From NCBI GenBank assembly GCA_905233945.1, contig CAJOFY010000021.1, forward strand, positions 13,026 to 77,025: a DNA stretch of 64,000 nucleotides. The letters run 5' to 3'. Made by a program: the position numbers and the translations under genes. The DNA is from an uncultured bacterium (GTDB lineage: Bacteria > UBP6 > UBA1177). Position 1 is the stretch's first letter, and each line of letters starts with the position of its first letter. The notes under the pieces are model-generated. The model ran no database searches. It had not been told where the DNA came from and saw only the letters and a list, made by a program, of their open reading frames with translations. Below are positions 1 to 64,000 of the stretch, one piece after another.

Positions 1-531
1 CTTTCGTTCTTCTTCAGCTTGCTTTGCTTCAGCTTCTTGTTTCTTTCGTTCTTCTTCAGCTTGCTTTGCTTCAGCTTCCTGTTTCTTTCGTTCTTCCTCT
101 TTTGCTTTTTCAATTCTTTGAATTTCTTCTCTGTGTTGTTCGGCTTCAGCTATTTTAATTTTTGCCTGCGTCTCAAAATGTGCATGAATAGCATAGATTA
201 CAGAAAGAAACGCTATCAGACAACAAACCATCATTACAATTTTCACCTTGTTTCTGGAGATTTCAGCTTCGCTTTTAATTCTTTGACTTATTGATTCAAT
301 CTCTCCGTTCGGCATTACACGACCGATTTTCTGCTCTTTCCCGTTTATCACACGGTATATGAAGCCGTCTCTGACGCGGACACCGTCCTTCGGTCCGCCG
401 AACGGCTCGAATTCTCCGTTTGGTGACACTGTTCCTATACGCTTGATTGTACCGTCTTCCAACATCTCGTATATTGTGCCGTCAGGCGCGATGTTCATCC
501 CGTTCTGCGGCTTCTGTTCAGGCATTCCCAT
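1..531 (-). CDS. Membrane protein with duplicated N-terminal beta module and TolA-like coiled coil (3' end outside window)
   Basis: Partial gene, open to the left window edge (177 codons visible). The ATG at 531 begins MGMPEQ, matching the MG(I/M)(P/S) starts of paralogues at 666-1262, 5247-6050 and 6139-7020. Residues about 12-45 and 55-75 are two copies of the module found at the start of those proteins (pattern G-x-I-Y/F-x-x-x-x-D/N-G-x-x-x-x-I-G-x-V-x-P-N-G-E). A hydrophobic segment follows (about residues 98-116, VMMVCCLIAFLSVIYAIHA), then a charged helix of AEEERKKQEAEAK repeats nearly identical, also in DNA, to those of the JAB protein at 10222-11889. Expected topology is N-in with the coiled coil outside the cytoplasm. 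Function unknown. It has its own promoter at 566-593 although it lies directly downstream of the large gene train. Confidence 0.8.
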   Translation of the reverse strand, partial: MGMPEQKPQNGMNIAPDGTIYEMLEDGTIKRIGTVSPNGEFEPFGGPKDGVRVRDGFIYRVINGKEQKIGRVMPNGEIESISQRIKSEAEISRNKVKIVMMVCCLIAFLSVIYAIHAHFETQAKIKIAEAEQHREEIQRIEKAKEEERKKQEAEAKQAEEERKKQEAEAKQAEEERK

Positions 532-565
532 AGTGTTTCTCCAAAATACAAACAAAAAACTCGTT

Positions 566-593
566 TTTGTAACTTTGCGCCGTATATTGTCAA
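566..593 (-). promoter_or_regulatory. Sigma-70-type promoter for the left-edge gene
   Basis: On the minus strand, TTGACA (588-593) and TACAAA (566-571) are separated by 16 bp, about 35 bp before the ATG at 531. This suggests the left-edge gene can be transcribed independently of the upstream train. Confidence 0.55.
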
Positions 594-665
594 CTTTTTG
601 GAATATGTCGAAGGAGTCGAAGCACTACCTTGCGGCAGTTTCATTTTTTGTTTGACATAACTATT

Positions 666-1262
666 TCAGCGGATACAGCGGAGCAAAACCTTGACTTCAT
701 TATCTACCAGGCAGTCTGTCTTTATCCCTGATGGTCCAAACTTGCAGAGACATACATGTTTCAAGATTCCGCTTTTATCTGGCTGAACAGAGGAAGACCA
801 TTGCAAATTTTTATCGAAACTGATTCCGCACATGACACTGATTTCGTACAAAACTTTAGCTTCCTCCTTTGTAGGAATACGCCAGTCATCAAAATTACCC
901 AATCTTAGTTCCTGCGTAAAATTAACGGCTTCGTTCCATGAAAACTTCAATGATCTTGACCACCAGTGTTTCTTCTTTTTTCTGGCGTACTCCTTCTGAA
1001 TCATGCTGATTCCCATAATAGGCGTCACCAGTTCAATATAACTGCCTCTGTCTATGTAGTTATACGGATCGTTTTTTGCTTCTTCAGGTGAGCGTGTGAT
1101 ATTTCTTAATGTTTTATCTTCGACAATTTTGATATTTCCAAGCAGCTTGATTTTGTCATCCGATAAAATCTGAGCAATTTTCAGGATTTCTCCGTCATCT
1201 TCTATTCGAAAAATCAGACCGTCAGAAGTTATATCATATTTTTTATCTACCGGTATTCCCAT
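666..1262 (-). CDS. Lcl/DUF1566-like domain protein with shared N-terminal module
   Basis: 198 aa, ATG preceded by GGAGGAATAACGC. Residues 1-45 (starts MGIPVDKKYD, then G-L-I-F-R-I-E-D-D-G) are the module shared with four neighbours. Residues about 75-198 form an Lcl/DUF1566-type C-type-lectin-like domain: the core pattern SWNEAVNFTQEL...NFDDWRIPTKEEAKVLYE...WSSS...LLRCIR is the family signature. No clear membrane span is visible, unlike its relatives, so the domain may stay in the cytoplasm or ride on a partner. It is the last gene of the train, 20 bp after the DUF6273 gene. Such domains usually bind peptides, sugars or partner proteins; a precise role cannot be read from sequence. Confidence 0.75.
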   Translation of the reverse strand: MGIPVDKKYDITSDGLIFRIEDDGEILKIAQILSDDKIKLLGNIKIVEDKTLRNITRSPEEAKNDPYNYIDRGSYIELVTPIMGISMIQKEYARKKKKHWWSRSLKFSWNEAVNFTQELRLGNFDDWRIPTKEEAKVLYEISVMCGISFDKNLQWSSSVQPDKSGILKHVCLCKFGPSGIKTDCLVDNEVKVLLRCIR

Positions 1263-1282
1263 GCGTTATTCCTCCGAAATTA

Positions 1283-2272
1283 TCAGTCAATCTTTACCCA
1301 AATCACAGGGCGGACCATTCCGTCGGTCTGGTCGATCTTGCTTTCAAAAGAGAGTACCCCGCCGCTACTGACCCGTGGCGCTGATTCTCTTTTCGAGCCT
1401 TTTGAACGAAGCCACCAGTATCCGGCTCCGGTACTTTCACCTTTGCACTCTTTCTTACTGCAGCTCCACGCGCCCTTTGTTTTTGCAAAATCTGTCGGAT
1501 AGGCGATCCTTTTTTCTGCATTCTCAAAGAGTTTGTCAGCTTCTTCTTTTGTCAGAAGCGAAACATAGTTTCCGTTTTGCTTTTCTATTTTCATCCTTTC
1601 ACTTTCATTAAAGGCTGAATTCAGAAAATCGTTGTTTAGCCACTTTCTGATCTCGCTTTTTTCAAAATCGTTCCCTCCTTCCGAGGAATTAAACCTGTGT
1701 GCATCAAGTCCCTTTTTCGTGATCAGCAGTGCCTTTCCGCCTTTAATCTGCAAAACCTGCCATGCTATCTGTTCTTTGCCGTTTGATTTTACATCATCTT
1801 GTTCGTAACTGCCGAAGGTAACTGTTGACCCCACGTTATATAAGTTCTTTTTTTCAGAAGGTTTTCTGTCATCAGATTGTCCTGCCGGCTTTGAGGATAC
1901 GTGATCGGCATCTTTTGTATTTTTGATTTTCTCGCCCTGCGGGGTTTCAGCATCAGAAGCCGGAGAATCTTTAAAAATCAATACTGCCGACAAAATAAAG
2001 ATAACAACAAGACAACATGCTGAAAAAACTGCAAGGAATTTATTTACATTCTTTGCCACCCTTTTTACAAAATCTTCTTTTTCCTCGAGTGAATTCTTTT
2101 TGTCGTTTTCAGAAATACGTGTCCAGCCGATAATCTCTGTCTGATTGTACGGAATTAAATTTCCGCCGGAAGTTATTTGGACGACTTTGGTAAATTTGCT
2201 TTTGTCATCGTTGTCAAGAAGAACGACAAATAGCGAGCCGTCGATGTTTTTTATTTGATAATTGTTATTCAA
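1283..2272 (-). CDS. Single-span membrane protein with extracytoplasmic DUF6273 domain
   Basis: 329 aa. The start is a TTG with AGGGG 5 nt upstream; the upstream gene stops 8 bp earlier. Residues 1-50 are a divergent version of the beta module of its neighbours (YQIKNIDGSLFVVLL...G-N-L-I-P). A transmembrane segment lies at about 80-100 (FLAVFSACCLVVIFILSAVLIF), then a polar linker. A DUF6273 domain fills about 145-329, with the signature VTFGSYEQ, WQVLQIKGGKALLITKKGLD, IRKWLNNDFLNSAF, YWWLRS and VRPVIWV. The domain is predicted to sit outside the cytoplasm. DUF6273 is a FGE/C-type-lectin-like fold often found on envelope proteins; its ligand here is unknown. Confidence 0.75.
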   Translation of the reverse strand: MNNNYQIKNIDGSLFVVLLDNDDKSKFTKVVQITSGGNLIPYNQTEIIGWTRISENDKKNSLEEKEDFVKRVAKNVNKFLAVFSACCLVVIFILSAVLIFKDSPASDAETPQGEKIKNTKDADHVSSKPAGQSDDRKPSEKKNLYNVGSTVTFGSYEQDDVKSNGKEQIAWQVLQIKGGKALLITKKGLDAHRFNSSEGGNDFEKSEIRKWLNNDFLNSAFNESERMKIEKQNGNYVSLLTKEEADKLFENAEKRIAYPTDFAKTKGAWSCSKKECKGESTGAGYWWLRSKGSKRESAPRVSSGGVLSFESKIDQTDGMVRPVIWVKID

Positions 2273-2280
2273 TATTTCCC

Positions 2281-3669
2281 CTATCCGTCAGTTGAAACCA
2301 TCATAAATTTATGGGCAAAACATCCGAAATATCTGGCTTCATACCACTCTCCGTTGAGTTTGTTTGTCGTCACCAACGTATCAGGCAGAAGCGGGAGATC
2401 AACCATCTGGTCAAGCCGGTAGGGACCATAAACAATCTCATTCAGATAGATATAATACAGGTCATCACTGTAAGCTGATATCTCACCACCACCCGGAAGC
2501 GCAGCCGGATGATCCGGAGGAAGCGTCAAAAGCCGGTTGCTGTGATCCCAATATTCCTGAAGAACCCTTTGCGGCAGCGGCTGAAAACCCATTTTTCTTA
2601 AAACTTTGATATTTAAAGCACCTTCAAATTCTTCTCTAAAATTTTCAAATTTACTTTTTTTGGAAAAAACATCCCACCAAATATGTTTTGCTTTCTCATA
2701 ATATTCGTTATGTCCCTTTGTAACAGTAGTTGTTTCAATAAGTTCTATTAAATTCTGATCATACAGCTCCTTCAACACATCGGCATCGTCAATTATACAA
2801 TCTTCAAAATCTTCGTAGAGTTCATCTTCCAAAAAACATCCTACAAAGGCATGGTTATGAGTAAGGATTATCAGAGGATCCAAACCGGCAGCCTCGAAAC
2901 AGCTGGCAAAAAGTATTGAGGTATCAAAACAGGTACCGAGTCTTCTGGTAACAACTTCGTCCGCCAGTCTTACTCGTTGTCCCAGAGCGTTAAAAAAATC
3001 CCTCGGCGGTAAAACATAGGTTATTTCAAGTTCTTTCAATGCCGTATAAATAGACTTTATCTGGTTTTCGACAGATAACTTTGCATGCAATATTTGGATA
3101 GCAGATTCAGGATTACATTGTTGCAATTGAGAATAACCGTTCAACCCACCGTTCCCGTCCAAAATACAGCGTATCTCTCCTGCTCTTCGCAGAACACCTG
3201 TCAAAACCGGGTGGTTCGGCATTACAAAGGAAGCAGTGAATTCAGGAGAAACATTCAAAGGGCATTCATCCAAGGCAAGAAGAACCACATCATATTTTTC
3301 ATGATAAATAAGGGTGTTTCCTGAACAGAGATCAATAACATTGTACCCTTTTATCCTCTCGGTAAGCCCTACGAGAAAATCGAATGAAAGTTTAATATCA
3401 AGCTTTTCTCCGCCGATTTCTATAACCTGCCCCGGCATAACTGATCCGACATTCACTGATATATTTTCCGCGAATTGAGGCTCGAATGACAGAGTAAACC
3501 ACACATTGTCTATCCGTGAGTCCGTCAAATTTGTAATGACAATCTTTTGAATGTACGAAAAACTTGTTGCATGCATAGCATATCCTTGATAGGTTACCAC
3601 CGTGGCAACCTGTTGCATCGCAAAGTTTACTGCCGGCAAATACTCAAGTTCCGCTCTAAGCGCTGGCAT
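2281..3669 (-). CDS. Transglutaminase-like cysteine protease fold protein with C-terminal GYF_2 domain
   Basis: 462 aa, ATG with GGAGG. Residues 1-135 resemble the Ig-like N-terminus, and about 140-300 the transglutaminase-like region, found at the front of large DUF4011-type helicases (motifs VMPNHP, TYVLPPRDFFNALGQRVR, RRLGTCFDTSILFASCFEAA, LTHNHAFVGCFL). A catalytic-looking Cys247 and His273 are present, followed by an acidic stretch that could supply the Asp. Here the module is not attached to a helicase but to a GYF_2 domain at about 400-455 (YYIYLNEIVYGPYRLDQM), the same adaptor used by four other proteins of this train. It may be a protease or transglutaminase acting on a protein handled by the system; that role is an inference. 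Confidence 0.7.
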   Translation of the reverse strand: MPALRAELEYLPAVNFAMQQVATVVTYQGYAMHATSFSYIQKIVITNLTDSRIDNVWFTLSFEPQFAENISVNVGSVMPGQVIEIGGEKLDIKLSFDFLVGLTERIKGYNVIDLCSGNTLIYHEKYDVVLLALDECPLNVSPEFTASFVMPNHPVLTGVLRRAGEIRCILDGNGGLNGYSQLQQCNPESAIQILHAKLSVENQIKSIYTALKELEITYVLPPRDFFNALGQRVRLADEVVTRRLGTCFDTSILFASCFEAAGLDPLIILTHNHAFVGCFLEDELYEDFEDCIIDDADVLKELYDQNLIELIETTTVTKGHNEYYEKAKHIWWDVFSKKSKFENFREEFEGALNIKVLRKMGFQPLPQRVLQEYWDHSNRLLTLPPDHPAALPGGGEISAYSDDLYYIYLNEIVYGPYRLDQMVDLPLLPDTLVTTNKLNGEWYEARYFGCFAHKFMMVSTDG

Positions 3670-3703
3670 CTTTTACCTCCTTAAATCTTCTAATTTAAAA
3701 ATG

Positions 3704-4477
3704 TCATTTTTTTTTCTTATTCAACCACGTAATTGTTGCGTCTTCGTTGATTATAAAATCCTTCCCCTCTTTGGGGACGGAAACTATGTTATCATAAAAC
3801 AAGTCAGCCAAACAATAAAAACAACCTGCCTGATACCAGTTTCCGCCGAGCTTATCCGTTGTAACCATATAGTCCGGCATAAGCTGAAAAGCGCGCAGCT
3901 CGGCAAGTGTAATCGGACCGCAATATGAACCGTCCGTTAAAGATATTGCAATATAAAAGCTGTCATTATCATCAGTATGAATCCACTGAATTGGAGGAGA
4001 CGGCTGAGCTTCCTCGGTTTGCTGAACTTGCATGGACTGCAGGGATTGAGGCTGAGATTGAGGCTGAGATTGAGGCTGAGATTGAGGCTGAGATTGAGGC
4101 TGAGATTGAGGCTGAGATTGAGGCTGAGGTTGAGGCTGAGGTTGAGGCTGAGGTTGAGGCTGAGGTTGAGGCTCTGCTACAAAATAATTTGCCTGTTTTT
4201 GAGTTATTTCCGGAACATTAATATTGTCATTGTCGGAAGTTCCGTTAATAAGCTTGTCCACCTCAGATTTTTTAACCTCAAAGTAGTGCTCACATATTGG
4301 ACAACACACAAGATACTTTGTGTAAATAGGAATAAGCGGAATCCAGAAAATATGAAAAAAAGTTCTTATTCTGATAATATTAAAATGATTATCATTGTTA
4401 CAGTTGCCGCAATGGTAAACATCATGAGTGCTTCCCAATTCCTTTTTTAAATCTCTAATTCCAAAAATAATAAACAT
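3704..4477 (-). CDS. Zinc-ribbon protein with QP/QS repeat linker and GYF_2 domain
   Basis: 257 aa. Residues 1-70 match the zinc_ribbon_15-like family: MFIIFGIRD start, a CGNC pair, the hydrophobic FFHIFWIPLIPIYTKYLVC and a CPIC pair. A low-complexity Gln-Pro/Gln-Ser stretch (about 100-145) encoded by a 12-bp tandem repeat follows, then a GYF_2 domain (about 175-235, FYIAISLTDGSYCGPITLAELRAF). The two Cys pairs should bind one zinc ion. The repeat probably acts as a flexible spacer whose length can change by slippage. It lies between the transglutaminase-like gene and a second GYF_2 membrane protein and is likely an adaptor in the same complex. Confidence 0.7.
   Translation of the reverse strand: MFIIFGIRDLKKELGSTHDVYHCGNCNNDNHFNIIRIRTFFHIFWIPLIPIYTKYLVCCPICEHYFEVKKSEVDKLINGTSDNDNINVPEITQKQANYFVAEPQPQPQPQPQPQPQPQPQSQPQSQPQSQPQSQPQSQPQSQPQSLQSMQVQQTEEAQPSPPIQWIHTDDNDSFYIAISLTDGSYCGPITLAELRAFQLMPDYMVTTDKLGGNWYQAGCFYCLADLFYDNIVSVPKEGKDFIINEDATITWLNKKKK
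4045..4173. repeat. 12-bp tandem repeat encoding QP/QS
   Basis: Seven units of attgaggctgag followed by three of gttgaggctgag and a partial unit, perfectly in frame in the zinc-ribbon gene on the minus strand. Because the unit is 12 bp, slippage changes linker length without breaking the frame. It also creates long spurious open frames on the plus strand. Confidence 0.9.
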
Positions 4478-4509
4478 ATCTTACGCCCTCAATGCTACCT
4501 CTTAATTTA

Positions 4510-5232
4510 TTACCTGTTTACACACTTAATAAAACCTTCACCTGTTATTTGGTAATCTCCCTTGCTGATCGTTATAAATGGATCTTTCGGCTCAAAAGCA
4601 ATCCCACGGAGGAGTTCGAACTGACTTGCCGGGAACCAGTCATTCAGGGCTTCCGTTGTAACCTGAACATTGCTAGGAATTTCAGACTTTTTGAGCTGGT
4701 CATAGGTAAAAGGACCTTTCACTTCTTCTCCAAGCAGCAGAAAATATGAATCCTTTTCAGATGTTATAATTGTTGTTTGCACATTTTCATCATCTTTGCC
4801 TGGATTTTCCGCTGATTCCGAAGAATTTTGAGGCTGCAAACCGTCAGATGAATCAGGTTTTTCTTTTCCTACAAGCCATTTGATATAAAAAACTATTGAA
4901 ATAACAACTGCCGTCAGCGAAATAAAACCAAGTAAATAATATAATAAAGCGACCTCTTTTTCCTGCTGAGCCGCATGGGAAAAAGCGAAGAATCCGATTA
5001 CAGCAACAAAAAAAATCAGCATCAGAATCACAGTCTTCGTCGGAAATTTTGATTCTGCAGCATCTGTTTTCGGCTGTTCAGCACCTGCTATTTTTGTTCT
5101 TCCTATCGGAAACAGCTCACCTGTTGTCACATCAATTTTGGCAACTTTTTCCTTTATCTTTAGTTGGCCGTCTTCACTGATGCAAAAAATCGTGACCTCG
5201 GTGTCATCTGCCTTCATTTCGTACGTATTCAT
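4510..5232 (-). CDS. Two-span membrane protein with divergent N-module and C-terminal GYF_2 domain
   Basis: 240 aa. Residues 1-50 (EDGQLKIKEKVAKIDVTTGELFPIG) look like a diverged copy of the beta module of the neighbours. Two hydrophobic segments follow at about 67-85 (TVILMLIFFVAVIGFFAFS) and 97-120, placing both ends in the cytoplasm. A GYF_2 domain (about 165-215, YFLLLGEEVKGPFTYDQLKK) follows an acidic/polar linker. With N-module and GYF_2 on the same face, it could dock cytoplasmic GYF_2 or proline-rich partners such as the FtsK-like ATPase. No enzymatic motif is seen. It is separated from neighbours by 32 and 14 bp. Confidence 0.65.
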   Translation of the reverse strand: MNTYEMKADDTEVTIFCISEDGQLKIKEKVAKIDVTTGELFPIGRTKIAGAEQPKTDAAESKFPTKTVILMLIFFVAVIGFFAFSHAAQQEKEVALLYYLLGFISLTAVVISIVFYIKWLVGKEKPDSSDGLQPQNSSESAENPGKDDENVQTTIITSEKDSYFLLLGEEVKGPFTYDQLKKSEIPSNVQVTTEALNDWFPASQFELLRGIAFEPKDPFITISKGDYQITGEGFIKCVNR

Positions 5233-5246
5233 AACATTCTTTCTCT

Positions 5247-6050
5247 TTATTTAATATAAAAAACCTTTTCTTTCAGCATCTTTCCGTTGCACCAGATCTC
5301 GAATTTGTAGCTTCCTGAAATCCAATGTCCTTTATCTGTGCCTCCCCATCCAATTAATTCTACAGCTCCGCCGCCTTTGAAGATTTGTTTATTATCAGAA
5401 TATGTATATCCGTCTTTAGACCACCCTTCGCCTGTACTCAGTCCGAATGGTGTCAAAAATTTAACATCGAGTTTTATGCTTCTTGAATCCAGACTTTTAT
5501 AAACAATTTTGGGATAAATATAGGTCGTGTCTTTGCTATAAATTGTTTTACCATATTCTTCACCTTGATTACTCACTTGAATATCTTTTATAATTATAGG
5601 ATATTCGTCAGCCCATACTTTTAATTCATTCTCTAAATTCTGCTTTTCGTTCGCCAAATTATTTTTTTCGTTCTCAAGGCTTTGTTTTTCGGTCTCCAGA
5701 GTCTGCTTTTTGTCTTTTAAACCACGGTTTTCATTCTCCAAGTTGTAAATTCTGTGATTCAGATAATCCTTGTTATTTTCAGATTGAACAACATATACGA
5801 CGGCAAAAATCAAACCTACTATGAGAAGAAAAATTAAAAAAACTTTTAAACCGCCGGAACCCTTGTTTTCCTCCTCAGATTCGACTTCAGTTAAGTCGAC
5901 TTCTTTCTGGACGGGTTTTCTTTCACCTATCGGTTCAACATTTCCGTCAGGCGAAATATTTGCTATTCTTTTTATGGTTCCGTCGTCCTGAATTGTGAAT
6001 ATCAATCCTTCAGGTGTGACCTGATATTTGTTGTCACTTGGCATTCCCAT
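5247..6050 (-). CDS. N-module / transmembrane / coiled-coil / beta-domain protein
   Basis: 267 aa, ATG with GGAGG. Layout: N-terminal module (1-45; MGMPSDNKYQVTPEGLIF, then D-D-G-T-I-K-R-I-A), acidic linker, one transmembrane segment (about 67-87), a coiled coil of LENEK/LANEK heptads (about 95-148), and a C-terminal beta-rich domain (about 150-267) ending GHWISGSYKFEIWCNGKML. The same order and a similar C-terminal domain occur in 6139-7020, so the two are paralogues. With a single N-in span, the coiled coil and beta domain would be extracytoplasmic. Function not recognised; the layout suggests a structural or sensing subunit of an envelope complex. Confidence 0.7.
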   Translation of the reverse strand: MGMPSDNKYQVTPEGLIFTIQDDGTIKRIANISPDGNVEPIGERKPVQKEVDLTEVESEEENKGSGGLKVFLIFLLIVGLIFAVVYVVQSENNKDYLNHRIYNLENENRGLKDKKQTLETEKQSLENEKNNLANEKQNLENELKVWADEYPIIIKDIQVSNQGEEYGKTIYSKDTTYIYPKIVYKSLDSRSIKLDVKFLTPFGLSTGEGWSKDGYTYSDNKQIFKGGGAVELIGWGGTDKGHWISGSYKFEIWCNGKMLKEKVFYIK

Positions 6051-6138
6051 TTTTAACCTCCATAGCCTTTTTCTTGTTGGAATTATTCCTTGCTACGTTT
6101 CAACTACTCTTCACACCGGTCAAATTCAGGTTCGTTCA

Positions 6139-7020
6139 TCAATAAATGTTCAACTCACTTGCTTTCAAAAATTTGCCGTCAGACCAGATTTCGATTCTGG
6201 TTGTTCCTTTCGGCCAGAATCCTTTTTCACTACTGCCCCAGGTGGTTTTAAAAAGATAATTTCCTCCGTCCGTGCGGAAAATATCAACACCTTGAACAGA
6301 ATAAGTATAATTTTCTTTACTGTTTGCTCCTTTTTTCAGATGACCGTTCGCATCAAAAATCTTAACATCCAAGGCTTTCTGACCATAAATATAGCTTGCG
6401 TATCTGATTCTGAGCTGCAGAAACATTGCACTTTCACTCGTGATCTTTTCGCCGAAATCGGAAATTATATCCTTTGAATTCTTTGTCGTATTTCTGACCT
6501 CGATTGCAGTTATCATAAAGAGTCCGTCATCCTGTTCGTATGCTGGAATTCTATTTTCCGGCTCCTTCGGTTTTGGGGTAGTATCATCCGTTACTCTTAG
6601 ATTGTTAAGAGCCCGCTTTTCGCAGATTTCGAGTTTCACCTCCAAATCACTGTTTTTTTCAGCACTTGCTGCAAGTTTTGTTTCAACTTCCCTCAGATCG
6701 AGCTCTGTCTGCGAAGAATCTTTTCTTAGTTTTGCAAGCTCGAACACCTGCTTTTCGCAGTCGGATTTTTCATCTAACCAAAGAACCGCAAGAATTATGG
6801 TGGCGACAGCAAAAATAATCAGAAAAAACATCAAAAAGAAATTCAGGGAAAGATGTGTTGCTTCGGAAAGCGCCTCTTCATCGACCTTTCCGTGTTTACG
6901 GAAAGGTTCTATCTTTCCGTTCTCAGAAATTCTCGCAATTCTTACAATCGTTCCGTCATCTTCTATGCTGAAAATCTCTCCCTCTTCCGAAATTTGGTAT
7001 TTATTGGAACTGATTCCCAA
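6139..7020 (-). CDS. Paralogue of the upstream N-module / TM / coiled-coil / beta-domain protein
   Basis: 293 aa. A TTG start at 7020 is chosen because it yields MGISSNKYQ, aligning with the other module proteins; the ribosome site (GGAGCGG) is modest. Module at 1-42 (G-E-I-F-S-I-E-D-D-G-T-I-V-R-I-A), transmembrane segment about 60-82 (FFLMFFLIIFAVATIILAVLW), coiled coil about 88-140, and a C-terminal beta domain with ENYTYSVQGVDIF and GFWPKGTTRIEIWSDGKFL closely matching 5247-6050. It lies 88 bp upstream of that gene in transcription order. Probably a heteromeric partner of its paralogue. Confidence 0.7.
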   Translation of the reverse strand: MGISSNKYQISEEGEIFSIEDDGTIVRIARISENGKIEPFRKHGKVDEEALSEATHLSLNFFLMFFLIIFAVATIILAVLWLDEKSDCEKQVFELAKLRKDSSQTELDLREVETKLAASAEKNSDLEVKLEICEKRALNNLRVTDDTTPKPKEPENRIPAYEQDDGLFMITAIEVRNTTKNSKDIISDFGEKITSESAMFLQLRIRYASYIYGQKALDVKIFDANGHLKKGANSKENYTYSVQGVDIFRTDGGNYLFKTTWGSSEKGFWPKGTTRIEIWSDGKFLKASELNIY

Positions 7021-7074
7021 CTGTCCGCTCCGTGTTCAAATCTTAACGAGAATCTTCAGAAAGGAACTTGCAAA

Positions 7075-7974
7075 TTAGACTACGCCAGGGGTGTCGAATT
7101 CTTTTCTTGAGAGATCACCAGTCATAACCATTTCAAATGATATAAGCCATTTTGCGGCCATAGCAAGCATTGTTGCCGCCGTTGTCGATGTCTCTCCGAC
7201 CTTTATATCCTCTGCCCGTGCCGTGCAGAGATAAAGCAGGTCACTGTCTTTATCTCTAAGAACATGATGAGGAGTCCATCCTATTCGCTGGATTATCTGA
7301 TCCATCGACGGAGTAAGGAGAAAAACTTTGACAGAACTTCCCATTTTCTGAACCGGATGGTTGTTTTCATAAACAGCCATAACTTCCCATGTCTGTCTTG
7401 CAGAAAAATCATTCTCGTCAGCGTTGAAACCTTTCCAGATCCCTGGTGTCAAAGTTCCTGTCCATGCCAGACGACCGTCAGGAAGTGTTTCAAGCTGGAA
7501 ATGCGGGAACCATTTAGCCATTGCAGCTTTTTCCACAGCCAGAAGTGACGGATCCTTCTCATACCACTGTTGAACACTTGCCAAAATAATGTTGTTGGGG
7601 ATTTTTATGCCTCCATTCTTTCCTGCTTCACCGTCAGGAGAGAGTTGAATCGGTTTTTTGCCTATAATAGCATCTCTTATTCTTTGGCGTTCCGCCCGTT
7701 CCTCTGCCTCACGTTTTAATTTATCCGCCATTTCCTTTTGTGAAAGCTGCTGTGCACCAGCCAAAATGATATTGTTGGGAATCTTAATGCCTCCATTCTT
7801 TCCCGCTTCACCGTCAGGAGAGAGTTGAATCGGTTTTTTGCCCATAATAGCGTCTCTTATTCTTTGGCGTTCAGCTCGTTCCTCTGCCTCACGTTGTAGT
7901 ATAGCCGCCATCTCCTCTGGTGTGCGTTGCTGTGCACCAGCAAATTCTGCCCTGGGAATAACTAAATTTAACAT
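7075..7974 (-). CDS. E2-like (UBC-fold) protein with duplicated 60-residue N-terminal repeat
   Basis: 299 aa. Start chosen at 7974 because GGAGG sits 6 nt upstream; a longer ATG frame to 8028 lacks this. Residues 12-71 and 72-131 are near-identical 60-residue repeats (AGAQQ start, REAEERAERQRIRDAI helix, IQLSPDGEAGKNGG loop). Residues about 150-285 follow the order of prokaryotic E2-like domains: GRLAWTGTLTP, a strand WEVMAVYENNHP, VKVFLLTP, PHHVLRDKDSDLLYLC, then a threonine/alanine-rich helix ending AAKWLISFE. Cys250 in LYLC occupies the expected thioester position and His236/237 the expected histidine. It would accept a modifier from the E1-like enzyme at 8983-10206. The fold call rests on motif order only. 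Confidence 0.6.
   Translation of the reverse strand: MLNLVIPRAEFAGAQQRTPEEMAAILQREAEERAERQRIRDAIMGKKPIQLSPDGEAGKNGGIKIPNNIILAGAQQLSQKEMADKLKREAEERAERQRIRDAIIGKKPIQLSPDGEAGKNGGIKIPNNIILASVQQWYEKDPSLLAVEKAAMAKWFPHFQLETLPDGRLAWTGTLTPGIWKGFNADENDFSARQTWEVMAVYENNHPVQKMGSSVKVFLLTPSMDQIIQRIGWTPHHVLRDKDSDLLYLCTARAEDIKVGETSTTAATMLAMAAKWLISFEMVMTGDLSRKEFDTPGVV
7582..7941. repeat. 180-bp tandem duplication inside the E2-like gene
   Basis: Two head-to-tail copies (7762-7941 and 7582-7761) of a 180-bp unit, nearly identical in DNA and in frame. The high identity indicates a recent duplication or ongoing homogenisation. Confidence 0.85.
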
Positions 7975-8119
7975 TTTTGCCTCCTGAAATAAAACATTGT
8001 TAATACTTGCCAAACACACAATTATCATTTAATCAACCAATTTTTATCCTTGCATGGGAAATGCCTCAAGTTGCAGAGTCTGTTCTTTTCAGTATTCATA
8101 AACCCGTTTGCACCTCATC

Positions 8120-8986
8120 TTAAAGAAGTCCGCCATTGTCTTCCGGATCCGGTTTCAGCAAAAAATTTTCTACATTGTATGCCTTGTTCACAAGATTATG
8201 CTGAATATTCATTCTCCCGACTATCGCTAAAAATATAACCATTCCCAAAAGTAAAAGAATTATTCCTAACAATGTGGGAAAGAAAAGTCCTATAATAATC
8301 ATAATTATGGACACAAACGACGACGCAACATAAGCGCTTCCAGTAATAAGAGGAATCGAATCATGTTTATGCAGAAAATTTGCTTCGCGGTTACACCAGT
8401 TGTAATTCCAGAAACATCCGTAAAAACCGAAAGTAATCAAAGATAAAAACAGAGATTTCCAGAAATCCGGTGTATGCTCTCCGTCTTCAGAACATGTAAT
8501 ATTAGTTTCCCCTCCCATAAGAAAGGGTAAAATCAAGCCGTAGATTCCGCATGTAACAATTGTAATAAAGATGGTTGTCGCATAACCTCTGTTTGTCGGA
8601 AGCGGCGCATCAGGTCTCTGTTTAGCTGAACGGAAAGCATAATCCTTCTTTACTATTTGACCATTTTTGTCGATTTCACAATCCGGAGGCAGGTGCGTCA
8701 CCTCTATGTTCTGCTCCAATGTAGTCTGCTGTGACGAGCCAGGTTCCGGCGATCGCTGTGACTGAGAAGTGGCATTGGCCGGTCCCTGCGTAGAAGTGTT
8801 TTCACGGCCTGTTGTTTGTGAAGATTGGAACAAGTGAAGAAACTCAGTGTATTCATGCGCCTCTTTCCACCCTCCATCCGGTGCATCGGTACAGATCAAA
8901 GTATTTTCAACAATCGGCTTTTTGGTCACATCAATGAAAGAAAACGGCCCTTCAACCCGTCCGTCTGTTTGAATAAAATATTTCAT
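8120..8986 (-). CDS. GYF_2 domain fused to DUF4234-like membrane domain
   Basis: 288 aa. Residues 1-50 are a GYF_2 domain (YFIQTDGRVEGPFSFIDV...GGWKEAHEY). A polar Ser/Gln-rich linker follows, then a membrane domain of about four hydrophobic segments from about residue 150. It has the DUF4234-type pattern IVTCGIYGLILPF, LITFGFYGCFWNYNW and a long final hydrophobic pair ending near 270. Likely an inner-membrane anchor presenting GYF_2 to the cytoplasm. Its stop overlaps the... E1-like gene is upstream and overlaps it by 4 bp, so translation of the two is probably coupled. The 145 bp between this gene and the E2-like gene contains no other gene that I can support. Confidence 0.65.
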   Translation of the reverse strand: MKYFIQTDGRVEGPFSFIDVTKKPIVENTLICTDAPDGGWKEAHEYTEFLHLFQSSQTTGRENTSTQGPANATSQSQRSPEPGSSQQTTLEQNIEVTHLPPDCEIDKNGQIVKKDYAFRSAKQRPDAPLPTNRGYATTIFITIVTCGIYGLILPFLMGGETNITCSEDGEHTPDFWKSLFLSLITFGFYGCFWNYNWCNREANFLHKHDSIPLITGSAYVASSFVSIIMIIIGLFFPTLLGIILLLLGMVIFLAIVGRMNIQHNLVNKAYNVENFLLKPDPEDNGGLL

Positions 8987-10206
8987 TTTTCTTTATTTTT
9001 CCTCTTTATAGACTTTTTTCCAACACATTTTTTTGTTTCCGGCTTTTTTTCATCAGTTTCTTTGTTTTGAGGATTTTCCGCGCCTTCTTTAGGAGCGTAC
9101 GGAACTTCAATGTTTGTTGTTATCTGAAGCGGATAAGAGAAAATTTCAGCATTGTCTCCGCCTATTTTCGTATTATTCGTGTTGCAGACAAGAGTGTACT
9201 GTGTCAAATGACCGAGCAGACGCGGTGTGAAATTCGGGTTGTTTCTGTTCAAAATATCAAGCGCAAGTTTAACCGCGATAACAGTAACAAAGTTGATATC
9301 AACCGAGATGCCTGGTTCAAAAGTTACCTTTTCAAGATCATCTTCTGTAACATAGAATCTGCGGTTCTGGCTGACTCTGCCCGACATTCCGCCGATAGCC
9401 CAGATAAAATCGCTGTAATCAGGCATTCCGGGAAGACAATAGAAAATTTCACCGGCAAAAGCTCTTTCCCAACAGCCGATTGAAATCATCGGCATTCCGA
9501 TATCTTTCGCGATACTGTTTGCATAAAGGTCTCCTTCACGGTTGTCAGCTCCGCCTATCACTATTGTGTCTTTGTCACAGAATTCGTTGATAACACTAAG
9601 GGGAACCCCCTGAATCGTACAGTTCTGCGTTACAACTTTTGCTGACGGGTTGATCTGAAGAATACGGTCTTTTACAGCATCGGTCTTGAATCTTCCGACA
9701 TCAAGGATTCCGCACTGGTGACGGCAGATGTTGTGATACCCGAGAATATCGTTATCAACAAGAAGGAACCTGCCCACGCCTGCTTTTGCCAGTTCGAGAG
9801 CAACAAGACTTCCGACCGATCCGCAGCCAACAAGGACAGCGCCGGTTTTCAGCATAATGTCTGATTCAAGAATGCCGACATTGCGTGAAAAGATATCAAG
9901 TTTGAGAAGAAAAGGTTCGTTTTTGGCGATTTTTCCGTCAGTATCCATGAAGAGCAGCTTTCCTTCCTCAAAAAAACCGGTCAGCTCCGCCGGTTGCGTT
10001 TCCGGACGTTTTTCTACGATTGTTCCGATTTTTTTGATTGTCGGATAGTTGTTTTCGGCTTTTTCGGTCACGATGTTGTAGTAATTCGTATTTTCAACGT
10101 GATAGCCGTAAAAATCACCGATATAGTGTTCTGTTTCCAGATGTTTTGGGAAACAGACGACCGTCTGCGGTTTTTTCTTCGCAAAGAATTTTTCTGCAAT
10201 GGACAT
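8983..10206 (-). CDS. E1-like (ThiF/MoeB-superfamily) adenylating enzyme
   Basis: 407 aa, ATG with AGGAGGG. The Rossmann nucleotide loop is VGCGSVGS at 126-133, followed by the ThiF-type signature DNDILGYHNICRHQ (151-164, with the conserved Asp, Asn and Arg) and KTDAVKDRILQINPSAKV. ISIGCWERAFAGEIFYC (241-257) holds Cys245 and Cys257, candidates for the thioester cysteine. The first about 115 residues form a separate N-terminal domain I cannot name, and the tail is Lys-rich. The family activates the C-terminus of a ubiquitin-like protein with ATP. Placement beside an E2-like gene and two JAMM proteases supports a conjugation role rather than thiamin or molybdopterin synthesis. Confidence 0.85.
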   Translation of the reverse strand: MSIAEKFFAKKKPQTVVCFPKHLETEHYIGDFYGYHVENTNYYNIVTEKAENNYPTIKKIGTIVEKRPETQPAELTGFFEEGKLLFMDTDGKIAKNEPFLLKLDIFSRNVGILESDIMLKTGAVLVGCGSVGSLVALELAKAGVGRFLLVDNDILGYHNICRHQCGILDVGRFKTDAVKDRILQINPSAKVVTQNCTIQGVPLSVINEFCDKDTIVIGGADNREGDLYANSIAKDIGMPMISIGCWERAFAGEIFYCLPGMPDYSDFIWAIGGMSGRVSQNRRFYVTEDDLEKVTFEPGISVDINFVTVIAVKLALDILNRNNPNFTPRLLGHLTQYTLVCNTNNTKIGGDNAEIFSYPLQITTNIEVPYAPKEGAENPQNKETDEKKPETKKCVGKKSIKRKNKEK

Positions 10207-10221
10207 GGATACCCTCCTTAA

Positions 10222-11889
10222 TTATTTACTACACTTTTTTTCACATTTTTCTTCCCACTTCTTTATAGGATCTTTATATTTCCATTTAGCATTGCAATGT
10301 TTACAAGTATTAATCGTGTCAAGAACTGTACAAGCCTCTTTTTGGTTACAATAAGCTTTCTCGACTTTCTGTTTTAATGTCTGAGGATCAATTTTGTTAA
10401 TTAGATCATGAACTTTTTGCTTTTGTTCATTACAGTTTGAGACCTTTGTGAGAACTTTTTTGAGATTTTCCAAATGTGTATTGTAGCTGCTACCGCCTTT
10501 GTGGTTAAGCAACTCATTTTCATAATATTGTTTTGCTTTTTTAAAGTCACCGTCATTTTCTAGAAGTTTCGCACATTCTTTCTCATTATTATTACCATTA
10601 CCAGCAGGTGGGGTATTTTTAGTCTCTTTTGAAGCTGGCGGATTAACTGCAACCTGTTCAACCTGTTCTTTTGGTTGGCTGCCAACTTCTTCCGTTTTTT
10701 CTTCAGGTTTAGCAGGTGCAACATCAGCGTCCGGTATCTCTGAATTTTTGTCGTTGCCTCCTTGTTCGGCAGATCCTTGCTGTTCCGGTATAGCCTCATT
10801 TGTTACAGGTTTGTTCTGAGCCCCTGCCTTAGCTTGTTCTGCTTTTCGCGCTTCCTCGGCTTGCTTTGCTTCAGCTTCTTGTTTCTTTCGTTCTTCTTCA
10901 GCTTTCTTTGCTTCAGCTTCCTGTTTCTTCCGGTCTTCCTCGGCTTTCTTTGCTTCAGCTTCCTGTTTCTTCCGGTCTTCCTCGGCTTTCTTTGCTTCAG
11001 CTTCCTGTTTCTTTCGTTCTTCTTCAGCTTGCTTTGTTTTCTCTTCTGCCAGTCTTAGTTCGTTTTGCTGTTTTTCTGCTTCCGTTTCTTTATTACTTCC
11101 GATGCTATATAATCCCATCAAACCCACAAAGACAACGAGTGCAAAAAATGTTTTCGGATGTTCCAAAACAAGTTTTTTAAAGATGCTGGTGACTGTGTCC
11201 GGAGTTTGGATTATTACCTGCGGTTTTTCGTGATGTTCGCGGTTTTGAGTTGTCCTGCGCGGCTCTTCGCGGTGCGGCGTTGCCTGCTGAGGTTGCGAAG
11301 ATGATGACGGTTGAGATGCTGACGGATGTTCCTGACGCGTGTTCGTTTTTTTGATTGCATCTATCTCTTCGATTGTAACACCTGGTTTCAGTTTCAACAA
11401 TTCTTCCGGAATAATGTCATCCCCGACACAAGTTTTGACTTTGGTATAATTCAATGGAGAATCGACGTGATACATCGTCATTCTAAATTCCGGGTCAATA
11501 TTGACAAGACCAGAAATCGCGCCGTAAGAGGGATTCAATTCTGCGAAATTTATGTTGGTTCCGTCGTCTGTACCAGAGAAAAAATCCATGCTGCCTGGAT
11601 GTCTGTGCCAAAGCCCGAGCAACCCTAGCTTCTGTTCATATTTGCCTGCAATCTGATCGACCACTCTTTTCGCAAGACTCTCATCATACTCCAAATAGGC
11701 ATAACGATGCGTTGAATTATTTCCTGGCGGAATAACCTCAACAACAACCCAATGCCCGCCTTCCAGCACATATCCCAACAAAAGTCCGCCTGTTTCGACT
11801 GGATCCTTATCATAAGTTTCGTTCTTTATATCCTGATAGGCTCTGTCCGAAAAAATGACTACTTCACATTTTTGATTTTCAGTATTCAT
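10222..11889 (-). CDS. JAMM/JAB metalloprotease with transmembrane span and TolA-like coiled coil
   Basis: 555 aa. Residues 1-175 are a JAB/MPN+ domain with all metal ligands: Glu32 (ETGGLLLG) and HRHPGSMDFFSGTDD, giving His95, His97, Ser105 and Asp108 in exact HxHx7SxxD spacing. These enzymes cleave isopeptide or C-terminal extensions of ubiquitin-like proteins. A polar linker leads to one transmembrane segment (about 242-262, FFALVVFVGLMGLYS), then a 13-residue-repeat coiled coil (KKQEAEAKKAEED) and a C-terminal domain with five Cys in the last about 45 residues. The protease is therefore cytoplasmic, tethered to a helix that may span the periplasm. It abuts the second JAB gene with no spacer; N-terminal halves of the two are clear paralogues. 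Confidence 0.85.
   Translation of the reverse strand: MNTENQKCEVVIFSDRAYQDIKNETYDKDPVETGGLLLGYVLEGGHWVVVEVIPPGNNSTHRYAYLEYDESLAKRVVDQIAGKYEQKLGLLGLWHRHPGSMDFFSGTDDGTNINFAELNPSYGAISGLVNIDPEFRMTMYHVDSPLNYTKVKTCVGDDIIPEELLKLKPGVTIEEIDAIKKTNTRQEHPSASQPSSSSQPQQATPHREEPRRTTQNREHHEKPQVIIQTPDTVTSIFKKLVLEHPKTFFALVVFVGLMGLYSIGSNKETEAEKQQNELRLAEEKTKQAEEERKKQEAEAKKAEEDRKKQEAEAKKAEEDRKKQEAEAKKAEEERKKQEAEAKQAEEARKAEQAKAGAQNKPVTNEAIPEQQGSAEQGGNDKNSEIPDADVAPAKPEEKTEEVGSQPKEQVEQVAVNPPASKETKNTPPAGNGNNNEKECAKLLENDGDFKKAKQYYENELLNHKGGSSYNTHLENLKKVLTKVSNCNEQKQKVHDLINKIDPQTLKQKVEKAYCNQKEACTVLDTINTCKHCNAKWKYKDPIKKWEEKCEKKCSK
10858..11037. repeat. 39-bp tandem repeats encoding AEExRKKQEAEAK
   Basis: About four and a half 39-bp units in the JAB-coiled-coil gene. 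Nearly the same DNA occurs at 1-100 in the left-edge gene, about 10.8 kb away in the same orientation, so the two could recombine and delete or shuffle the genes between. Confidence 0.8.
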
Positions 11890-12726
11890 TTACTTACTCT
11901 CCGCATTTTTTCTTTGTTTTTTCAATAATTTAAGATTCATATAGCTTCGCTGGGCTTTTTTCACAAACTTCTCAAGGAGATCGTTCTTGTCGCTTGTATT
12001 GTCAACAATAGCTTCAAGCATCTCGTTTGCATTTCTCGTATTTTCAACAATAGCATCCAGTCTCGCTATAATTGCAGCCGTATCATCACCATAGGAAGGA
12101 ACATCCGGAACTTTGTTGACGTTTGAAAAGTTCTCCTCTTCCGAAAATTCATTCATATCCTCGCTGTAACTGCATAGTTCTTCTGTATCTCCAGCGATTT
12201 CAGTCGGAATCTGCAGCATTGAATCCTTCACATGTTTCAATGCGAAATATTCTTCCGGAATCATATCGTCTCCGACTTTAAAATTGACAGCTTCATATTT
12301 CAGAGGGTCGCTAACATGCCAAATCTGAAAACGGAAATCTGGATCGATATTGACCAGCCCGGAAATAGCCCCGACTATTGAAAACTTTGCAAATTTGAGG
12401 TTGCTTCCGTCATCAACAGACGAGAATGTATCATAGCTTCCAGGGTGGCGGTGCCATAAACCTAACACAGAAAGCGGAATTTCATATTTCGAAGCTACAG
12501 AATTTGCGAGATAGTTCACAAATTTTTCATCATACTTAAAAAATGCACTTTTGTGAACCGAATCCGGTCCTGGCGGAAGAACCTCCATAACAATCCATAT
12601 CCCGCCATCCAAAACATGACCAAGCAGAATGCCGCCTGTCTCAAGCGGATGTTTACTGAATGTTTCATCGATAATCGCGTTATAAGCCCGATCCGAAAAA
12701 ACAATAATATTACAGTTTTCACTCAT
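11890..12726 (-). CDS. JAMM/JAB metalloprotease, soluble paralogue
   Basis: 278 aa. JAB/MPN+ domain at 1-175 with Glu29 (ETGGILLG) and HRHPGSYDTFSSVDD (His92, His94, Ser102, Asp105), again perfect HxHx7SxxD. The C-terminal about 100 residues are acidic then helical (IIARLDAIVENTRNANEMLEAI..., basic tail KLLKKQRKN), with no transmembrane segment. It appears to be a soluble relative of the membrane-tethered JAB protein immediately downstream. Two catalytically intact JAMM enzymes in one train suggest one processes a precursor and the other removes conjugates, but which is which cannot be told. Confidence 0.85.
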   Translation of the reverse strand: MSENCNIIVFSDRAYNAIIDETFSKHPLETGGILLGHVLDGGIWIVMEVLPPGPDSVHKSAFFKYDEKFVNYLANSVASKYEIPLSVLGLWHRHPGSYDTFSSVDDGSNLKFAKFSIVGAISGLVNIDPDFRFQIWHVSDPLKYEAVNFKVGDDMIPEEYFALKHVKDSMLQIPTEIAGDTEELCSYSEDMNEFSEEENFSNVNKVPDVPSYGDDTAAIIARLDAIVENTRNANEMLEAIVDNTSDKNDLLEKFVKKAQRSYMNLKLLKKQRKNAESK

Positions 12727-12740
12727 TTAACCACCTGTTT

Positions 12741-13028
12741 TCATCTAGTGTGTTGCCTGAAATTCTGCGGAATATCAAAACCTGAACCACCCGGAACACC
12801 ACAGCAGCTTTCATTTAGCTCGTTCAACTCACGCATTGCGTTATCAAGGTCATCAAGCAGTGTTTCCAAAGAGTCGCAACAGTTTGAAAAGTTGCCTTCG
12901 AATTCATCAGCTTTATATGTAAAAAAATTATAGCCTACAGAATCCTTCCAGAATTCTTTGGCTTCATCCATTGCTATCCTTAATTTTCCCTGTTCTACCT
13001 TCAGGTCATTTACAATTCCCTGTGTCAT
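12741..13028 (-). CDS. WXG100-like small helical protein
   Basis: 95 aa, ATG with GAGGTGAAGT. Predicted helical hairpin; the turn has FWKDSVGYNFF in the place of a Trp-x-Gly motif, as in diverged WXG100 proteins. The tail contains CCGVPGGSGFDIPQ. It sits in the WXG100 cluster between a coiled-coil/zinc-ribbon gene and the JAB genes and is a plausible substrate or partner of the FtsK-like ATPase. Assignment is weaker than for 13730-14023 and 14036-14308. Confidence 0.55.
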   Translation of the reverse strand: MTQGIVNDLKVEQGKLRIAMDEAKEFWKDSVGYNFFTYKADEFEGNFSNCCDSLETLLDDLDNAMRELNELNESCCGVPGGSGFDIPQNFRQHTR

Positions 13029-13036
13029 ACTTCACC

Positions 13037-13717
13037 TCAAGATTTTTTAATTCTTCGACAAACACAGTTACGAATCGGCCTTCCGCAATTCTGACAAAAA
13101 ACCGGAGCTGGTTTTTCCATTGCCCCGGAATCAACTGCGCGCTTGACGTCAAGAGACAAATTGGTCTGTTCATATATTCCGAGCTGCTCAAGACATTCAT
13201 CAAGATGGGAAACCAGTTTTTCGGAATAATCTCCGGATATTCGTTTAAGTTCATATCCGGGACCGGCAGGGATCAGAAATGACGGTTCACGCCAGAATTG
13301 TTCTACACAGTGTTTCTGCCAGCTTATGATTTTTCCGGCTCTTTCGTAATTAGATCTCCATTTGTATTCCTCATCCTCGGCGGCTTTAACTTTTTCTTGC
13401 GCCACATCGACTCTGTATGATTCCAAATCACAACTCGGACACCAGTTGCCGTCTTCATCCTTTTCCTGAGAGGCTTCGCAGGCGGCAAGATCATTCTCGG
13501 CATCACTTAATTCATTCTGCGCCTCTCTAAGTATTTCTTTTGCCGCTTCCCACTTCTTCTCGATCTGTTCACGGATGGAATCCATCATATCCAATTCTCC
13601 GCGAATTTCAGCATCTACTGTCTCCATCAAAAAAGTGGCCCTTGCTGAAAAACTATCGATCGCTACAGCCAGCTCCTGCACAGCTTCCGGACTTACATCT
13701 ACTTTCGAATCTGCCAT
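13037..13717 (-). CDS. Coiled-coil protein with C-terminal zinc-ribbon-like motif
   Basis: 226 aa. Residues 1-120 are mostly long helices (SFSARATFLMETVDAEIRGEL, KKWEAAKEILREAQNELSDAE), a WPSCDL-like WCPSCDL pair occurs near 95, and the C-terminus ends CQNCGRPIRNCVCRR, four closely spaced Cys likely binding zinc. No enzymatic motif. Size and helical character suit an LXG-like or accessory secreted factor of a WXG100 system, or a chaperone; I do not recognise a named family. It lies in the tight cluster with 8-12 bp gaps on both sides. Confidence 0.5.
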   Translation of the reverse strand: MADSKVDVSPEAVQELAVAIDSFSARATFLMETVDAEIRGELDMMDSIREQIEKKWEAAKEILREAQNELSDAENDLAACEASQEKDEDGNWCPSCDLESYRVDVAQEKVKAAEDEEYKWRSNYERAGKIISWQKHCVEQFWREPSFLIPAGPGYELKRISGDYSEKLVSHLDECLEQLGIYEQTNLSLDVKRAVDSGAMEKPAPVFCQNCGRPIRNCVCRRIKKS

Positions 13718-13729
13718 TTGATGCCTGCT

Positions 13730-14023
13730 TTACAAACTCATTCTTGTATTTTCCGCTTCTTTGACAACATCGATTCGCGGCTGCAGATATCTTGTCGCCC
13801 AATCATAATATTTTTGAGAAAGTTCCATTATCTGTTCTTTTCTTGAGCGAAAACTAGTTTCAAATTCTTCAAACTTTTTATCTTTCCAATCCTCGTTGAG
13901 CGTCTTGATGCTGCTTTCCACGAATTCGTAACAATCATTTAAACTTTTAGACAGTGCTATCAAATCACTTTGAAGCTGCTCCAACTCTTTTGAACCGACC
14001 TCGGTATGTGATGCTATTGCCAT
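13730..14023 (-). CDS. WXG100-family protein
   Basis: 97 aa, ATG with GGAGGG. Two helices joined at LNEDWKDKKFEEFETSF (about 43-60), where W-K-D replaces W-x-G as in many non-actinobacterial WXG100 members. Length is exactly that of the family. Directly precedes the coiled-coil/zinc-ribbon gene and follows 14036-14308, to which it is paralogous. Expected to form a helical-hairpin dimer and to be recognised by the EssC-like ATPase two genes upstream. Secretion is inferred from family knowledge, not seen. Confidence 0.7.
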   Translation of the reverse strand: MAIASHTEVGSKELEQLQSDLIALSKSLNDCYEFVESSIKTLNEDWKDKKFEEFETSFRSRKEQIMELSQKYYDWATRYLQPRIDVVKEAENTRMSL

Positions 14024-14035
14024 TTTTCCCTCCGA

Positions 14036-14308
14036 TTATAAAGCCAAGTATGTTCTCAAAGTCTTTTCCAATGGATACAGAATTTCTGCCTCGAACTCGT
14101 CTATCTCTTTGCAGAGAGGCTCAATTATCTCCTTATCTTTCTCGAAACCTTCCTTAAATTTATCAAACTGTGAATCTTTCCAGCCCTGAGCAACCGTTTC
14201 AATCGACTGCTCTGTCTTTCTGAGCTGCTCTCTCAAATCATCAGATGTCTCGTTAAGTTGTCTCCTAAATAAATTTAATGAATCAACATCATTAATTACT
14301 CCCGACAT
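14036..14308 (-). CDS. WXG100-family protein
   Basis: 90 aa, strong site AAGGGAGGGAAAAATG. Helix-turn-helix with VAQGWKDSQFDKFKEGF at the turn; length and pattern fit WXG100. It is the first gene after the FtsK-like ATPase (11 bp gap), the classic position for an ESX/T7SS substrate. With 13730-14023 it may form a heterodimer. Confidence 0.7.
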   Translation of the reverse strand: MSGVINDVDSLNLFRRQLNETSDDLREQLRKTEQSIETVAQGWKDSQFDKFKEGFEKDKEIIEPLCKEIDEFEAEILYPLEKTLRTYLAL

Positions 14309-14319
14309 TTTTCCCTCCC

Positions 14320-17300
14320 TTATCCTTCATAAGTTTCAAAATCGAATTTGCCGTAAGGTTTGAATTTTATTAAAGTATTTCTGCTCGTATTGCAGTAGTA
14401 TGCCCTGAATTTTGAACTTGGTCTGTTCAAGACAAAAAGTTTGCTTGCAGCGGGCGAATCAATAAGCCTAATGGAATCCCTCTCGCTCATCTGAAGCACG
14501 ACTTTGTGGTCAAAAATCTGAAGGGGACTGTCGATTCTCGCAAGATTCGAGAGATTGTCGACCTGAAGAATCGTGTGGACTCCGACCATGGGACCGTGTT
14601 TTAAAACGAAATCAAGCAAAGTTCCCGCTTCTGATACTTTAGCGCCGTATTTTGTAGCCTCCTGATCGAACATCGTTCCGCGCTGGAAAGCATAGATCGA
14701 AAGATAGATACTATGGAAACGCACATCTTCATCCTCTGTCGCCTCGCGCTTCTCTATTTCAGTCTTGATTTCATTCAATGCTTCAAGAACATCTGATTTT
14801 TTCGAAGCAAAGTGAATTGCATTCGGGAAAACGCTTTCAAAACCTTCAAACGCCTCTTTAGGAACACTGTTTAAAACATCATAACTTTCAGTAAAATTCA
14901 TAACATAGAAACTTGCGCTCTTGTTTTTCTGACCGTCACGCGCAAACATTGTAGATGTCATGGCGATTCTCTCCGCCACATCGGGTTCTCCACCGATTAC
15001 AAGTATGTTGCTGTTCGATTCATTCCTGATTGACGCATGAACATCGACATCGCTGATGGCAATTGATTCACCGAAGTAGATACCGATGCCAGTTGAACCA
15101 GGAAAATCCTTTGCTTCCGTATGTTCTTTCGCCAGTTTGCAATCGCGGTAGGTTGGCAGATCGTTGCTTCTGAAAACCAGAGTATCGACATTTTCAAATT
15201 TCTGATTGCCAGCTGCGAATCTTGAAAGTTCCGTAAGAAGTGAATCAATATCCTTTTTCGGAAAGAAGAAGGAACGTACCAGACGGTTGTCATATTCAGA
15301 ACCGGACTGGGAATTGTAGATGCATTCGCCTGTTGACAAAAGCGGCGTGTTTCTTCCGCGTGTTTCAATCAACTGGCTGAAATCACTCGGTTTAGCTCTG
15401 AAGACAATACGGTTCGCGATAAGATCTTTAGGAACAGAAGCACCTGAAACAAGCTGTTGCGTTGCAAGAATCAGATTGATTCCGAATTTGCGGTATTCCT
15501 GAATGATGATTGCGATTTTATCCTGCGCATCGCGGCTCAACACGTCGTTTCCTTCAAAGAGTTTCTGGAACTCGTCAATTATTACAAGAAGTCTGGGAAC
15601 AACAAGATCAGGTCTTTTGCGTTTCAAATCAACGATACTGCTGACCTCGTTGTCACGACAAAGCGCCATTCGGCGAAGGCCTTCTTCTTTCAGCTCGTTG
15701 AGAATGCTGATACCAAATTCACGCTCTGCTTCAGGCGCGATAACACGTGCATGAGGAAGGTGATGCAAAGCGTAATTATTAAATTCAACTCCCGAAAAAT
15801 CGAGGAGATAGAAGTTAAGCTCGTTGGGCGAGTATGTAAGTGCGGCATTTAAAATAATCGAATGCAAGAATACACTCTTTCCAGATCCGGGAATACCGAT
15901 GACGATTGCGGTGTTCTGGCCGCTCTCCTGAGAGATAACCAGGCTCTGGACAGATTTATCCTCTCCGATTCCGAACGGGATTTCGATTTTCGAAGCGCTT
16001 CTGCCGCTCCACCATTGTTCTTTTGCCGGAACAAAATCTTTTCCGAAAACGGTTTCGACTTCACCGGCTGTCTCCTCGACCCCGCTGTTCACATAGCTGA
16101 TAGTACTTTCCAGAACATCTTCCGGAAGATCGTCGAAATGTTTTTTGCTGACATCGTCTTCGCTCTTTGTAAAATCAAATTCCAAAACAGAGCATTCCGA
16201 AAAATTTCTTTTAAGGAGAGTGTAGGATTTTGAATAATCTTCCGAAGATTCAACAAGATTGGAATCGACAAGAATTATCAAACTGACCCCGGCTCTGATG
16301 CCGTTTTTCATAATTTTTTTCAGAAGATTGAGAGACTCGCCGGAAAATCCTGCCGGGAAAGCCTTGATTACAACCAAATTATATCCTTCCTTTTTCTCTT
16401 TCCCGAGGTTGAATTCATTCAGAGAATCAACAGAGCCAACCAGAATGTTCTGATAGATATTTTCAATCCTACTCTGCAGGGAATTCAACTTGCGGCTCAC
16501 ATCATCAGATCTGACCACCAGTGAAAAGACATCTTTATTTAGATGTTTAAGGGTATTTGAAGTTCCGAGCATCTCGTCGGAATCAATCATTGTAAGATTC
16601 AGCATTCCAGGTTCACAAGAAGCAAACGATCTGATTATCAATGAATTTATTGCATTAAAACAACGTTCCTTACTCGAAGAGTCATATTTTACAACCATAT
16701 TTTTATTATCAAAGAGAGAAATAAAAGACCTGTTCTCCACATCAATAAATTTATCAAACAACTCATAGCTGTTCACAAACTTGCCGAATTCCATTATTGA
16801 GGACGGAACACTTTCATTGTTTTTAAGATTTTTCCAAATTTTCTCAGAAAACTCCGCAACTTCACAACGTGTCGAGAAAAATTTATTGAACCGTTCGTTA
16901 TAGGAACTCAGGCTCTTCTCAACTTCCGGGACAGAACTTGCAGAAAAATCTCTTACAATACGGTTGACATTCTGACGATAATACTTGCACTTTTCCTCAC
17001 TCTCATTCTTTTTCTTTCTGTATTTATCTTCAATCTGCTGAAGTTCAACCGAAAGGTTTGACTCCAAAGCACGTGCTGCCATCTCAGAAGCCTTTCTGAT
17101 TTCAGCTTCATATTTGCTTCTGCAATCTTTTTTTGAAGCCTCTTCCTCAGCCAGAATTCTTCTAAGTTCAGATGCACCGAACAACTCAGCCTGGGCACAC
17201 ACATATTCTTTCTTATCCTTGATTTTTTTTGAAATCTCCGTGAGCTTATCAATCTGTTCCACAACTCTCCCGGAAGATTGTGAATAGGTATCTATGTAAT

Positions 17301-17856
17301 AATTAAGCTCAGCATCATCCGACTCAAAAACTTTTTTATAGGAGTTTGTTTCTTTCGGCAAAATCTGCAAAAACGATTTTGTTACCGTTGTAAAATCATC
17401 AAACAATTCCTTAAAGAACTCCATAGGATCCTTGTTAATATCAAAATCCTTAACAAGAGGATCGACTGTGTGATGCACCGATGTAACCTCGCTTGTTCTT
17501 GTCGTTGTGGTCTGCTCAGGTCGCGATTCAGGTCTCGGCTGCGGTTGAGGTTCAGGTCGCGATTCTGGGTTCGGCTGCGGCTTAGGTCGTGGCACTCTCG
17601 TCGTGTTTCTTGGAGTTTGGTTGACCGGTCTTGGCGGCTCAGGTGTAGGTACTTGTTCTGCCGGATCATCAGCCGTCAAATCATTGAGAAACTGACGCAG
17701 CTCAGGCACATCCTTTGCCAGAACCCATTCGTTATTTGCCATATATGTTGCATGTATCGGAGTGTCAACAAAGACATTAAAAACTTTCATATCACCCAAA
17801 GTATATGGGCCATAAATGACATTGTTCAACTCAAAATAGTAGCTAACGTTTCTCAT
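14320..17856 (-). CDS. FtsK/SpoIIIE (EssC-like) ATPase with N-terminal GYF_2 domain
   Basis: 1178 aa, ATG with GGAGG. Residues 1-55 are GYF_2 (YYFELNNVIYGPYTLGDM), then a Pro/Arg-rich linker (about 85-150) of the kind GYF domains bind, and a long helical region (about 195-330). An FtsK-type ATPase follows with Walker A GIPGSGKS (about 653-660) and Walker B LLVIIDEF (about 755-762), plus LILATQQL. A further P-loop-like domain (NILVIGGEPDVAERIAM) lacks a canonical Lys/Ser and looks degenerate. No transmembrane segment is evident, unlike canonical EssC. It would power translocation of WXG100 proteins. First gene of the train, directly behind the promoter at 17896-17924. GYF_2 at the front of such an ATPase is unusual. 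Confidence 0.85.
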   Translation of the reverse strand: MRNVSYYFELNNVIYGPYTLGDMKVFNVFVDTPIHATYMANNEWVLAKDVPELRQFLNDLTADDPAEQVPTPEPPRPVNQTPRNTTRVPRPKPQPNPESRPEPQPQPRPESRPEQTTTTRTSEVTSVHHTVDPLVKDFDINKDPMEFFKELFDDFTTVTKSFLQILPKETNSYKKVFESDDAELNYYIDTYSQSSGRVVEQIDKLTEISKKIKDKKEYVCAQAELFGASELRRILAEEEASKKDCRSKYEAEIRKASEMAARALESNLSVELQQIEDKYRKKKNESEEKCKYYRQNVNRIVRDFSASSVPEVEKSLSSYNERFNKFFSTRCEVAEFSEKIWKNLKNNESVPSSIMEFGKFVNSYELFDKFIDVENRSFISLFDNKNMVVKYDSSSKERCFNAINSLIIRSFASCEPGMLNLTMIDSDEMLGTSNTLKHLNKDVFSLVVRSDDVSRKLNSLQSRIENIYQNILVGSVDSLNEFNLGKEKKEGYNLVVIKAFPAGFSGESLNLLKKIMKNGIRAGVSLIILVDSNLVESSEDYSKSYTLLKRNFSECSVLEFDFTKSEDDVSKKHFDDLPEDVLESTISYVNSGVEETAGEVETVFGKDFVPAKEQWWSGRSASKIEIPFGIGEDKSVQSLVISQESGQNTAIVIGIPGSGKSVFLHSIILNAALTYSPNELNFYLLDFSGVEFNNYALHHLPHARVIAPEAEREFGISILNELKEEGLRRMALCRDNEVSSIVDLKRKRPDLVVPRLLVIIDEFQKLFEGNDVLSRDAQDKIAIIIQEYRKFGINLILATQQLVSGASVPKDLIANRIVFRAKPSDFSQLIETRGRNTPLLSTGECIYNSQSGSEYDNRLVRSFFFPKKDIDSLLTELSRFAAGNQKFENVDTLVFRSNDLPTYRDCKLAKEHTEAKDFPGSTGIGIYFGESIAISDVDVHASIRNESNSNILVIGGEPDVAERIAMTSTMFARDGQKNKSASFYVMNFTESYDVLNSVPKEAFEGFESVFPNAIHFASKKSDVLEALNEIKTEIEKREATEDEDVRFHSIYLSIYAFQRGTMFDQEATKYGAKVSEAGTLLDFVLKHGPMVGVHTILQVDNLSNLARIDSPLQIFDHKVVLQMSERDSIRLIDSPAASKLFVLNRPSSKFRAYYCNTSRNTLIKFKPYGKFDFETYEG

Positions 17857-17895
17857 TTTTCCTCCTTACAAAAAAAACAAACAAAAAAACGGGTC

Positions 17896-17924
17896 TTTAT
17901 ATTTATCTTGCCGGTTATTGTCAA
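17896..17924 (-). promoter_or_regulatory. Near-consensus sigma-70 promoter of the secretion/conjugation train
   Basis: Minus strand TTGACA (17919-17924), 17-bp spacer, TATAAA (17896-17901), 39 bp before the ATPase start. The following downstream gaps are all short, so it may drive the whole 17-kb train. The remaining intergenic sequence to 18133 shows no gene; a TTGACT near 18086 may belong to the divergent transporter promoter but lacks a convincing -10. Confidence 0.75.
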
Positions 17925-18133
17925 CATTTTAGGTTGTTCCATTTGTATAACTCATTAATACCGCTTCAGCTCTTGTAAACTCTCATAATCCCCTCATACA
18001 AAACCTGCAAAGAATCACTTTTTGCATACAAAAAATATCCTGAATAAATTTGTTTCACCGCAAGACAAACATTTTTTTTGACTTAAAGGCATTTTTTGTG
18101 GAAACTGCGCCGTTTTTTTTAAGGAGGTGTTTT

Positions 18134-19513
18134 ATGGCAAAAACTTTAGGTGGTTTCAACAAGGAATTTTGGTTGGTCAATGCCATCCAGTTCTTTGACG
18201 GTCTTTCGTATTTCTCGGTTATCATCGTTCTTTCGATGTTCCTCTCCGACAACGTAGGTTTCAGCGACTACGAAGCAGGCGCATGGCAAGGTTATTTCTT
18301 CCTGTTCATTACCGCTTTCATGTTCACGGTCGGCTCGATATGCGATGTTATCGGTGACAAGAAATCTTTTCTTTTCGCGACGATTCTTCTCATGCTGAGC
18401 CGTCTCGGAATGGGTATTTTCCCCGGTATGATGGAAGGCAAAGTCCTTCAGTATTCAATCGGCGGACTTCTTTTCATCATGGCACTCGGCACCGCGATGC
18501 TCGTCACTATCACTAACACCGCGCTGCGTCACTTCACCAACAAGGACAACCGCGGTAAGGGTTTCAACCTTTACTACCTCATCATGAATATCGGCGCAAT
18601 GCTCGCAGGTTTTGTTGTATGCGACGGTTTTAGAGAAGTCCTCGGTCCTGTTAAAGGAAACCTTGCGATCTTCACGTTCGGTTTCGTAATGAGTGCGATC
18701 TGCTTCCTCTGCGCTTTCCTCATCAACGAGGACAACATGGAAGAAAAAGACGAAGACGACGGCAGCGGCGAAGTCAAAACCCCGCTCAAGATCTTCGCGG
18801 AAGTTTGGAAAGAAAAAGCTTTCCAGAAACTTGTTCTCTTCCTCTGCCTCACTCTCGGCGTCCGTCTCGTCTTCACACACCAGACGATGGTTATGCCGAA
18901 GTATTACCTTAGAACGATGTTCGCCGACTTCCAGCTCGGTGCGGTCAACTCATTGAACCCGCTCATCATCACGGTCGGTCTTGCACTTACGATGAATTTC
19001 ATCGGCAAATTCAATATCGTCAAACTTCTGGTCGTAGGTATGACCCTTTCGGCTCTTTCACTTCTTTTCCTTGCATTCCCGGGCGAATGGTTCCTTGCGA
19101 TCCCCGGAATCAACAACCTTGACCAGGCTTACAGATTCGTAATCATCGCGCAGATCCTCGTTTTCGCAGTCGGTGAACTTATTTTCTCACCCAGATTCAC
19201 CGAATACGTCGCATCTGTCGCTCCGAAGGATAAAGTCGCGTCCTACATGGGTCTTTCTGCTCTTCCGATGTTCATCGCAAGGCCTATAAACGGCTTCGTT
19301 TCAGGTCTTCTTATCGCAAATCTCTGCTACGACGGCGTCAAGGCTAAGATCGAAACAGGAAACATCGAATACCTCGAAAGTCCTGAATTTATGTGGATGA
19401 TCTACTTCGCTCTCGCTATCATCAGCCCGATCGCGGTAATCGCGCTCAAGAGGACGCTCACACAGGACAACTCGGAAGAAGCTCCGAAAGAAGAAGCAAA
19501 GGCAGAGGCATAA
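18134..19513 (+). CDS. Major facilitator superfamily transporter (POT/peptide-transporter-like)
   Basis: 460 aa. Start set at 18134, where AAGGAGGTG precedes ATG; an upstream in-frame extension has no ribosome site. Twelve or so hydrophobic segments, with the GSICDVIGDKKSFLFATILL loop typical of MFS helix 2-3 and a charged middle loop (NMEEKDEDDGSGEVKT) splitting two six-helix halves. N-terminus FFDGLSYFSVIIVLSMFL resembles proton-dependent oligopeptide transporters, but the ExxER motif is not obvious, so the substrate stays open. Tail is Glu/Ala/Lys-rich like that of the next gene. Next gene starts 10 bp downstream. Confidence 0.75.
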   Translation: MAKTLGGFNKEFWLVNAIQFFDGLSYFSVIIVLSMFLSDNVGFSDYEAGAWQGYFFLFITAFMFTVGSICDVIGDKKSFLFATILLMLSRLGMGIFPGMMEGKVLQYSIGGLLFIMALGTAMLVTITNTALRHFTNKDNRGKGFNLYYLIMNIGAMLAGFVVCDGFREVLGPVKGNLAIFTFGFVMSAICFLCAFLINEDNMEEKDEDDGSGEVKTPLKIFAEVWKEKAFQKLVLFLCLTLGVRLVFTHQTMVMPKYYLRTMFADFQLGAVNSLNPLIITVGLALTMNFIGKFNIVKLLVVGMTLSALSLLFLAFPGEWFLAIPGINNLDQAYRFVIIAQILVFAVGELIFSPRFTEYVASVAPKDKVASYMGLSALPMFIARPINGFVSGLLIANLCYDGVKAKIETGNIEYLESPEFMWMIYFALAIISPIAVIALKRTLTQDNSEEAPKEEAKAEA

Positions 19514-19523
19514 GGAGGTAATC

Positions 19524-20474
19524 ATGGCTAAGAAAAATGTAAACTACAAAGCAATACTCAAAGACGGTCTTATCCTTATGATCGCAGGTCTCGCTTTCGC
19601 TATAATCGTAAAACTCGGCTTTGATCTGCTTCAAGGCGATGTGCAAGACAGCCCGCTGGTTTCACTGATAATTCAGGAGAATACCGCCAAAATAACAGAG
19701 ACTATACAGAAGGATACAACAACCGTAAATAAGCCGGATAATCAGAAAAGGACTCCGCTCATGTGGGCTTCCTATCTTAATTACGGCAACAGAAAAAAGA
19801 TTACCGCGAAAAACGGTGATGCAATAGATGAAGATGCAGACCCGATACAAAAATTTCTCAAGACGGTAGTTTATGATCCTTTGCGCAAAATACTTAATGT
19901 TGCCGGCGAAAACAAGAAGGAAGACGGAACAGCAGTCGAAAATCCGAGTCTTGAAGAAAAGAGACTTGAAATAACGAAACTTCTTCTTGAAAACGGCGCA
20001 GATGTCAAAGCTGTTGACGAAGACGGCTGGACCGCTCTCATCTGGGCTGCATGGACAGGTATGCCGACGGTTGCTGACGCTCTCGTCAAAGCAGGAAGCG
20101 ACGTCAACGTTCTCGACAACCAGAAACAGTCGGCTCTTATGATCGCCGCTCAGAGAGGAAACGACAAAGTCGTCGAGATCCTTATCAATGCAGGCGCAGA
20201 CAGAGCTCTCAAAAATGCTGAAGGCAAAGGCGCTGAAGAGCTTGCAAACGAATTCATGCCGCAGTTCTCCGACAGAAAGGAAAACTACGAAGCAACTCTG
20301 AAAGCTCTAAAAACTCCGGCAAAAAAAGAAGCTCCGGCAAAAGTAGAGACATCTCCTGAAGCTCCGGCTGAGGAAGTAAAAGAAGAGCCTAAAGCTGAAG
20401 AAGCTCCGAAAGAAGAAGCTGCTCCCGCTGAAGAAGCAAAACCAGCTGAAGAAAAACCGGCGGAACAATCTTAA
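19524..20474 (+). CDS. Membrane-anchored ankyrin-repeat protein
   Basis: 316 aa, ATG with AAGGAGG. N-terminal signal-anchor (about 13-33, LILMIAGLAFAIIVKLGF), then ankyrin repeats: RTPLMWASYLNYG, LLLENGADVKAVDEDGWTALIWAAWTG, LVKAGSDVNVLDNQKQSALMIAAQRG, LINAGADRALKN. The C-terminal about 55 residues are a Pro/Ala/Glu/Lys-rich tail (KEEPKAEEAPKEEAAPAEEAK-like). Probably an extracytoplasmic protein-interaction module. It is co-transcribed with the MFS transporter and shares tail composition, so it may act with it. The 60 bp to the convergent lon gene show no strong terminator. Confidence 0.75.
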   Translation: MAKKNVNYKAILKDGLILMIAGLAFAIIVKLGFDLLQGDVQDSPLVSLIIQENTAKITETIQKDTTTVNKPDNQKRTPLMWASYLNYGNRKKITAKNGDAIDEDADPIQKFLKTVVYDPLRKILNVAGENKKEDGTAVENPSLEEKRLEITKLLLENGADVKAVDEDGWTALIWAAWTGMPTVADALVKAGSDVNVLDNQKQSALMIAAQRGNDKVVEILINAGADRALKNAEGKGAEELANEFMPQFSDRKENYEATLKALKTPAKKEAPAKVETSPEAPAEEVKEEPKAEEAPKEEAAPAEEAKPAEEKPAEQS

Positions 20475-20534
20475 AAGAATCTCTTTCACGACAATCCGAA
20501 CAGATCAATCATAAAAGATTCCGCTAAAAAAGAA

Positions 20535-22910
20535 TTACCCGAACAAAACTTTGAAAACGTCGCTGTATTCCTTGACGAAAACGACTTCGATGCCCGATTT
20601 TATCTCGTCTTCGATGCTGCCATAAAGGGCTCTGTTCTGCTCCGGAATAAGGACTTTGGTAACTTCGTTGCGTTTCGCGGCGAGAAGTTTTTCTTTTAAA
20701 CCGCCGATCGGAAGAACTTCGCCTGTGAGGCTGATCTCTCCTGTCATCGCGATTTTTGAATCGATTGCTTTTCCCAGAAACAGGCTGAGAAGAGCCGAAG
20801 TTATCGCGATTCCGGCACTCGGGCCGTCTTTCGGTGTCGCTCCTGCCGGGAAGTGTATGTGGATGTCCTTGTCGCTTATCGTGAAATCGCCGCCGAGCCC
20901 GAATTTAGCCGCGTTGCTGCGGATGAATGAAAGCGCGATCCGTGCCGATTCCTGCATGACTTCGCCGAGTTTTCCGGTAAGAAGCAGGTTTCCGCTTCCT
21001 TTCATCGAATTCGCTTCGATTTTGAGTGTCGCGCCGCCGAACTGCGTCCAGGCAAGGCCGGTGATGACTCCTACCCTCTTTTCCTCGTCGAAATCGTGCT
21101 CAGAAAAAGGAGGAAGTTTGAGATACTGCTCGACAACTTTCGGAGTGATCTTCTTCGCGAAATCCTTTTTCTGAACTTTGAGAGTGACGGTTTTGCGGCA
21201 GATCGAGCCGATGCACCTTTCGAGGTTTCTGACTCCCGCTTCACGGGTGTACCTTCTCGAAATGAAAAGAAGCGCCTCTTTCGTGAACTGTATTTCTTTC
21301 GGCGCGAGCCCGTTATTTTCAAGCTGACGCGGAATAAGATATTTTTTAGCGATTTCAATACGTTCCAAGTCTGTATAACCCGAAAGACGAATTATTTCCA
21401 TTCTGTCTTTCAAAGGCTCGGGAATGGTGTCTTCCCAGTTTGCCGTCGCAATGAAAAAGACTTTGCTGAGGTCGAACGGAAGACCGATGTAGTTGTCTAA
21501 AAACGAGAAATTCTGCTCAGGATCGAGCACTTCAAGCAGTGCAGACGAAGGATCTCCGCGGAAATCCTTGCCGAGCTTGTCGATTTCGTCGAGCATGAAA
21601 ACGGGGTTGTTCGACTTGCAGGTCGTGAGCCCTTTCAGGATTTTTCCCTGCATCGCGCCGACATAAGTCCGTCTGTGGCCGCGTATTTCGGCTTCGTCGT
21701 GTAGACCGCCGAGACTAAGACGGTAAAATTTGCGTTTCAAAGCGCGCGCTATCGACTTTCCGAGTGAGGTTTTGCCGACTCCTGGCGGCCCAACGAAGCA
21801 GAGAATCGGTGATTTAGAGTTCTGGTCGCCTTTTATCTGGCGGACTGCTAGGAACTCCAGGATCCTCTCTTTTACGTCTTCAAGCCCGTAGTGATCGGCC
21901 TGAAGCACTTTTTCAGCCTCGTTTATATCCTTGTTGTCCTCGGTCGAATCTTTCCAGGGCAGATCGAAAACAGAGTCGATCCATGACGAAAGCATTGATG
22001 AATCCTGCGAAAAAGGACTCATACTTTTAAGCCTGTCGATCTGCTTCCTGACTTCTGTCGCGGCATATTCCGGAAGAATATTCTTGGCCAGTTTTTTTTC
22101 ATAATCCTGAATGCTTGCCGAAAACGGGTCGCTTTCTCCGAGTTCGCTCTGGATCTGCTTCATCTGCTCACGAAGGATCATATCTTTCTGCCCTTTGTCG
22201 ATCCGGGCCATCGTTTTGCGCTTTATATCGTTTCTGACCTGCATGAAAGCGAGGGCTTCCTCAAGCGCCTTCCGAACCAGAGCCAGTTTTTTAAGCGGCG
22301 AATTTTCCTCAAGAACCTTCTGCAGTTCTCTGGTGTTGCGCAGGAAATTCGAAGCTATGAACTCTGCAAGCCTTGCCGGATCGCTGATGTTCTTGAATTC
22401 TTTGAGAACAGCCGGAGGAAAAGCATCGAGCGAGCTTATTGCGTTGAAAACTTCCCTCGTATCCGCAACCGCCGAACGGAGAAGCTGTTCATCTTTCGCC
22501 TCGAGAAAATTGTTATCTTCGACCACCTCGACACGTGCGAAACTCATGTCGAAAACCGGGTTGAAAAGAACACCTTTTATTGCAACTTTCTTCAAACCTT
22601 TAAGCAGAATGTTACCGCGTCCGTTGCCTTCGGCGTTTTCTCTGACAACAGCTGCAACTGTTCCGATTGAATAGATATTTTCCATACTTACGATTCTCGG
22701 AAACAGGTTTTTATCGTCAGTCGGCCTCTTTTCGGCAACAACGACGATGTAGTTTCCGGTCGATCCTGCGGCACGCAGCAGATTAGCAAAAACTTTCTCG
22801 TCCGGAGCCGCGATCCCCATCAGCATAAACGGAAAAAGAACCCCTTCCCTAAGCACAAAAACCGGTAAAGTCGCCGGAATCTCTGTCATCATAAAATTTT
22901 CAGAACTCAT
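20535..22910 (-). CDS. lon: ATP-dependent Lon protease
   Basis: 791 aa. Start set at 22910 (GAGGTGAAA-ATG) rather than the longer 22970 frame, which would run through the promoter. LAN substrate-binding domain at about 15-215 (TLPVFVLREGVLFPFMLMG), AAA+ module with Walker A GPPGVGKTSLGKS and MLDEIDKLG, and C-terminal serine-lysine protease domain with KDGPSAG (catalytic Ser) and GGLKEKLLAAKR (catalytic Lys). Degrades misfolded and regulatory proteins in the cytoplasm. Length is normal for bacterial Lon. Own promoter at 22943-22970. Confidence 0.95.
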   Translation of the reverse strand: MSSENFMMTEIPATLPVFVLREGVLFPFMLMGIAAPDEKVFANLLRAAGSTGNYIVVVAEKRPTDDKNLFPRIVSMENIYSIGTVAAVVRENAEGNGRGNILLKGLKKVAIKGVLFNPVFDMSFARVEVVEDNNFLEAKDEQLLRSAVADTREVFNAISSLDAFPPAVLKEFKNISDPARLAEFIASNFLRNTRELQKVLEENSPLKKLALVRKALEEALAFMQVRNDIKRKTMARIDKGQKDMILREQMKQIQSELGESDPFSASIQDYEKKLAKNILPEYAATEVRKQIDRLKSMSPFSQDSSMLSSWIDSVFDLPWKDSTEDNKDINEAEKVLQADHYGLEDVKERILEFLAVRQIKGDQNSKSPILCFVGPPGVGKTSLGKSIARALKRKFYRLSLGGLHDEAEIRGHRRTYVGAMQGKILKGLTTCKSNNPVFMLDEIDKLGKDFRGDPSSALLEVLDPEQNFSFLDNYIGLPFDLSKVFFIATANWEDTIPEPLKDRMEIIRLSGYTDLERIEIAKKYLIPRQLENNGLAPKEIQFTKEALLFISRRYTREAGVRNLERCIGSICRKTVTLKVQKKDFAKKITPKVVEQYLKLPPFSEHDFDEEKRVGVITGLAWTQFGGATLKIEANSMKGSGNLLLTGKLGEVMQESARIALSFIRSNAAKFGLGGDFTISDKDIHIHFPAGATPKDGPSAGIAITSALLSLFLGKAIDSKIAMTGEISLTGEVLPIGGLKEKLLAAKRNEVTKVLIPEQNRALYGSIEDEIKSGIEVVFVKEYSDVFKVLFG

Positions 22911-22942
22911 TTTCACCTCATTGGTTTCACAAAACGGCTGAA

Positions 22943-22970
22943 TAAATAAGCGCGGATTTCCGAAAGTCAA
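22943..22970 (-). promoter_or_regulatory. lon promoter
   Basis: Minus strand TTGACT (22965-22970), 16-bp spacer, TATTTA (22943-22948), 33 bp before the chosen lon start. A sigma-70-type site; no heat-shock consensus was recognised. Confidence 0.5.
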
Positions 22971-22997
22971 TCCCTCCGGAATTTTTTAGATGAAGAG

Positions 22998-24524
22998 CTA
23001 AATATCCTGAGTTTCATTAAACATCGAGCGGTTGTAATACTGTATCGCTTCGGCGATGTGACCGCATTCTATCTGATCTTTTCCGTCGATATCTGCAATA
23101 GTTCTCGACACTTTCAGGATTCTTGAATATCCGCGGGTCGAGATTCCCAGCCGCTCCATGGCGTTTTTGAGAAGCAGCTCCGCCGCAGTATCAAGCCGGC
23201 AGAATCTCTCTATCTCGGAAGCCTGCATCTTTGAATTTGTAAAAAACGGCGAATCTTTGAAGCGTTCTCTCTGTAGAGCCCGCGCCTTGACGACTCGCTC
23301 CCTTATCTGAGCACTGGTTTCGCCTGTACCGCGGCTCCTCAAGTCATCGAACGATACCGAATTCACAACAATTGAGATGTCTATTCTGTCGAGAAGAGGG
23401 CCCGAAATCTTCTGCTGATACCGCTGGACCGCCTGATGAGAGCAGACACACGGCTTCTTTTTGTCAAAAAGATATCCGCACGGACACGGATTCATAGAGG
23501 CGACAAGCATGAAGTTGGCCGGATAACGGATCGTGCTGGTTGCTCTGGAAATCGAAACATCACCGTCCTCCATCGGCTGCCGCAGCACTTCAAGAGCGTT
23601 TCTGCTGAACTCAGGCAGTTCATCAAGAAAAAGAACTCCGTTGTGGGCAAGACTCACCTCACCCGGTTTCGGCGGATTGCCGCCTCCGACAAGGGCAATA
23701 TGCGAACACGATGAGTGCGGCGAACGGAAAGGCCGCTCGTTGATGAGCCCGTTTCCCGGCATAAGGTTTGCAACACTGAAAATTTTTGTTGTCTCGATGC
23801 TTTCCTCACGCTCAAGTTCAGGCAGAATCGTGGGAATACGCCGGGCAAGCATCGTTTTTCCGCTTCCTGGAGAGCCGACCATAAGAATGTTGTGGCCGCC
23901 GGCAGCAGCGATTTCAATCGCCCGTTTTGCCTGTTCGTGCCCTCTGACTTCGGCAAAATCGACAATATATTTTTTATCTTCGCTTTTCGTTTCAGCATGA
24001 TAAAATTCCCGCGGACCGTCTTTTAAAAGATAAAAAACATCCTCCAGATTCCGCACTGTAACAACATTCACCTCGGTTATCGCGGCAGCCTCATCACCGT
24101 TTTCGGCAGGAACGATTATCCCTTTAAGACCGCTTTCCTTTGCTGTTATAGCAAGACTGAGCACGCCTGTTACAGGCCTTATATCGCCGTTCAGCGCAAG
24201 TTCGCCGACGATCATGTAACCGTCGATTTTGTCCGTTTCCATGCTGTAAATTGAAGAAATTATCGCCATCGCCATTGGGAGATCGAAGCCTGCACCTTCC
24301 TTTCTGATTCCTGCAGGAGCCAGATTTATCGTTATACGGTTCTGCGGAAACAGGTGTCCGCTGTTGATTATCGCAGTTCTGACGCGCTCTTTCGACTCTT
24401 TCACCGCGTTGTCCGGAAGTCCTACGATCGAAAATGCAGGCATTCCTTTTGAAATATCGACTTCAACGTCGATTACATTCCCGTCTATTCCTGAAACCGC
24501 ACCGCTTTTAAGTATTGTAAACAT
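22998..24524 (-). CDS. comM: YifB/ComM-type Mg-chelatase-like AAA+ ATPase
   Basis: 508 aa. N-terminal Lon-protease-like fold without protease residues (GMPAFSIVGLPDNAVKESKERVRTAI), central Mg-chelatase AAA+ domain with GSPGSGKTMLARRIPTILP and LFLDELPEF, then the four-Cys insert NPCPCGYLFDKKKPCVCS and a C-terminal helical domain (LLDRIDI, RGYSRILKVSRTIADI). The ComM helicase promotes branch migration during natural transformation. Length is typical. Lies between priA and lon on the same strand. Confidence 0.93.
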   Translation of the reverse strand: MFTILKSGAVSGIDGNVIDVEVDISKGMPAFSIVGLPDNAVKESKERVRTAIINSGHLFPQNRITINLAPAGIRKEGAGFDLPMAMAIISSIYSMETDKIDGYMIVGELALNGDIRPVTGVLSLAITAKESGLKGIIVPAENGDEAAAITEVNVVTVRNLEDVFYLLKDGPREFYHAETKSEDKKYIVDFAEVRGHEQAKRAIEIAAAGGHNILMVGSPGSGKTMLARRIPTILPELEREESIETTKIFSVANLMPGNGLINERPFRSPHSSCSHIALVGGGNPPKPGEVSLAHNGVLFLDELPEFSRNALEVLRQPMEDGDVSISRATSTIRYPANFMLVASMNPCPCGYLFDKKKPCVCSHQAVQRYQQKISGPLLDRIDISIVVNSVSFDDLRSRGTGETSAQIRERVVKARALQRERFKDSPFFTNSKMQASEIERFCRLDTAAELLLKNAMERLGISTRGYSRILKVSRTIADIDGKDQIECGHIAEAIQYYNRSMFNETQDI

Positions 24525-24668
24525 CTTACGACCTCAGACTTTAAAATAGCAAAACAATAAATTTTGTAATTTTAAAATTTAAAGTCAAGTTTTTTATTTA
24601 AAAATTAACAATTTCGCTTCTACATTTCGACATTTTGACATCTCAAAATTCGAAAAAATCAGAAAGAA

Positions 24669-26684
24669 TCAGTTGTCGCTTATCGGATCGACATCATAAG
24701 TTACTGTAATTCCTGATCTTTCAGGCAAATCCCAAAGACATTTTTTCAGATTTGCCGCGATTCTGGAATTCTTAGGGAAAGTTATTGAAATATTTTTTCT
24801 GAAGCGGTTCTGAACTTTTGAAAGCATCGGCTCTTCCGGCGGATAGACAAGGACATCTTCCATCGAACTGCCTTCAACGAAATTATTTATGATTTCAAAA
24901 CACTGATCGGCAAAATTGTTGGTTTTTTCCTCATCTTTTCCTGAAATTCTGACAGTTATCATCCGTGTAAACGGAGGGAATCCCAACTGACTGTGCCACG
25001 ACAGTTCCTCTTCGATAAATCCCTCGTAATCATTGTTTTTTATGTAGTTCCATATGTAGTGGTCGGGATAGATTGTTTCGGCGAAAACATGCCCTTCGAC
25101 ACCGAATCTGCCGGCACGCCCGGCAACCTGTGTTATCTGCTGAAAACACTTTTCCGAGGCTCTCGGATCCCGGAAACCAAGAAGGTAATCAGCGAATTTT
25201 ATTACAACATTTTTTAATTTCGGAAAGTTGTGCCCTTTTGAAATCATAACCGTTCCTACGACAAGCTGATACTTGTTTTCGGAAATATCCTTCACCGCCC
25301 TATCGGAAAGAGCAGCCGTTCCGAGGCTGTCCTTGTCGAAAGAAATCGCTTTTGTTCCCGGGAAGTAGCTTTCAATCGCCTCAAAAAGTTTTTCGATGCC
25401 GATTCCTTCAAAAACGAGCTCCCCGCCGCACTTCCCGCATTTCATTCTACTTGCGCTGTATCCGCAGTGGTGACAGAAAAGTTTCTCTTTTTTCTTGTGA
25501 TATATTAAAGCCGTCTTGCAGTTCGGACACATCACTATTTCGTTGCAGGCGGCACATCTTGCGATTGTGGCAAAACCGCGTCTGTTCAGAAAAAACAGAC
25601 TCTGGTCGCCGTTTTTCAGCGAATCTGAAACTATGTCAACAAGATCCGACGGGATATAAAGATCGCCTTTATATGCAAAAGTCTCGATTTTCGGGAGAGG
25701 TCTGTTATTGGCTCTTTCCTTAATCATTTCAAGGTGATATTTGCCTGTTGCAGCATTCAGCCACGAATCGCTCGAAGGGGTCGCGCTTCCCATAATCACC
25801 GGAATTTTCATTGCTGCAGCCTTCATCACGGCAACATCACGCGCATGGTAGTAAGGAGGCTCAAAATTCTTGAAACTGCCGTCATGTTCCTCGTCGATAA
25901 CAATTAAGCCGATGTCAAAAAACGGATAAAGAACAGCAGAGCGTGTTCCGACAATAATCGAAGCCTGTTTGTTCATTGCGCAGTAAAGTGCCGAAAACCT
26001 CTTTTTTCTGGTGAACGAACTGTGAAGAATCACACCGGAAGCACCTATTCTGCCGACAAGATGCTGTAAAGTTTTTGTCGTAAGCCCTATTTCAGGCACC
26101 AGATAAAGAATCTGCTTCCCTTTTTTTATCACATCACGGCAGAGTTCTGCAAAAATCTCGCTTTTTCCGCTTCCTGTGACCCCGTAAAGCAGAACTGGCC
26201 TGAAATCCTGACTGTTCCAGCGTGAAAGAACAGAATCAACGACCTTTTTCTGAGCGTCGTTGAGCACTGTTTCCGGAAGTTTATCCGCATTGCAGAGAAC
26301 ATTCTGATGCTTTTCCGGCGAAGTTTCGCCGATAAGAGCGTTGTCCGAACCTATAAGCGGAAGAAAAATCTGCTTTAACAGCTTATGAAACGGGAACATA
26401 TAGTAATCCGCGGCCCACTGCAGAAAAGAAGTTTCAGCCTTATCGGCAAAAACAGGGCTCGCGCATATCCTGCCAAGAATCGGCTTCACCTTTTTTTCAT
26501 CAAGGTCCGCAGGCAATTCATCGCAGAAATCTTCAATAACTCCCCATATTTTTGATTTTACAAGCTCGATTTCGACACAGTCGCCCTTGGCGCAGTTCAA
26601 AAAAGCTGGATTTTTATAGAAAAGTAGTGAAATTCCGGGACGCGGAACCGCTACAACGGCGAATTTTCGTTGATCGGCACTCAA
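24669..26684 (-). CDS. priA: Primosomal protein N' (PriA helicase)
   Basis: 671 aa. Superfamily 2 helicase with Walker A GVTGSGKSE and DEEH box, and the PriA-specific zinc cluster of eight cysteines (CAACNEIVMCPNCKTAL... CHHCGYSASRMKCGKCGG). AT-rich-type motif VAGRAGR marks the C-terminal helicase lobe. It reloads the replisome at stalled forks. The N-terminal 3'-DNA-binding domain looks short compared with the E. coli protein. Start overlaps the stop of the upstream 198-aa gene by 4 bp (ATGA), implying coupling. The 144 bp between priA and comM are AT-rich with only a weak TTGACT element. Confidence 0.93.
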   Translation of the reverse strand: MSADQRKFAVVAVPRPGISLLFYKNPAFLNCAKGDCVEIELVKSKIWGVIEDFCDELPADLDEKKVKPILGRICASPVFADKAETSFLQWAADYYMFPFHKLLKQIFLPLIGSDNALIGETSPEKHQNVLCNADKLPETVLNDAQKKVVDSVLSRWNSQDFRPVLLYGVTGSGKSEIFAELCRDVIKKGKQILYLVPEIGLTTKTLQHLVGRIGASGVILHSSFTRKKRFSALYCAMNKQASIIVGTRSAVLYPFFDIGLIVIDEEHDGSFKNFEPPYYHARDVAVMKAAAMKIPVIMGSATPSSDSWLNAATGKYHLEMIKERANNRPLPKIETFAYKGDLYIPSDLVDIVSDSLKNGDQSLFFLNRRGFATIARCAACNEIVMCPNCKTALIYHKKKEKLFCHHCGYSASRMKCGKCGGELVFEGIGIEKLFEAIESYFPGTKAISFDKDSLGTAALSDRAVKDISENKYQLVVGTVMISKGHNFPKLKNVVIKFADYLLGFRDPRASEKCFQQITQVAGRAGRFGVEGHVFAETIYPDHYIWNYIKNNDYEGFIEEELSWHSQLGFPPFTRMITVRISGKDEEKTNNFADQCFEIINNFVEGSSMEDVLVYPPEEPMLSKVQNRFRKNISITFPKNSRIAANLKKCLWDLPERSGITVTYDVDPISDN

Positions 26685-27277
26685 TTCTGCTTATATTCGT
26701 CTCTTAAAAAAAGCCACTCGTTCTGAAGGACGCCGTTTTTGAAAAACCGGATTCTGCCGGGGAAAACAAGCGGGAGCGGACTTCTGTGATAATCTGAAAA
26801 AACAAAAGTTTCATCGCCGACTTTCAGAAGTGCAGGACGCATCGATTCCTTGGAAAGCTCAAGAACATCAGCTTTGGAAAAACGTTTTTCCTTTCCTACC
26901 GCCAGAGTCGCACTTCCGTCGAACTCTGAAACACTCATAGAGGAAACCTCTGTGTTTATTCCGGCTGCGTGAAGTGCCCCGGAAAGCGATTTTGCCGCTA
27001 TACCGATAGATTCCGGCGCCTTTTTATCGGCATCAAAGAAAAAAAGCTTGAGAAAAAGCGGCATTTCTGAAAGTTTCATCTCGGAAGTTCCGCCTTTTTC
27101 CGTTTTTTTCAAGACTTTTTTAGCCTTGTCGAACTCCAGGGAAATCCTGTTATTGTCACGGTCAACGCCCTGAACAGCGATTTTCTGTTCCGGAACATAA
27201 AGTGAATCAGTCATTTTTGTTATCATTTCTGAAGGCGACAGCAATGCAGCGAGAGCAAGCACAAAAATAAATTTCAA
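26681..27277 (-). CDS. Exported protein of unknown function
   Basis: 198 aa. Begins with a signal peptide (MKFIFVLALAALLSPSEM), no lipobox. The rest is mixed alpha/beta with YVPEQKIAVQGVDRDNNRI near the front and LPLVFPGRIRFFKNGVLQNEW near the end, loosely recalling LolA/outer-membrane-lipoprotein-sorting folds; this is a resemblance only. Translationally coupled to priA and 18 bp downstream of the DksA/TraR gene. Confidence 0.6.
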   Translation of the reverse strand: MKFIFVLALAALLSPSEMITKMTDSLYVPEQKIAVQGVDRDNNRISLEFDKAKKVLKKTEKGGTSEMKLSEMPLFLKLFFFDADKKAPESIGIAAKSLSGALHAAGINTEVSSMSVSEFDGSATLAVGKEKRFSKADVLELSKESMRPALLKVGDETFVFSDYHRSPLPLVFPGRIRFFKNGVLQNEWLFLRDEYKQN

Positions 27278-27295
27278 GGTTCTACCTCACACGAA

Positions 27296-27679
27296 CTATC
27301 TCGAAAAACGTCCGCGCTCCTCGCGCTCCTCAGCCTCTTTTTTACATTCGATGCAGAGGGATGCGACCGGACGCAGTTTCAGACGCTCGAAATCGATATC
27401 ACAGCCGCACGATTCGCAGATTCCGTATTCGTTTCTGTCGATTTTCTGCAGAGTTTCGCGGATTTTGTTGATGAGTTTGCGGTCTCTGTCCCTCATGCGG
27501 AGCTGTCTGTTGCGCAGTTCCATGAAGTTCGCCTGATCAGCCTCGTCGCCGTGAAACGTCTCGCCGTCGTTCACGATAGACTCCATCTCGCCCACTTTCT
27601 CGCGGTTGCGTTCTTCAATCTCTGCAAGCTCTTTGCACAGCAGATCCTTGATGTAATCCAACTGTTCAACTGTAAGCAT
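27296..27679 (-). CDS. DksA/TraR-family C4 zinc-finger protein
   Basis: 127 aa, ATG with GGAGGGG. N-terminal coiled coil (about 1-80) with a GDEADQAN tip resembling the DksA acidic tip, and a C-terminal C4 zinc finger CESCGCDIDFERLKLRPVASLCIEC. DksA-like proteins enter the RNA polymerase secondary channel to modulate initiation. This is a typical short member. Sits between a lipoprotein and the exported protein in a four-gene set ending with priA. Confidence 0.9.
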   Translation of the reverse strand: MLTVEQLDYIKDLLCKELAEIEERNREKVGEMESIVNDGETFHGDEADQANFMELRNRQLRMRDRDRKLINKIRETLQKIDRNEYGICESCGCDIDFERLKLRPVASLCIECKKEAEEREERGRFSR

Positions 27680-27688
27680 AGTCCCCTC

Positions 27689-28684
27689 CTACTTTTCTTT
27701 GAGAAGAATTTTATTTTCCAGCCTGTTCTTTCCGATCGAACCAGCCTCAATCATTCCGATTTCAAGCGAAGACTCGAACAGTGTCTCGTCGCTCTCGGAA
27801 ATTCCGTAAAGATAAAGCGTATATTCGTGCTCGGTTATGTCGTAAAGATAAAAATCTGAAAATTTATTGTCGCATTCCTGCTCGGCAGAAACTGTAAACT
27901 CATCGGAAACAAGCGACGCGACAACTTTTGAAATTCCGGCTGTCTCACAGGAATCAATGCTCTTGCTGTCAAATTCCCACGAAACCTTCATGTCCGAGAC
28001 AAGAATCTGCTTATAGGAATCGATGTTGATGTTTTTATTCTGGCCGTGTCCCGAGACGAACTCAGGAATTTCATAGGAAATGCGGCTTTCACCTGAGAAA
28101 GAGTTGGTTCTGTAACCGTTGATTTTCGCAGTGTAAAGAGGTTCAGCCGGGATGTTGATGATCTCGAACTGCGCGGCTTTGCACGGTATCGCAAAATTTC
28201 TGAGCTCGGTCTCCTCGCCCCAGATCACCGCTTTAACGGGCTCATCTTCCGAAAAAAGATCCAGAGACATCATCGAAAGGTTATATTTGCTGCAGTCGGA
28301 AGAATTCCAGATAAAAATCATACCGCCGAGATAAGTCTCCATATTGACCGTGACTTCTGTATCTTTATCAACTTCGACTTTGGTCGCGCCGTAACTCTGC
28401 CACATATTGTCATCGCTGAGGAGAACAACCGAAACATAGTATGAATCTTTGCTTACCAGCAGAGTCAGACCGTCAGAATCCTTGTCATCGCACATAATCT
28501 TCTTTTCAACGACCTTGCGCTGCTCCGAATCGTAGAGCGTTACAAGAAAATGGTCGGCAAGATATGTCTGGCATGTGCGTCCTTCAGGAAGGGCATAGGA
28601 AATTTTCAGTTCAGTATCATCGTGTTTGGAATCGGAACAACCTAAAAAAAGGACTGAGAACAGAATAAAAAAGAAAATCTTCAT
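27689..28684 (-). CDS. Predicted lipoprotein, function unknown
   Basis: 331 aa, ATG with AGGAGG. Signal peptide with lipobox LFLGC at residue 12-16. The mature part is beta-rich with no recognised catalytic motif; repeated patterns such as VSKDSYYVSVVLLSDDN and FVSGHGQNKNINID suggest Ig-like or lectin-like domains. First gene behind the promoter at 28711-28738, followed by the DksA/TraR gene. Confidence 0.7.
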   Translation of the reverse strand: MKIFFFILFSVLFLGCSDSKHDDTELKISYALPEGRTCQTYLADHFLVTLYDSEQRKVVEKKIMCDDKDSDGLTLLVSKDSYYVSVVLLSDDNMWQSYGATKVEVDKDTEVTVNMETYLGGMIFIWNSSDCSKYNLSMMSLDLFSEDEPVKAVIWGEETELRNFAIPCKAAQFEIINIPAEPLYTAKINGYRTNSFSGESRISYEIPEFVSGHGQNKNINIDSYKQILVSDMKVSWEFDSKSIDSCETAGISKVVASLVSDEFTVSAEQECDNKFSDFYLYDITEHEYTLYLYGISESDETLFESSLEIGMIEAGSIGKNRLENKILLKEK

Positions 28685-28710
28685 TGTGACCTCCTAAAAA
28701 AAACTGCGAT

Positions 28711-28738
28711 ATTATACAAAAAGAAGCATCTATTTCAA
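28711..28738 (-). promoter_or_regulatory. Promoter of the lipoprotein-dksA-like-priA gene set
   Basis: Minus strand TTGAAA (28733-28738), 16-bp spacer, perfect TATAAT (28711-28716), 26 bp before the lipoprotein start. Confidence 0.65.
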
Positions 28739-28805
28739 TAAAAACATAAATAAATAGTTGTAAGTCCCGAAAATCAAAAAAGACATTGGAGACTTCCCGT
28801 TTTTT

Positions 28806-28832
28806 TTGACTTACAAAAACTATTTTGATAAT
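28806..28832 (+). promoter_or_regulatory. Possible promoter of the pyrimidine gene cluster
   Basis: TTGACT (28806-28811) and GATAAT (28827-28832) with a 15-bp spacer. A second choice, TTGATA with TATAAT at 28849-28854, would start transcription almost on the ribosome site. Either could serve the following gene and pyrR-pyrB-pyrC. Confidence 0.4.
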
Positions 28833-28872
28833 TTCCCGAGGTTTTTTTTATAATCTTTTGAAGGAGGAAAAA

Positions 28873-29250
28873 ATGGCAAAAGTTATTCAGGTAGTTATCG
28901 CGGTTCTGGTTATTTATGTCGGCTGGTGCGTGGCACAGCCCTTCATCCTTAAATATAAGGTTACAAAGGCCGTCGAAAGCATCGCTCAGTATGCAACAAT
29001 CCACGACGAAGAAAGTTCTTCAAGAGAGTTTGACAACAGACTCAAACAGGATCTGGGCGGTAAAGTCGACACAAAAAGAACTATGAAAGACGGCACACGC
29101 GGCGGTCTTTATATTGAAAAAGATGATGATACCAAACAGGTAAAGGCAACTTTCGTTTATTTCGATGAAATGAAAATTTTCGGCAAGAAAGTCAAGGATC
29201 TTGAGTTTAAAATTTTCAAAGAAGCAGCCCCAGTTGACAAAATGTTCTAA
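28873..29250 (+). CDS. Small membrane-anchored protein, unknown function
   Basis: 125 aa. Start set at 28873 with AAGGAGG upstream. One N-terminal hydrophobic segment (VIQVVIAVLVIYVGWCVAQPFIL), then a charged soluble domain with KVTKAVESIAQYATIHDEESSSREFDNRL and FVYFDEMKIFGKKVKDLEFKI; likely a signal-anchored periplasmic protein. It heads the pyrimidine cluster (12 bp before pyrR), but no metabolic motif is visible. Confidence 0.65.
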   Translation: MAKVIQVVIAVLVIYVGWCVAQPFILKYKVTKAVESIAQYATIHDEESSSREFDNRLKQDLGGKVDTKRTMKDGTRGGLYIEKDDDTKQVKATFVYFDEMKIFGKKVKDLEFKIFKEAAPVDKMF

Positions 29251-29262
29251 AAGGAGAGTCTC

Positions 29263-29808
29263 TTGAAACGGGAAAGCATAAACGTTAAAAAAGTTCTTCT
29301 GAACGAAACCGAGATGGGAAAAATCATTGACAGAATGGTTTATGAAATGATCGAGCATCTCAGTCTGCTGAAGAATGTAGCGATTGTCGGAATCAGGACA
29401 CGCGGCGTGGTTCTGGCCGACAGACTTATAAAGAAAATCGAAGAAAAAGAGCACGTAAAGCTCGCGACGGGAACAATCGACATAGCCCTTTACAGAGACG
29501 ATTTCTGCAAAAATCTGAGCTCGCCGCAGACCGGCCCCTCAGTGCTCAACTTCGATCCGGAAGAGTATCACATCATTCTTGTCGACGACGTTATGTATAC
29601 CGGCAGAACGGTCAGAGCCGCAATCGAAGCGATTATGGACTACGGCAGACCGAAATCGATAAAATTCGTTTCGCTCATCGACAGAGGCCTGCGTGAACTT
29701 CCGATCCATCCCGACATCGTAGGCAAAGTCATCGAGACCTCGCCGGAAGACAAAGTCGCCGTTTTCTTTAAGGAAACCGACGGCGAAGACAAAGTTGTTC
29801 TTGGATAA
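29263..29808 (+). CDS. pyrR: PyrR: pyrimidine operon regulator / uracil phosphoribosyltransferase
   Basis: 181 aa, TTG start with AAGGAGAG. PRTase motif HIILVDDVMYTGRTVRAAIEA and the PyrR-type RTRGVVLADRL region. In Firmicutes PyrR binds pyr mRNA to attenuate transcription and also makes UMP from uracil and PRPP. I see no clear pyr-mRNA binding loop or terminator in the short gaps here, so only the enzymatic role is sure. Followed 15 bp later by pyrB. Confidence 0.92.
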   Translation: MKRESINVKKVLLNETEMGKIIDRMVYEMIEHLSLLKNVAIVGIRTRGVVLADRLIKKIEEKEHVKLATGTIDIALYRDDFCKNLSSPQTGPSVLNFDPEEYHIILVDDVMYTGRTVRAAIEAIMDYGRPKSIKFVSLIDRGLRELPIHPDIVGKVIETSPEDKVAVFFKETDGEDKVVLG

Positions 29809-29823
29809 ACCGGAGAAAAAACA

Positions 29824-30738
29824 ATGAAACATCTTCTTGGAATCGAAAATCTTAATAAAGACCAGATTATGAACATTCTCGAAACTGCTGTCAGTTTCGC
29901 GGAAATCAACCAGAGACAGATCAAAAAAGTGCCGACACTCAAAGGCAAAACGATCATCAATTTCTTCGCCGAGCCTTCGACGAGAACGAGAACTTCCTTT
30001 GAAGTTGCCGAAAAACGTCTCAGCGCCGACACTTACAACATTGCAGTTTCAGGCAGCGCGATCCAGAAAGGCGAAACTCTTGCCGACACCGCACTCAACC
30101 TTCAGGCTATGGGCCCCGACGCGATGGTCATCCGCCACTCGGTTTCGGGAACGCCGCAGCTGCTTACCGAAATCATGGACTGCTCGATAATCAACGCAGG
30201 CGACGGCTTCCACGAGCATCCGACACAGGCTCTACTTGACGCATACACGATCTGGCAGAGAAAAGGCGGTTTCGAAGGGCTCAAAGTCGCGCTTCTTGGC
30301 GATATTTACCACAGCAGAGTCGCAAGATCGAACATCTACCTTCTCAACAAAATGGGAGCGCACGTTTCGATTTCGGGACCGGGAACGATGCTTCCGAAAG
30401 AAGTCGAGAAAATGGGCGTAACAGTTGAAAAACTGCCGAAATACGCGGTTCAGGACGCCGACATCGTAATGATGCTCAGAGTCCAGAACGAACGCGCGAG
30501 CAACCTGCTCTACCCTGATGTCCGCGAATATTCGAGATACTTCATGCTCACTCCGGAACTCCTCAAACTCGCAAAAAAGGATGCTCTCGTAATGCATCCG
30601 GGACCTGCGAACAGAGGCGTCGAGATCGACGATGTCGTTATGGACGGCGAGCAGTCGGTAATCCTTGAACAGGTTTCAAACGGAGTCAATGTAAGAATGG
30701 CAGTTCTTTATCTTCTTCTCGGAGGGGCAGACAAATGA
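29824..30738 (+). CDS. pyrB: Aspartate carbamoyltransferase catalytic subunit
   Basis: 304 aa. Carbamoyl-phosphate motif [14 protein letters not shown], the HPTQALLD motif, and an aspartate-site MMLRVQNER. Catalyses carbamoyl phosphate plus aspartate to carbamoyl-aspartate. No PyrI regulatory gene is adjacent, which fits the PyrR-linked, unregulated type. Stop overlaps pyrC start (ATGA). Confidence 0.95.
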
Positions 30739-32009
30739 AATTAGTTATAAAAAACGGAACCGTTGTTAATCCGCTTGTCGGAAAAACCGAAAAAACTTCG
30801 ATAGTTATAGAAAACGGTAAAGTTACGGAAATCACGGCGAAACCCGACACGAAAGACGCGGAAGTCTTCAACGCCGAAGGAATGTTCGTCGCTCCCGGCT
30901 TCATCGATATCCACGTTCACTTCAGAGATCCCGGCTTCGAATACAAAGAAGACATTTTCTCAGGTCTCGAAGCGGCTGCTGCCGGCGGATTCACCTCTGT
31001 CTGCACGATGCCGAACACAAAACCGGCGGCGGACAACGTCGAAACGATCCGCTATATGTATGAAAGAGCTGCGAAAGGAAACGGCGTCAAACTTTATCCT
31101 ATTGCAGCAGCTACGAAAGGGCTTAAAGGCGAGTCTCTTGCTCCGATCGGAGAACTTGCGGAAGGCGGTGCGATCGCGATCAGCGACGACGGCAGACCGA
31201 TCCAGAACACCGACCTTCTCAAAAGAGTCATGGAATACGCGTCTACTTTCGACATGATGTACGTTTCGCACAGCGAAGACCTTTACCTTTCCGAAACGGC
31301 GCAGATGAACGAAGGCTACTACTCGACAGTTTACGGCATGACAGGCAACCCGGTTGTCGGCGAAGCTTCACAGATCGCACGCGACTGCATGATGGCTGAA
31401 TATCTTAAGCTCCCGATCCACATCGCACACGTCAGCGCGGCACTTTCGGTCGATATAATCAAATTCTTCAAGGAACGCGGCGCAAAAATCACGGCTGAGA
31501 CGGCTCCGCACTATATCACGCTTACCGACGAGGCTCTCGGCGGATTCGACACGAATACCAAAATCAACCCGCCTCTCCGCAGCGAAGCAGACAGACTTGC
31601 AGTCATCAAGGCTCTCAAGGACGGCATAATCGATGCGATTGCAACCGACCACGCTCCGCATCACCAGAGAGAAAAAGAGGTCGAGTTCAACAACGCTCCT
31701 TCCGGAATCGTAGGACTTGAAACAGCTCTCCCGCTTGTGCTTAAACTTTACCACGACAAAGAGCTTCCGATCGAAAGAATAGTCGAGCTTTTCACTGCCG
31801 GTTACAAAATCATGGGAATCGACGGCGGAAAAATCGAAGTCGGAGCTCCTGCTGACATTACCGTTTTCGATCCCGATTACCAGTGGACAGTCGACAAAAA
31901 CATGTTCAAATCGAAAAGCCGCAACACTCCTTTCCACGGTTTTCATGTGAAAGGTGCTGTTTCGGCCACAATTGTTGACGGAAAAATAGTTTATTCCAGA
32001 GATTTTTAA
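30735..32009 (+). CDS. pyrC: Dihydroorotase (class I)
   Basis: 424 aa. Metal motif [10 protein letters not shown], substrate/metal residues in HIAHVS and TAETAPHY, and the catalytic Asp in ATDHAPH. Length and motifs fit the class I, PyrB-associated form. Cyclises carbamoyl-aspartate to dihydroorotate. Its stop and the next gene's ATG overlap by one base (TAATG). Confidence 0.95.
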
Positions 32010-32626
32010 TGAGCGCTGTAAAAACAAGAATTTATTCCTCTTTTGACGATTTTGAGTCCGCTGCGCTGCAGGATTTCAAAAAAGAATGTTTTTACTTTAC
32101 CGGCGAAGACGTTAAAAACCACGATTTCTGGCAGCAGTTTTTCAACCTTTTCTTCATATATCACTTTGATATAGGTGAAAAGACAACTCTTGCCGACAAA
32201 CGGGAATTGGAAAAAGCGCGTATCATGCTTTTCTCCCCTTCCCTTTTTTCAAGACTCAAGGGCGAGGATTTTTTCACCGGCGAAAAAGTAAACCTTTCCG
32301 AAGACGAGGAAAACAGCCTGACATGGTATCGCGAAAGGAATTTCATTCTTTCGTTTTTCCATGAAAAAGAGGACGGAATCCACTTCGTCGAAAGCCGCTC
32401 GTCGCTGCTGATTCCGATGAAAGCATCGTCTTTTTTCAAGCAGCTGAAAAACCTGATGACCGAAAAGAACTATTTTCCGTCAAATAATTACCTGCAGCTT
32501 CTCATCGCGATTTTAATGCTCAAAAAAGAGCGTTTTGCAAGCTCGAAACTGTATAATCCCTACCAGGTCGAAGAAATAGAAAAACTTCACCTTTATTACA
32601 ACAAATTCGCTGATTTTATTATTTAA
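32009..32626 (+). CDS. Hypothetical protein coupled to pyrC
   Basis: 205 aa, no recognised family. Predominantly helical and aromatic-rich (FFNLFFIYHFDIGEKTTLADKREL, FFKQLKNLMTEKNYFP), no signal peptide or membrane span, so probably cytoplasmic. Translationally coupled to pyrC and 21 bp before trxB. Confidence 0.6.
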   Translation: MSAVKTRIYSSFDDFESAALQDFKKECFYFTGEDVKNHDFWQQFFNLFFIYHFDIGEKTTLADKRELEKARIMLFSPSLFSRLKGEDFFTGEKVNLSEDEENSLTWYRERNFILSFFHEKEDGIHFVESRSSLLIPMKASSFFKQLKNLMTEKNYFPSNNYLQLLIAILMLKKERFASSKLYNPYQVEEIEKLHLYYNKFADFII

Positions 32627-32647
32627 ATCCATACTTAAAGAGGCAGA

Positions 32648-33574
32648 ATGACCGAACTTTACGATGTTGCAGTTATCGGAAGCGGTCCGGCGGGAATGAC
32701 AGCCGGAATATACGCTTCGAGAGCACTGCTCAAAACTGTCATTTTCGAAAAAAACACTTACGGCGGACTCATGGCTCTGACCGACAAACTTGAAAACTGG
32801 CCGGGCGAAAAATCGATTGCAGGTTTTGACCTGGCTGAAAAAATGCACACTCAGGCACTTGATCTGGGAGCTGAATTTGTTTCGGGCGAAGTTCTGGAAG
32901 TTGCAAAACAGGATGACGGCAATTTCTCGATCCAAACTGCTTCAGGCAAGGATTTTTCAGCAAAAACAGTGATTTACGCTGCCGGTTCAGTCCCGAGAAA
33001 AGCTGAAATTCCAGGCGAAAAAGAGTTCACAGGCAACGGTGTGAGCTACTGCGCGGTCTGTGACGGAGCTTTTTACCGCGGCCTTAAAGTTGCAGTTTTG
33101 GGCGGCGGAGACAGTGCTTTGAAAGAGGCGCTCTACCTCACTAAATTTGCTGAAAAAGTGACGATTGTCCACCGCAGGGACGAGTTCAGAGCCGAAAAAA
33201 TAACACAGAACGAAGTTCGCAGCAATCCCAAAATAGACTTTCTCCTTAATTCGGTAGCCGAAAGAATCGAAGGAAAGGATTTTGTCGAAAAACTCGTTGT
33301 CAAAAATGTGAAAACAGGCGAAATTTCAGAGCTTGCAGTTGACGGCGTTTTTGTATTTTTAGGCTACATTCCCGAAACAAAACCAATTGAAAACATTGTA
33401 AAAACAGCCGAAGACGGTCATATTCCTACCGATTCTGAATGTCAGACGAATGTTCCCGGTCTTTTCGCTGCAGGCGACATCCGTGAAAAACTCGTCCGCC
33501 AGGTCTCGACCGCAGTCGGAGACGGTGCAATCGCAGCTGTTGCGGCAGAACACTACATATCTAAACGCAGTTAA
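32648..33574 (+). CDS. trxB: Thioredoxin reductase
   Basis: 308 aa. FAD loop GSGPAGMTAGIYASRA, redox pair in SYCAVCDGAFYRG (CxxC), NADPH loop LGGGDSALKEALYL, and C-terminal FAD motif GLFAAGDIREK. Reduces thioredoxin with NADPH. Normal length. Last intact gene before the disrupted uvrA. Confidence 0.93.
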   Translation: MTELYDVAVIGSGPAGMTAGIYASRALLKTVIFEKNTYGGLMALTDKLENWPGEKSIAGFDLAEKMHTQALDLGAEFVSGEVLEVAKQDDGNFSIQTASGKDFSAKTVIYAAGSVPRKAEIPGEKEFTGNGVSYCAVCDGAFYRGLKVAVLGGGDSALKEALYLTKFAEKVTIVHRRDEFRAEKITQNEVRSNPKIDFLLNSVAERIEGKDFVEKLVVKNVKTGEISELAVDGVFVFLGYIPETKPIENIVKTAEDGHIPTDSECQTNVPGLFAAGDIREKLVRQVSTAVGDGAIAAVAAEHYISKRS

Positions 33575-33625
33575 TTTGTTTATTCAATCAAAATTATAAC
33601 TCCACGGATTTGTCAAGAGGTTCAG

Positions 33626-36381
33626 ATGCTTCGTTCAATCATCATAAAAGGTGCGAGACACCACAATCTGAAAAATTTCGATATCGAGATCCCGCATGAG
33701 AAGCTTGTCGTAGTGACTGGCGTTTCGGGAAGCGGCAAAACATCGCTCGCATTTGACACGATCTAAGCCGAAGGGCAGCGCAGATACGTCGAAAGCCTTT
33801 CGAGTTACGCGAGGATGTTCCTCGAACTTTCGGAAAAACCGGAAGCCGATTTAATTGAAGGTTTGTCGCCTTCGATCGCGATCCAGCAGCGCGGACTCAA
33901 CGCAAGCCCTCGTTCTACGACTACATGCGTCTTCTTTTCGCCCGTGCCGGCAAAGTCCACTGCCACAACTGCGGACGCGAGATCACAAAGACTCCTGCGG
34001 CAAAGATCGTCGAACTCATCCTCAACAAAACCGGCAAGAAAATACTCGTTTTGTCGCCGGTAGTCAGCGGCAGAAAAGGGACTTACGAAAAACTTTTCGA
34101 AGACTTGAACAAGGAAGGCTATCTCCGCATAATCATTGATGGAACCGAATACCGCCTCGACGAAGAGATGCCGAAATTAGACAAGTTCAAAAAGCACGAT
34201 ATCAACCTTGTCGTTGACAGGCTCGCGATAAAACCCGACACAGATGCGGCGAGAGTCCAGGCCTCGGTCGAAACGGCTCTCAAAAAAGGAAACGGCAAAA
34301 TGATCGTCAAAGAACTCGACGGCGAAGAGAAACTTTTCAGCGAGAATTTCGCCTGCCCATACTGCGACATCTACTACGATGAAATCGAGCCGCGCACTTT
34401 TTCGTTCAACAATCCTGCGGGCTCATGCCCCGAATGCAGCGGCCTCGGCACGCGGACTTACATGGATGTCAATAAAGTGCTTGTCGATCCGTCACAGCCT
34501 GTGAACAAGGCGTTTCCCGACCTATGGGCATTCACGAAATACAATATAAAACAGGTGATCGAACACTACGGCGAAGACCCGAAACTCCCGTTCGACCAGC
34601 TTTCGACGACAGTCCAGAACGCCGTTTTATACGGTTCAGTTGACGAAATCGACTTCTCGATAAGCACAAAAACCACCAAATTCAATATGACAAAAAAATA
34701 CGAAGGGCTCATGCCGTCGCTGGAGCGCCGCTGGAGAGAAAGCGAATCGGAGGCTGTACGCGAAGATCTGTCGAAATTCCTCGCGGAAGGCGTCTGCCCC
34801 GAATGCGGCGGAAAAAGGCTCAGTAAAAAGGCCCTTTCGGTCACGATCGGCGGACTCAACATCTATGAAATGTGCGAGATCCCGGTGCGCGAACTTTACA
34901 AAAAACTCTCGGACGACAAATTTTTCGGATTCTCGGAATTCGAGCGCGAAGTCGCGGCAAAACCGCTCAAAGAGATCCGCTCACGCCTTAAATTCCTCGA
35001 TTCGGTTGGGCTCGGATACTTGACTCTGAACCGAAAAACCAACTCGCTTTCGGGCGGAGAAGCGCAGAGGATAAATCTCGCAAGCCAGATCGGTTCCGCT
35101 CTTACCGGAGTCACCTATGTTCTGGACGAACCGAGTATCGGACTTCACCCGAACGACACCGATAAACTTGTAAATTTGTTAAAGAATCTCCGCGACATCG
35201 GAAACAACGTGATAGTTGTCGAGCACGATAAGGAGATCATCGAAGCGGCCGATTTTCTCGTCGATCTAGGACCAGGCGCCGGAGAAAAAGGGGGCGAACT
35301 TCTTTTCGCTGGCGTTTCAAAAGACATTCTCGACGTGAAAAAATCTCTCACAGCCGACTATTTAAGCGGCAGAAAGACTATCGAAGTCCCCAAAACGCGC
35401 AGAAAACCGACAGGTTGGATCAAACTTTCGGGAGTCACGACAAACAACCTCAAAAACGTGAACGCAGAGATCCCGCTCGGTGTCTTCTGCTCAGTAACGG
35501 GAGTATCGGGAAGCGGAAAGAGCTCGCTCGTCATGGAAACGCTCATCCCCGCTCTGCGAAAGGAGAAAGCCGACTTCAAGAGCATAAAAATCAACGGAAA
35601 AATCGACGAACTCATTGAGATCGACCAGTCGCCAATCGGCAGAACACCTCGCTCGAATCCGGCGACTTATGTCGGACTTTTCGGATACATCCGCGATTTA
35701 TTTGCGGCAATGCCCGAAGCGAAGGCGCGCGGTTACAAAGCGAGCCGTTTCTCTTTCAACGTCAAAGGCGGCAGATGCGAAACCTGCCAGGGAGCCGGGA
35801 TCATCAAAATCGAGATGAACTTCATGCCGAACACCTTCGTCAGATGCCCCGACTGCGGCGGAAAACGGTTCAGCGACGAGACTTTGCAAATAAAATTCAA
35901 GGATTACGATATCCACGACATTCTTGAAACAGATGTTGCGAAAGCGGCTGAGATCTTCGCCCCGTTCCCTGTGATAAAGCGGAAACTCGACCTTCTGAAT
36001 TCAATAGGACTCGGCTACATCAAACTCGGACAGCCTGCTCACACCCTTTCCGGCGGCGAAGCGCAGAGGATAAAACTTGCCGAAGAACTCTCGAAAAAAC
36101 GCTCCGACAGCTCGGTTTATATCCTTGACGAACCGACCACAGGACTTCACTTCGACGACGTGAAAAAACTTATCGCCATACTCAACCAGCTCGTTCAGAA
36201 AGGCTCTACCGTTATTGTGATAGAGCACAATCTCGACATTATCAAGTCATCCGACTACATCATCGACATCGGCCCGGAAGGCGGCGACCAGGGAGGCAGA
36301 ATAGTAGCAGCGGGAACTCCCGAAGAAATCGTCAAAAACAAAGAATCGCTTACCGGAAAGTGGCTGAAAGATTTACTGTAA
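33626..36381 (+). pseudogene. uvrA: uvrA, excinuclease ABC subunit A, interrupted by a stop codon and a frameshifting deletion
   Basis: From ATG 33626 the frame reads [18 protein letters not shown] and Walker [10 protein letters not shown], then hits TAA at 33764-33766 where family members have Tyr (AFDTI[14 protein letters not shown]). Downstream, at 33914-33919, the conserved segment between PRST and [10 protein letters not shown] is missing and the frame shifts. Restoring 25 nt brings both halves in frame, and TCTACG at the junction could be the direct repeat across which it was lost. The remaining 818 codons are intact: zinc-finger Cys pairs, LSGGEAQRI twice, second Walker A GVSGSGKSS, SPIGRTPRSNP. 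UvrA recognises bulky DNA lesions with UvrB. Either a real recent pseudogene or sequence errors. Confidence 0.85.
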
Positions 36382-36449
36382 CCCTCTTTACTTTTTCCAA
36401 AAAATCTTTAATATATTTAGATGTTTGTTTAATAAAAGGAGGGTCAGAG

Positions 36450-37535
36450 ATGAAAAAATCGCTTTTTATCCTTTTTTTCGGGTTGATTTTCATTGTTTCG
36501 TGTGATGAAAGTATAAGAATAACCCCGCATGAATCAGAAAATGATTCTGATGAAATCCAAAATGACGAAGATACTGACACAGAACCTGCATCCGATGATA
36601 CTGACTCTGTAGTTGACGACAACGATCCGGTGTCTGACGACGGAGATTCAATTCAGGCAGATGACTCAGACTCAGATTCAGTTCCGGATGACACCGATTC
36701 TGCTCCTGACGAGACAGATACGGTTCCGGATGAAGACTCTGACACTGCTCCGCACGACAATGATTCCGTTCCGGACGAAGATGCTGACACTGCTCCGAAT
36801 GACAATGATTCCGTTCCCGATGAAGATACTGACACTGCGGAAGAACCGGATGAAGATGCAGGCTGCGCGATCGGATCAACAAAAACGGTAAAATGCACCG
36901 GACTTCCGCAAAATGCAGAGTGGAACACGGCAAACTATATTGAACAAACTTGTGAAACCGACGGTTTTTCACCTTCAAATGCCGGAGAATACAACCCTGA
37001 ACCGGTTCCCTCGGAAACAATGGTGTCTGAACCGGAATCAATTGCAATTACTCACGGCCCCTGCCCTGAAGGAACGGCTCCGAAAAACGGAAACGACACT
37101 AAATGCGTTGAATGCGGAAGAATTATCCCTGCTGCATACATCGAAGAAAGTGATGCCGGAACTGTATTCAGCGACAACAAAGGAAAAACTGCAATCACAC
37201 AGTGCTTCAACAACTACAATCCTGAAAGCGGACAATTCACTGATGCAAATAAACCGTGCTGCGGCTCAGGAACGCTTTACCGCATAAAAGACGGCGAGCA
37301 GGTCGAACTGCCTAAGCCCTACTCCTACAATGACGAAGCACTTCCGAATAACGGTTTGAGCTGTTCAGCAGCAGGCTATCTCCTTGATGAAGCCAGTGAC
37401 AAATGTTACAAGTGTATTGGTGCTGACTTGAAACAGGACGGAGATACATTCTCATGTTCCGCAGAAATCGGCAGTGAATGCCGCTTCAAATGTAAAAATG
37501 GTTTCAATTGGATAAACTCGGCCTGCAAAAAGTAA
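36450..37535 (+). CDS. Lipoprotein with Asp/Ser/Thr-rich repeats and Cys-rich C-terminus
   Basis: 361 aa. Start set at 36450, after AAAAGGAGGG. Lipobox FIVSC at residue 14-18. Residues about 25-145 are acidic repeats of the type DDTDSVPDEDxDTAPxDND, a flexible spacer that would project the rest from the membrane. The C-terminal about 210 residues hold about 16 Cys in pairs (CVECGR, KCYKC, CSAEIGSECRFKCKNGF), likely disulphide-bonded, EGF-like. Similar lipoproteins are common in some Deltaproteobacteria-like genomes. Surface function unknown. Confidence 0.75.
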   Translation: MKKSLFILFFGLIFIVSCDESIRITPHESENDSDEIQNDEDTDTEPASDDTDSVVDDNDPVSDDGDSIQADDSDSDSVPDDTDSAPDETDTVPDEDSDTAPHDNDSVPDEDADTAPNDNDSVPDEDTDTAEEPDEDAGCAIGSTKTVKCTGLPQNAEWNTANYIEQTCETDGFSPSNAGEYNPEPVPSETMVSEPESIAITHGPCPEGTAPKNGNDTKCVECGRIIPAAYIEESDAGTVFSDNKGKTAITQCFNNYNPESGQFTDANKPCCGSGTLYRIKDGEQVELPKPYSYNDEALPNNGLSCSAAGYLLDEASDKCYKCIGADLKQDGDTFSCSAEIGSECRFKCKNGFNWINSACKK

Positions 37536-37545
37536 AAAATTTTAC

Positions 37546-37573
37546 TTGCAAAACAGATTTTTTTTCTTATAGT
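37546..37573 (+). promoter_or_regulatory. tRNA promoter with GC-rich discriminator
   Basis: TTGCAA (37546-37551), 16 bp, TATAGT (37568-37573), then the GC-rich discriminator CCGCGCCGCG just before the tRNA, as expected for stringently controlled stable-RNA promoters. Confidence 0.65.
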
Positions 37574-37584
37574 CCGCGCCGCGT

Positions 37585-37660
37585 GGGGCAATAGCTCAGC
37601 TGGGAGAGCGCGTGCTTCGCATGTACGAGGTCGCCGGTCCGAATCCGGTTTGCTCCACCA
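37585..37660 (+). tRNA. tRNA-Ala (anticodon CGC)
   Basis: 76-nt cloverleaf. Acceptor GGGGCAA pairs with TTGCTCC (one G-T), D arm GCTC/GAGC, anticodon stem CGTGC/GTACG with loop TTCGCAT (anticodon CGC, reading GCG), T arm CCGGT/CCGG-type with TCCGAAT loop, and an encoded 3' CCA. Followed closely by the MATE gene with no clear terminator. Confidence 0.93.
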
Positions 37661-37693
37661 TTCTTCTGTTTATCCCGCAATTTTGGAGAGTTT

Positions 37694-39034
37694 ATGACAA
37701 AAAAAGCGGTCGATTTGCTTAAAGACAAGCCATCTCAGGCAATTCTCTCGCTTTCGATACCCATAATTCTCCTCAACATCCTGAAAGGCGGCTTCAACAT
37801 CGTCGATATGTTCTGGCTCGGGCGTCTCGGCAAGGAGTTTCTCGCCGGTGTCAGCGCCTCGGTTTTCATGGTCTGGGCAGTAAACGGTCTCACCGCGCTT
37901 GCAACAGTCGGAATAATTGCCGGAGTTTCGAGAAATATAGGCGAAGGCCGCATTGAAACAGCAAAAAGCAACTGCATGATGGCGCTCGAACTCACGTTTC
38001 TCCTCGGCGCGGCCTGCACGATCGTTCTTTTTCCGCTGATAAATCCGCTTGTCGACATGATAAAACTCGAGCCTCAGACACGCACTGCGGGAATCGAATA
38101 TCTTCAAATAATGATGGCTACCTGCGTAATATCGTTCATGATGTCCTCTCTTCACTCGATTTTGATTGCCTGGGGAGACACAAAAACACCGGTAGTCGTA
38201 GAAATCATTACATTTATTTTCAATATCGCGGCAAGTCCCGTCCTTATGTTCGGATGGTGGATTTTCCCGAGAATGGAAACGCGCGGAGCCGCAGTCGCCA
38301 CAGTCGCAAGCTATATTATCGCATCGCTGCTTTACCTCATAATCATCATTAAAAACAAGTGGATACGCCTTGCAAGAACTGGTGACGAGATAAAATTCAC
38401 ACGCTACATAACGCTGGGCTGCCCGGTCGCGCTTTCGAGCATGTTCTTTTCGTTCATCTACTTTTTCATTGCAAAAGTTACCGCAAATTTCGGCTCCGGC
38501 GCGATCGGAGCAATGGGAATAGGCCACAAAATCGAGGCTGTCACCTACTTCATCGCACACGGATTTGCAGCCGGACTTTCGACTTTTGTCGGCAGAAATC
38601 TGGGGGCAAAACAGGAAGAAAGAACTCTCGAAGCCTCGGTTTTCGCATTCAAGAGCGTCTGCCTCATAACCGCACTTTTCTCGCTTGTTTCAATCGTTTT
38701 CGCGAAAGAATTCGTCTCCTTTTTCAACGCAGATCCCGATCTTCTCCACCACGGAATGCGCTACCTGTGGTTTGTGATGCCGGCTGAAATAATACAATGC
38801 GGCGGAATTGTCTTTGAAAACGGCACATTCGCAGGCTCCGGCTACACAAAACCATCTTTTTACGTCGCACTTCCGATAACTTTTGCGCGAATCCCCCTTT
38901 CATGGTTTTTAGCAATAAAAATGGGACTCGGAGCAAACGGGATCTGGCTCACAATAGCACTCACCATGCTGCTTACAAACGGGATTTTCTGCGTTCTGTA
39001 CAGACAGAAAAAGTGGATCAAAACGAAAATCTGA
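37694..39034 (+). CDS. MATE-family efflux transporter
   Basis: 446 aa, ATG after GGAGAG. Twelve hydrophobic segments; N-terminal SIPIILLNILKGGFNIVDMFWLGRLG and the mid-protein AIGAMGIGHKIEAVTYFIAHGFAAGLSTFVGRNLGA are family signatures (repeated in the two halves). Exports cationic drugs or metabolites with Na+ or H+. Converges with the acyl-CoA synthetase gene 6 bp downstream. Confidence 0.9.
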   Translation: MTKKAVDLLKDKPSQAILSLSIPIILLNILKGGFNIVDMFWLGRLGKEFLAGVSASVFMVWAVNGLTALATVGIIAGVSRNIGEGRIETAKSNCMMALELTFLLGAACTIVLFPLINPLVDMIKLEPQTRTAGIEYLQIMMATCVISFMMSSLHSILIAWGDTKTPVVVEIITFIFNIAASPVLMFGWWIFPRMETRGAAVATVASYIIASLLYLIIIIKNKWIRLARTGDEIKFTRYITLGCPVALSSMFFSFIYFFIAKVTANFGSGAIGAMGIGHKIEAVTYFIAHGFAAGLSTFVGRNLGAKQEERTLEASVFAFKSVCLITALFSLVSIVFAKEFVSFFNADPDLLHHGMRYLWFVMPAEIIQCGGIVFENGTFAGSGYTKPSFYVALPITFARIPLSWFLAIKMGLGANGIWLTIALTMLLTNGIFCVLYRQKKWIKTKI

Positions 39035-39040
39035 ACGGAT

Positions 39041-40687
39041 TTAATCAGCCAGGTTCTGGTAAAGTCTTCTTTTTATCTTTCTGGTCGAGGTTTTTTCAAA
39101 TTCCTCTGGATGGATTCTTATATCTGAAAGTTTTGCGAAAGACGATAGCGTTTCGTTCAGTTTTATGCGGCTTTCTTCCATGATTTCAACAAGTTTTGCG
39201 TCTTCGATACCGTCCTTTTTTGCTTTTACCCTGTCTGGAAAAACGAATGCTACGAGTTTGTGCTCTTTGTTTTCCACTACAAGAGATTCAGTTACATACG
39301 GCATCGAGTTGATTTTTGCCTCGATTTCTTCAGGATAAATATTCTGTCCCGAAGCCGAGAGAATCATGCTTTTTATACGTCCTTTTATGAACAAGAATCC
39401 TTTTTCATCAATAAATCCGAGGTCTCCTGTGTGAAACCAGCCTTCGCTGTCAAATGATTCCGCCGTTTCCTTTTCCATTTTGTAGTAACCGGAGAAAACA
39501 TTTTCCCCTTTTACGCAGATTTCACCGACTCCGTTCCCGTCGGGCGCATCTATTTTTGCCTGAAGATACTCTATGACTTTTCCGCAGCTGCCGACCGGAC
39601 GACCGTCGAAATAATGGGTATAAGCGATAAGCGGAGCACATTCGGTCATGCCGTAGCCAACCGTGAAGCGGACTCCGCACTTCTTGAAAAACTCCTCGAT
39701 CTGAGGATTGAAAGCAGCTCCTCCGATAAGAAGTTCAAAGTGGTTCGTGCCGAAAGCATTGTTTATCTTTTCGCCGATTTTTGAATAAATCAGCTTGTTA
39801 AGAAGCGGGATTTTTATCAGAGTCCCGAGAATCGAGCCTTCAAGAAGCGGAACGATTTTGGAGAGATATATCTTTTCCAGAATCAGCGGGACCGTGACGA
39901 CAATGACAGGATTTATCTCTTCGAAAGCCTGGAGAATGACCTTCGGAGTCGGAATTTTTCCCAGGAAATAGATGTGGGCACCGCGTGCAAACTGCGAAAG
40001 GAAATCATACGCACAGCCGAAACAGTGTGCAAGCGGAAGAAACGCAAGAACGGCACCAGGCTCATCTTTCAAAAGGTGATCAACAAAAAATTTCACGTTC
40101 ACCATAAGGGCGTTGTGGGTAATCATAACCCCTTTTGAAAAACCGGTTGTCCCCGAAGTATAGACAATCGAAGCCTGCGTGTCATTTGGAACGGCTTCAA
40201 AATGGAATTTTTCTTTAACTATCGGATTTTGTTTGATTTTTTCAGCTAGATCGTTTTCCTTTTCCGCATCTTTGACAAAGAAAAAAGCGAAATTTTCAAG
40301 TGAGACAACTGCCTCTAAGCGCTCTAGTTCAATCTTTCCTGTTTTCTCAAAGACAGCCTCGGCTGCGAAAAACAGCTTTGAATCGGAGTGATTCACAATA
40401 TGGACGATCTCTTCTGATGAAAAATCAACAAGAATCGGAACAATGACCGCGCCGTAAGTGACAGTCGCGAGATAAGTTATCGCCCAGTTCGACGAGTTTC
40501 TGCCGCACAAAGAAATCTTGTCGCCTTTTTTTATGTCAAATTTTCTGAAAAGCTCGTGTAATCCGAATATACTTGCCGCGACATCGGCATAGGAACACGA
40601 ATCTCCGCCATAATCGCTGAAACACGGGCTGTTCCAGTTTTTAAGAATCGATTTTTCAATGGTTTCGACAAGATTTTCTTTTATCAT
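39041..40687 (-). CDS. AMP-forming long-chain acyl-CoA synthetase (AMP-binding family)
   Basis: 548 aa. AMP-binding P-loop IVYTSGTTGFSKGV, the VGYGMTECAPLIAY motif, GWFHTGDLGFID and GRIKSMILSASGQNIYPEEIEAKI, with a late Lys in TRKIKR. Activates fatty acids to acyl-CoA via acyl-AMP. Exact chain length cannot be told. A perfect short palindrome in its leader (40708-40722) may be an operator. Confidence 0.9.
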   Translation of the reverse strand: MIKENLVETIEKSILKNWNSPCFSDYGGDSCSYADVAASIFGLHELFRKFDIKKGDKISLCGRNSSNWAITYLATVTYGAVIVPILVDFSSEEIVHIVNHSDSKLFFAAEAVFEKTGKIELERLEAVVSLENFAFFFVKDAEKENDLAEKIKQNPIVKEKFHFEAVPNDTQASIVYTSGTTGFSKGVMITHNALMVNVKFFVDHLLKDEPGAVLAFLPLAHCFGCAYDFLSQFARGAHIYFLGKIPTPKVILQAFEEINPVIVVTVPLILEKIYLSKIVPLLEGSILGTLIKIPLLNKLIYSKIGEKINNAFGTNHFELLIGGAAFNPQIEEFFKKCGVRFTVGYGMTECAPLIAYTHYFDGRPVGSCGKVIEYLQAKIDAPDGNGVGEICVKGENVFSGYYKMEKETAESFDSEGWFHTGDLGFIDEKGFLFIKGRIKSMILSASGQNIYPEEIEAKINSMPYVTESLVVENKEHKLVAFVFPDRVKAKKDGIEDAKLVEIMEESRIKLNETLSSFAKLSDIRIHPEEFEKTSTRKIKRRLYQNLAD

Positions 40688-40707
40688 CTTTCCTCACAAC
40701 AAAGAGT

Positions 40708-40722
40708 GTCAAAAAATTTGAC
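40708..40722. promoter_or_regulatory. Palindrome in the acyl-CoA synthetase leader
   Basis: GTCAAAAAATTTGAC, an inverted repeat with 6-bp arms, lies 21 bp before the start codon and just downstream of a weak promoter (TTGAAT/TATACA, 15-bp spacer). Could bind a dimeric repressor; no regulator gene is adjacent. Confidence 0.3.
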
Positions 40723-40764
40723 GCAGCAATGTATAGCAAAGTTTCCAAGTATTCAATAAAATCT

Positions 40765-42933
40765 TTATCTTTTCTGTAAAACCATGTCGGAAAGTATCAG
40801 ACAGCCGTTAGCTTCAGGGACAAATTTTATGCTGTTCCGCCCGTTTTTCATTCCGGCATCGAATTCCAAAATATACGGCTTATCTTCAAGATCATGGTTT
40901 TTGTGTTCGTAAGATACTGAATTTATTCCATTTATTTCTATGTGAAATTTGGTGGTGCATTTTGTAGGGATAAAAGTCAGTTTAAAATTATATTCCCCTG
41001 CCAGTTTCAGTGTGTGTTCCTGAAGAAAATCGTTTTTACCGTCAGGTTCTCCAAAAACTATAGCAAGTCCTCCCCCGTCGAACTTAAAATTTTCAGAAAC
41101 ATGATAACCGAAAAAATCTTCAGTAAACTTGTTCGGGAAATTCTCGACTCCCCATATAAATGTCGGGAATCCTTTTATCGGGATATTTTTAGCACCGAAA
41201 TTTATGTAAGAAATTCCGTCATCTTCCACAAAATCCAGTTTTTCGGCGCTGAAAGTCCGTCTCTGTTCCATATCTTCGCTTGCAACATTTATTTTCCAGA
41301 CACCCTTAAAATCATCTTTTGTGTAATATTTCATAATATTTTCATCCGCTCTGCCGAGAGAATAAATTATGAGATTCCCGTGCTTGTCAAACGGCGGATT
41401 ATCCTGTATTTTCAAAATAGATCCGCTGTTAAAAAGAAAATTGTACGGAATAAAGACTATCGAGTTTTCTATTTTGTTTTCCTCTATGATTTTCTTGATT
41501 TTATACGGATTCTCTCCGAAACCGACTTTATAGAAGTAGACCGGCATGACAAAAAATACAAAGAAAACTGTCAGTCCGGCCAGAAGTCCGTTCATAGCCG
41601 TTGCAGCGGACTTAAAAAATCTGCTGTTCTTACTTAACAGATATTCAAAAGTTTCAACAAATCCGCAGGCCGAAAGAATAAGGATCATCGCTCCAGACTC
41701 CATCAGATAACGCGGCAGACCCAAAAAGTTTCCTGCAATAAAAAACCAGAAATAGAAAACAAGAGCGCAAAGAGGAGTGAAATAATACAAAAAATATTTG
41801 TAAGGCTTAGAAATTATTGCAGGAAATATAAAAAGCAACATTAACGGGTGAAAGGTTATCCTGTGAATGAAAGCATTCAGCCTCAGAAACGAAATATGAG
41901 CCAGAAAAGGCATCGTAGTGCCGTCAAAAGGAAGTTCAGCATCGTATGCAGCAGTAAAAAAGCACCCTTTTCCCAAGCCGGGACGGTGACAGAAATCCTT
42001 TAGATCAAACAGATCGAAAATAACATCCTGGGTAAAAACAAGAGGATTGCCTGTAAAATAATAGTTGTAACAGCAGAGCAGTCCGCCGAAAAACAGAAAC
42101 GGAACTGTAAAAAAAACCGCCGTTCTAAAATTTCTGTGCTTGAAAAGAATATAGACGACAAACGCTGTATATACATAAACAGCGTTCTGCGGACGGATAA
42201 AAAGCGAATATGCAATCAAAGAACCTGAAAACAAAATATTTAACGGTTTCAACGGCTTATAGAGAAAAATATAAGATGCCGCCAGAACGAGCATTAGTCC
42301 GAAATGGTGCGGAAAATACAATGCTCCGTGAATAATATGGGTCGTTGAAAATGAAAAAAGGAGCATCGCAACGACACCGGCGAACCTGTTTTTCAGCTTT
42401 TCAGCATGAATTCCGACCAGAAACGTATTTATTCCGGCAAGAAGCGGATTGAACATATATTCCAAGCCGAGTTTGGCGAACGGGGCCATGAACAGACTGA
42501 AACCCGGAAGAAAAATCGAAGTATATCCGGTATCGCGGACAAACATGAAGTGCGATCTGTAATGCTCATAAAAATCGGGAACATCAAGATAAAATCTGCC
42601 GTTTGCGATAAGCTTGGCAAGCCAGACATAGTGAATGCCGTCCTCAGGCTGTTCTGTTAAAATAAAAAGCCTGTTGAAAAACAGAGTCGCAGAAAACATG
42701 AGAACAGGAAGAACAAATATCGAATATTTTTCAATAAAAACACCTGCTTTTTTCATGATTTCCGGTTTTATCAAGTATATCACCGGAAAAATAAACAGAA
42801 ACGGAATAAGGAGAAGATGAAGTTTAGGAAAAAATGAAGTGAAATAAGTATAAATGTGAAGATCTGTCGCAACCAGAACGTAAAGAATGAAAAAAAGAAT
42901 CGCGAAGAAAAAAGCGGTGATTTTTTCTTTCAT
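40765..42933 (-). CDS. Large polytopic membrane protein, GT-C glycosyltransferase-like
   Basis: 722 aa. About 11-12 hydrophobic segments in the first 500 residues, with an acidic first lumenal loop (ILTEQPEDGIHYVWLAKLIANG) as in GT-C enzymes, where an Asp/Glu is catalytic. Residues about 510-722 form a soluble, probably periplasmic beta domain (FKLTFIPTKCTTKFHIEINGINS). Likely transfers a sugar from a lipid carrier, but the family could not be named. Lies 23 bp downstream of the sigma region-4 gene. Confidence 0.6.
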   Translation of the reverse strand: MKEKITAFFFAILFFILYVLVATDLHIYTYFTSFFPKLHLLLIPFLFIFPVIYLIKPEIMKKAGVFIEKYSIFVLPVLMFSATLFFNRLFILTEQPEDGIHYVWLAKLIANGRFYLDVPDFYEHYRSHFMFVRDTGYTSIFLPGFSLFMAPFAKLGLEYMFNPLLAGINTFLVGIHAEKLKNRFAGVVAMLLFSFSTTHIIHGALYFPHHFGLMLVLAASYIFLYKPLKPLNILFSGSLIAYSLFIRPQNAVYVYTAFVVYILFKHRNFRTAVFFTVPFLFFGGLLCCYNYYFTGNPLVFTQDVIFDLFDLKDFCHRPGLGKGCFFTAAYDAELPFDGTTMPFLAHISFLRLNAFIHRITFHPLMLLFIFPAIISKPYKYFLYYFTPLCALVFYFWFFIAGNFLGLPRYLMESGAMILILSACGFVETFEYLLSKNSRFFKSAATAMNGLLAGLTVFFVFFVMPVYFYKVGFGENPYKIKKIIEENKIENSIVFIPYNFLFNSGSILKIQDNPPFDKHGNLIIYSLGRADENIMKYYTKDDFKGVWKINVASEDMEQRRTFSAEKLDFVEDDGISYINFGAKNIPIKGFPTFIWGVENFPNKFTEDFFGYHVSENFKFDGGGLAIVFGEPDGKNDFLQEHTLKLAGEYNFKLTFIPTKCTTKFHIEINGINSVSYEHKNHDLEDKPYILEFDAGMKNGRNSIKFVPEANGCLILSDMVLQKR

Positions 42934-42956
42934 TGACCTGAGTCAAACGGTTAAAA

Positions 42957-43400
42957 CTATCTGTCGCTTAAAAAAGCGATACTTTGAACATTGTACTGTG
43001 TGCTGTTCTGACGGAGTTTCTGCAAAGCCCTCATTTCGACCTGACGGATTCTCTCCCTTGTCAGGTTCATAATTGTTCCGACCTCTTCAAGCGTGACGCC
43101 GCCTTTGTCCGCGACATCGAGAGCGCATGTCTCGCGCAGTTCCCACACTTCTTTGCCCGGAAAGTTGAATTTTATCGACTTGGTTTCGGGGTTTACATCG
43201 AGAAAAAGATGATACTTGCACGAAACAAAAAGGCACGGTCTTTTGAGTTTGAGACATTCCGAACGGTTTTTAGGTTTCTGATAGGCAGTGATGTCAATCA
43301 GATCCCAGTAAAGCGAACCTTCTTCGAGTTTTCCCTTCTGCTCCGTGATAACCTCGGTATAAGGTTTTTCTTTCTTTTTTGATTTGTCTTTCGATGCCAT
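42957..43400 (-). CDS. Stand-alone sigma-70 region 4 (HTH) protein
   Basis: 147 aa. Basic N-terminus, a conserved patch [20 protein letters not shown] with two Cys, then [19 protein letters not shown] and the region-4 helix-turn-helix [22 protein letters not shown]. There is no region 2, so it cannot be a complete sigma factor; it may contact -35-like DNA or act as a regulator. I associate this architecture with Deltaproteobacteria/Myxococcota. Own promoter at 43488-43516; the membrane glycosyltransferase-like gene follows. Confidence 0.8.
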
Positions 43401-43487
43401 TGTCTTACTCTGAAAAAAGTTGGTAATGTTGTATTTTCAAACGGTTGTTTTCAGTCATCTCAATCACAAACAGCAAAAAAACGGCGA

Positions 43488-43516
43488 AATAATAAAACTC
43501 CAGCGGAACTTGTCAA
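43488..43516 (-). promoter_or_regulatory. Promoter of the sigma region-4 gene
   Basis: Minus strand TTGACA (43511-43516), 17-bp spacer, ATTATT (43488-43493), about 88 bp before the start. No purA terminator with a clear GC stem is seen in the same gap. Confidence 0.5.
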
Positions 43517-43569
43517 CACTTTTTAGCCTAAGATTATGATTTCATTATATATTTTCTTCATAAAAAAAC

Positions 43570-44923
<1,354 letters not shown>

Positions 44924-44955
44924 GTTTTTTGGTTTGTTTAAAAATATTGCCGGAA

Positions 44956-45954
44956 TCATTGAGCTATTTTGTTATTTTTTTCCTTCGGCTTGATAACAAT
45001 CAATGTAGAGACCAAAGACATTGCGATTATAGCCTTGACACGCAGAATGAAAGTCACCAGACTTCCGGCTTCACCGGGCAGCCCCATGAAAGCGAACATC
45101 AGGAAACCTATCCCCTCGCCGACTCCGAATTTCATCGGGATGAATGCCGAAATGTAATTACCCAGATTTATTGCGCAATGTATAAGAATAAGAGTCGAAA
45201 GCGAATAATTGAAACCTGAAAAATATGTGCACAAAAGAAATGTAAGCAGCGAGACATGACGGGCAAAATACTGGAGCCAGAAAGTCTTTTTATAGTCAAG
45301 AGGACGCTCTTTCTTGAAAAGTTTCAGATCATGATCCATCTGCTCGGCTTTTTTTATCAGCTCATCGGTATTCTTTTTTCCCAAATATTTCAGCAACTTG
45401 ACGACTTTGACCGATATATTGGACTTTATAAGAATCATCATGCCGAAATAAGGCAGAAAACCTAAAGCCGAGAACAGAAGTATCAACCAGAATTTATCCA
45501 GCTGATATGTTTCATCCGGCATAATGAACGAAAAGATCAGCGAAAGGATGACCATTGCCGATATGGAAAAAGCTTTTGAAAGTTTATAGATGTAATTCCA
45601 CAGAACGACTCCCTTTATCGAATTTTCCGTTCCCGCGACCTCTTTCATCATCCCTATTTTGACGAGTTCGCCGACTTCCCACGGAATGATATAGTTTGTC
45701 AGAGAACCCATGCAGTTTGATGAAAATATTCTCAGAAAATTTTTCCTTTGCGGCAGCGAATAATAAAGCCCGAGCGTGTCAGAACCGTTTTCCAAAAATC
45801 CGCAGCATATAAGAATTACAGCTCCGCCCCATCCGACTTTGACAAAAGCGTCAATCAGCTTGTCGAAACCGATGCCTCTGAGAAGAAAAAAGAGAATGGT
45901 CAAAGAGAGGATGAAAAAAGCGACTCTTAATAGATTTTTATTTTTGACTCCCAT
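44956..45954 (-). CDS. Lysylphosphatidylglycerol-synthase-TM/flippase-like membrane protein (UPF0104 type)
   Basis: 332 aa. Start at 45954 (MGVKNKN), with GGAGC some 10 nt upstream; an upstream GTG/TTG frame is less likely. About eight hydrophobic segments; GFDKLIDAFVKVGWGG near the front, NYIIPWEVGELVKIGMMKE in the centre and SAFIPMKFGVGEGIGF near the end fit the lysylphosphatidylglycerol synthase TM region/UPF0104 family. May move a lipid or anchor an envelope pathway; substrate unknown. Confidence 0.75.
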   Translation of the reverse strand: MGVKNKNLLRVAFFILSLTILFFLLRGIGFDKLIDAFVKVGWGGAVILICCGFLENGSDTLGLYYSLPQRKNFLRIFSSNCMGSLTNYIIPWEVGELVKIGMMKEVAGTENSIKGVVLWNYIYKLSKAFSISAMVILSLIFSFIMPDETYQLDKFWLILLFSALGFLPYFGMMILIKSNISVKVVKLLKYLGKKNTDELIKKAEQMDHDLKLFKKERPLDYKKTFWLQYFARHVSLLTFLLCTYFSGFNYSLSTLILIHCAINLGNYISAFIPMKFGVGEGIGFLMFAFMGLPGEAGSLVTFILRVKAIIAMSLVSTLIVIKPKEKNNKIAQ

Positions 45955-45989
45955 AAAAACACAGCTCCAAGGCACAGAAAAAGCGGTTT

Positions 45990-46017
45990 ATATTATAGAT
46001 TTGACGCTGATTGTCAA
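45990..46017 (-). promoter_or_regulatory. Promoter overlapping the stop of the upstream aldolase-like gene
   Basis: Minus strand TTGACA (46012-46017) overlaps the stop codon of 46014-47069; TAATAT (45990-45995) follows after 16 bp. Drives the flippase-like gene. Confidence 0.5.
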
Positions 46018-47069
46018 TTGAGATGAGAGATTTCCTTTATCAAAGCTGCGGCATCGCTCTCTTTTGTCGCCCAGCTCGTGCAGATTCTGACTGCGGTCCG
46101 CTTTTCATCGACCTTTTCCCAGAAGGCAAAAGAGAACTTTTTCGAGAGTTTTTCATAAATTTCATCCTGGAAAACCGGAAAAATCTGGTTTGTAGGCGAA
46201 TCGAAAAGAAACTCTATCCCGTTGTTTTTTAAGGCGTTTTTTATTTCAGCCGCCATTGTCACGGCGTGTTCCGCAAGCCTGAAATAAAGATTGTCGGAAA
46301 AAAGTGTCATAAACTGGATCCCGAGCAGCCGCCCTTTCGCCAGCATTCCGCCGCGCTGTTTTATTATGTTGCGGAAATCTTTCTTGAAATCGTTGTTTGT
46401 TATCACGACCGCTTCGCCGAAGAGCGCGCCGTTTTTTGTTCCGCCGATATAAAAAACATCGCAGAGTGATGCAATATCCGGCAGAGTCAGGTCGTTCCCT
46501 ACTGCCTTAATCCCGTAACCGAGACGCGCTCCGTCGATAAAAAGAGGAAGTCTGTATTTGAGGCAGACATTGCGGAGTTCCGAAAGTTCGCGCTTGGAAT
46601 AAACCGTGCCGTTTTCTGTCGGAAACGAGATATAAACCATTCCAGGCTGCACGATATGCTCGTAATTACAGTTATTTACGCAGGATTTCACATATTTTTC
46701 AACTTGATCTGCCGTAAGTTTCCCGTCACCGGAAGGAAGTGCTAAAACCTTGTGACCGGTCGATTCGATTGCGCCTGTTTCATGCACGTTCACATGCCCC
46801 GTCACCGCCGAAACAACGCCCTGATGCGGTCTGAGTATCGCCGAAATGACAGTCGTATTCGTCTGAGTTCCGCCGACAAGAAAATGGACATCCGGCACAT
46901 TTTTTCCCCGTTTTCCGGCAAATCCGCACGCCGCGAGAATGAGTTTTTTCGCCTTTTCGCAGTATTTGTCGCAGCCGTAGCCGTCAGTCTGCTCGAAATT
47001 GGTTTTTTCAAGCATTTTCAGAATATCAGGATGACATCCTTCAAGATAGTCGCAGTCGAATTTTATCAT
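46014..47069 (-). CDS. Threonine-aldolase-like PLP enzyme
   Basis: 351 aa. Fold-type I PLP enzyme of the beta-eliminating lyase/threonine aldolase group: VHFLVGGTQTNTTVIS near the front, LFIDGARLGYGIKAVG with the PLP-ring Asp, and YIGGTKNGALFGEAVV with the Schiff-base Lys. Probably cleaves threonine or a related beta-hydroxy amino acid to glycine and an aldehyde. Divergent from ygiQ with promoter at 47095-47122. Confidence 0.85.
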   Translation of the reverse strand: MIKFDCDYLEGCHPDILKMLEKTNFEQTDGYGCDKYCEKAKKLILAACGFAGKRGKNVPDVHFLVGGTQTNTTVISAILRPHQGVVSAVTGHVNVHETGAIESTGHKVLALPSGDGKLTADQVEKYVKSCVNNCNYEHIVQPGMVYISFPTENGTVYSKRELSELRNVCLKYRLPLFIDGARLGYGIKAVGNDLTLPDIASLCDVFYIGGTKNGALFGEAVVITNNDFKKDFRNIIKQRGGMLAKGRLLGIQFMTLFSDNLYFRLAEHAVTMAAEIKNALKNNGIEFLFDSPTNQIFPVFQDEIYEKLSKKFSFAFWEKVDEKRTAVRICTSWATKESDAAALIKEISHLN

Positions 47070-47094
47070 TTTTTCACCTCACAAAAAGCTGTGA

Positions 47095-47122
47095 ATAGTA
47101 TATTTTCGGAAATGCTTGTCAA
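47095..47122 (-). promoter_or_regulatory. Promoter of the threonine-aldolase-like gene
   Basis: Minus strand TTGACA (47117-47122), 16-bp spacer, TACTAT (47095-47100), 26 bp before the start. Confidence 0.5.
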
Positions 47123-47175
47123 TTTCACCTTTTCGTATTAAATTCCAGCGGTTGTTGATTTTTAGGGAATTTCCG

Positions 47176-48864
47176 ATGTTTATTCCGACGACAAAAGAAG
47201 AGCTGAAAAAACTCGACTGGGAAAAGTGCGACATAATTTTTGTGAGCGGAGATGCCTACATCGACACCTATTTCGACGGATGCGCGATTTTAGGCAAGTA
47301 CTTGATAAAACACGGCTTTCGCGTCGGAATCATAAGTCAGCCAGATATAAATTCCGCTAATGACATCAGCCGTCTCGGGGTTCCTGAGCTTTTCTGGGGC
47401 GTGAGCGGCGGCGCAATGGACAGCATGGTCGCGAACTACACTTCATCAGGGCTTCCGCGAAAAGAAGACGACCTCACTCCAGGCGGGATCAACAACAAAC
47501 GTCCCGACAGAGCGGTTTTGAAGTATGTAAACCTCATCCAGCGCACTTTTACCGAAAAAAAGCTGATAACGATAGGCGGAATCGAAGCAAGTCTCCGCCG
47601 TTTCGCCCATTACGACTCGCATACAGACAAAATCAGAGGCTCTATCCTTGCCGATTCGAAAGCCGACATCCTCGTTTTCGGGATGGGTGAAAAAGCTAAT
47701 CTGGAACTTGCAAGCGCAATAAAAAACGGCGGAAATATTGAACAAATCCGCGGTATCTGCTATATGGCAAAAGAGGCTCCGGCAGATTTTGTGAAACTTC
47801 CCGACTTTGAAGAATGTGCCGCTTCTAAAGACAAATTCCTCGAAATGTCGAAACTCTTTTTCAATTCGTGCAAACTCAAAAAAGGAATCGTCCAGAAACA
47901 GGCCGGAAGGTTTGTCGTGCAGAATCCGCCCGCAATTCCGCTCACAAGCGCGGAACTTGACGAGATCCACGAACTCGATTTTGAAAGAGCTGTCCACCCC
48001 TACTATGCCAAAATGGGAGAAGTGAGAGCTTTAGACACGATCAAAAGCTCGGTCCTGACTCACCGCGGCTGCTTCGGAGCATGCTCATTCTGCTCGATCA
48101 CAGCGCATCAGGGTGCCGACATAATTTCAAGAAGCGAGGAATCGATAATCCGCGAAATCACGAAAATGGCTTCAAAACCTGGATTCAACGGGATAATCAG
48201 CGACCTCGGCGGCCCCACGGCAAACATGTACGGAATGGATTTCGTCAAAGGGGAAAACGGCCACTGCGCCCTCAGAGAATGTCTTTTCCCGAAAGTCTGC
48301 GACAAACTGCCGGTTGACCACTCGCGTCAGATCGCACTTCTCAAAAAAGTCAGAAAAATCAAGAATATCAAGCACATATTTATTTCTTCAGGAATCCGCT
48401 ACGACCTTATTTTAGCCGACAAAGTCCACGGCCAGGAATATCTTAACGAAATTCTTACGCACCACATTTCGGGGCAGATGAAAATAGCTCCCGAACACAT
48501 AATCAAAGATGTCACCGATTTGATGAACAAACCCGACGGCCGCAACCTGAAAGAGTTCAAGGAACTTTTCGATAGAACTGTGCGGAAGCTGAAAAGCCCG
48601 CTTTTCCTAACCTACTACTTCATCGCGGCGTTTCCGGGCTGCACCGAGCGGCATCAGATCGAAGCGAAAAAGTTCATCTCAAGTGTTCTGAAAACCAACC
48701 CGAAACAAGTCCAGATCTTCACGCCTACCCCTTCGACCGAAGCCACCGCGCTCTACTGGACGGAAAAGAATTTCGATGGAAAAAAGATTTTTGTCGAAAA
48801 GAATTTCAAAGGAAGAAAACGGCAGAAGGAAATAATCACCGAGCGGAAAAAAATTGGCGGATGA
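47176..48864 (+). CDS. ygiQ: YgiQ-family radical SAM protein
   Basis: 562 aa. Start set at 47176 (MFIPTTKEELKKLDW), matching the family N-terminus; a longer frame to 47116 lacks support. B12-binding-like front (CDIIFVSGDAYIDTYFDG), then radical SAM cluster HRGCFGACSFCSITAHQG (CxxxCxxC), and late FTPTPSTEATALYWTE motif, all diagnostic. Reaction unknown for the family. Stop overlaps the next gene's ATG by 4 bp. Confidence 0.93.
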   Translation: MFIPTTKEELKKLDWEKCDIIFVSGDAYIDTYFDGCAILGKYLIKHGFRVGIISQPDINSANDISRLGVPELFWGVSGGAMDSMVANYTSSGLPRKEDDLTPGGINNKRPDRAVLKYVNLIQRTFTEKKLITIGGIEASLRRFAHYDSHTDKIRGSILADSKADILVFGMGEKANLELASAIKNGGNIEQIRGICYMAKEAPADFVKLPDFEECAASKDKFLEMSKLFFNSCKLKKGIVQKQAGRFVVQNPPAIPLTSAELDEIHELDFERAVHPYYAKMGEVRALDTIKSSVLTHRGCFGACSFCSITAHQGADIISRSEESIIREITKMASKPGFNGIISDLGGPTANMYGMDFVKGENGHCALRECLFPKVCDKLPVDHSRQIALLKKVRKIKNIKHIFISSGIRYDLILADKVHGQEYLNEILTHHISGQMKIAPEHIIKDVTDLMNKPDGRNLKEFKELFDRTVRKLKSPLFLTYYFIAAFPGCTERHQIEAKKFISSVLKTNPKQVQIFTPTPSTEATALYWTEKNFDGKKIFVEKNFKGRKRQKEIITERKKIGG

Positions 48865-49349
48865 CTTTCAAATTAAAATACATTACGCCGGAAGGCTTCG
48901 ACGACATCGTGATGGAATCTGATGGCAAGTTTCTCACAGGACTCAGGTTCGAACAATGCAAAACCGAATTTGACATGACTGATGATCTGCCGGTTTTCAC
49001 CGAAACCTGCCGCTGGCTCGACATCTATTTCAGCGGTCAACAGCCGGACTGGCTGCCTGAATATAAAATCGAATTCCCCACCTCTTTCAGAAAAGAGGTC
49101 CTAGAAGAAACATCCAAAATTCCTTTTGGAAAAGCAATGACTTACGGTGAAATCGCACAAAGGATCGCGAGCAAGCGCGGAATCGCGAAAATGTCGGCGC
49201 AGGCAGTCGGCGGAGCTCTCGGCTGGAACCCGCTCTGCATCATAATCCCCTGTCACCGTGTCATCGGCGCAGATGGAAAACTCACAGGTTACGGCGGCGG
49301 AATCAAAAACAAAACTGCGCTGCTTGAACTGGAATACAGCGCCGTCTGA
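48861..49349 (+). CDS. ogt: Methylated-DNA-protein-cysteine methyltransferase
   Basis: 162 aa. C-terminal catalytic domain with the acceptor IIPCHRVIGADGKLTGYGGGIKNK and the DNA-binding helix GAVGGALGWNPL-type AVGGALGWNP. Transfers the alkyl group from O6-methylguanine to its own Cys, a suicide repair. Translationally coupled to ygiQ. The last core-type gene before the accessory island. Confidence 0.93.
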   Translation: MTFKLKYITPEGFDDIVMESDGKFLTGLRFEQCKTEFDMTDDLPVFTETCRWLDIYFSGQQPDWLPEYKIEFPTSFRKEVLEETSKIPFGKAMTYGEIAQRIASKRGIAKMSAQAVGGALGWNPLCIIIPCHRVIGADGKLTGYGGGIKNKTALLELEYSAV

Positions 49350-49543
49350 AAAAATTTCACTTTTTTTTCAAAACCGGGGCTTTTTTTCTTGACTTTTTTA
49401 TCGGAATTTCGTAAAATACTTGCGTAATTTTTAAAAGTTGCGACATAAATGATTCGGTAAGTGCTAATTGCGTAATTAAAATAATTAAACCTTATATTTG
49501 TGCCGCCATTATTGTAAAATTGAACCAAAGACGGGGAAAAACT
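49350..49543 (+). repeat. Promoter-leader module L, copy 1
   Basis: First of three about 190-bp copies (others 53293-53484 and 59841-60027). Conserved parts: TCAAAACC(G/A)GGGC T-rich stretch, promoter, TGCGTAATTTTTAAAAGTTGCGAC, then AT-rich leader with GTGCTAATTGCG and final GGGGAAAAACTATG. Copy 1 leads straight into the 440-aa gene. Confidence 0.85.
49389..49417 (+). promoter_or_regulatory. Promoter within module L copy 1
   Basis: TTGACT (49389-49394), 17 bp, TAAAAT (49412-49417). The leader to the ATG is about 120 nt, long enough for RNA-level control. Confidence 0.7.
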
Positions 49544-50866
49544 ATGCAAAATCCTAATGAAAACAAGCATGTATCGGCTCTTTTGGGAAGTGATGACAGA
49601 ATTCCGTCGTTCGCGGTGGTTTCTCTGGAAAATCCGCTTTTAACCGCCGAAGAGAACGAAAAATCGTTTAAAAGGTTTGAAGAAACCATGCATAGCGGCT
49701 GCTATTTGGTGAAAAGGATCAGAAAGGACGAAAACTCTCCCCTATTTTACTTTATAATAAATGAGCACTCCTCGGGAATAGGCTGGATCCTGAACACTTG
49801 GAAACTGAAAGGCGGTGTTTTCGCAATAAGAGACAAAAAGAAAAAAATCATGACTTATGAGTATCTGGAGACCGGCGAAAACATGAAATATTTCAAGATG
49901 GAAAATGTCACGACCGAAGCGGAAGTCAAGGAATTTCTGAATTTTATTAGCCACTTAGGTTTTAACATCGGTTTTGATTTGCTGGAAAAAGCCGCAAAAG
50001 AAATGCATGATTACCTGGACAGATGCGTCGGAAACGGCGAATACTTCCGGAGACTCAGAAAACAGGTATACGGCGACACCGCCCACGGTTTTTCCAGAAT
50101 GATGAACCGCGGTTTTATGTATGAAACCCCTGAACATAAAAAAGAACGGGAAGAAAGAGTTGCGAAATCGACCGCTCCGGTGGCGGACGCAGCATACTTC
50201 GCACGGTGGCACGAACAAAGAAAGCTTGAATTAACTGAGAAATTCGGTCAGTTCGTGAAAGAATACAATAAAAGCGCAGAAATCCACAACAGCAAATACA
50301 AACTAAAGCCTCTGCCTCCGCTCATAGAGGGGAAATATACCGTCAATGACAACTGCACGATAGATATCGAGGGCAATTTCAACCTTGAAGAGATGCACGA
50401 TTTTACAATCGTCAGAGACTCCGAAAAACCGAAATATGAAAAAAGCCTTTTTTACAGGATCGAGTTTTTTTCCTTTAAAATCAATAAAGTAACCGGAAAT
50501 TTCAGGATTTCTTCGACTCATTTGCGTGATCTGGAAGCGTTCCCGCGTGTTGTCGAAGGAAATGTCGATATTTCAGGAAACACGCAGCTCAGAACGGCTA
50601 AATGCATTGAGGGAAGTGCCATAAAAGGCAACTGTTTTATCGAATGCAACTCAGAAAATCTCTATTTTCCGGGATCGGTCGGCGGCAGTTTCCGCATAGA
50701 AAACCCGGGCTGGAAAAAACTGCATTTCAAAAAACCTGTCACTGTCGGCGGCCGCTTCACTTTTCTGAACATGCACTGCAACGATCCGGAAGCGCAGGAG
50801 ATCAAAGAAAAGATCACGGCAAAAGAATACAGATTCGGGGAAGCGGAGAAAAAGGAGGAAATATGA
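49544..50866 (+). CDS. LRR-like repeat protein with DUF3293-like N-terminal region
   Basis: 440 aa. Start at 49544 behind GGGGAAAAACT. Residues about 20-140 (RIPSFAVVSLENPLLTAEENEKSFKRF...FYFIINEH) match, in order, the N-terminal parts of the products at 50863 and 52485. The C-terminal half has about 20-residue leucine-rich-like repeats (FPRVVEGNVDISGN, LYFPGSVGGSFRIEN, FKKPVTVGGRFTFLN). The section TEKFGQFVKEYNKSA to EGKYTVNDNCTIDIEGNF recurs in the gene at 63603. No named function; the repeats suggest protein binding. First gene of a four-gene set with ATGA coupling to the next. Confidence 0.6.
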   Translation: MQNPNENKHVSALLGSDDRIPSFAVVSLENPLLTAEENEKSFKRFEETMHSGCYLVKRIRKDENSPLFYFIINEHSSGIGWILNTWKLKGGVFAIRDKKKKIMTYEYLETGENMKYFKMENVTTEAEVKEFLNFISHLGFNIGFDLLEKAAKEMHDYLDRCVGNGEYFRRLRKQVYGDTAHGFSRMMNRGFMYETPEHKKEREERVAKSTAPVADAAYFARWHEQRKLELTEKFGQFVKEYNKSAEIHNSKYKLKPLPPLIEGKYTVNDNCTIDIEGNFNLEEMHDFTIVRDSEKPKYEKSLFYRIEFFSFKINKVTGNFRISSTHLRDLEAFPRVVEGNVDISGNTQLRTAKCIEGSAIKGNCFIECNSENLYFPGSVGGSFRIENPGWKKLHFKKPVTVGGRFTFLNMHCNDPEAQEIKEKITAKEYRFGEAEKKEEI

Positions 50867-51696
50867 CTGAAAAAACAAAAAAACTGCCTGACAAACAGAC
50901 GGTCGATCAGGTGATCGAAAACGTCATTGCCACAAGCGGCGATTCTCCAGGACTTGAAGAAATGCTCAAAGAGATCTTCAAGGATCCCGAAGAGACCGCT
51001 GAAAGAAATTACGACAGGAACATCAAAACTTTTGGCATAATAACTGCAATAGATCCGATGGGTTATCACTACTCTGACGAAGAAAACGAAAAGCGGACAG
51101 AGGATATGAAAATACAAATAAGCTGTTCCTCGCTTCTGCCGACCTTGCCGATCGATGTTATGCGCGGTGACGAAAAAACCCGCTACTTTTTCGTTATGAA
51201 TCCCGATGAAGACATTATGCGTTTTTTTGCGACGCTTTTCGGCCAGAGAACTTTCGTCATGGGTTTTTTAGAGCGCAATAAAAAAGGAAAACTGATAAAC
51301 AAATTAAGGTATTACGAAACCATTACCGATGAGACGGAAACACGGAAATACAGGGTTCAGAACTATAGAGGAAAAAGGAATAAACACAAAACTCTGGTGG
51401 CATTCCTGGAATTCAAAGTTGAAAAGATCTACCAGTATGAGCCGGATGGCAAAACTGAAGGCGAAATTTCCTTCGCCCCTAAACGCGGCTGCGACGCAGG
51501 AATAACTATCTCACTGGAATCATTGAATAAAGTTCTAAGCGATGCATACGATGATCTTGAAAAACGCTTTGCCGGAAAAGATAGGGCAAAAATAGATATA
51601 TTACTGAAAAGAACGACTCTTGAACCCAAAAAATGGTGCGCCCGTGGCAAATGGCACTGGCGCGGTTGTCTTTACTACCATGAACTGCTGTTTTAA
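50863..51696 (+). CDS. DUF3293-like protein
   Basis: 277 aa. Start at 50863, with AAGGAGG and overlapping the previous stop (ATGA); a much longer upstream frame is spurious. The stretch IITAIDPMGYHYSDEENEKR ... FFATLFGQRTFVMG follows the DUF3293-type order (start strand, E-E-N, then FGQ-x-x-x-x-G). The C-terminal about 110 residues are unassigned and end with a Trp/Cys patch (KWCARGKWHWRGCLYY). Not a known enzyme. One of three related proteins in this cluster. Confidence 0.5.
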   Translation: MTEKTKKLPDKQTVDQVIENVIATSGDSPGLEEMLKEIFKDPEETAERNYDRNIKTFGIITAIDPMGYHYSDEENEKRTEDMKIQISCSSLLPTLPIDVMRGDEKTRYFFVMNPDEDIMRFFATLFGQRTFVMGFLERNKKGKLINKLRYYETITDETETRKYRVQNYRGKRNKHKTLVAFLEFKVEKIYQYEPDGKTEGEISFAPKRGCDAGITISLESLNKVLSDAYDDLEKRFAGKDRAKIDILLKRTTLEPKKWCARGKWHWRGCLYYHELLF

Positions 51697-51706
51697 GGAG
51701 GAAAAA

Positions 51707-52480
51707 ATGTCCACAGCTTTCACATTCAGGATAGAATCGGAAGAAGGCGGAAAAACAGTCACTCTTTCAAATAAAGGCTTAAAGAAAAGCAGAATCTTTT
51801 CAAGATGTTACCTCTTTAAATACGGTTTTGACAAAGACCTTGACCCGGCTCTGAGGGCGAAATTCATCGAGCGCATCAAATTTCCGAAAAAAGAGGATGA
51901 AAAAACGGTCGACGCATTCGTCAGAAACGCAGTCGACACACTGCATGAAACGATCGATCTCTATGAATTCGATACCGTAGTTATTCCTCAGTCGAAATCG
52001 GGAGTTAACACAAAAATGCTCGCATATTTGGATATGTATAACCACCCATATTATTCGCTTTTCGAGGTCGTGAAAAAGCTCCCGGCCGAGATAGAATTCG
52101 ACTACAAAAAATTCAGGATCGAAGTCTTAGACGATGTTTTCGAGGAAGGGGGCAGGATCAAGCGCAGATACAGCGAAAAAGAGAAAGCCGGAATCCTCTC
52201 CAAAATGGAAAAACTGATGTCGGAGATCCATGAAAAAGACTATTTTTCGATAGCGAGAGACTTTAATTCAAAATCCAAATATCGGAAATATTTAAAGAAT
52301 TTTTACATTTTCAAAAACAACGACGAAGCCGAGGAATTCAGGAACCTGCTCAAACCCAGGATCCTCCTGATCGACGATGTCATGACAAGCGGAACCACAC
52401 TCTCATTCATTTTCAAGACGATCCGCGCCCTGAATCCGGAAGCCGAAATCGTTGTTTTTACACTAATCGGAAAGGAGTAA
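51707..52480 (+). CDS. Phosphoribosyltransferase-fold protein
   Basis: 257 aa. Start at 51707 behind AAGGAGG. C-terminal PRPP-binding motif RILLIDDVMTSGTTLSFIFKTI; an upstream hydrophobic strand TVVIPQSKSGVNTKM fits the first half of a PRTase core, and a helical insert of about 100 residues separates them. ComF-like or a PRTase with unknown base substrate. Some defence and RNA-processing systems use such domains; here it sits between two DUF3293-like genes. Confidence 0.65.
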   Translation: MSTAFTFRIESEEGGKTVTLSNKGLKKSRIFSRCYLFKYGFDKDLDPALRAKFIERIKFPKKEDEKTVDAFVRNAVDTLHETIDLYEFDTVVIPQSKSGVNTKMLAYLDMYNHPYYSLFEVVKKLPAEIEFDYKKFRIEVLDDVFEEGGRIKRRYSEKEKAGILSKMEKLMSEIHEKDYFSIARDFNSKSKYRKYLKNFYIFKNNDEAEEFRNLLKPRILLIDDVMTSGTTLSFIFKTIRALNPEAEIVVFTLIGKE

Positions 52481-52484
52481 AAAA

Positions 52485-53258
52485 ATGACTGAAACCAACA
52501 TAAATACTGAAAAACAATCGATTTTATTCAACACAGATTCGAGGATACTCACCTTCTGCATCATGATGCCGGAAAATCCCGAAAAACCGTCCGAGAGCAG
52601 CGAAAACAAGCGTCTGAACGAAAAATTTGTGAAAGAAATTTCTCAATATGGATTCCCGTATGCGGAAATGACAGACCCTGGTCTAAAAAATACCAAAAAT
52701 TTCTATCTCTTTCTGAACGCGAGCTTTGAAAATGTCTCATTTTGCGCCGACCATTTCGCGCCTGATTTCATTTTCGGCGTAAGAAAAAATCTGACAAGCG
52801 ATTTCACCATCGCCTACTACAAACGGAACAGGATCGGAAAATACTGCAAAGCCGATTCAGGCGGCATAATTTTCGAAGAATTTTTCGAAAACCCCAGATT
52901 TGTTTACCAGCTTCTTGAAGGTTTTGAGGAACATATGGCTGAAACCCTTGTCGAAAAAGAGAAAGGCTACAACAAACTGCTTTACGAAACGGTTTTCGAG
53001 CAGAAAAAATTCACAGGTCAGCACATTCTGTCTGCCAGACACTTCCACCTTTTCGAAACAAAGAAACACCGCGAGCAGATGGAAAAAGAGAACGCATACA
53101 TGCAAACCGAGGAATACAAGGAAAAGCAGCGCGAATTTGACGAAAAACTGAAAGTTCTGCGCGAAAAAAACAGAAAATTCGAGGAAAGCCGGAGGCGGGA
53201 AGCGATGGAAAAACGCAAATACAAGACAGCTCCGAAATCCGAAAAGGAGGAAAAATGA
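52485..53258 (+). CDS. DUF3293-like / coiled-coil protein
   Basis: 257 aa. Residues about 20-140 (RILTFCIMMPENPEKPSESSENKRL ... FYLFLNASFENVSFC) match the N-terminal regions at 49544 and 50863. C-terminal about 80 residues are a charged helix (HREQMEKENAYMQ, KLKVLREKNRKFEESR) ending APKSEKEEK. DNA for this end (ATGGAAAAACGCAAA...AAGGAGG) reappears as the leader peptide of rtcB at 60028. Its stop overlaps a further ATG. Confidence 0.55.
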   Translation: MTETNINTEKQSILFNTDSRILTFCIMMPENPEKPSESSENKRLNEKFVKEISQYGFPYAEMTDPGLKNTKNFYLFLNASFENVSFCADHFAPDFIFGVRKNLTSDFTIAYYKRNRIGKYCKADSGGIIFEEFFENPRFVYQLLEGFEEHMAETLVEKEKGYNKLLYETVFEQKKFTGQHILSARHFHLFETKKHREQMEKENAYMQTEEYKEKQREFDEKLKVLREKNRKFEESRRREAMEKRKYKTAPKSEKEEK

Positions 53259-53347
53259 GCACGATTATCTATGTGCACCGCCGTCTTGTAAAAAAAAATC
53301 ACTTTTTTTTCAAAACCGGGGCTTTTTTTCTTGATTTTTTTATCTGA
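53255..53347 (+). pseudogene. Truncated 30-codon ORF running into module L copy 2
   Basis: ATG overlaps the previous stop (ATGA) behind AAGGAGG. It reads MSTIIYVHRRL, then enters the repeat and stops after 30 codons. Probably the 5' end of a lost fifth gene, cut by insertion of, or recombination at, the L module. Confidence 0.35.
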
Positions 53348-53484
53348 ATTTTGTATAATGCTTGCGTAATTTTTAAAAGTTGCGACATAAATAATTCGGC
53401 AAGTGCTAATTGCGCAATTAAAATAATTGACTCGATATTTGTGTCGTTATTATTGCGTAATAAAAACCAAGTCGGGGAAAAACT
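53293..53484 (+). repeat. Promoter-leader module L, copy 2
   Basis: Aligns with copies 1 and 3 from the Cs/T-rich start through TGCGTAATTTTTAAAAGTTGCGAC to GTCGGGGAAAAACTATG. Promoter is TTGATT (53331-53336), 17 bp, perfect TATAAT (53354-53359), the strongest -10 of the three. It leads to a 26-aa ORF. Confidence 0.85.
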
Positions 53485-53565
53485 ATGAAAAAACGCAATT
53501 CAAGAAAAACATCAATAATTTCATCAGGTTACTCGTCAGATTTCACCGGTCTGACGAGTTTTTAG
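53485..53565 (+). CDS. 26-aa leader-like ORF
   Basis: ATG in the same position relative to module L as the 440-aa gene and the rtcB leader. Reads MKKRNSRKTSI... and ends inside a terminator hairpin (53531-53559), so ribosomes finishing it would occupy the stem. Could be a leader peptide controlling read-through to 53597, or what is left of a cassette. Confidence 0.4.
   Translation: MKKRNSRKTSIISSGYSSDFTGLTSF
53531..53565 (+). terminator. Intrinsic terminator inside the leader ORF
   Basis: Perfect 10-bp stem ACTCGTCAGA / TCTGACGAGT with a 9-nt loop, directly followed by TTTT and an extended T-rich tract. A classical Rho-independent terminator, or an attenuator given the overlapping ORF. Confidence 0.75.
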
Positions 53566-53596
53566 TTATTTTATTATTTTTTTTATGGAGGAAAAA

Positions 53597-53782
53597 ATGA
53601 TCGGTGTAGCAAAACAAGTCTCTTCTCAACAAGTTGACGTTTATGATGAAAACGGAAGCTTCAAATTCAGCAAGTACGGCGAACTGGTCGGTTACACTTC
53701 AACCACCGTTTCCATCAAAGATCCCGGCACTTCGCGGATCGATGTTTACGACGAAAACGGAAGCTTCAAATTCAGCAGGTAA
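53597..53782 (+). CDS. Small protein with two DVYDENGSFKFS repeats
   Basis: 61 aa, start at 53597 with GGAGG. Residues 11-26 and 47-60 repeat V/I-D-V-Y-D-E-N-G-S-F-K-F-S, separated by ELVGYTSTTVSIKDPGT. Predicted beta-strands only. Similar small repeats are seen in uncharacterised phage- and plasmid-associated proteins; no function known. Lies after the terminator, possibly dependent on read-through. Confidence 0.55.
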   Translation: MIGVAKQVSSQQVDVYDENGSFKFSKYGELVGYTSTTVSIKDPGTSRIDVYDENGSFKFSR

Positions 53783-53794
53783 TCGTTAATCAAA

Positions 53795-53816
53795 GGGCGG
53801 GGCTCAGGCTCCGCCC
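53795..53816. terminator. GC-rich hairpin between two small accessory genes
   Basis: GGGCGGGGC/GCTCCGCCC 9-bp stem (one G-T) with a TCAG loop, directly upstream of the next ribosome site. No T-run follows on either strand, so it may be an RNA-stability or processing hairpin rather than a true terminator. Confidence 0.45.
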
Positions 53817-53838
53817 GCAAATTTAAATGGAGACAAAA

Positions 53839-54687
53839 ATGCCGGAAAATGTTGATGATTTAGAAAAAACCACTGGTCAGAAAATACTGGCGGTGCTTAA
53901 ATTCATAACTCTAACCCTGATAAAAATGATCTTTGTCGCTCTCACCCTTCTTTCATTGTTTATCGCGGTTTTCGGAGTCGGATTCAAATTGATGCAGGAA
54001 TTGTGCAAAAACGGTCTTTTCGACCTGGGAAACAACAAAATAGTCATTGTTTTAGCGGGTTTAGTTGCAACAGTCTGTTTCTTTTTCACAAAAACTTTCC
54101 ACAATATTCTGCGCCCTTATTTGTGGCCGGCTGTCGGCGGCTGGACGATCCTCACGGCTGCTTTCATTGTTGCAGTTGTCGTTTTCGAACCTGATTTTGC
54201 AAATGCCCTGGAACATCGGAACAGCACGAAAACTGAAGAAAATTACAGTAAAAATGAAAATCAGATAAAAATTTCAAAATATAAAGACGATGCCTCAGGT
54301 TTAATCTGGTCGGACAGAAGCGAAGACAAAACAGACTGGTTTCAGGCAAAAGAATACTGTGCAAATCTTGAAGATGATCTCTGGAGACTTCCGACAATCG
54401 ACGAACTCAGAACGCTTATAACAAACTGTCCGGGCTCGGAAACCGGCGGCGAATGCCAGATCAGCGAAGAGAAAAACAGACTTTCATCAGATGACTGGTC
54501 AAAACAGTGTTTCTGCAAACAGGCAAAAGAGATCGTTTACAGCAAATTCGGAGACAGAATCAGGCTCTGGTCTTCATCTGAACAGACTAATGATGATGAC
54601 AATGCATGGTATGTATTTTTCAGCAATGCCAATGTCGGCAGCGACAGCAAAGACAACGGCTATTATGCAAGATGCGTGATGAAATAG
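53839..54687 (+). CDS. Membrane protein with C-terminal Lcl/DUF1566 domain
   Basis: 282 aa. Start at 53839 (MPENVDD), GGAG 6 nt upstream. Three hydrophobic segments (about 18-50, 68-85, 100-120), then an Lcl/DUF1566 domain (about 145-282): SGLIWSDR, WFQAKEYCANLEDDLWRLPTIDELRTLI, RLWSSSEQ, YYARCVMK. Six Cys suggest disulphides, hence an extracytoplasmic domain. Related to 666-1262 and 61665-63575. Confidence 0.7.
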   Translation: MPENVDDLEKTTGQKILAVLKFITLTLIKMIFVALTLLSLFIAVFGVGFKLMQELCKNGLFDLGNNKIVIVLAGLVATVCFFFTKTFHNILRPYLWPAVGGWTILTAAFIVAVVVFEPDFANALEHRNSTKTEENYSKNENQIKISKYKDDASGLIWSDRSEDKTDWFQAKEYCANLEDDLWRLPTIDELRTLITNCPGSETGGECQISEEKNRLSSDDWSKQCFCKQAKEIVYSKFGDRIRLWSSSEQTNDDDNAWYVFFSNANVGSDSKDNGYYARCVMK

Positions 54688-54762
54688 GTATACGGAGCTT
54701 CGCGGCAGGTAACAAATTTTTTCAGCAAAAACCGATGTTTTTCTTGTTCGTGACTGGCTGCA

Positions 54763-54811
54763 TTGACAAATACTTTTTTAGATACTAGAATAGATACTGA
54801 AAAACGTATCT
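54763..54811 (+). promoter_or_regulatory. Promoter and operator of the Phd-like gene
   Basis: TTGACA (54763-54768), 17 bp, TAGAAT (54786-54791). A direct repeat of TAGATACT surrounds the -10, and AGATAC/GTATCT arms (54792-54797, 54806-54811) form a palindrome just after it, fitting autorepression by the antitoxin. Confidence 0.65.
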
Positions 54812-54825
54812 TTTTGGAGGCTAAA

Positions 54826-55068
54826 ATGATCGCGTTAAGAGCAGTTGATGTAAAAACGAACTTTAAAGATGTCTGTGCAAAGGCTTTTGGCGGTGAAGTT
54901 ATTTTAATTTCCCGCCCGAAAAATCAGAATGTAGTTCTGCTTTCTGAAGCTGAATACAACGAACTCAGCAAATCCGCTTATCTTGCTAAACTTGAACGAT
55001 CGGTGGAAGAGACAAAGCAGGGGCGCACAGTCACAAAAACTCTTGAAGAACTTCGCGCCATGGAGTAG
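54826..55068 (+). CDS. Phd/YefM-type antitoxin, no toxin partner
   Basis: 80 aa, start at 54826 with GGAGG 5 nt upstream. N-terminal DNA-binding part (MIALRAVDVKTNFKDVCAKAFGGEVILISRPKNQN), then VVLLSEAEYNELSKSAYLAKLE, typical of Phd/YefM, with a C-terminal region that would neutralise a toxin. No Doc, YoeB or RelE gene follows; the next 130 bp are palindromes and a nuclease remnant. An orphan, or its toxin was lost. Confidence 0.75.
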   Translation: MIALRAVDVKTNFKDVCAKAFGGEVILISRPKNQNVVLLSEAEYNELSKSAYLAKLERSVEETKQGRTVTKTLEELRAME

Positions 55069-55135
55069 TTTTGAAGTATTTGTTTTGTTGTCTCGGACAC
55101 TACGAGAAATAACAGGTGTTCTATTCGGAAAAATT

Positions 55136-55181
55136 GCACCAGCTTGGTGCAGAATCTGGAATAAGTCACCAGCTTGGTGAC
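55136..55181. repeat. Two adjacent short palindromes
   Basis: GCACCAGCTTGGTGC (55136-55150) and GTCACCAGCTTGGTGAC (55165-55181) share a CACCAGCTTGGTG core and are separated by AGAATCTGGAATAA. The AGAATCTG flank also follows the palindrome inside the nuclease gene at 56343-56357. Confidence 0.75.
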
Positions 55182-55199
55182 GAATTGGAAAAAAGCCGC

Positions 55200-55295
55200 G
55201 AACCTGTTGGGATTTCAACTTATGAACTGAGCAAAGTTTTGCCAAAAACAAGCGAAATAGAATTTGCCATAAACACAACCAAAATCGATTCATAA
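55200..55295 (+). pseudogene. C-terminal remnant of a DUF1016/YhcG-type nuclease gene
   Basis: The last about 31 codons of a plus-strand frame read EPVGISTYELSKVLPKTSEI, matching the C-terminal VPIGISEYELSKLFPSNF of the intact nuclease at 55545-56654. No N-terminal or catalytic part is present, so a second nuclease copy has been almost wholly deleted. Confidence 0.6.
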
Positions 55296-55298
55296 AAA

Positions 55299-55370
55299 CC
55301 TCCGCAAAACCCGCCGTTTTTCTTGCATTTTTTGCCGGTTTTTGTATAATATTGCCGCAATTTTTGAGAC
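55299..55370 (+). repeat. 72-bp repeat A, copy 1 (short promoter module)
   Basis: Identical over 72 bp to 56835-56906. Contains TTGCAT (55323-55328), 16 bp, TATAAT (55345-55350). Aligns with the front half of module L (CAAAACC, TTTTTCTTG, TTTTGTATAAT, GC.GCAATTTTT). It leads only to a 35-codon ORF (55384-55491) that I do not support as a gene. Confidence 0.85.
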
Positions 55371-55445
55371 TAAAGAAGTCGAAATGGAATTTATGGATTC
55401 AGCCGGAAATCGTAGGGATTATAATGTGTTTCACAATCGCCTCGT

Positions 55446-55494
55446 ATTTCCTCATTCTCCGAGTCAACATTGTCTAACATCTAAATTTTAAAAT
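55446..55494. repeat. 49-bp repeat B, copy 1
   Basis: Matches 56782-56830 with one mismatch. The two copies flank the nuclease gene in direct orientation. Confidence 0.85.
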
Positions 55495-55544
55495 CATTCA
55501 ATAAAATTAGATGGTTGTGCTATTAAATCAAAGATCGGATACAA

Positions 55545-56654
55545 TTATTTTTCTTCGTCATCTGGTAACTTGCCTGCGTTTTCAGCCAACTCTTTTTCGA
55601 TTTCATTTATAGTCGGAAGACTGCTTTCGAAATTTGACGGGAAGAGTTTCGAAAGTTCATATTCTGAAATACCGATTGGAACCGCTGAAGATTCCAAAGA
55701 ATACTGAGCCACCACATCATCTTTGCTTTTGCAAATCAAAAGACCGACAGTCGGATTGTCGCACTCTTTTTTCAGAAGATGATTTACTGCGGAAACATAT
55801 AATCCAAGTTGTCCGAGATGAGCCGCTTCAAATTTCTGGGTTTTCACCTCAACAACCACATAACAATGAAGATTGACATTGTAGAAAAGCATATCGGCAA
55901 ATTTTTCTTCATTGCCTATCTCCAATCGGATTTCTCGCCCCATATATGCAAATCCGCGCCCGAGTTCAAGCAAAAATTTTTCAATGTTGCGAATAAGTTC
56001 GTCTTTTAGTTCACGTTCCTCATATTTTTCCGATAGTGTCAGAAAATCGAACTGATAGGGATCTTTCGTGATTTGCTGGGCAAGTTCTCCTTGAGGAATC
56101 GAAAGGACCTGAGAAAAATTACTCACTGATTTTCCGTATCTTTCGTACAAATCAGTATCAAGATAATTCAGCAGCATTGAACGAGACCAATTGTTTTCCA
56201 GGGTTTTATGAACAAAAAAATATGCCTTTTCAGGATTGTTTTTACAGTTGTCAATAATATAGCGTATATGACCCCACGGAATACGGAATAATTCATCTAA
56301 AATATTTGGATTTATTGGCTTTTTCTTTGCCTTTAAAATTTTGCCACAAGTTGTGGCAGAATCTGAAAACAATTCAAACATCTGCCTCATATAACGGATA
56401 TTTCGCTCGGAAAGTCCCTGCACATCCGGAATTTCTTTCCTCAAATCAACACTCAGTTTTTTATAAAAGCTACTTCCGTATCTCGCCTCAGCTTTTTTTG
56501 CGACAATATCTCTGCCGATAGACCAATAAAATGAAAGAAGCTCGCTGTTCACATGAAGTGCCGCCTTTATCTGGCTTTGCTTGTAGCGGATTTTTATTTC
56601 CTGAATCCACTGCTTGTAATCTTTTGCGTTTAACAATGAAATTTCTTGTTTCAT
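55545..56654 (-). CDS. DUF1016/YhcG-type PD-(D/E)XK nuclease
   Basis: About 369 aa. MKQEISLL at 56654 is chosen as start by similarity; an ATG at 56684 lacks a better site. N-terminal DUF1016 helical domain (ELLSFYWSIGRDIVAKK, LSERNIRYMRQMFELF), central FRIPWGHIRYIIDNCKNN and NNWSRSMLLNYLDTDLYERYG, then nuclease domain with FADMLFYN, VVVEVKTQKFEAAHLGQLGLYV (Asp, ExK) and PIGISEYELSKLFP. Thought to act in defence or DNA repair. A palindrome lies in frame at 56343-56357. Nested in direct repeats (B, A). Confidence 0.85.
   Translation of the reverse strand: MKQEISLLNAKDYKQWIQEIKIRYKQSQIKAALHVNSELLSFYWSIGRDIVAKKAEARYGSSFYKKLSVDLRKEIPDVQGLSERNIRYMRQMFELFSDSATTCGKILKAKKKPINPNILDELFRIPWGHIRYIIDNCKNNPEKAYFFVHKTLENNWSRSMLLNYLDTDLYERYGKSVSNFSQVLSIPQGELAQQITKDPYQFDFLTLSEKYEERELKDELIRNIEKFLLELGRGFAYMGREIRLEIGNEEKFADMLFYNVNLHCYVVVEVKTQKFEAAHLGQLGLYVSAVNHLLKKECDNPTVGLLICKSKDDVVAQYSLESSAVPIGISEYELSKLFPSNFESSLPTINEIEKELAENAGKLPDDEEK
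56343..56357. repeat. Palindrome inside the nuclease coding sequence
   Basis: GCCACAAGTTGTGGC, 7-bp arms, with AGAATCTG flank as at 55136-55150. Encodes the SATTCGK region between the DUF1016 domain and the FRIPWGH motif, likely a surface loop, so an in-frame insertion could be tolerated. Confidence 0.7.
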
Positions 56655-56781
56655 GTCCAAACACCAAAAACAAATTTTCAACATTCTTATTATTATTAAA
56701 TTTTAGAAATTATCAATAAATTTTGATTTTAAATTAAAGATTATAGTCTTCGCTCAGCGATACAACGCAATCACCATTCGC

Positions 56782-56830
56782 ATTTCCTCGTTCTCCGAGT
56801 CAACATTGTCTAACATCTAAATTTTAAAAT
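56782..56830. repeat. 49-bp repeat B, copy 2
   Basis: Second direct copy, 4 bp before repeat A copy 2. Recombination between the B copies would remove the nuclease gene. Confidence 0.85.
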
Positions 56831-56834
56831 TTTT

Positions 56835-56906
56835 CCTCCGCAAAACCCGCCGTTTTTCTTGCATTTTTTGCCGGTTTTTGTATAATATTGCCGCAATTTT
56901 TGAGAC
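56835..56906 (+). repeat. 72-bp repeat A, copy 2; promoter of the restriction-modification gene
   Basis: Identical to 55299-55370. TTGCAT (56859-56864), 16 bp, TATAAT (56881-56886), then the R-M start codon after about 33 bp. Confidence 0.8.
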
Positions 56907-56918
56907 ATGGAGGGAAGT

Positions 56919-59393
56919 ATGTACAAAAATCTTCAAGAAGAACCATTGAAAAATAAAATTAAAGCGGATTTTTTTCCTGAGAACACTTTTGACTACACAC
57001 AGGTAGACAACATTGATTTTGTTATTGCCAAAAAGACGCAGGAAAGTGATGAAAACACAGAATATTTTCTATGGGCAGAAGCAAAGAAAGGAAAGCGAGA
57101 CATTTTAGAAAGTTTCGTTCAGCTCATTCTCACGATAGGAAAAGCAAAAACTTTTGAAGAACACATGCCGCCCAAATATCTCGGAGCATTTGATGCCGAA
57201 AAATTCGCTTTCATTGAATATCATAAAGTTCAGGAATTGTTTTCTCGGAACGATATTAATTGGAAAGTAACTCCGAGCAATCATAAGACAAAAGAGTTTG
57301 AGCAACTTCTTAAAATTTTTAAACAAATTATAGAAAGAGACTCGCTTGTTTTTCATGTTTTTCAATATGAAACTGACAGCGATGAATTGAAGAAGTTTAT
57401 AAAAGACAATTTCAAGGTTTTGGATGCTCCTACAAGAAAAATAGTGATAACAAAGAATAACTTTGTTTTTGTGTATCAGAAGTGGGTTAAAAGTGTTCAG
57501 AAGTTTATTGATGTCAACTGGGAAGAAGCACAGAAAAGCGGAATACTTCCATCTGAATTCTTTTTGGCAGATTTGCTTTCTGAAAATAACTTTTCGCTGA
57601 AAGACGAACTTTATGTCTCGCTGAAAGGCACAAAATATGAACTTGACAGAATCCTTGACAAAACGGGGATTTTCCTTACCCCAACGGCTGGCTTCACGGA
57701 TAATCAAAAAGCATATAACAGCTTTTGGGCAATTTATGAACGACCGCCGAAAGAAGAATACTGGGGATATATCATAGAACACCGCCACTTGATCGTACCG
57801 CAGGATTACAGAGAAATAAAAGGTGCTTTTTACACACCTGAAACCTGGGTTGTGAAATCTCAAGAGTATCTTGCCAATGTTTTAGGCGAAAACTGGCAGG
57901 ATGAATACTACATCTGGGATTGTTGCGCAGGAACGGGAAATATGCTTAACGGACTTATAAATAAACGCAACACATGGGCTTCCACACTTGATAAAGCTGA
58001 TGTTGATGTAATGCTTAGTCGTGTTAAAGACGGAAATTTGCCCATGTTTGAAGATCACATTTTTCAGTTTGATTTTCTGAACGATGACTTTTCTAAGTGT
58101 CCAGAGGAATTGCAGGAAATAATTAAAGATCCGAAGAAAAGGGAAAAACTTGTTATCTACATAAATCCACCTTATGCGGAAGCCGCCAATGCAAGAACAA
58201 TAACAGGAACAGGACAAAACAAAAAAGATGTTGCCGTAAAGCAAAAAACTTATGAAAAATACTTTAGCTCAATAGGAATTGCAGGCAGAGAACTTTTCGC
58301 TCAGTTTTTTATCAGAATCTATTTTGAAATTCCAAATTGTATTCTCGGAGAATTTTCAACTTTAAAAATTCTTCAAGCTCCGACTTTTCAACAATTCCGC
58401 AATGTATTCAAAGCAAAATTGCTGAAAATGTTTGTCGTATCGTCTAAAACATTTGATAATACTTGCAGTGTAAAAGGCTTTCCTATCGGGTTTATGATTT
58501 GGGATTTAAAAGAAAAGGAAGTGTTTTCAGAAATTGAAGGAGATGTTTTTGAGAAAGAACGTGATAAAGTTTCTTTCTTGAAAAGAAGAAAATTTAAAAC
58601 CATTGAAGATTTTCCTTCACTCACTGATTGGATTAAAGAAACAAGAAATCGTGCAGGAGAAAAAGAAATCGGTTATATGTCAGCAAAAGGTTCTGATTTT
58701 CAAAACATTAACTATAATTATATTGTCAATCAAAAATCTCAGTTGCCTCATCCAAGAGGGTCAAAAGTTACTACAAAAAATATTTTAGAAACAGGAGTTT
58801 ATTTTGCGGTTCGTCATTGCATTGAACATACTTGGCTGAATGACAGAGACCAGTTTTTCTATCCAAATGATAATTGGAAAAAAGATGCTGAATTTCATTC
58901 TGATTGTCTAATTTTCACATTATTTGATCAGCAAAACAATATTTCGGCAGAAAAGGGAATAAATCACTGGATTCCGTTCACAGAAGAACAAATCGGTTGC
59001 CGCAAATCCTTTAAATCGCACTTTATGAGTGATTTTCTCATCGGAAAGGCTCAAAAAGAAGAAGAAAAGCAAGGCTCGCTTGATATTTTCAAGAAAAAAG
59101 AGCCGGTTCTCAGTAAAATCATATTTTCAGAAGAATCAAAGGCTGTTTACGAAGCAGGTTTAGAATTATGGAAATATTATCATTCACAGAAAAATGCTAA
59201 TCCAGATGCTTCATATTATGACATTCGGAAGTACTTTAAGGGAACATACATAACTGAAAAAGGTGAAGAAAAAATGAATAACACATCAACTGATGAAAAA
59301 TACACTGAGTTGAACAATGCGCTAAGTCAGAAAATGAAAATTCTTGCCGATAAAATTGCTGAAAAAGTCTATAAATACGGGTTCTTGAAATAA
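56919..59393 (+). CDS. Single-chain restriction-modification enzyme (N6-adenine methyltransferase with nuclease-like N-terminus)
   Basis: 824 aa. Start at 56919 because GGAGGG is 5 nt upstream; the first ATG (56907) overlaps that site. N-terminal PD-(D/E)XK-like pattern: Asp33 (NIDFVI) and Glu54-Ala-Lys56 (LWAEAKKG). SAM-binding motif I DCCAGTGNMLNG near residue 334 and catalytic NPPY near 415 identify an adenine-N6 class methyltransferase. The last about 250 residues probably include target recognition. Layout matches type IIG/Eco57I-like R-M enzymes. Driven by repeat A. Confidence 0.8.
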   Translation: MYKNLQEEPLKNKIKADFFPENTFDYTQVDNIDFVIAKKTQESDENTEYFLWAEAKKGKRDILESFVQLILTIGKAKTFEEHMPPKYLGAFDAEKFAFIEYHKVQELFSRNDINWKVTPSNHKTKEFEQLLKIFKQIIERDSLVFHVFQYETDSDELKKFIKDNFKVLDAPTRKIVITKNNFVFVYQKWVKSVQKFIDVNWEEAQKSGILPSEFFLADLLSENNFSLKDELYVSLKGTKYELDRILDKTGIFLTPTAGFTDNQKAYNSFWAIYERPPKEEYWGYIIEHRHLIVPQDYREIKGAFYTPETWVVKSQEYLANVLGENWQDEYYIWDCCAGTGNMLNGLINKRNTWASTLDKADVDVMLSRVKDGNLPMFEDHIFQFDFLNDDFSKCPEELQEIIKDPKKREKLVIYINPPYAEAANARTITGTGQNKKDVAVKQKTYEKYFSSIGIAGRELFAQFFIRIYFEIPNCILGEFSTLKILQAPTFQQFRNVFKAKLLKMFVVSSKTFDNTCSVKGFPIGFMIWDLKEKEVFSEIEGDVFEKERDKVSFLKRRKFKTIEDFPSLTDWIKETRNRAGEKEIGYMSAKGSDFQNINYNYIVNQKSQLPHPRGSKVTTKNILETGVYFAVRHCIEHTWLNDRDQFFYPNDNWKKDAEFHSDCLIFTLFDQQNNISAEKGINHWIPFTEEQIGCRKSFKSHFMSDFLIGKAQKEEEKQGSLDIFKKKEPVLSKIIFSEESKAVYEAGLELWKYYHSQKNANPDASYYDIRKYFKGTYITEKGEEKMNNTSTDEKYTELNNALSQKMKILADKIAEKVYKYGFLK

Positions 59394-59461
59394 GATCAGC
59401 AAAAAGTTCTTCTAATTTTCAAATACAAAAAACAAACATCGGAACAATCAGAAATTAATTA

Positions 59462-59672
59462 TGGCGAATTCGCCACAACAAAGACTGATTAACTATCGGC
59501 TGGTTCCCAGCTTTCCCCTTTTTGTGGTCGAAATTTTCGACCTCAAGAATGAGTCTTATTTAATTGCGAACGCAGCGTTCGCAATTTGACCGCCTGGCGG
59601 TCAAATTAGAAAAAAACTCGCAATAACTCCCCCAAATAATTACCGTTTCCGTTCAAGGTCACAAATTGTGAC
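59462..59672. repeat. Cluster of five short perfect palindromes
   Basis: TGGCGAATTCGCCA (59462-59475); GGTCGAAATTTTCGACC (59526-59542); a 12-bp-arm palindrome AATTGCGAACGC (59562-59586); a second with arms AATTTGACCGCC (59583-59607), overlapping it; GTCACAAATTGTGAC (59658-59672). All have AT-rich centres or a single central base and differing arms, like the ones at 55136 and 56343. The 634-bp gap 59394-60027 contains no gene I can support. Confidence 0.8.
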
Positions 59673-59699
59673 TTTGGACGAAGACCTATTTTTTTCTGA

Positions 59700-59845
59700 T
59701 TTCGCGAGACGTTTCAGGAAACGCCTCTACGGTCTGTTTCCGTTCCCTTCGCCGAATTATCTCCCTTCGCCACACTGGAGAAGGGTCAGGGATGAGGTCA
59801 GAGACGCCATGATATGATGCCTCTACGCCTCGATGAGGCGGGAAA
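59700..59845. repeat. Degenerate REP-like intergenic repeats
   Basis: Inverted GAGACGTTTC/GAAACGCCTC, AGAGACGCCAT/ATGCCTCTACG and CGCCTCGATGAGGCG patterns plus a CCTTCGCC...GAGAAGGGTCAGGGATGAGG segment, of the sort found in dispersed intergenic repeats. A long minus-strand open frame through this stretch is not a gene. Confidence 0.5.
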
Positions 59846-60027
59846 ATTTTTTTCAAAACCAGGGCGTTTTTTCTTGACTTTTCTATCGGAATTTTGTAAA
59901 ATACATGCGTAATTTTTAAAAGTTGCGACATAAATAATTCGGCAGGCGTTAGCTGTGCAGTCGAAATAATTGACCGGATATTTGTGTTGCTATTATTGCG
60001 TGATAAAAACAAAGTTGGGGAAAAACT
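59841..60027 (+). repeat. Promoter-leader module L, copy 3
   Basis: Promoter TTGACT (59874-59879), 17 bp, TAAAAT (59897-59902); leader then GTTGGGGAAAAACTATGG. Drives a 19-aa leader ORF and rtcB. Confidence 0.85.
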
Positions 60028-60087
60028 ATGGAAAAACGCAAAAACCGGATAGCTCCGAAATCCGAAAAGGAGGGGAAAAATGACTGA
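60028..60087 (+). CDS. 19-aa leader ORF fused to the 3' tail of a DUF3293-like gene
   Basis: Reads MEKRKNRIAPKSEKEGKND. The tail APKSEKEGK and its DNA (CTCCGAAATCCGAAAAGGAGG) match the C-terminal end of the product at 52485, and ATGGAAAAACGCAAA matches an internal stretch of that gene. Its stop overlaps rtcB by 8 bp, so it delivers the rtcB ribosome site. Appears formed by recombination, whether or not it is translated usefully. Confidence 0.5.
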   Translation: MEKRKNRIAPKSEKEGKND

Positions 60088-61342
60088 AAGAGAGATCATC
60101 AGTATGGAAGAATTTGCGGAAATTGCTAAAAAATTCGGGTTTCCGAAGGAAGGACAGACTCTGGAAGAACTGTATGCGGAATGCGAAAAAATACTGGAGA
60201 GTATGAACCAGAGTACCAGGGAGGATATGAAACGCAGGATTTGGATCCGCGGGAAATTCGGCAGGGCTAAAATCTTCACAAAAGTCGTTGACGAAAACGC
60301 ACTTGCACAGGTGAAAAGCCTCCTCGATCAGCCTTACATCGAAGGGAGCAGGATCCGCATAATGCCCGATGTCCACGCAGGTGCGGGCTGCACGATCGGA
60401 ACGACTATGACGATAAAAGACAAAATATGCCCGAATCTAGTCGGGGTCGATATTGGCTGCGGAATGGAGACTATCCGCATAAAAGAGTCGCACATCGAGC
60501 CGATAAAACTCGACAAACTGATCCACGCCGAGATTCCCTCAGGCTTCGACATCCGCGAAACGCCGCACAGATACGCGGATGAGATCGATCTGAACGAACT
60601 TTTCTGCGTGAAAAATATCCACATAGACCGTGCTATGAAAAGCATCGGAACGCTTGGCGGCGGCAACCACTTCATCGAAGCAGACAAGGATGATGACGGC
60701 AATATCTACATCGTGATCCACTCCGGAAGCAGACACTTGGGCCTTGAGATCGCGAACTACTATCAGGATACCGGATACATTCATTGCAAGGAAACCGCCG
60801 TTCCGAAGCCCCTTGCCTACGTCGAAGGAGAGCTTTTCGAGCAGTATATCCACGACATGAAGATCGCGCAGAAATTTGCCGAGATCAACCGCAGAGCCAT
60901 GATGGATGTCATCGTAAAAGGGATGAGATTCCATATCGTCGAGCGGTTTTCAACTATCCACAACTACATCGACACCGAAAATATGATCCTTCGGAAAGGG
61001 GCTGTTTCGGCGCAAAAAGGCGAAAAACTGCTGATCCCAGTCAACATGCGCGACGGAAGCCTCATCTGCACAGGAAAAGGTAACGCCAACTGGAACTTTT
61101 CCGCACCGCACGGAGCCGGCAGACTTATGAGCAGGAACGAGGCGAAACGCACTTTCACCGTTTCCGAATTCAAAAAACAGATGAAGGGAATCTACACGAC
61201 TTCGGTAGACCAGACAACGCTCGACGAATGCCCGATGGCCTACAAATCGATCGATGACATCATCGGAAACATAGATCCGGCAGTCGAGATCAACAGTATT
61301 ATCAAACCCATATACAATTTTAAAGCCGGGGACGAAGAGTAA
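60080..61342 (+). CDS. rtcB: RtcB-type RNA ligase
   Basis: 420 aa, AAGGAGGGG upstream. Family signatures: RIMPDVHAGAGCTIGTTMT, NLVGVDIGCGM (Mn-binding Cys), GTLGGGNHFIE, IHSGSRHLG, and FSAPHGAGRLMSR with the His that forms the GMP adduct; DECPMAYK near the end. Joins RNA 2',3'-cyclic phosphate or 3'-phosphate ends to 5'-OH. No RtcA or archease gene is adjacent. Located behind module L copy 3 with hypothetical partners, suggesting a cassette rather than the housekeeping copy. Confidence 0.92.
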   Translation: MTEREIISMEEFAEIAKKFGFPKEGQTLEELYAECEKILESMNQSTREDMKRRIWIRGKFGRAKIFTKVVDENALAQVKSLLDQPYIEGSRIRIMPDVHAGAGCTIGTTMTIKDKICPNLVGVDIGCGMETIRIKESHIEPIKLDKLIHAEIPSGFDIRETPHRYADEIDLNELFCVKNIHIDRAMKSIGTLGGGNHFIEADKDDDGNIYIVIHSGSRHLGLEIANYYQDTGYIHCKETAVPKPLAYVEGELFEQYIHDMKIAQKFAEINRRAMMDVIVKGMRFHIVERFSTIHNYIDTENMILRKGAVSAQKGEKLLIPVNMRDGSLICTGKGNANWNFSAPHGAGRLMSRNEAKRTFTVSEFKKQMKGIYTTSVDQTTLDECPMAYKSIDDIIGNIDPAVEINSIIKPIYNFKAGDEE

Positions 61343-61387
61343 GATCAAATATAGCAAACTGAACAGAACCAAAGACGGAGAAAAGCC

Positions 61388-61678
61388 ATGAAAATTGAAG
61401 AAAAACAGTGTGTTACGCTGGTGAGAGATGAAAAAGACTGGTATTGGAAATATCTAAAAAAACACTTCGGGATAACAAAAGAATCAAATTCAGGCGATCT
61501 CAAAATCGTGGAAAACACTTTAAAAAACAAAGATTTTGACACACAAAATGTATGCGGCGAAAAAGATTTGTTTGAAATAGATGCCGAAACCAGAGAAGAA
61601 ATCCGCAAGGCAATCGAGGAAGGATATGAAAGCAAACCGCTGGATTTAAACAAAAGGAGAAAAAATGACTCATTGTAA
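61388..61678 (+). CDS. Small hypothetical protein between rtcB and the triple-Lcl gene
   Basis: 96 aa. Acidic, helical, with DEKDWYWKYLKKHFGIT and IDAETREEIRKAIEEGYE. No signal peptide or known domain. GGAG site. Its C-terminus overlaps the next start by 14 bp, so they are coupled. Confidence 0.55.
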   Translation: MKIEEKQCVTLVRDEKDWYWKYLKKHFGITKESNSGDLKIVENTLKNKDFDTQNVCGEKDLFEIDAETREEIRKAIEEGYESKPLDLNKRRKNDSL

Positions 61679-63575
61679 AAGACAAACATTAAAAATTCTT
61701 AAAAAATTCGGTTTTGACTCTCTGGAAGAATTCAAAGCCAATTTTGTGGATAAAGATGACTATATCGAACTGAAAAAAGCAATCGGCGGAATAACTATGT
61801 TCCAGAAATATGCCCAGGAAAAGACGGACTGGTATCATGCCATGGAGTATGCCGAAAATCTCAACCTCGGCGGTTTCAATAACTGGAGATTGCCGCTGAA
61901 AAAAGAACTCAAAACCTTGTTTAAACTCATGAAACTTTTAAGGGTTACGGAACCTTACGGATATCTTTGGGCTTCAGACACCGTAACGGATCAACTGGAT
62001 ACTGCATGGGTCGTTAATCTTTCAGAAGGCAGAGCATATAAAGATATTAAGGGATATGAGGATGAATATTGCACCCGCTGTGTCAGGGTTACAGCTGAAG
62101 AGGAAAAATTTCATGAAAAAGAAAGAAAAAGGCTTGAAAAAACAAGAATCAAGGCTGCGCTCAGACTTGGCAGAGAATTCGGATTCAAAAGCGGCGAAGA
62201 GTTTATAGAGAATTTTGTGGATAAAGGTGACTACATCGAACTGAAAAAAGCAATCGGCGGAATAACCATGTTCGACAAAGACTGCTGGAAATGTATGAGC
62301 TGGATGAGCTGGAACGATGCGCTGGAGTATGCCGAAAGTCTTGAAGTCGGCGGTTTCAACGACTGGAGATTGCCGACGCGAGAAGAGCTTGTAATTATTA
62401 GAAAAATCAGGTGCTTTTTAGAAATTGAAATCGAGCACACCTTCTGGTCATCTAATTCCGTGGAAGGCAACGAAAAGTGTGCATGGACTGTAAATCTGTA
62501 CCTTGAAAAATCCGAACCGGTTTCAAAGTCTTGTGGGGAACTTGTCTGCTGTGTCCGAATTACGAAAGAAGAAGAAAAACTGCATGAAGAGGAAAAGTCA
62601 GCACTTGAAGAAGTGCGTAAGGAGCGGATAAAAGAACTTCTGACTGAAACAGGTTTTTCAACAGTGGAAGAATTTGTGAATAATATTAGCGAAACAGACG
62701 ATTATATTGAATTTAAAGAACCTGTCGGCGGCGTAAAAATGATTCAGAAAGGCTCTTCTGAAGAAAAACTTTGCTGGCTTGACGGCGCGAAATATGCCGA
62801 AAATCTCAAGCTCGGCGGTTTCAATGACTGGAGATTGCCGACAACCGGGGAAATCAAAATCATGTATTACGCCAGTGTGCTTGCCGGCATCAAATGGAAA
62901 AACGGCCTGATATGGTCATCATCTCCGAATGACAAATATCGTGATGAGGCGTGGGCAGCTTTAGCGAATGCCGACCATTTTGAATATTACAGAAAATCAT
63001 TTGAATTTTATGTCCGCTGTGTCCGCGTAACAGAAGAACGGGAACATTTTCACGAAAGAGAAAAAGCGGCTCTTCTTGAAGAAAAAACAGAAATCAGAAA
63101 GCCCGTATTCATAAGAGAAAAAGTTGATAAAAGACATTCCAGTGAAGATACGATATTCTTTTTAACTGTAGGCGAAAAAGATACCGGTCTGCCGATGGAC
63201 ATAATGCTTGATGAGGCTTCGACCCACATAGAACAGAACCATACTCCGTGGATCAAGCTGCACATCGGTTACTTCCGCAAAATAAAAGACTCTCATGACT
63301 TTGCCCATGTAGATATGGAAGGCAATGTTTATACACAATCCCAGGAATGCGAGGATCGCTGGAGCTTAAAATACGAGGATTATCTGGCACTTAAAAATTT
63401 TCTGCACAACAACAGATACGCGATAGAAAAAATGGCTGAACAAAAAGTCGGAGACGATATTTGTGACTACCTGATAAAAGGCGGCGAGATAGCATCGGAA
63501 GAAAGGATCAAAGAACTCGAGGAAAAAACAGATTCTCTGCTTTGGAAGTGGGAAATCAGAAATAAGAAAAAATGA
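61665..63575 (+). CDS. Protein with three tandem Lcl/DUF1566-like domains
   Basis: 636 aa, AAAGGAG upstream. Three about 150-residue units start near residues 10, 175 and 325, each with DDYIELKKAIGGITMF-type strand, a D-W-Y/S-W-N-D-A-x-x-Y-A-E core, GGFNDWRLPTxxE, a W-A/S-S-x motif and CxRCVRVT-type end, linked by charged helices (EKFHEKERKRLEK). The C-terminal about 140 residues differ (DFAHVDMEGNVYTQSQECEDR). No signal or membrane span, so it is presumably cytoplasmic. Likely a recognition protein; coupled to rtcB's downstream gene. Confidence 0.7.
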   Translation: MTHCKRQTLKILKKFGFDSLEEFKANFVDKDDYIELKKAIGGITMFQKYAQEKTDWYHAMEYAENLNLGGFNNWRLPLKKELKTLFKLMKLLRVTEPYGYLWASDTVTDQLDTAWVVNLSEGRAYKDIKGYEDEYCTRCVRVTAEEEKFHEKERKRLEKTRIKAALRLGREFGFKSGEEFIENFVDKGDYIELKKAIGGITMFDKDCWKCMSWMSWNDALEYAESLEVGGFNDWRLPTREELVIIRKIRCFLEIEIEHTFWSSNSVEGNEKCAWTVNLYLEKSEPVSKSCGELVCCVRITKEEEKLHEEEKSALEEVRKERIKELLTETGFSTVEEFVNNISETDDYIEFKEPVGGVKMIQKGSSEEKLCWLDGAKYAENLKLGGFNDWRLPTTGEIKIMYYASVLAGIKWKNGLIWSSSPNDKYRDEAWAALANADHFEYYRKSFEFYVRCVRVTEEREHFHEREKAALLEEKTEIRKPVFIREKVDKRHSSEDTIFFLTVGEKDTGLPMDIMLDEASTHIEQNHTPWIKLHIGYFRKIKDSHDFAHVDMEGNVYTQSQECEDRWSLKYEDYLALKNFLHNNRYAIEKMAEQKVGDDICDYLIKGGEIASEERIKELEEKTDSLLWKWEIRNKKK

Positions 63576-63602
63576 AAAATCAGAACTAAAGGAGAACCCC
63601 AA

Positions 63603-64000
63603 ATGCCAAACACTCAACTGATTGAAACCACTGAAAAATTCAGGCAATTCGTAGAGAAATACGATGAAGCCGTAAAAATCAACAACATCAAACATGAAAA
63701 AAAATTTAAGTACTTGATATCAAAGAATCCCAATTACGGATATATGATTGCTAAAGGTTACATAGACTTAGGATCCGTAAACAAACCTTTAATAACAGGA
63801 ACATATCGCGTCAACGATGATTGCAGTATTGATATCGAAGGCGATTTTCGTTTAACAAACATATTTGATTACAATAGAAAACCGCTTTTTTTAGTAGAGG
63901 ATTTCCCCTTTAAAATCAATAAAGTGTCCGGGAATTTTGAAATTGCTTTTATAGACATCAAAAACTTGGATATGTTTCCACGCTTGGTTGAAGGAAATGT
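63603..64000 (+). CDS. LRR-like repeat protein, paralogue of the 49544 product (3' end outside window)
   Basis: Start at 63603 behind AAAGGAGAACCCC; open to the right edge (132 codons). TEKFRQFVEKYDEAVKINN, TGTYRVNDDCSIDIEGDFRL, FPFKINKVSGNFEIA and LDMFPRLVEGN match the middle and repeat part of the 49544-50866 product in order, but it lacks the DUF3293-like N-terminus. Shows that both L-module operons share protein families. Confidence 0.7.
   Translation, partial: MPNTQLIETTEKFRQFVEKYDEAVKINNIKHEKKFKYLISKNPNYGYMIAKGYIDLGSVNKPLITGTYRVNDDCSIDIEGDFRLTNIFDYNRKPLFLVEDFPFKINKVSGNFEIAFIDIKNLDMFPRLVEGN

Follow-up and report, generated by a model that had tools for sequence, protein, structure and literature searches.

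What does an operon do that places an FtsK-type ATPase beside a ubiquitin-like conjugation kit? The window, the whole 64,000-nucleotide stretch of bacterial DNA analysed here, carries such an operon. Our answer is tentative and falls a little short of an even chance. On this reading, the operon would encode a protein modifier of a new class, with no recognisable beta-grasp fold and with a -GKLA end. Copies of it would be translated in frame, one after another, together with the E2 that serves them; a JAB protease would then release the copies for attachment to membrane proteins that bear a tag. Some bacteria would further couple this system to WXG100-like proteins and an EssC-like ATPase.

Gene content of the operon

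Seventeen co-directional genes occupy positions 666–17856 of the minus strand (Table 1), with intergenic gaps of −4 to 15 nt from q to i and Shine-Dalgarno sites at most starts. The promoter-like site ahead of them was missed by a generic promoter scan because the scan requires a final T. A preliminary description had reported a co-directional set behind a strong promoter in an apparently diderm genome; all the genes that it named do lie on the minus strand behind this site, and BamA marks the host as diderm.

Table 1. Features of the operon and its promoter-like site (window positions).
Feature	Positions	Strand	Support
Promoter-like site TTGACA-N17-TATAAA	17896..17924	-	0 expected in shuffles
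q, FtsK/SpoIIIE (EssC-like) ATPase, 1178 aa	14320..17856	-	Pfam FtsK_SpoIIIE
p, WXG100-like (W-K-D)	14036..14308	-	Pfam 5e-5, under cut-off
o, WXG100-like (W-K-D)	13730..14023	-	Pfam 0.0019, under cut-off
n, coiled-coil protein; conserved partner of q's ATPase class	13037..13717	-	
m, third small W-K-D protein	12741..13028	-	Motif and position only
l, JAB/JAMM isopeptidase	11890..12726	-	Pfam Prok-JAB, JAMM residues
k, JAB/JAMM isopeptidase, long C-terminal extension	10222..11889	-	Pfam Prok-JAB, JAMM residues
j, E1-like ThiF enzyme	8983..10206	-	Pfam ThiF
i, GYF_2 (weak) and DUF4234 membrane protein, tag IDKNGQIVK	8120..8986	-	
h, putative modifier-modifier-E2 fusion	7075..7974	-	Start 7974
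h leader MLNLVIPRAEFA	7939..7974	-	
h putative modifier unit 1, 60 aa, end IPNNIILA	7759..7938	-	
h putative modifier unit 2, 60 aa, end IPNNIILA	7579..7758	-	
h E2 domain	7075..7578	-	Invariant Cys250 and His237 (299-aa numbering)
g, N-module membrane protein, tag IEDDGTIVR	6139..7020	-	
f, N-module membrane protein, tag IQDDGTIKR	5247..6050	-	
e, GYF_2 membrane protein	4510..5232	-	Pfam GYF_2 above cut-off
d, zinc-ribbon (just under cut-off) / GYF-like protein	3704..4477	-	
c, transglutaminase-like/GYF-like protein	2281..3669	-	
b, DUF6273 membrane protein	1283..2272	-	
a, N-module/Lcl_C (sub-threshold) protein, tag ITSDGLIFR	666..1262	-	

The conjugation enzymes named in that description are all present. 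The E1 matches ThiF above the Pfam cut-off (76.9 bits) and has GxGxxG together with the Arg, Lys and Asp adenylation residues; no candidate for the transthiolation Cys is clearly invariant, with C161 and C341 near-invariant. Prok-JAB is matched above the Pfam cut-off by l and k (34.5 and 33.5 bits), and the JAMM signature E...HxHx7SxxD, invariant in the JAB alignment, is complete in both. The E2 has no Pfam match and is detected by PADLOC E2 models at 5e-8. Its catalytic Cys250 and His237 are invariant in 44 sequences, and the top Foldseek matches of its predicted fold are mostly E2/UEV structures, at weak scores (E of at least 0.12). The start of its gene was corrected to 7974 from 8028 (Shine-Dalgarno AGGAGG).

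The FtsK/SpoIIIE assignment of q likewise holds (86.5 bits, above the Pfam cut-off); the protein has Walker A GSGKS, Walker B IIDEF and an N terminus made of a weak GYF_2 match and a helical region. Two further claims survive in part. Proteins p, o and m are WXG100-like as proposed, but they carry W-K-D (W-x-D) instead of W-x-G, and p and o reach 23.9 and 18.8 bits against a curated Pfam cut-off of 27.3 and also fall under the NCBIfam cut-offs; m sits where cluster 10/27 proteins sit in other loci. In the proposed set of GYF_2 or N-module proteins, Pfam GYF_2 is above its cut-off in e and weaker in three others. Residues 30–371 of c resemble the N terminus of the NCBIfam anti-phage ProA model (4e-64, below the full-length cut-off).

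Repeat units ahead of the E2 domain

The preliminary description had not recognised the repeat units at the N terminus of the E2. This region consists of tandem units of 46–60 residues, each ending xIPxGKLA, with 1–3 or more copies per fusion; with the separately encoded forms included, the putative modifier measures about 46–74 residues. Conservation across 81 units peaks in the last residues of the motif (G 95%, K 84%, L 99% and A 94%). Nine loci, from Clostridia, Coriobacteriaceae, Methanosarcina and one prophage contig, encode the unit in a gene of its own immediately upstream of E2, and every one of these proteins terminates precisely with PxG[KV]LA. When 19,866 stop-terminated frames were scanned blind, six ended in PxG[KVI]LA, and each of the six immediately precedes an E2. 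Six JAB-only loci, with neither E1 nor E2, contain no unit, and the other operon protein families inspected have no conserved C-terminal Gly or Ala. From their sequences, the units are probably the modifier.

Tandem copies are often far more alike than the copies of relatives (15 of 23 loci); the two units of the window match each other at 87% and any other unit at 25% at most. Such likeness within a locus appears similar to that of a homogenised poly-modifier, and we read the tandem units fused to E2 as a putative poly-modifier precursor. The fold predicted for a lone unit is not confident (pLDDT 64, pTM 0.38): an alpha-beta-beta arrangement is suggested at low confidence, which is not a recognisable beta-grasp, and a profile search of the operon gave no match to any Ubl family.

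Membrane proteins downstream share a recurring 9-residue tag (INEFGEIIR / IAEDGTIKR). Among 165 proteins encoded immediately after E1, 56 contain its pattern, which was composed after examples had been seen; shuffles give 0.9. The tag-bearing membrane proteins of the operon are likely candidates for the targets of conjugation.

Distribution and linkage of the two modules

E2, JAB and E1 form an almost invariant triad, in that order, in 58 loci from many phyla, including one archaeon, Methanosarcina. Because JAB served as the query, the sample of loci is conditioned on JAB; E1 and E2 are each present in 53–54 of the 58. The EssC-like ATPase occurs in 10 of 29 searched genomes, always on the contig of the triad (or JAB) and adjoining it in all but one, where about 18 kb separate them. 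The two sets are co-located in five or more phyla and in two gene orders. Most triads have no ATPase, and the link between the modules is therefore optional; the ATPase/WxD module is also found without the triad (loci L037–L041 and L103). Hence the two modules are separable and have been brought together repeatedly; they do not form one obligate machine. The preliminary description had held in advance that relatives lying mostly in separate loci would make the association one of chance. By that standard the outcome is mixed: triads without the ATPase are frequent and the ATPase/WxD module is also found alone, but the sets are genuinely associated, as it had claimed.

The system is sporadic, with one further match in 391 Clostridia and none elsewhere in the sample of the window's phylum. 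Carriage on plasmids is not supported, 72,556 plasmids giving no E2 match. Viral contigs gave none in the E2 scan; scanning for E1 picked up one prophage contig (L112), which bears an E2-JAB-E1 triad.

Conflict systems are already known to include mobile modules in which EssC-like ATPases without transmembrane helices accompany WXG100 proteins (PMC11090510). As here, type III-A CoCoNuT and TerY-P modules combine such an FtsK/EssC ATPase, having an N-terminal coiled coil, with two WXG100-like proteins and a coiled-coil protein (PMC11090510). Unlike them, the present operon is without vWA/kinase/phosphatase, McrBC or nuclease components (PMC11090510), its Pfam matches including neither a TerY-P triad nor McrBC neighbours, and has E1/E2/JAB and GYF/N-module proteins instead.

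A possible mechanism and competing readings

We judge it evenly balanced whether the operon joins a self-contained modifier/E1/E2/JAB conjugation system to a soluble EssC-like ATPase complex. On such a scheme the modifier would be made as tandem copies ahead of the E2, or from a separate gene just upstream, and the JAB would cut after each ...LA to yield E2 and free modifiers with a C-terminal Ala. Once the E1 had adenylated the carboxylate of this Ala, the modifier would move to the E2 Cys and from there to partner proteins, from which the JAB would also remove it. Likely partners would be the operon's membrane proteins, many of them tagged. Modification, perhaps in defence or in envelope stress, may recruit or switch the ATPase/WxD/coiled-coil complex, which is known from conflict systems as a mobile, ATP-driven assembly.

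Against a modifier, GKLA could owe its conservation to a role as linker or docking strand, and domain borders are natural places for genes to split. The repeats might then be a non-covalent leader whose strands bind E1, JAB or E2 as tether or pseudosubstrate, while E1 and E2 conjugate another operon protein through its own C terminus, like cGAS in CBASS. The motif does occur in the leader at the extreme N terminus of fused and most separate forms, no stable fold is predicted for a unit on its own, and CBASS works without a separate Ubl (PMC10097602). We nevertheless consider this unlikely: in nine loci the separately encoded unit terminates precisely at LA, conservation within units is highest at their ends, and the other families inspected offer no conserved C-terminal Gly or Ala.

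The preliminary description had offered as a possible reading type VII-like secretion, with modification tagging or gating WXG substrates for export. The WXG100-like partners adjacent to the ATPase fit this, as do matches of q to the EccC/EssC NCBIfam models at 1e-19 to 1e-21, but the latter lie far below the EssC/EccC cut-offs and the partners have W-x-D. By hydropathy, q has no transmembrane helix, nor do 20 of 24 other ATPases examined, and the genome contains neither YukC/EssB (PF10140) nor YukD (PF08817), for which a B. subtilis control was positive. Because of these absences we do not regard the operon as a type VII secretion system, a reading that we hold to be improbable; homologues without transmembrane helices must, according to published analysis, work by another mechanism (PMC11090510). 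It is possible, although we lean against it, that both modules serve a single anti-phage or anti-plasmid system: the ATPase/WxD complex would process the DNA or protein of an invader, and conjugation would switch on effectors such as c. This concerns role, not chemistry, and is compatible with a modifier. The sporadic spread, the carriage of the whole set on a prophage contig, the ProA match of c and the presence of the EssC module without transmembrane helices in CoCoNuT loci (PMC11090510) point towards defence, whereas many partners are membrane or envelope-type proteins and no known defence system was called as such. That two unrelated operons adjoin by chance is very improbable: each module does occur without the other, but genomes with both have them on a shared contig, within about 18 kb, and the pairing recurs across phyla and gene orders.

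The proposed modifier system shares features with several others. Pup/UBact likewise uses a small modifier, possibly without a stable fold; Pup conjugation employs the PafA ligase, not E1/E2. If the units are modifiers, we know of no other E1/E2/JAB system whose E2 is made as part of a poly-modifier precursor. In CBASS, Cap2 and Cap3 provide E1, E2 and JAB without a beta-grasp Ubl, cGAS is conjugated through a C-terminal Gly or Ala, and Cap3 cuts a tandem cGAS-cGAS fusion at that residue (PMC10097602). Here, by contrast, E1 and E2 are separate and what is conjugated is presumed to be a small, dedicated protein joined to E2; the operon has no CD-NTase match and no type II E1-E2 fusion Cap2. FtsH-ternary systems also fuse a modifier to E2, as EAD1-Ubl-E2, with predicted release by JAB (Kaur et al. 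2020, PMC7159879). They have one beta-grasp Ubl with EAD1, RING E3, FtsH and vWA (PMC7159879), whereas the present units are repeated, are not recognisably beta-grasp and come with none of these four. The 6a–6e operons, Bil and Bub likewise place E1, E2 and JAB in one operon (PMC1779556; PMC13373217), but here no beta-grasp Ubl was found and the E2 belongs to a different family without a Pfam match. Our search of the openly accessible literature found this combination described nowhere.

If the units are modifiers, they would provide a second route, besides cGAS in CBASS, by which E1/E2/JAB conjugate a protein that is not beta-grasp. This would bear on the origin of ubiquitin-type chemistry and of polyubiquitin genes, suggest a possible regulator for the orphan ATPase/WXG100 module of diderm bacteria, and offer a short peptide tag for target prediction.

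Finally, to the left of the window are an RT gene and Lcl_C proteins, but a diversity-generating retroelement was considered and rejected: a search of 21 kb gave no template/variable repeat marked by A-specific changes. The N-module gene train continues for about 13 kb past the left edge of the window.

Association of the ATPase and putative conjugation modules

All 17 ORFs of the operon lie on the minus strand, in keeping with the preliminary description, which had placed them in one direction behind a promoter. A promoter-like TTGACA-N17-TATAAA element lies ~40 nt ahead of the ATPase start, none being expected from shuffled sequence; a generic scan lacks it because it demands T as the final base of the second hexamer. 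Between the ATPase gene and that of the DUF4234 protein, neighbouring genes are spaced by −4 to 15 nt; further on the spacing reaches 145 nt. A Shine-Dalgarno sequence precedes most starts.

The JAB profile (E-values from our in-house HMM iterations refer to small databases) yielded 58 loci in named genomes (names as in the record titles), collected with a JAB query and many on MAG contigs, spanning Bacteroidota, Planctomycetes, Clostridia, Coriobacteria, Chloroflexi, Acidobacteria, Cyanobacteria, Methanosarcina and others. E1 and E2 lie beside JAB in 53–54 of these, in the order E2-JAB-E1; the window's order is rearranged, E2 coming after E1. An EssC-like ATPase with WxD proteins (WXG100-like, with W-x-D) accompanies 17 E1/E2-bearing loci, the window counted; relative to the triad it stands upstream in Bacteroidota, and in Clostridia, Chloroflexi and Acidobacteria it follows downstream. 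It also occurs in four Microcystis loci with JAB and without E1/E2. This ATPase class (>300 bits) is present in 10 of 29 genomes searched whole, clearly apart from ordinary FtsK (≤145 bits), and all 10 share a contig with the triad (or JAB), adjacent except for one at ~18 kb. The two modules therefore go together yet can be separated. The association had been expected to be chance should ATPase/WXG and E1/E2/JAB genes occur mostly in separate loci; separate loci are in part what is found, but chance is excluded all the same.

The window ATPase (q) matches FtsK_SpoIIIE at 86.5 bits and EccC/EssC models below cut-off; hydropathy gave no TM segment in it, nor in nearly all relatives examined. For the small proteins p and o, WXG100 matches stay below cut-off, and both share a W-K-D motif with m. 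The coiled-coil partner n has counterparts adjoining related ATPases in Deinococcus, Caballeronia, Microcystis and Bacteroidota. This module matches the TM-less EssC-like module of CoCoNuT and TerY-P loci, for which ordinary secretion is already doubted (PMC11090510). By inspection, N-terminal adaptors appear exchangeable, a TerD-like region in a related Rhodococcus plasmid ATPase (L038) replacing the GYF-like one of the window.

Several other neighbours were seen. Cyanobacterial JABs of the same family (L091, L092, L093, L098, L036 and L040) adjoin a large WD40/STAND-like protein; Microcystis loci of this kind have the ATPase/WxD module and lack E1, E2 and modifier. An IMG/VR contig (L112) combines terminase/portal-like genes and a resolvase with the full set of separate modifier, E2, JAB, E1, ATPase, WXG and coiled coil. 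Radical SAM genes lie near the triad in L068, L065, L080 and L112.

Coordinates of the operon, its promoter-like element and neighbouring or related features
Sequence	Positions	Feature
Window	666-17856	Operon, minus strand
Window	17896-17924	Promoter-like element
L130 (window contig)	12521-13580 (window 1-555 included)	N-module gene at left window edge
L130 (contig C21)	5660-6931 (window -7365 to -6094)	Reverse transcriptase
L038	9328-13677	ATPase, TerD-like N terminus
L042	10001-11575	JAB with E2-like domain
L043	8043-9260	PrsW fusion
L045	6697-7863	PrsW fusion
L046	2057-3262	PrsW fusion
L067	8786-9349	SUKH gene
L081	8804-9304	SUKH gene

A candidate modifier fused to E2

The E2 fusion protein (h) begins with a leader (MLNLVIPRAEFA), followed by two 60-residue repeats, 87% identical and both ending IPNNIILA, and then the E2 domain. 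In relatives the number of units varies from one or two to three and more, each 46–60 residues long and ending xIPxGKLA. What stays invariant across 81 units is a single hairpin Gly (99%) together with the G-K-L-A tail (95, 84, 99 and 94%). In 15 of 23 two-unit proteins the copies are closer to each other than to any relative's copy (window, 0.87 identity versus ≤0.25), which, judged from sequence, is the pattern of homogenised poly-modifier genes. The predicted unit, a helix then short strands, has moderate confidence within the E2 model and low confidence alone (pLDDT 64).

A separate small unit gene stands just upstream of a unit-less E2 in Clostridia (L078, L079, L100), Coriobacteriaceae (L076, L077, L110, L111), Methanosarcina (L096) and the prophage contig L112, and all these proteins terminate exactly at ...LA. 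When 19,866 stop-terminated frames were scanned blind, which first brought the archaeal gene to light, six ended in PxG[KVI]LA, and all six directly precede an E2. Among the E2 loci that are left, where no unit was detected, contig ends truncate two, and in three (L094, L097, L099) there is a diverged repeat with IPKTVVSA or a similar ending. No unit was found in six JAB-only loci.

The JAMM motif is complete in both JABs (l and k), and adenylation residues are conserved in the E1-like ThiF protein (j); neither j nor its relatives offer a clearly invariant candidate for a transthiolation Cys. PADLOC E2 profiles match h (5e-8), whose E2 Cys250 and His237 are invariant across 44 sequences; its predicted core has pLDDT mostly ~90, and the nearest solved folds, weak matches, are mostly E2/UEV. 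We propose that JAB would cut after LA, freeing modifiers, that E1 would activate the C-terminal Ala and E2 conjugate the modifier, and that JAB would also deconjugate it. CBASS provides the nearest proof of principle: there cGAS, no beta-grasp protein, is conjugated via a Gly or Ala at its C terminus, and a tandem cGAS fusion is cleaved by Cap3 at the same place (PMC10097602). Release of a Ubl-E2 fusion by JAB has been predicted in another system (PMC7159879).

E2-like domains also occur elsewhere in these loci. Some JABs, as in L042, contain hydrophobic stretches, and the E2 HMM recognises an E2-like (UEV-like?) domain at their C terminus. In some Bacteroidota a PrsW-family intramembrane protease (Pfam match checked for L043) is fused to a degenerate E2-like domain between JAB and E1.

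Tagged membrane proteins and possible roles

Most genes directly following E1 encode membrane proteins that bear a 9-residue motif (INEFGEIIR, VDEYGQIHR, IAEDGTIKR, IGPDGRIIR). The pattern, drawn up after examples had been seen, matches 56 of 165 such proteins (33 loci), where shuffled sequences give 0.9; among 600 other genes it matches 15, many of them in the same operons. The window's N-module proteins bear this tag, and the same hairpin recurs in some units (IAPDGNVTK; 8 of 81 match strictly, versus 0.16 expected). We propose that tag-bearing proteins may be partners or targets of conjugation.

The N-module train runs past the window's left edge for ~13 kb on the genome's own contig, encoding further N-module, zinc-ribbon, DUF6273, Lcl_C and Sel1 proteins. 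The N-module gene at the edge, encoding a coiled coil and TonB-like C terminus, is interrupted by a run of N. A reverse transcriptase (RVT_1, 1e-22) amid N-module genes with Lcl_C (C-lectin-type) domains suggests a diversity-generating retroelement; a search of 21 kb gave no template/variable repeat.

The host is diderm, as BamA is present. Only partial ThiF matches were obtained in 28 other genomes of the phylum sample, which therefore hold no relative of the window E1, and the locus looks sporadic in distribution. This distribution, the prophage with the whole set and the ProA-like protein c make a role in conflict with phages plausible, if unproven; an envelope-stress role, likewise unproven, fits the membrane partners equally well. 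In two Bacteroidota (L067, Pfam match checked, and L081) a SUKH (SMI1/KNR4) immunity-type gene lies directly upstream of E2.
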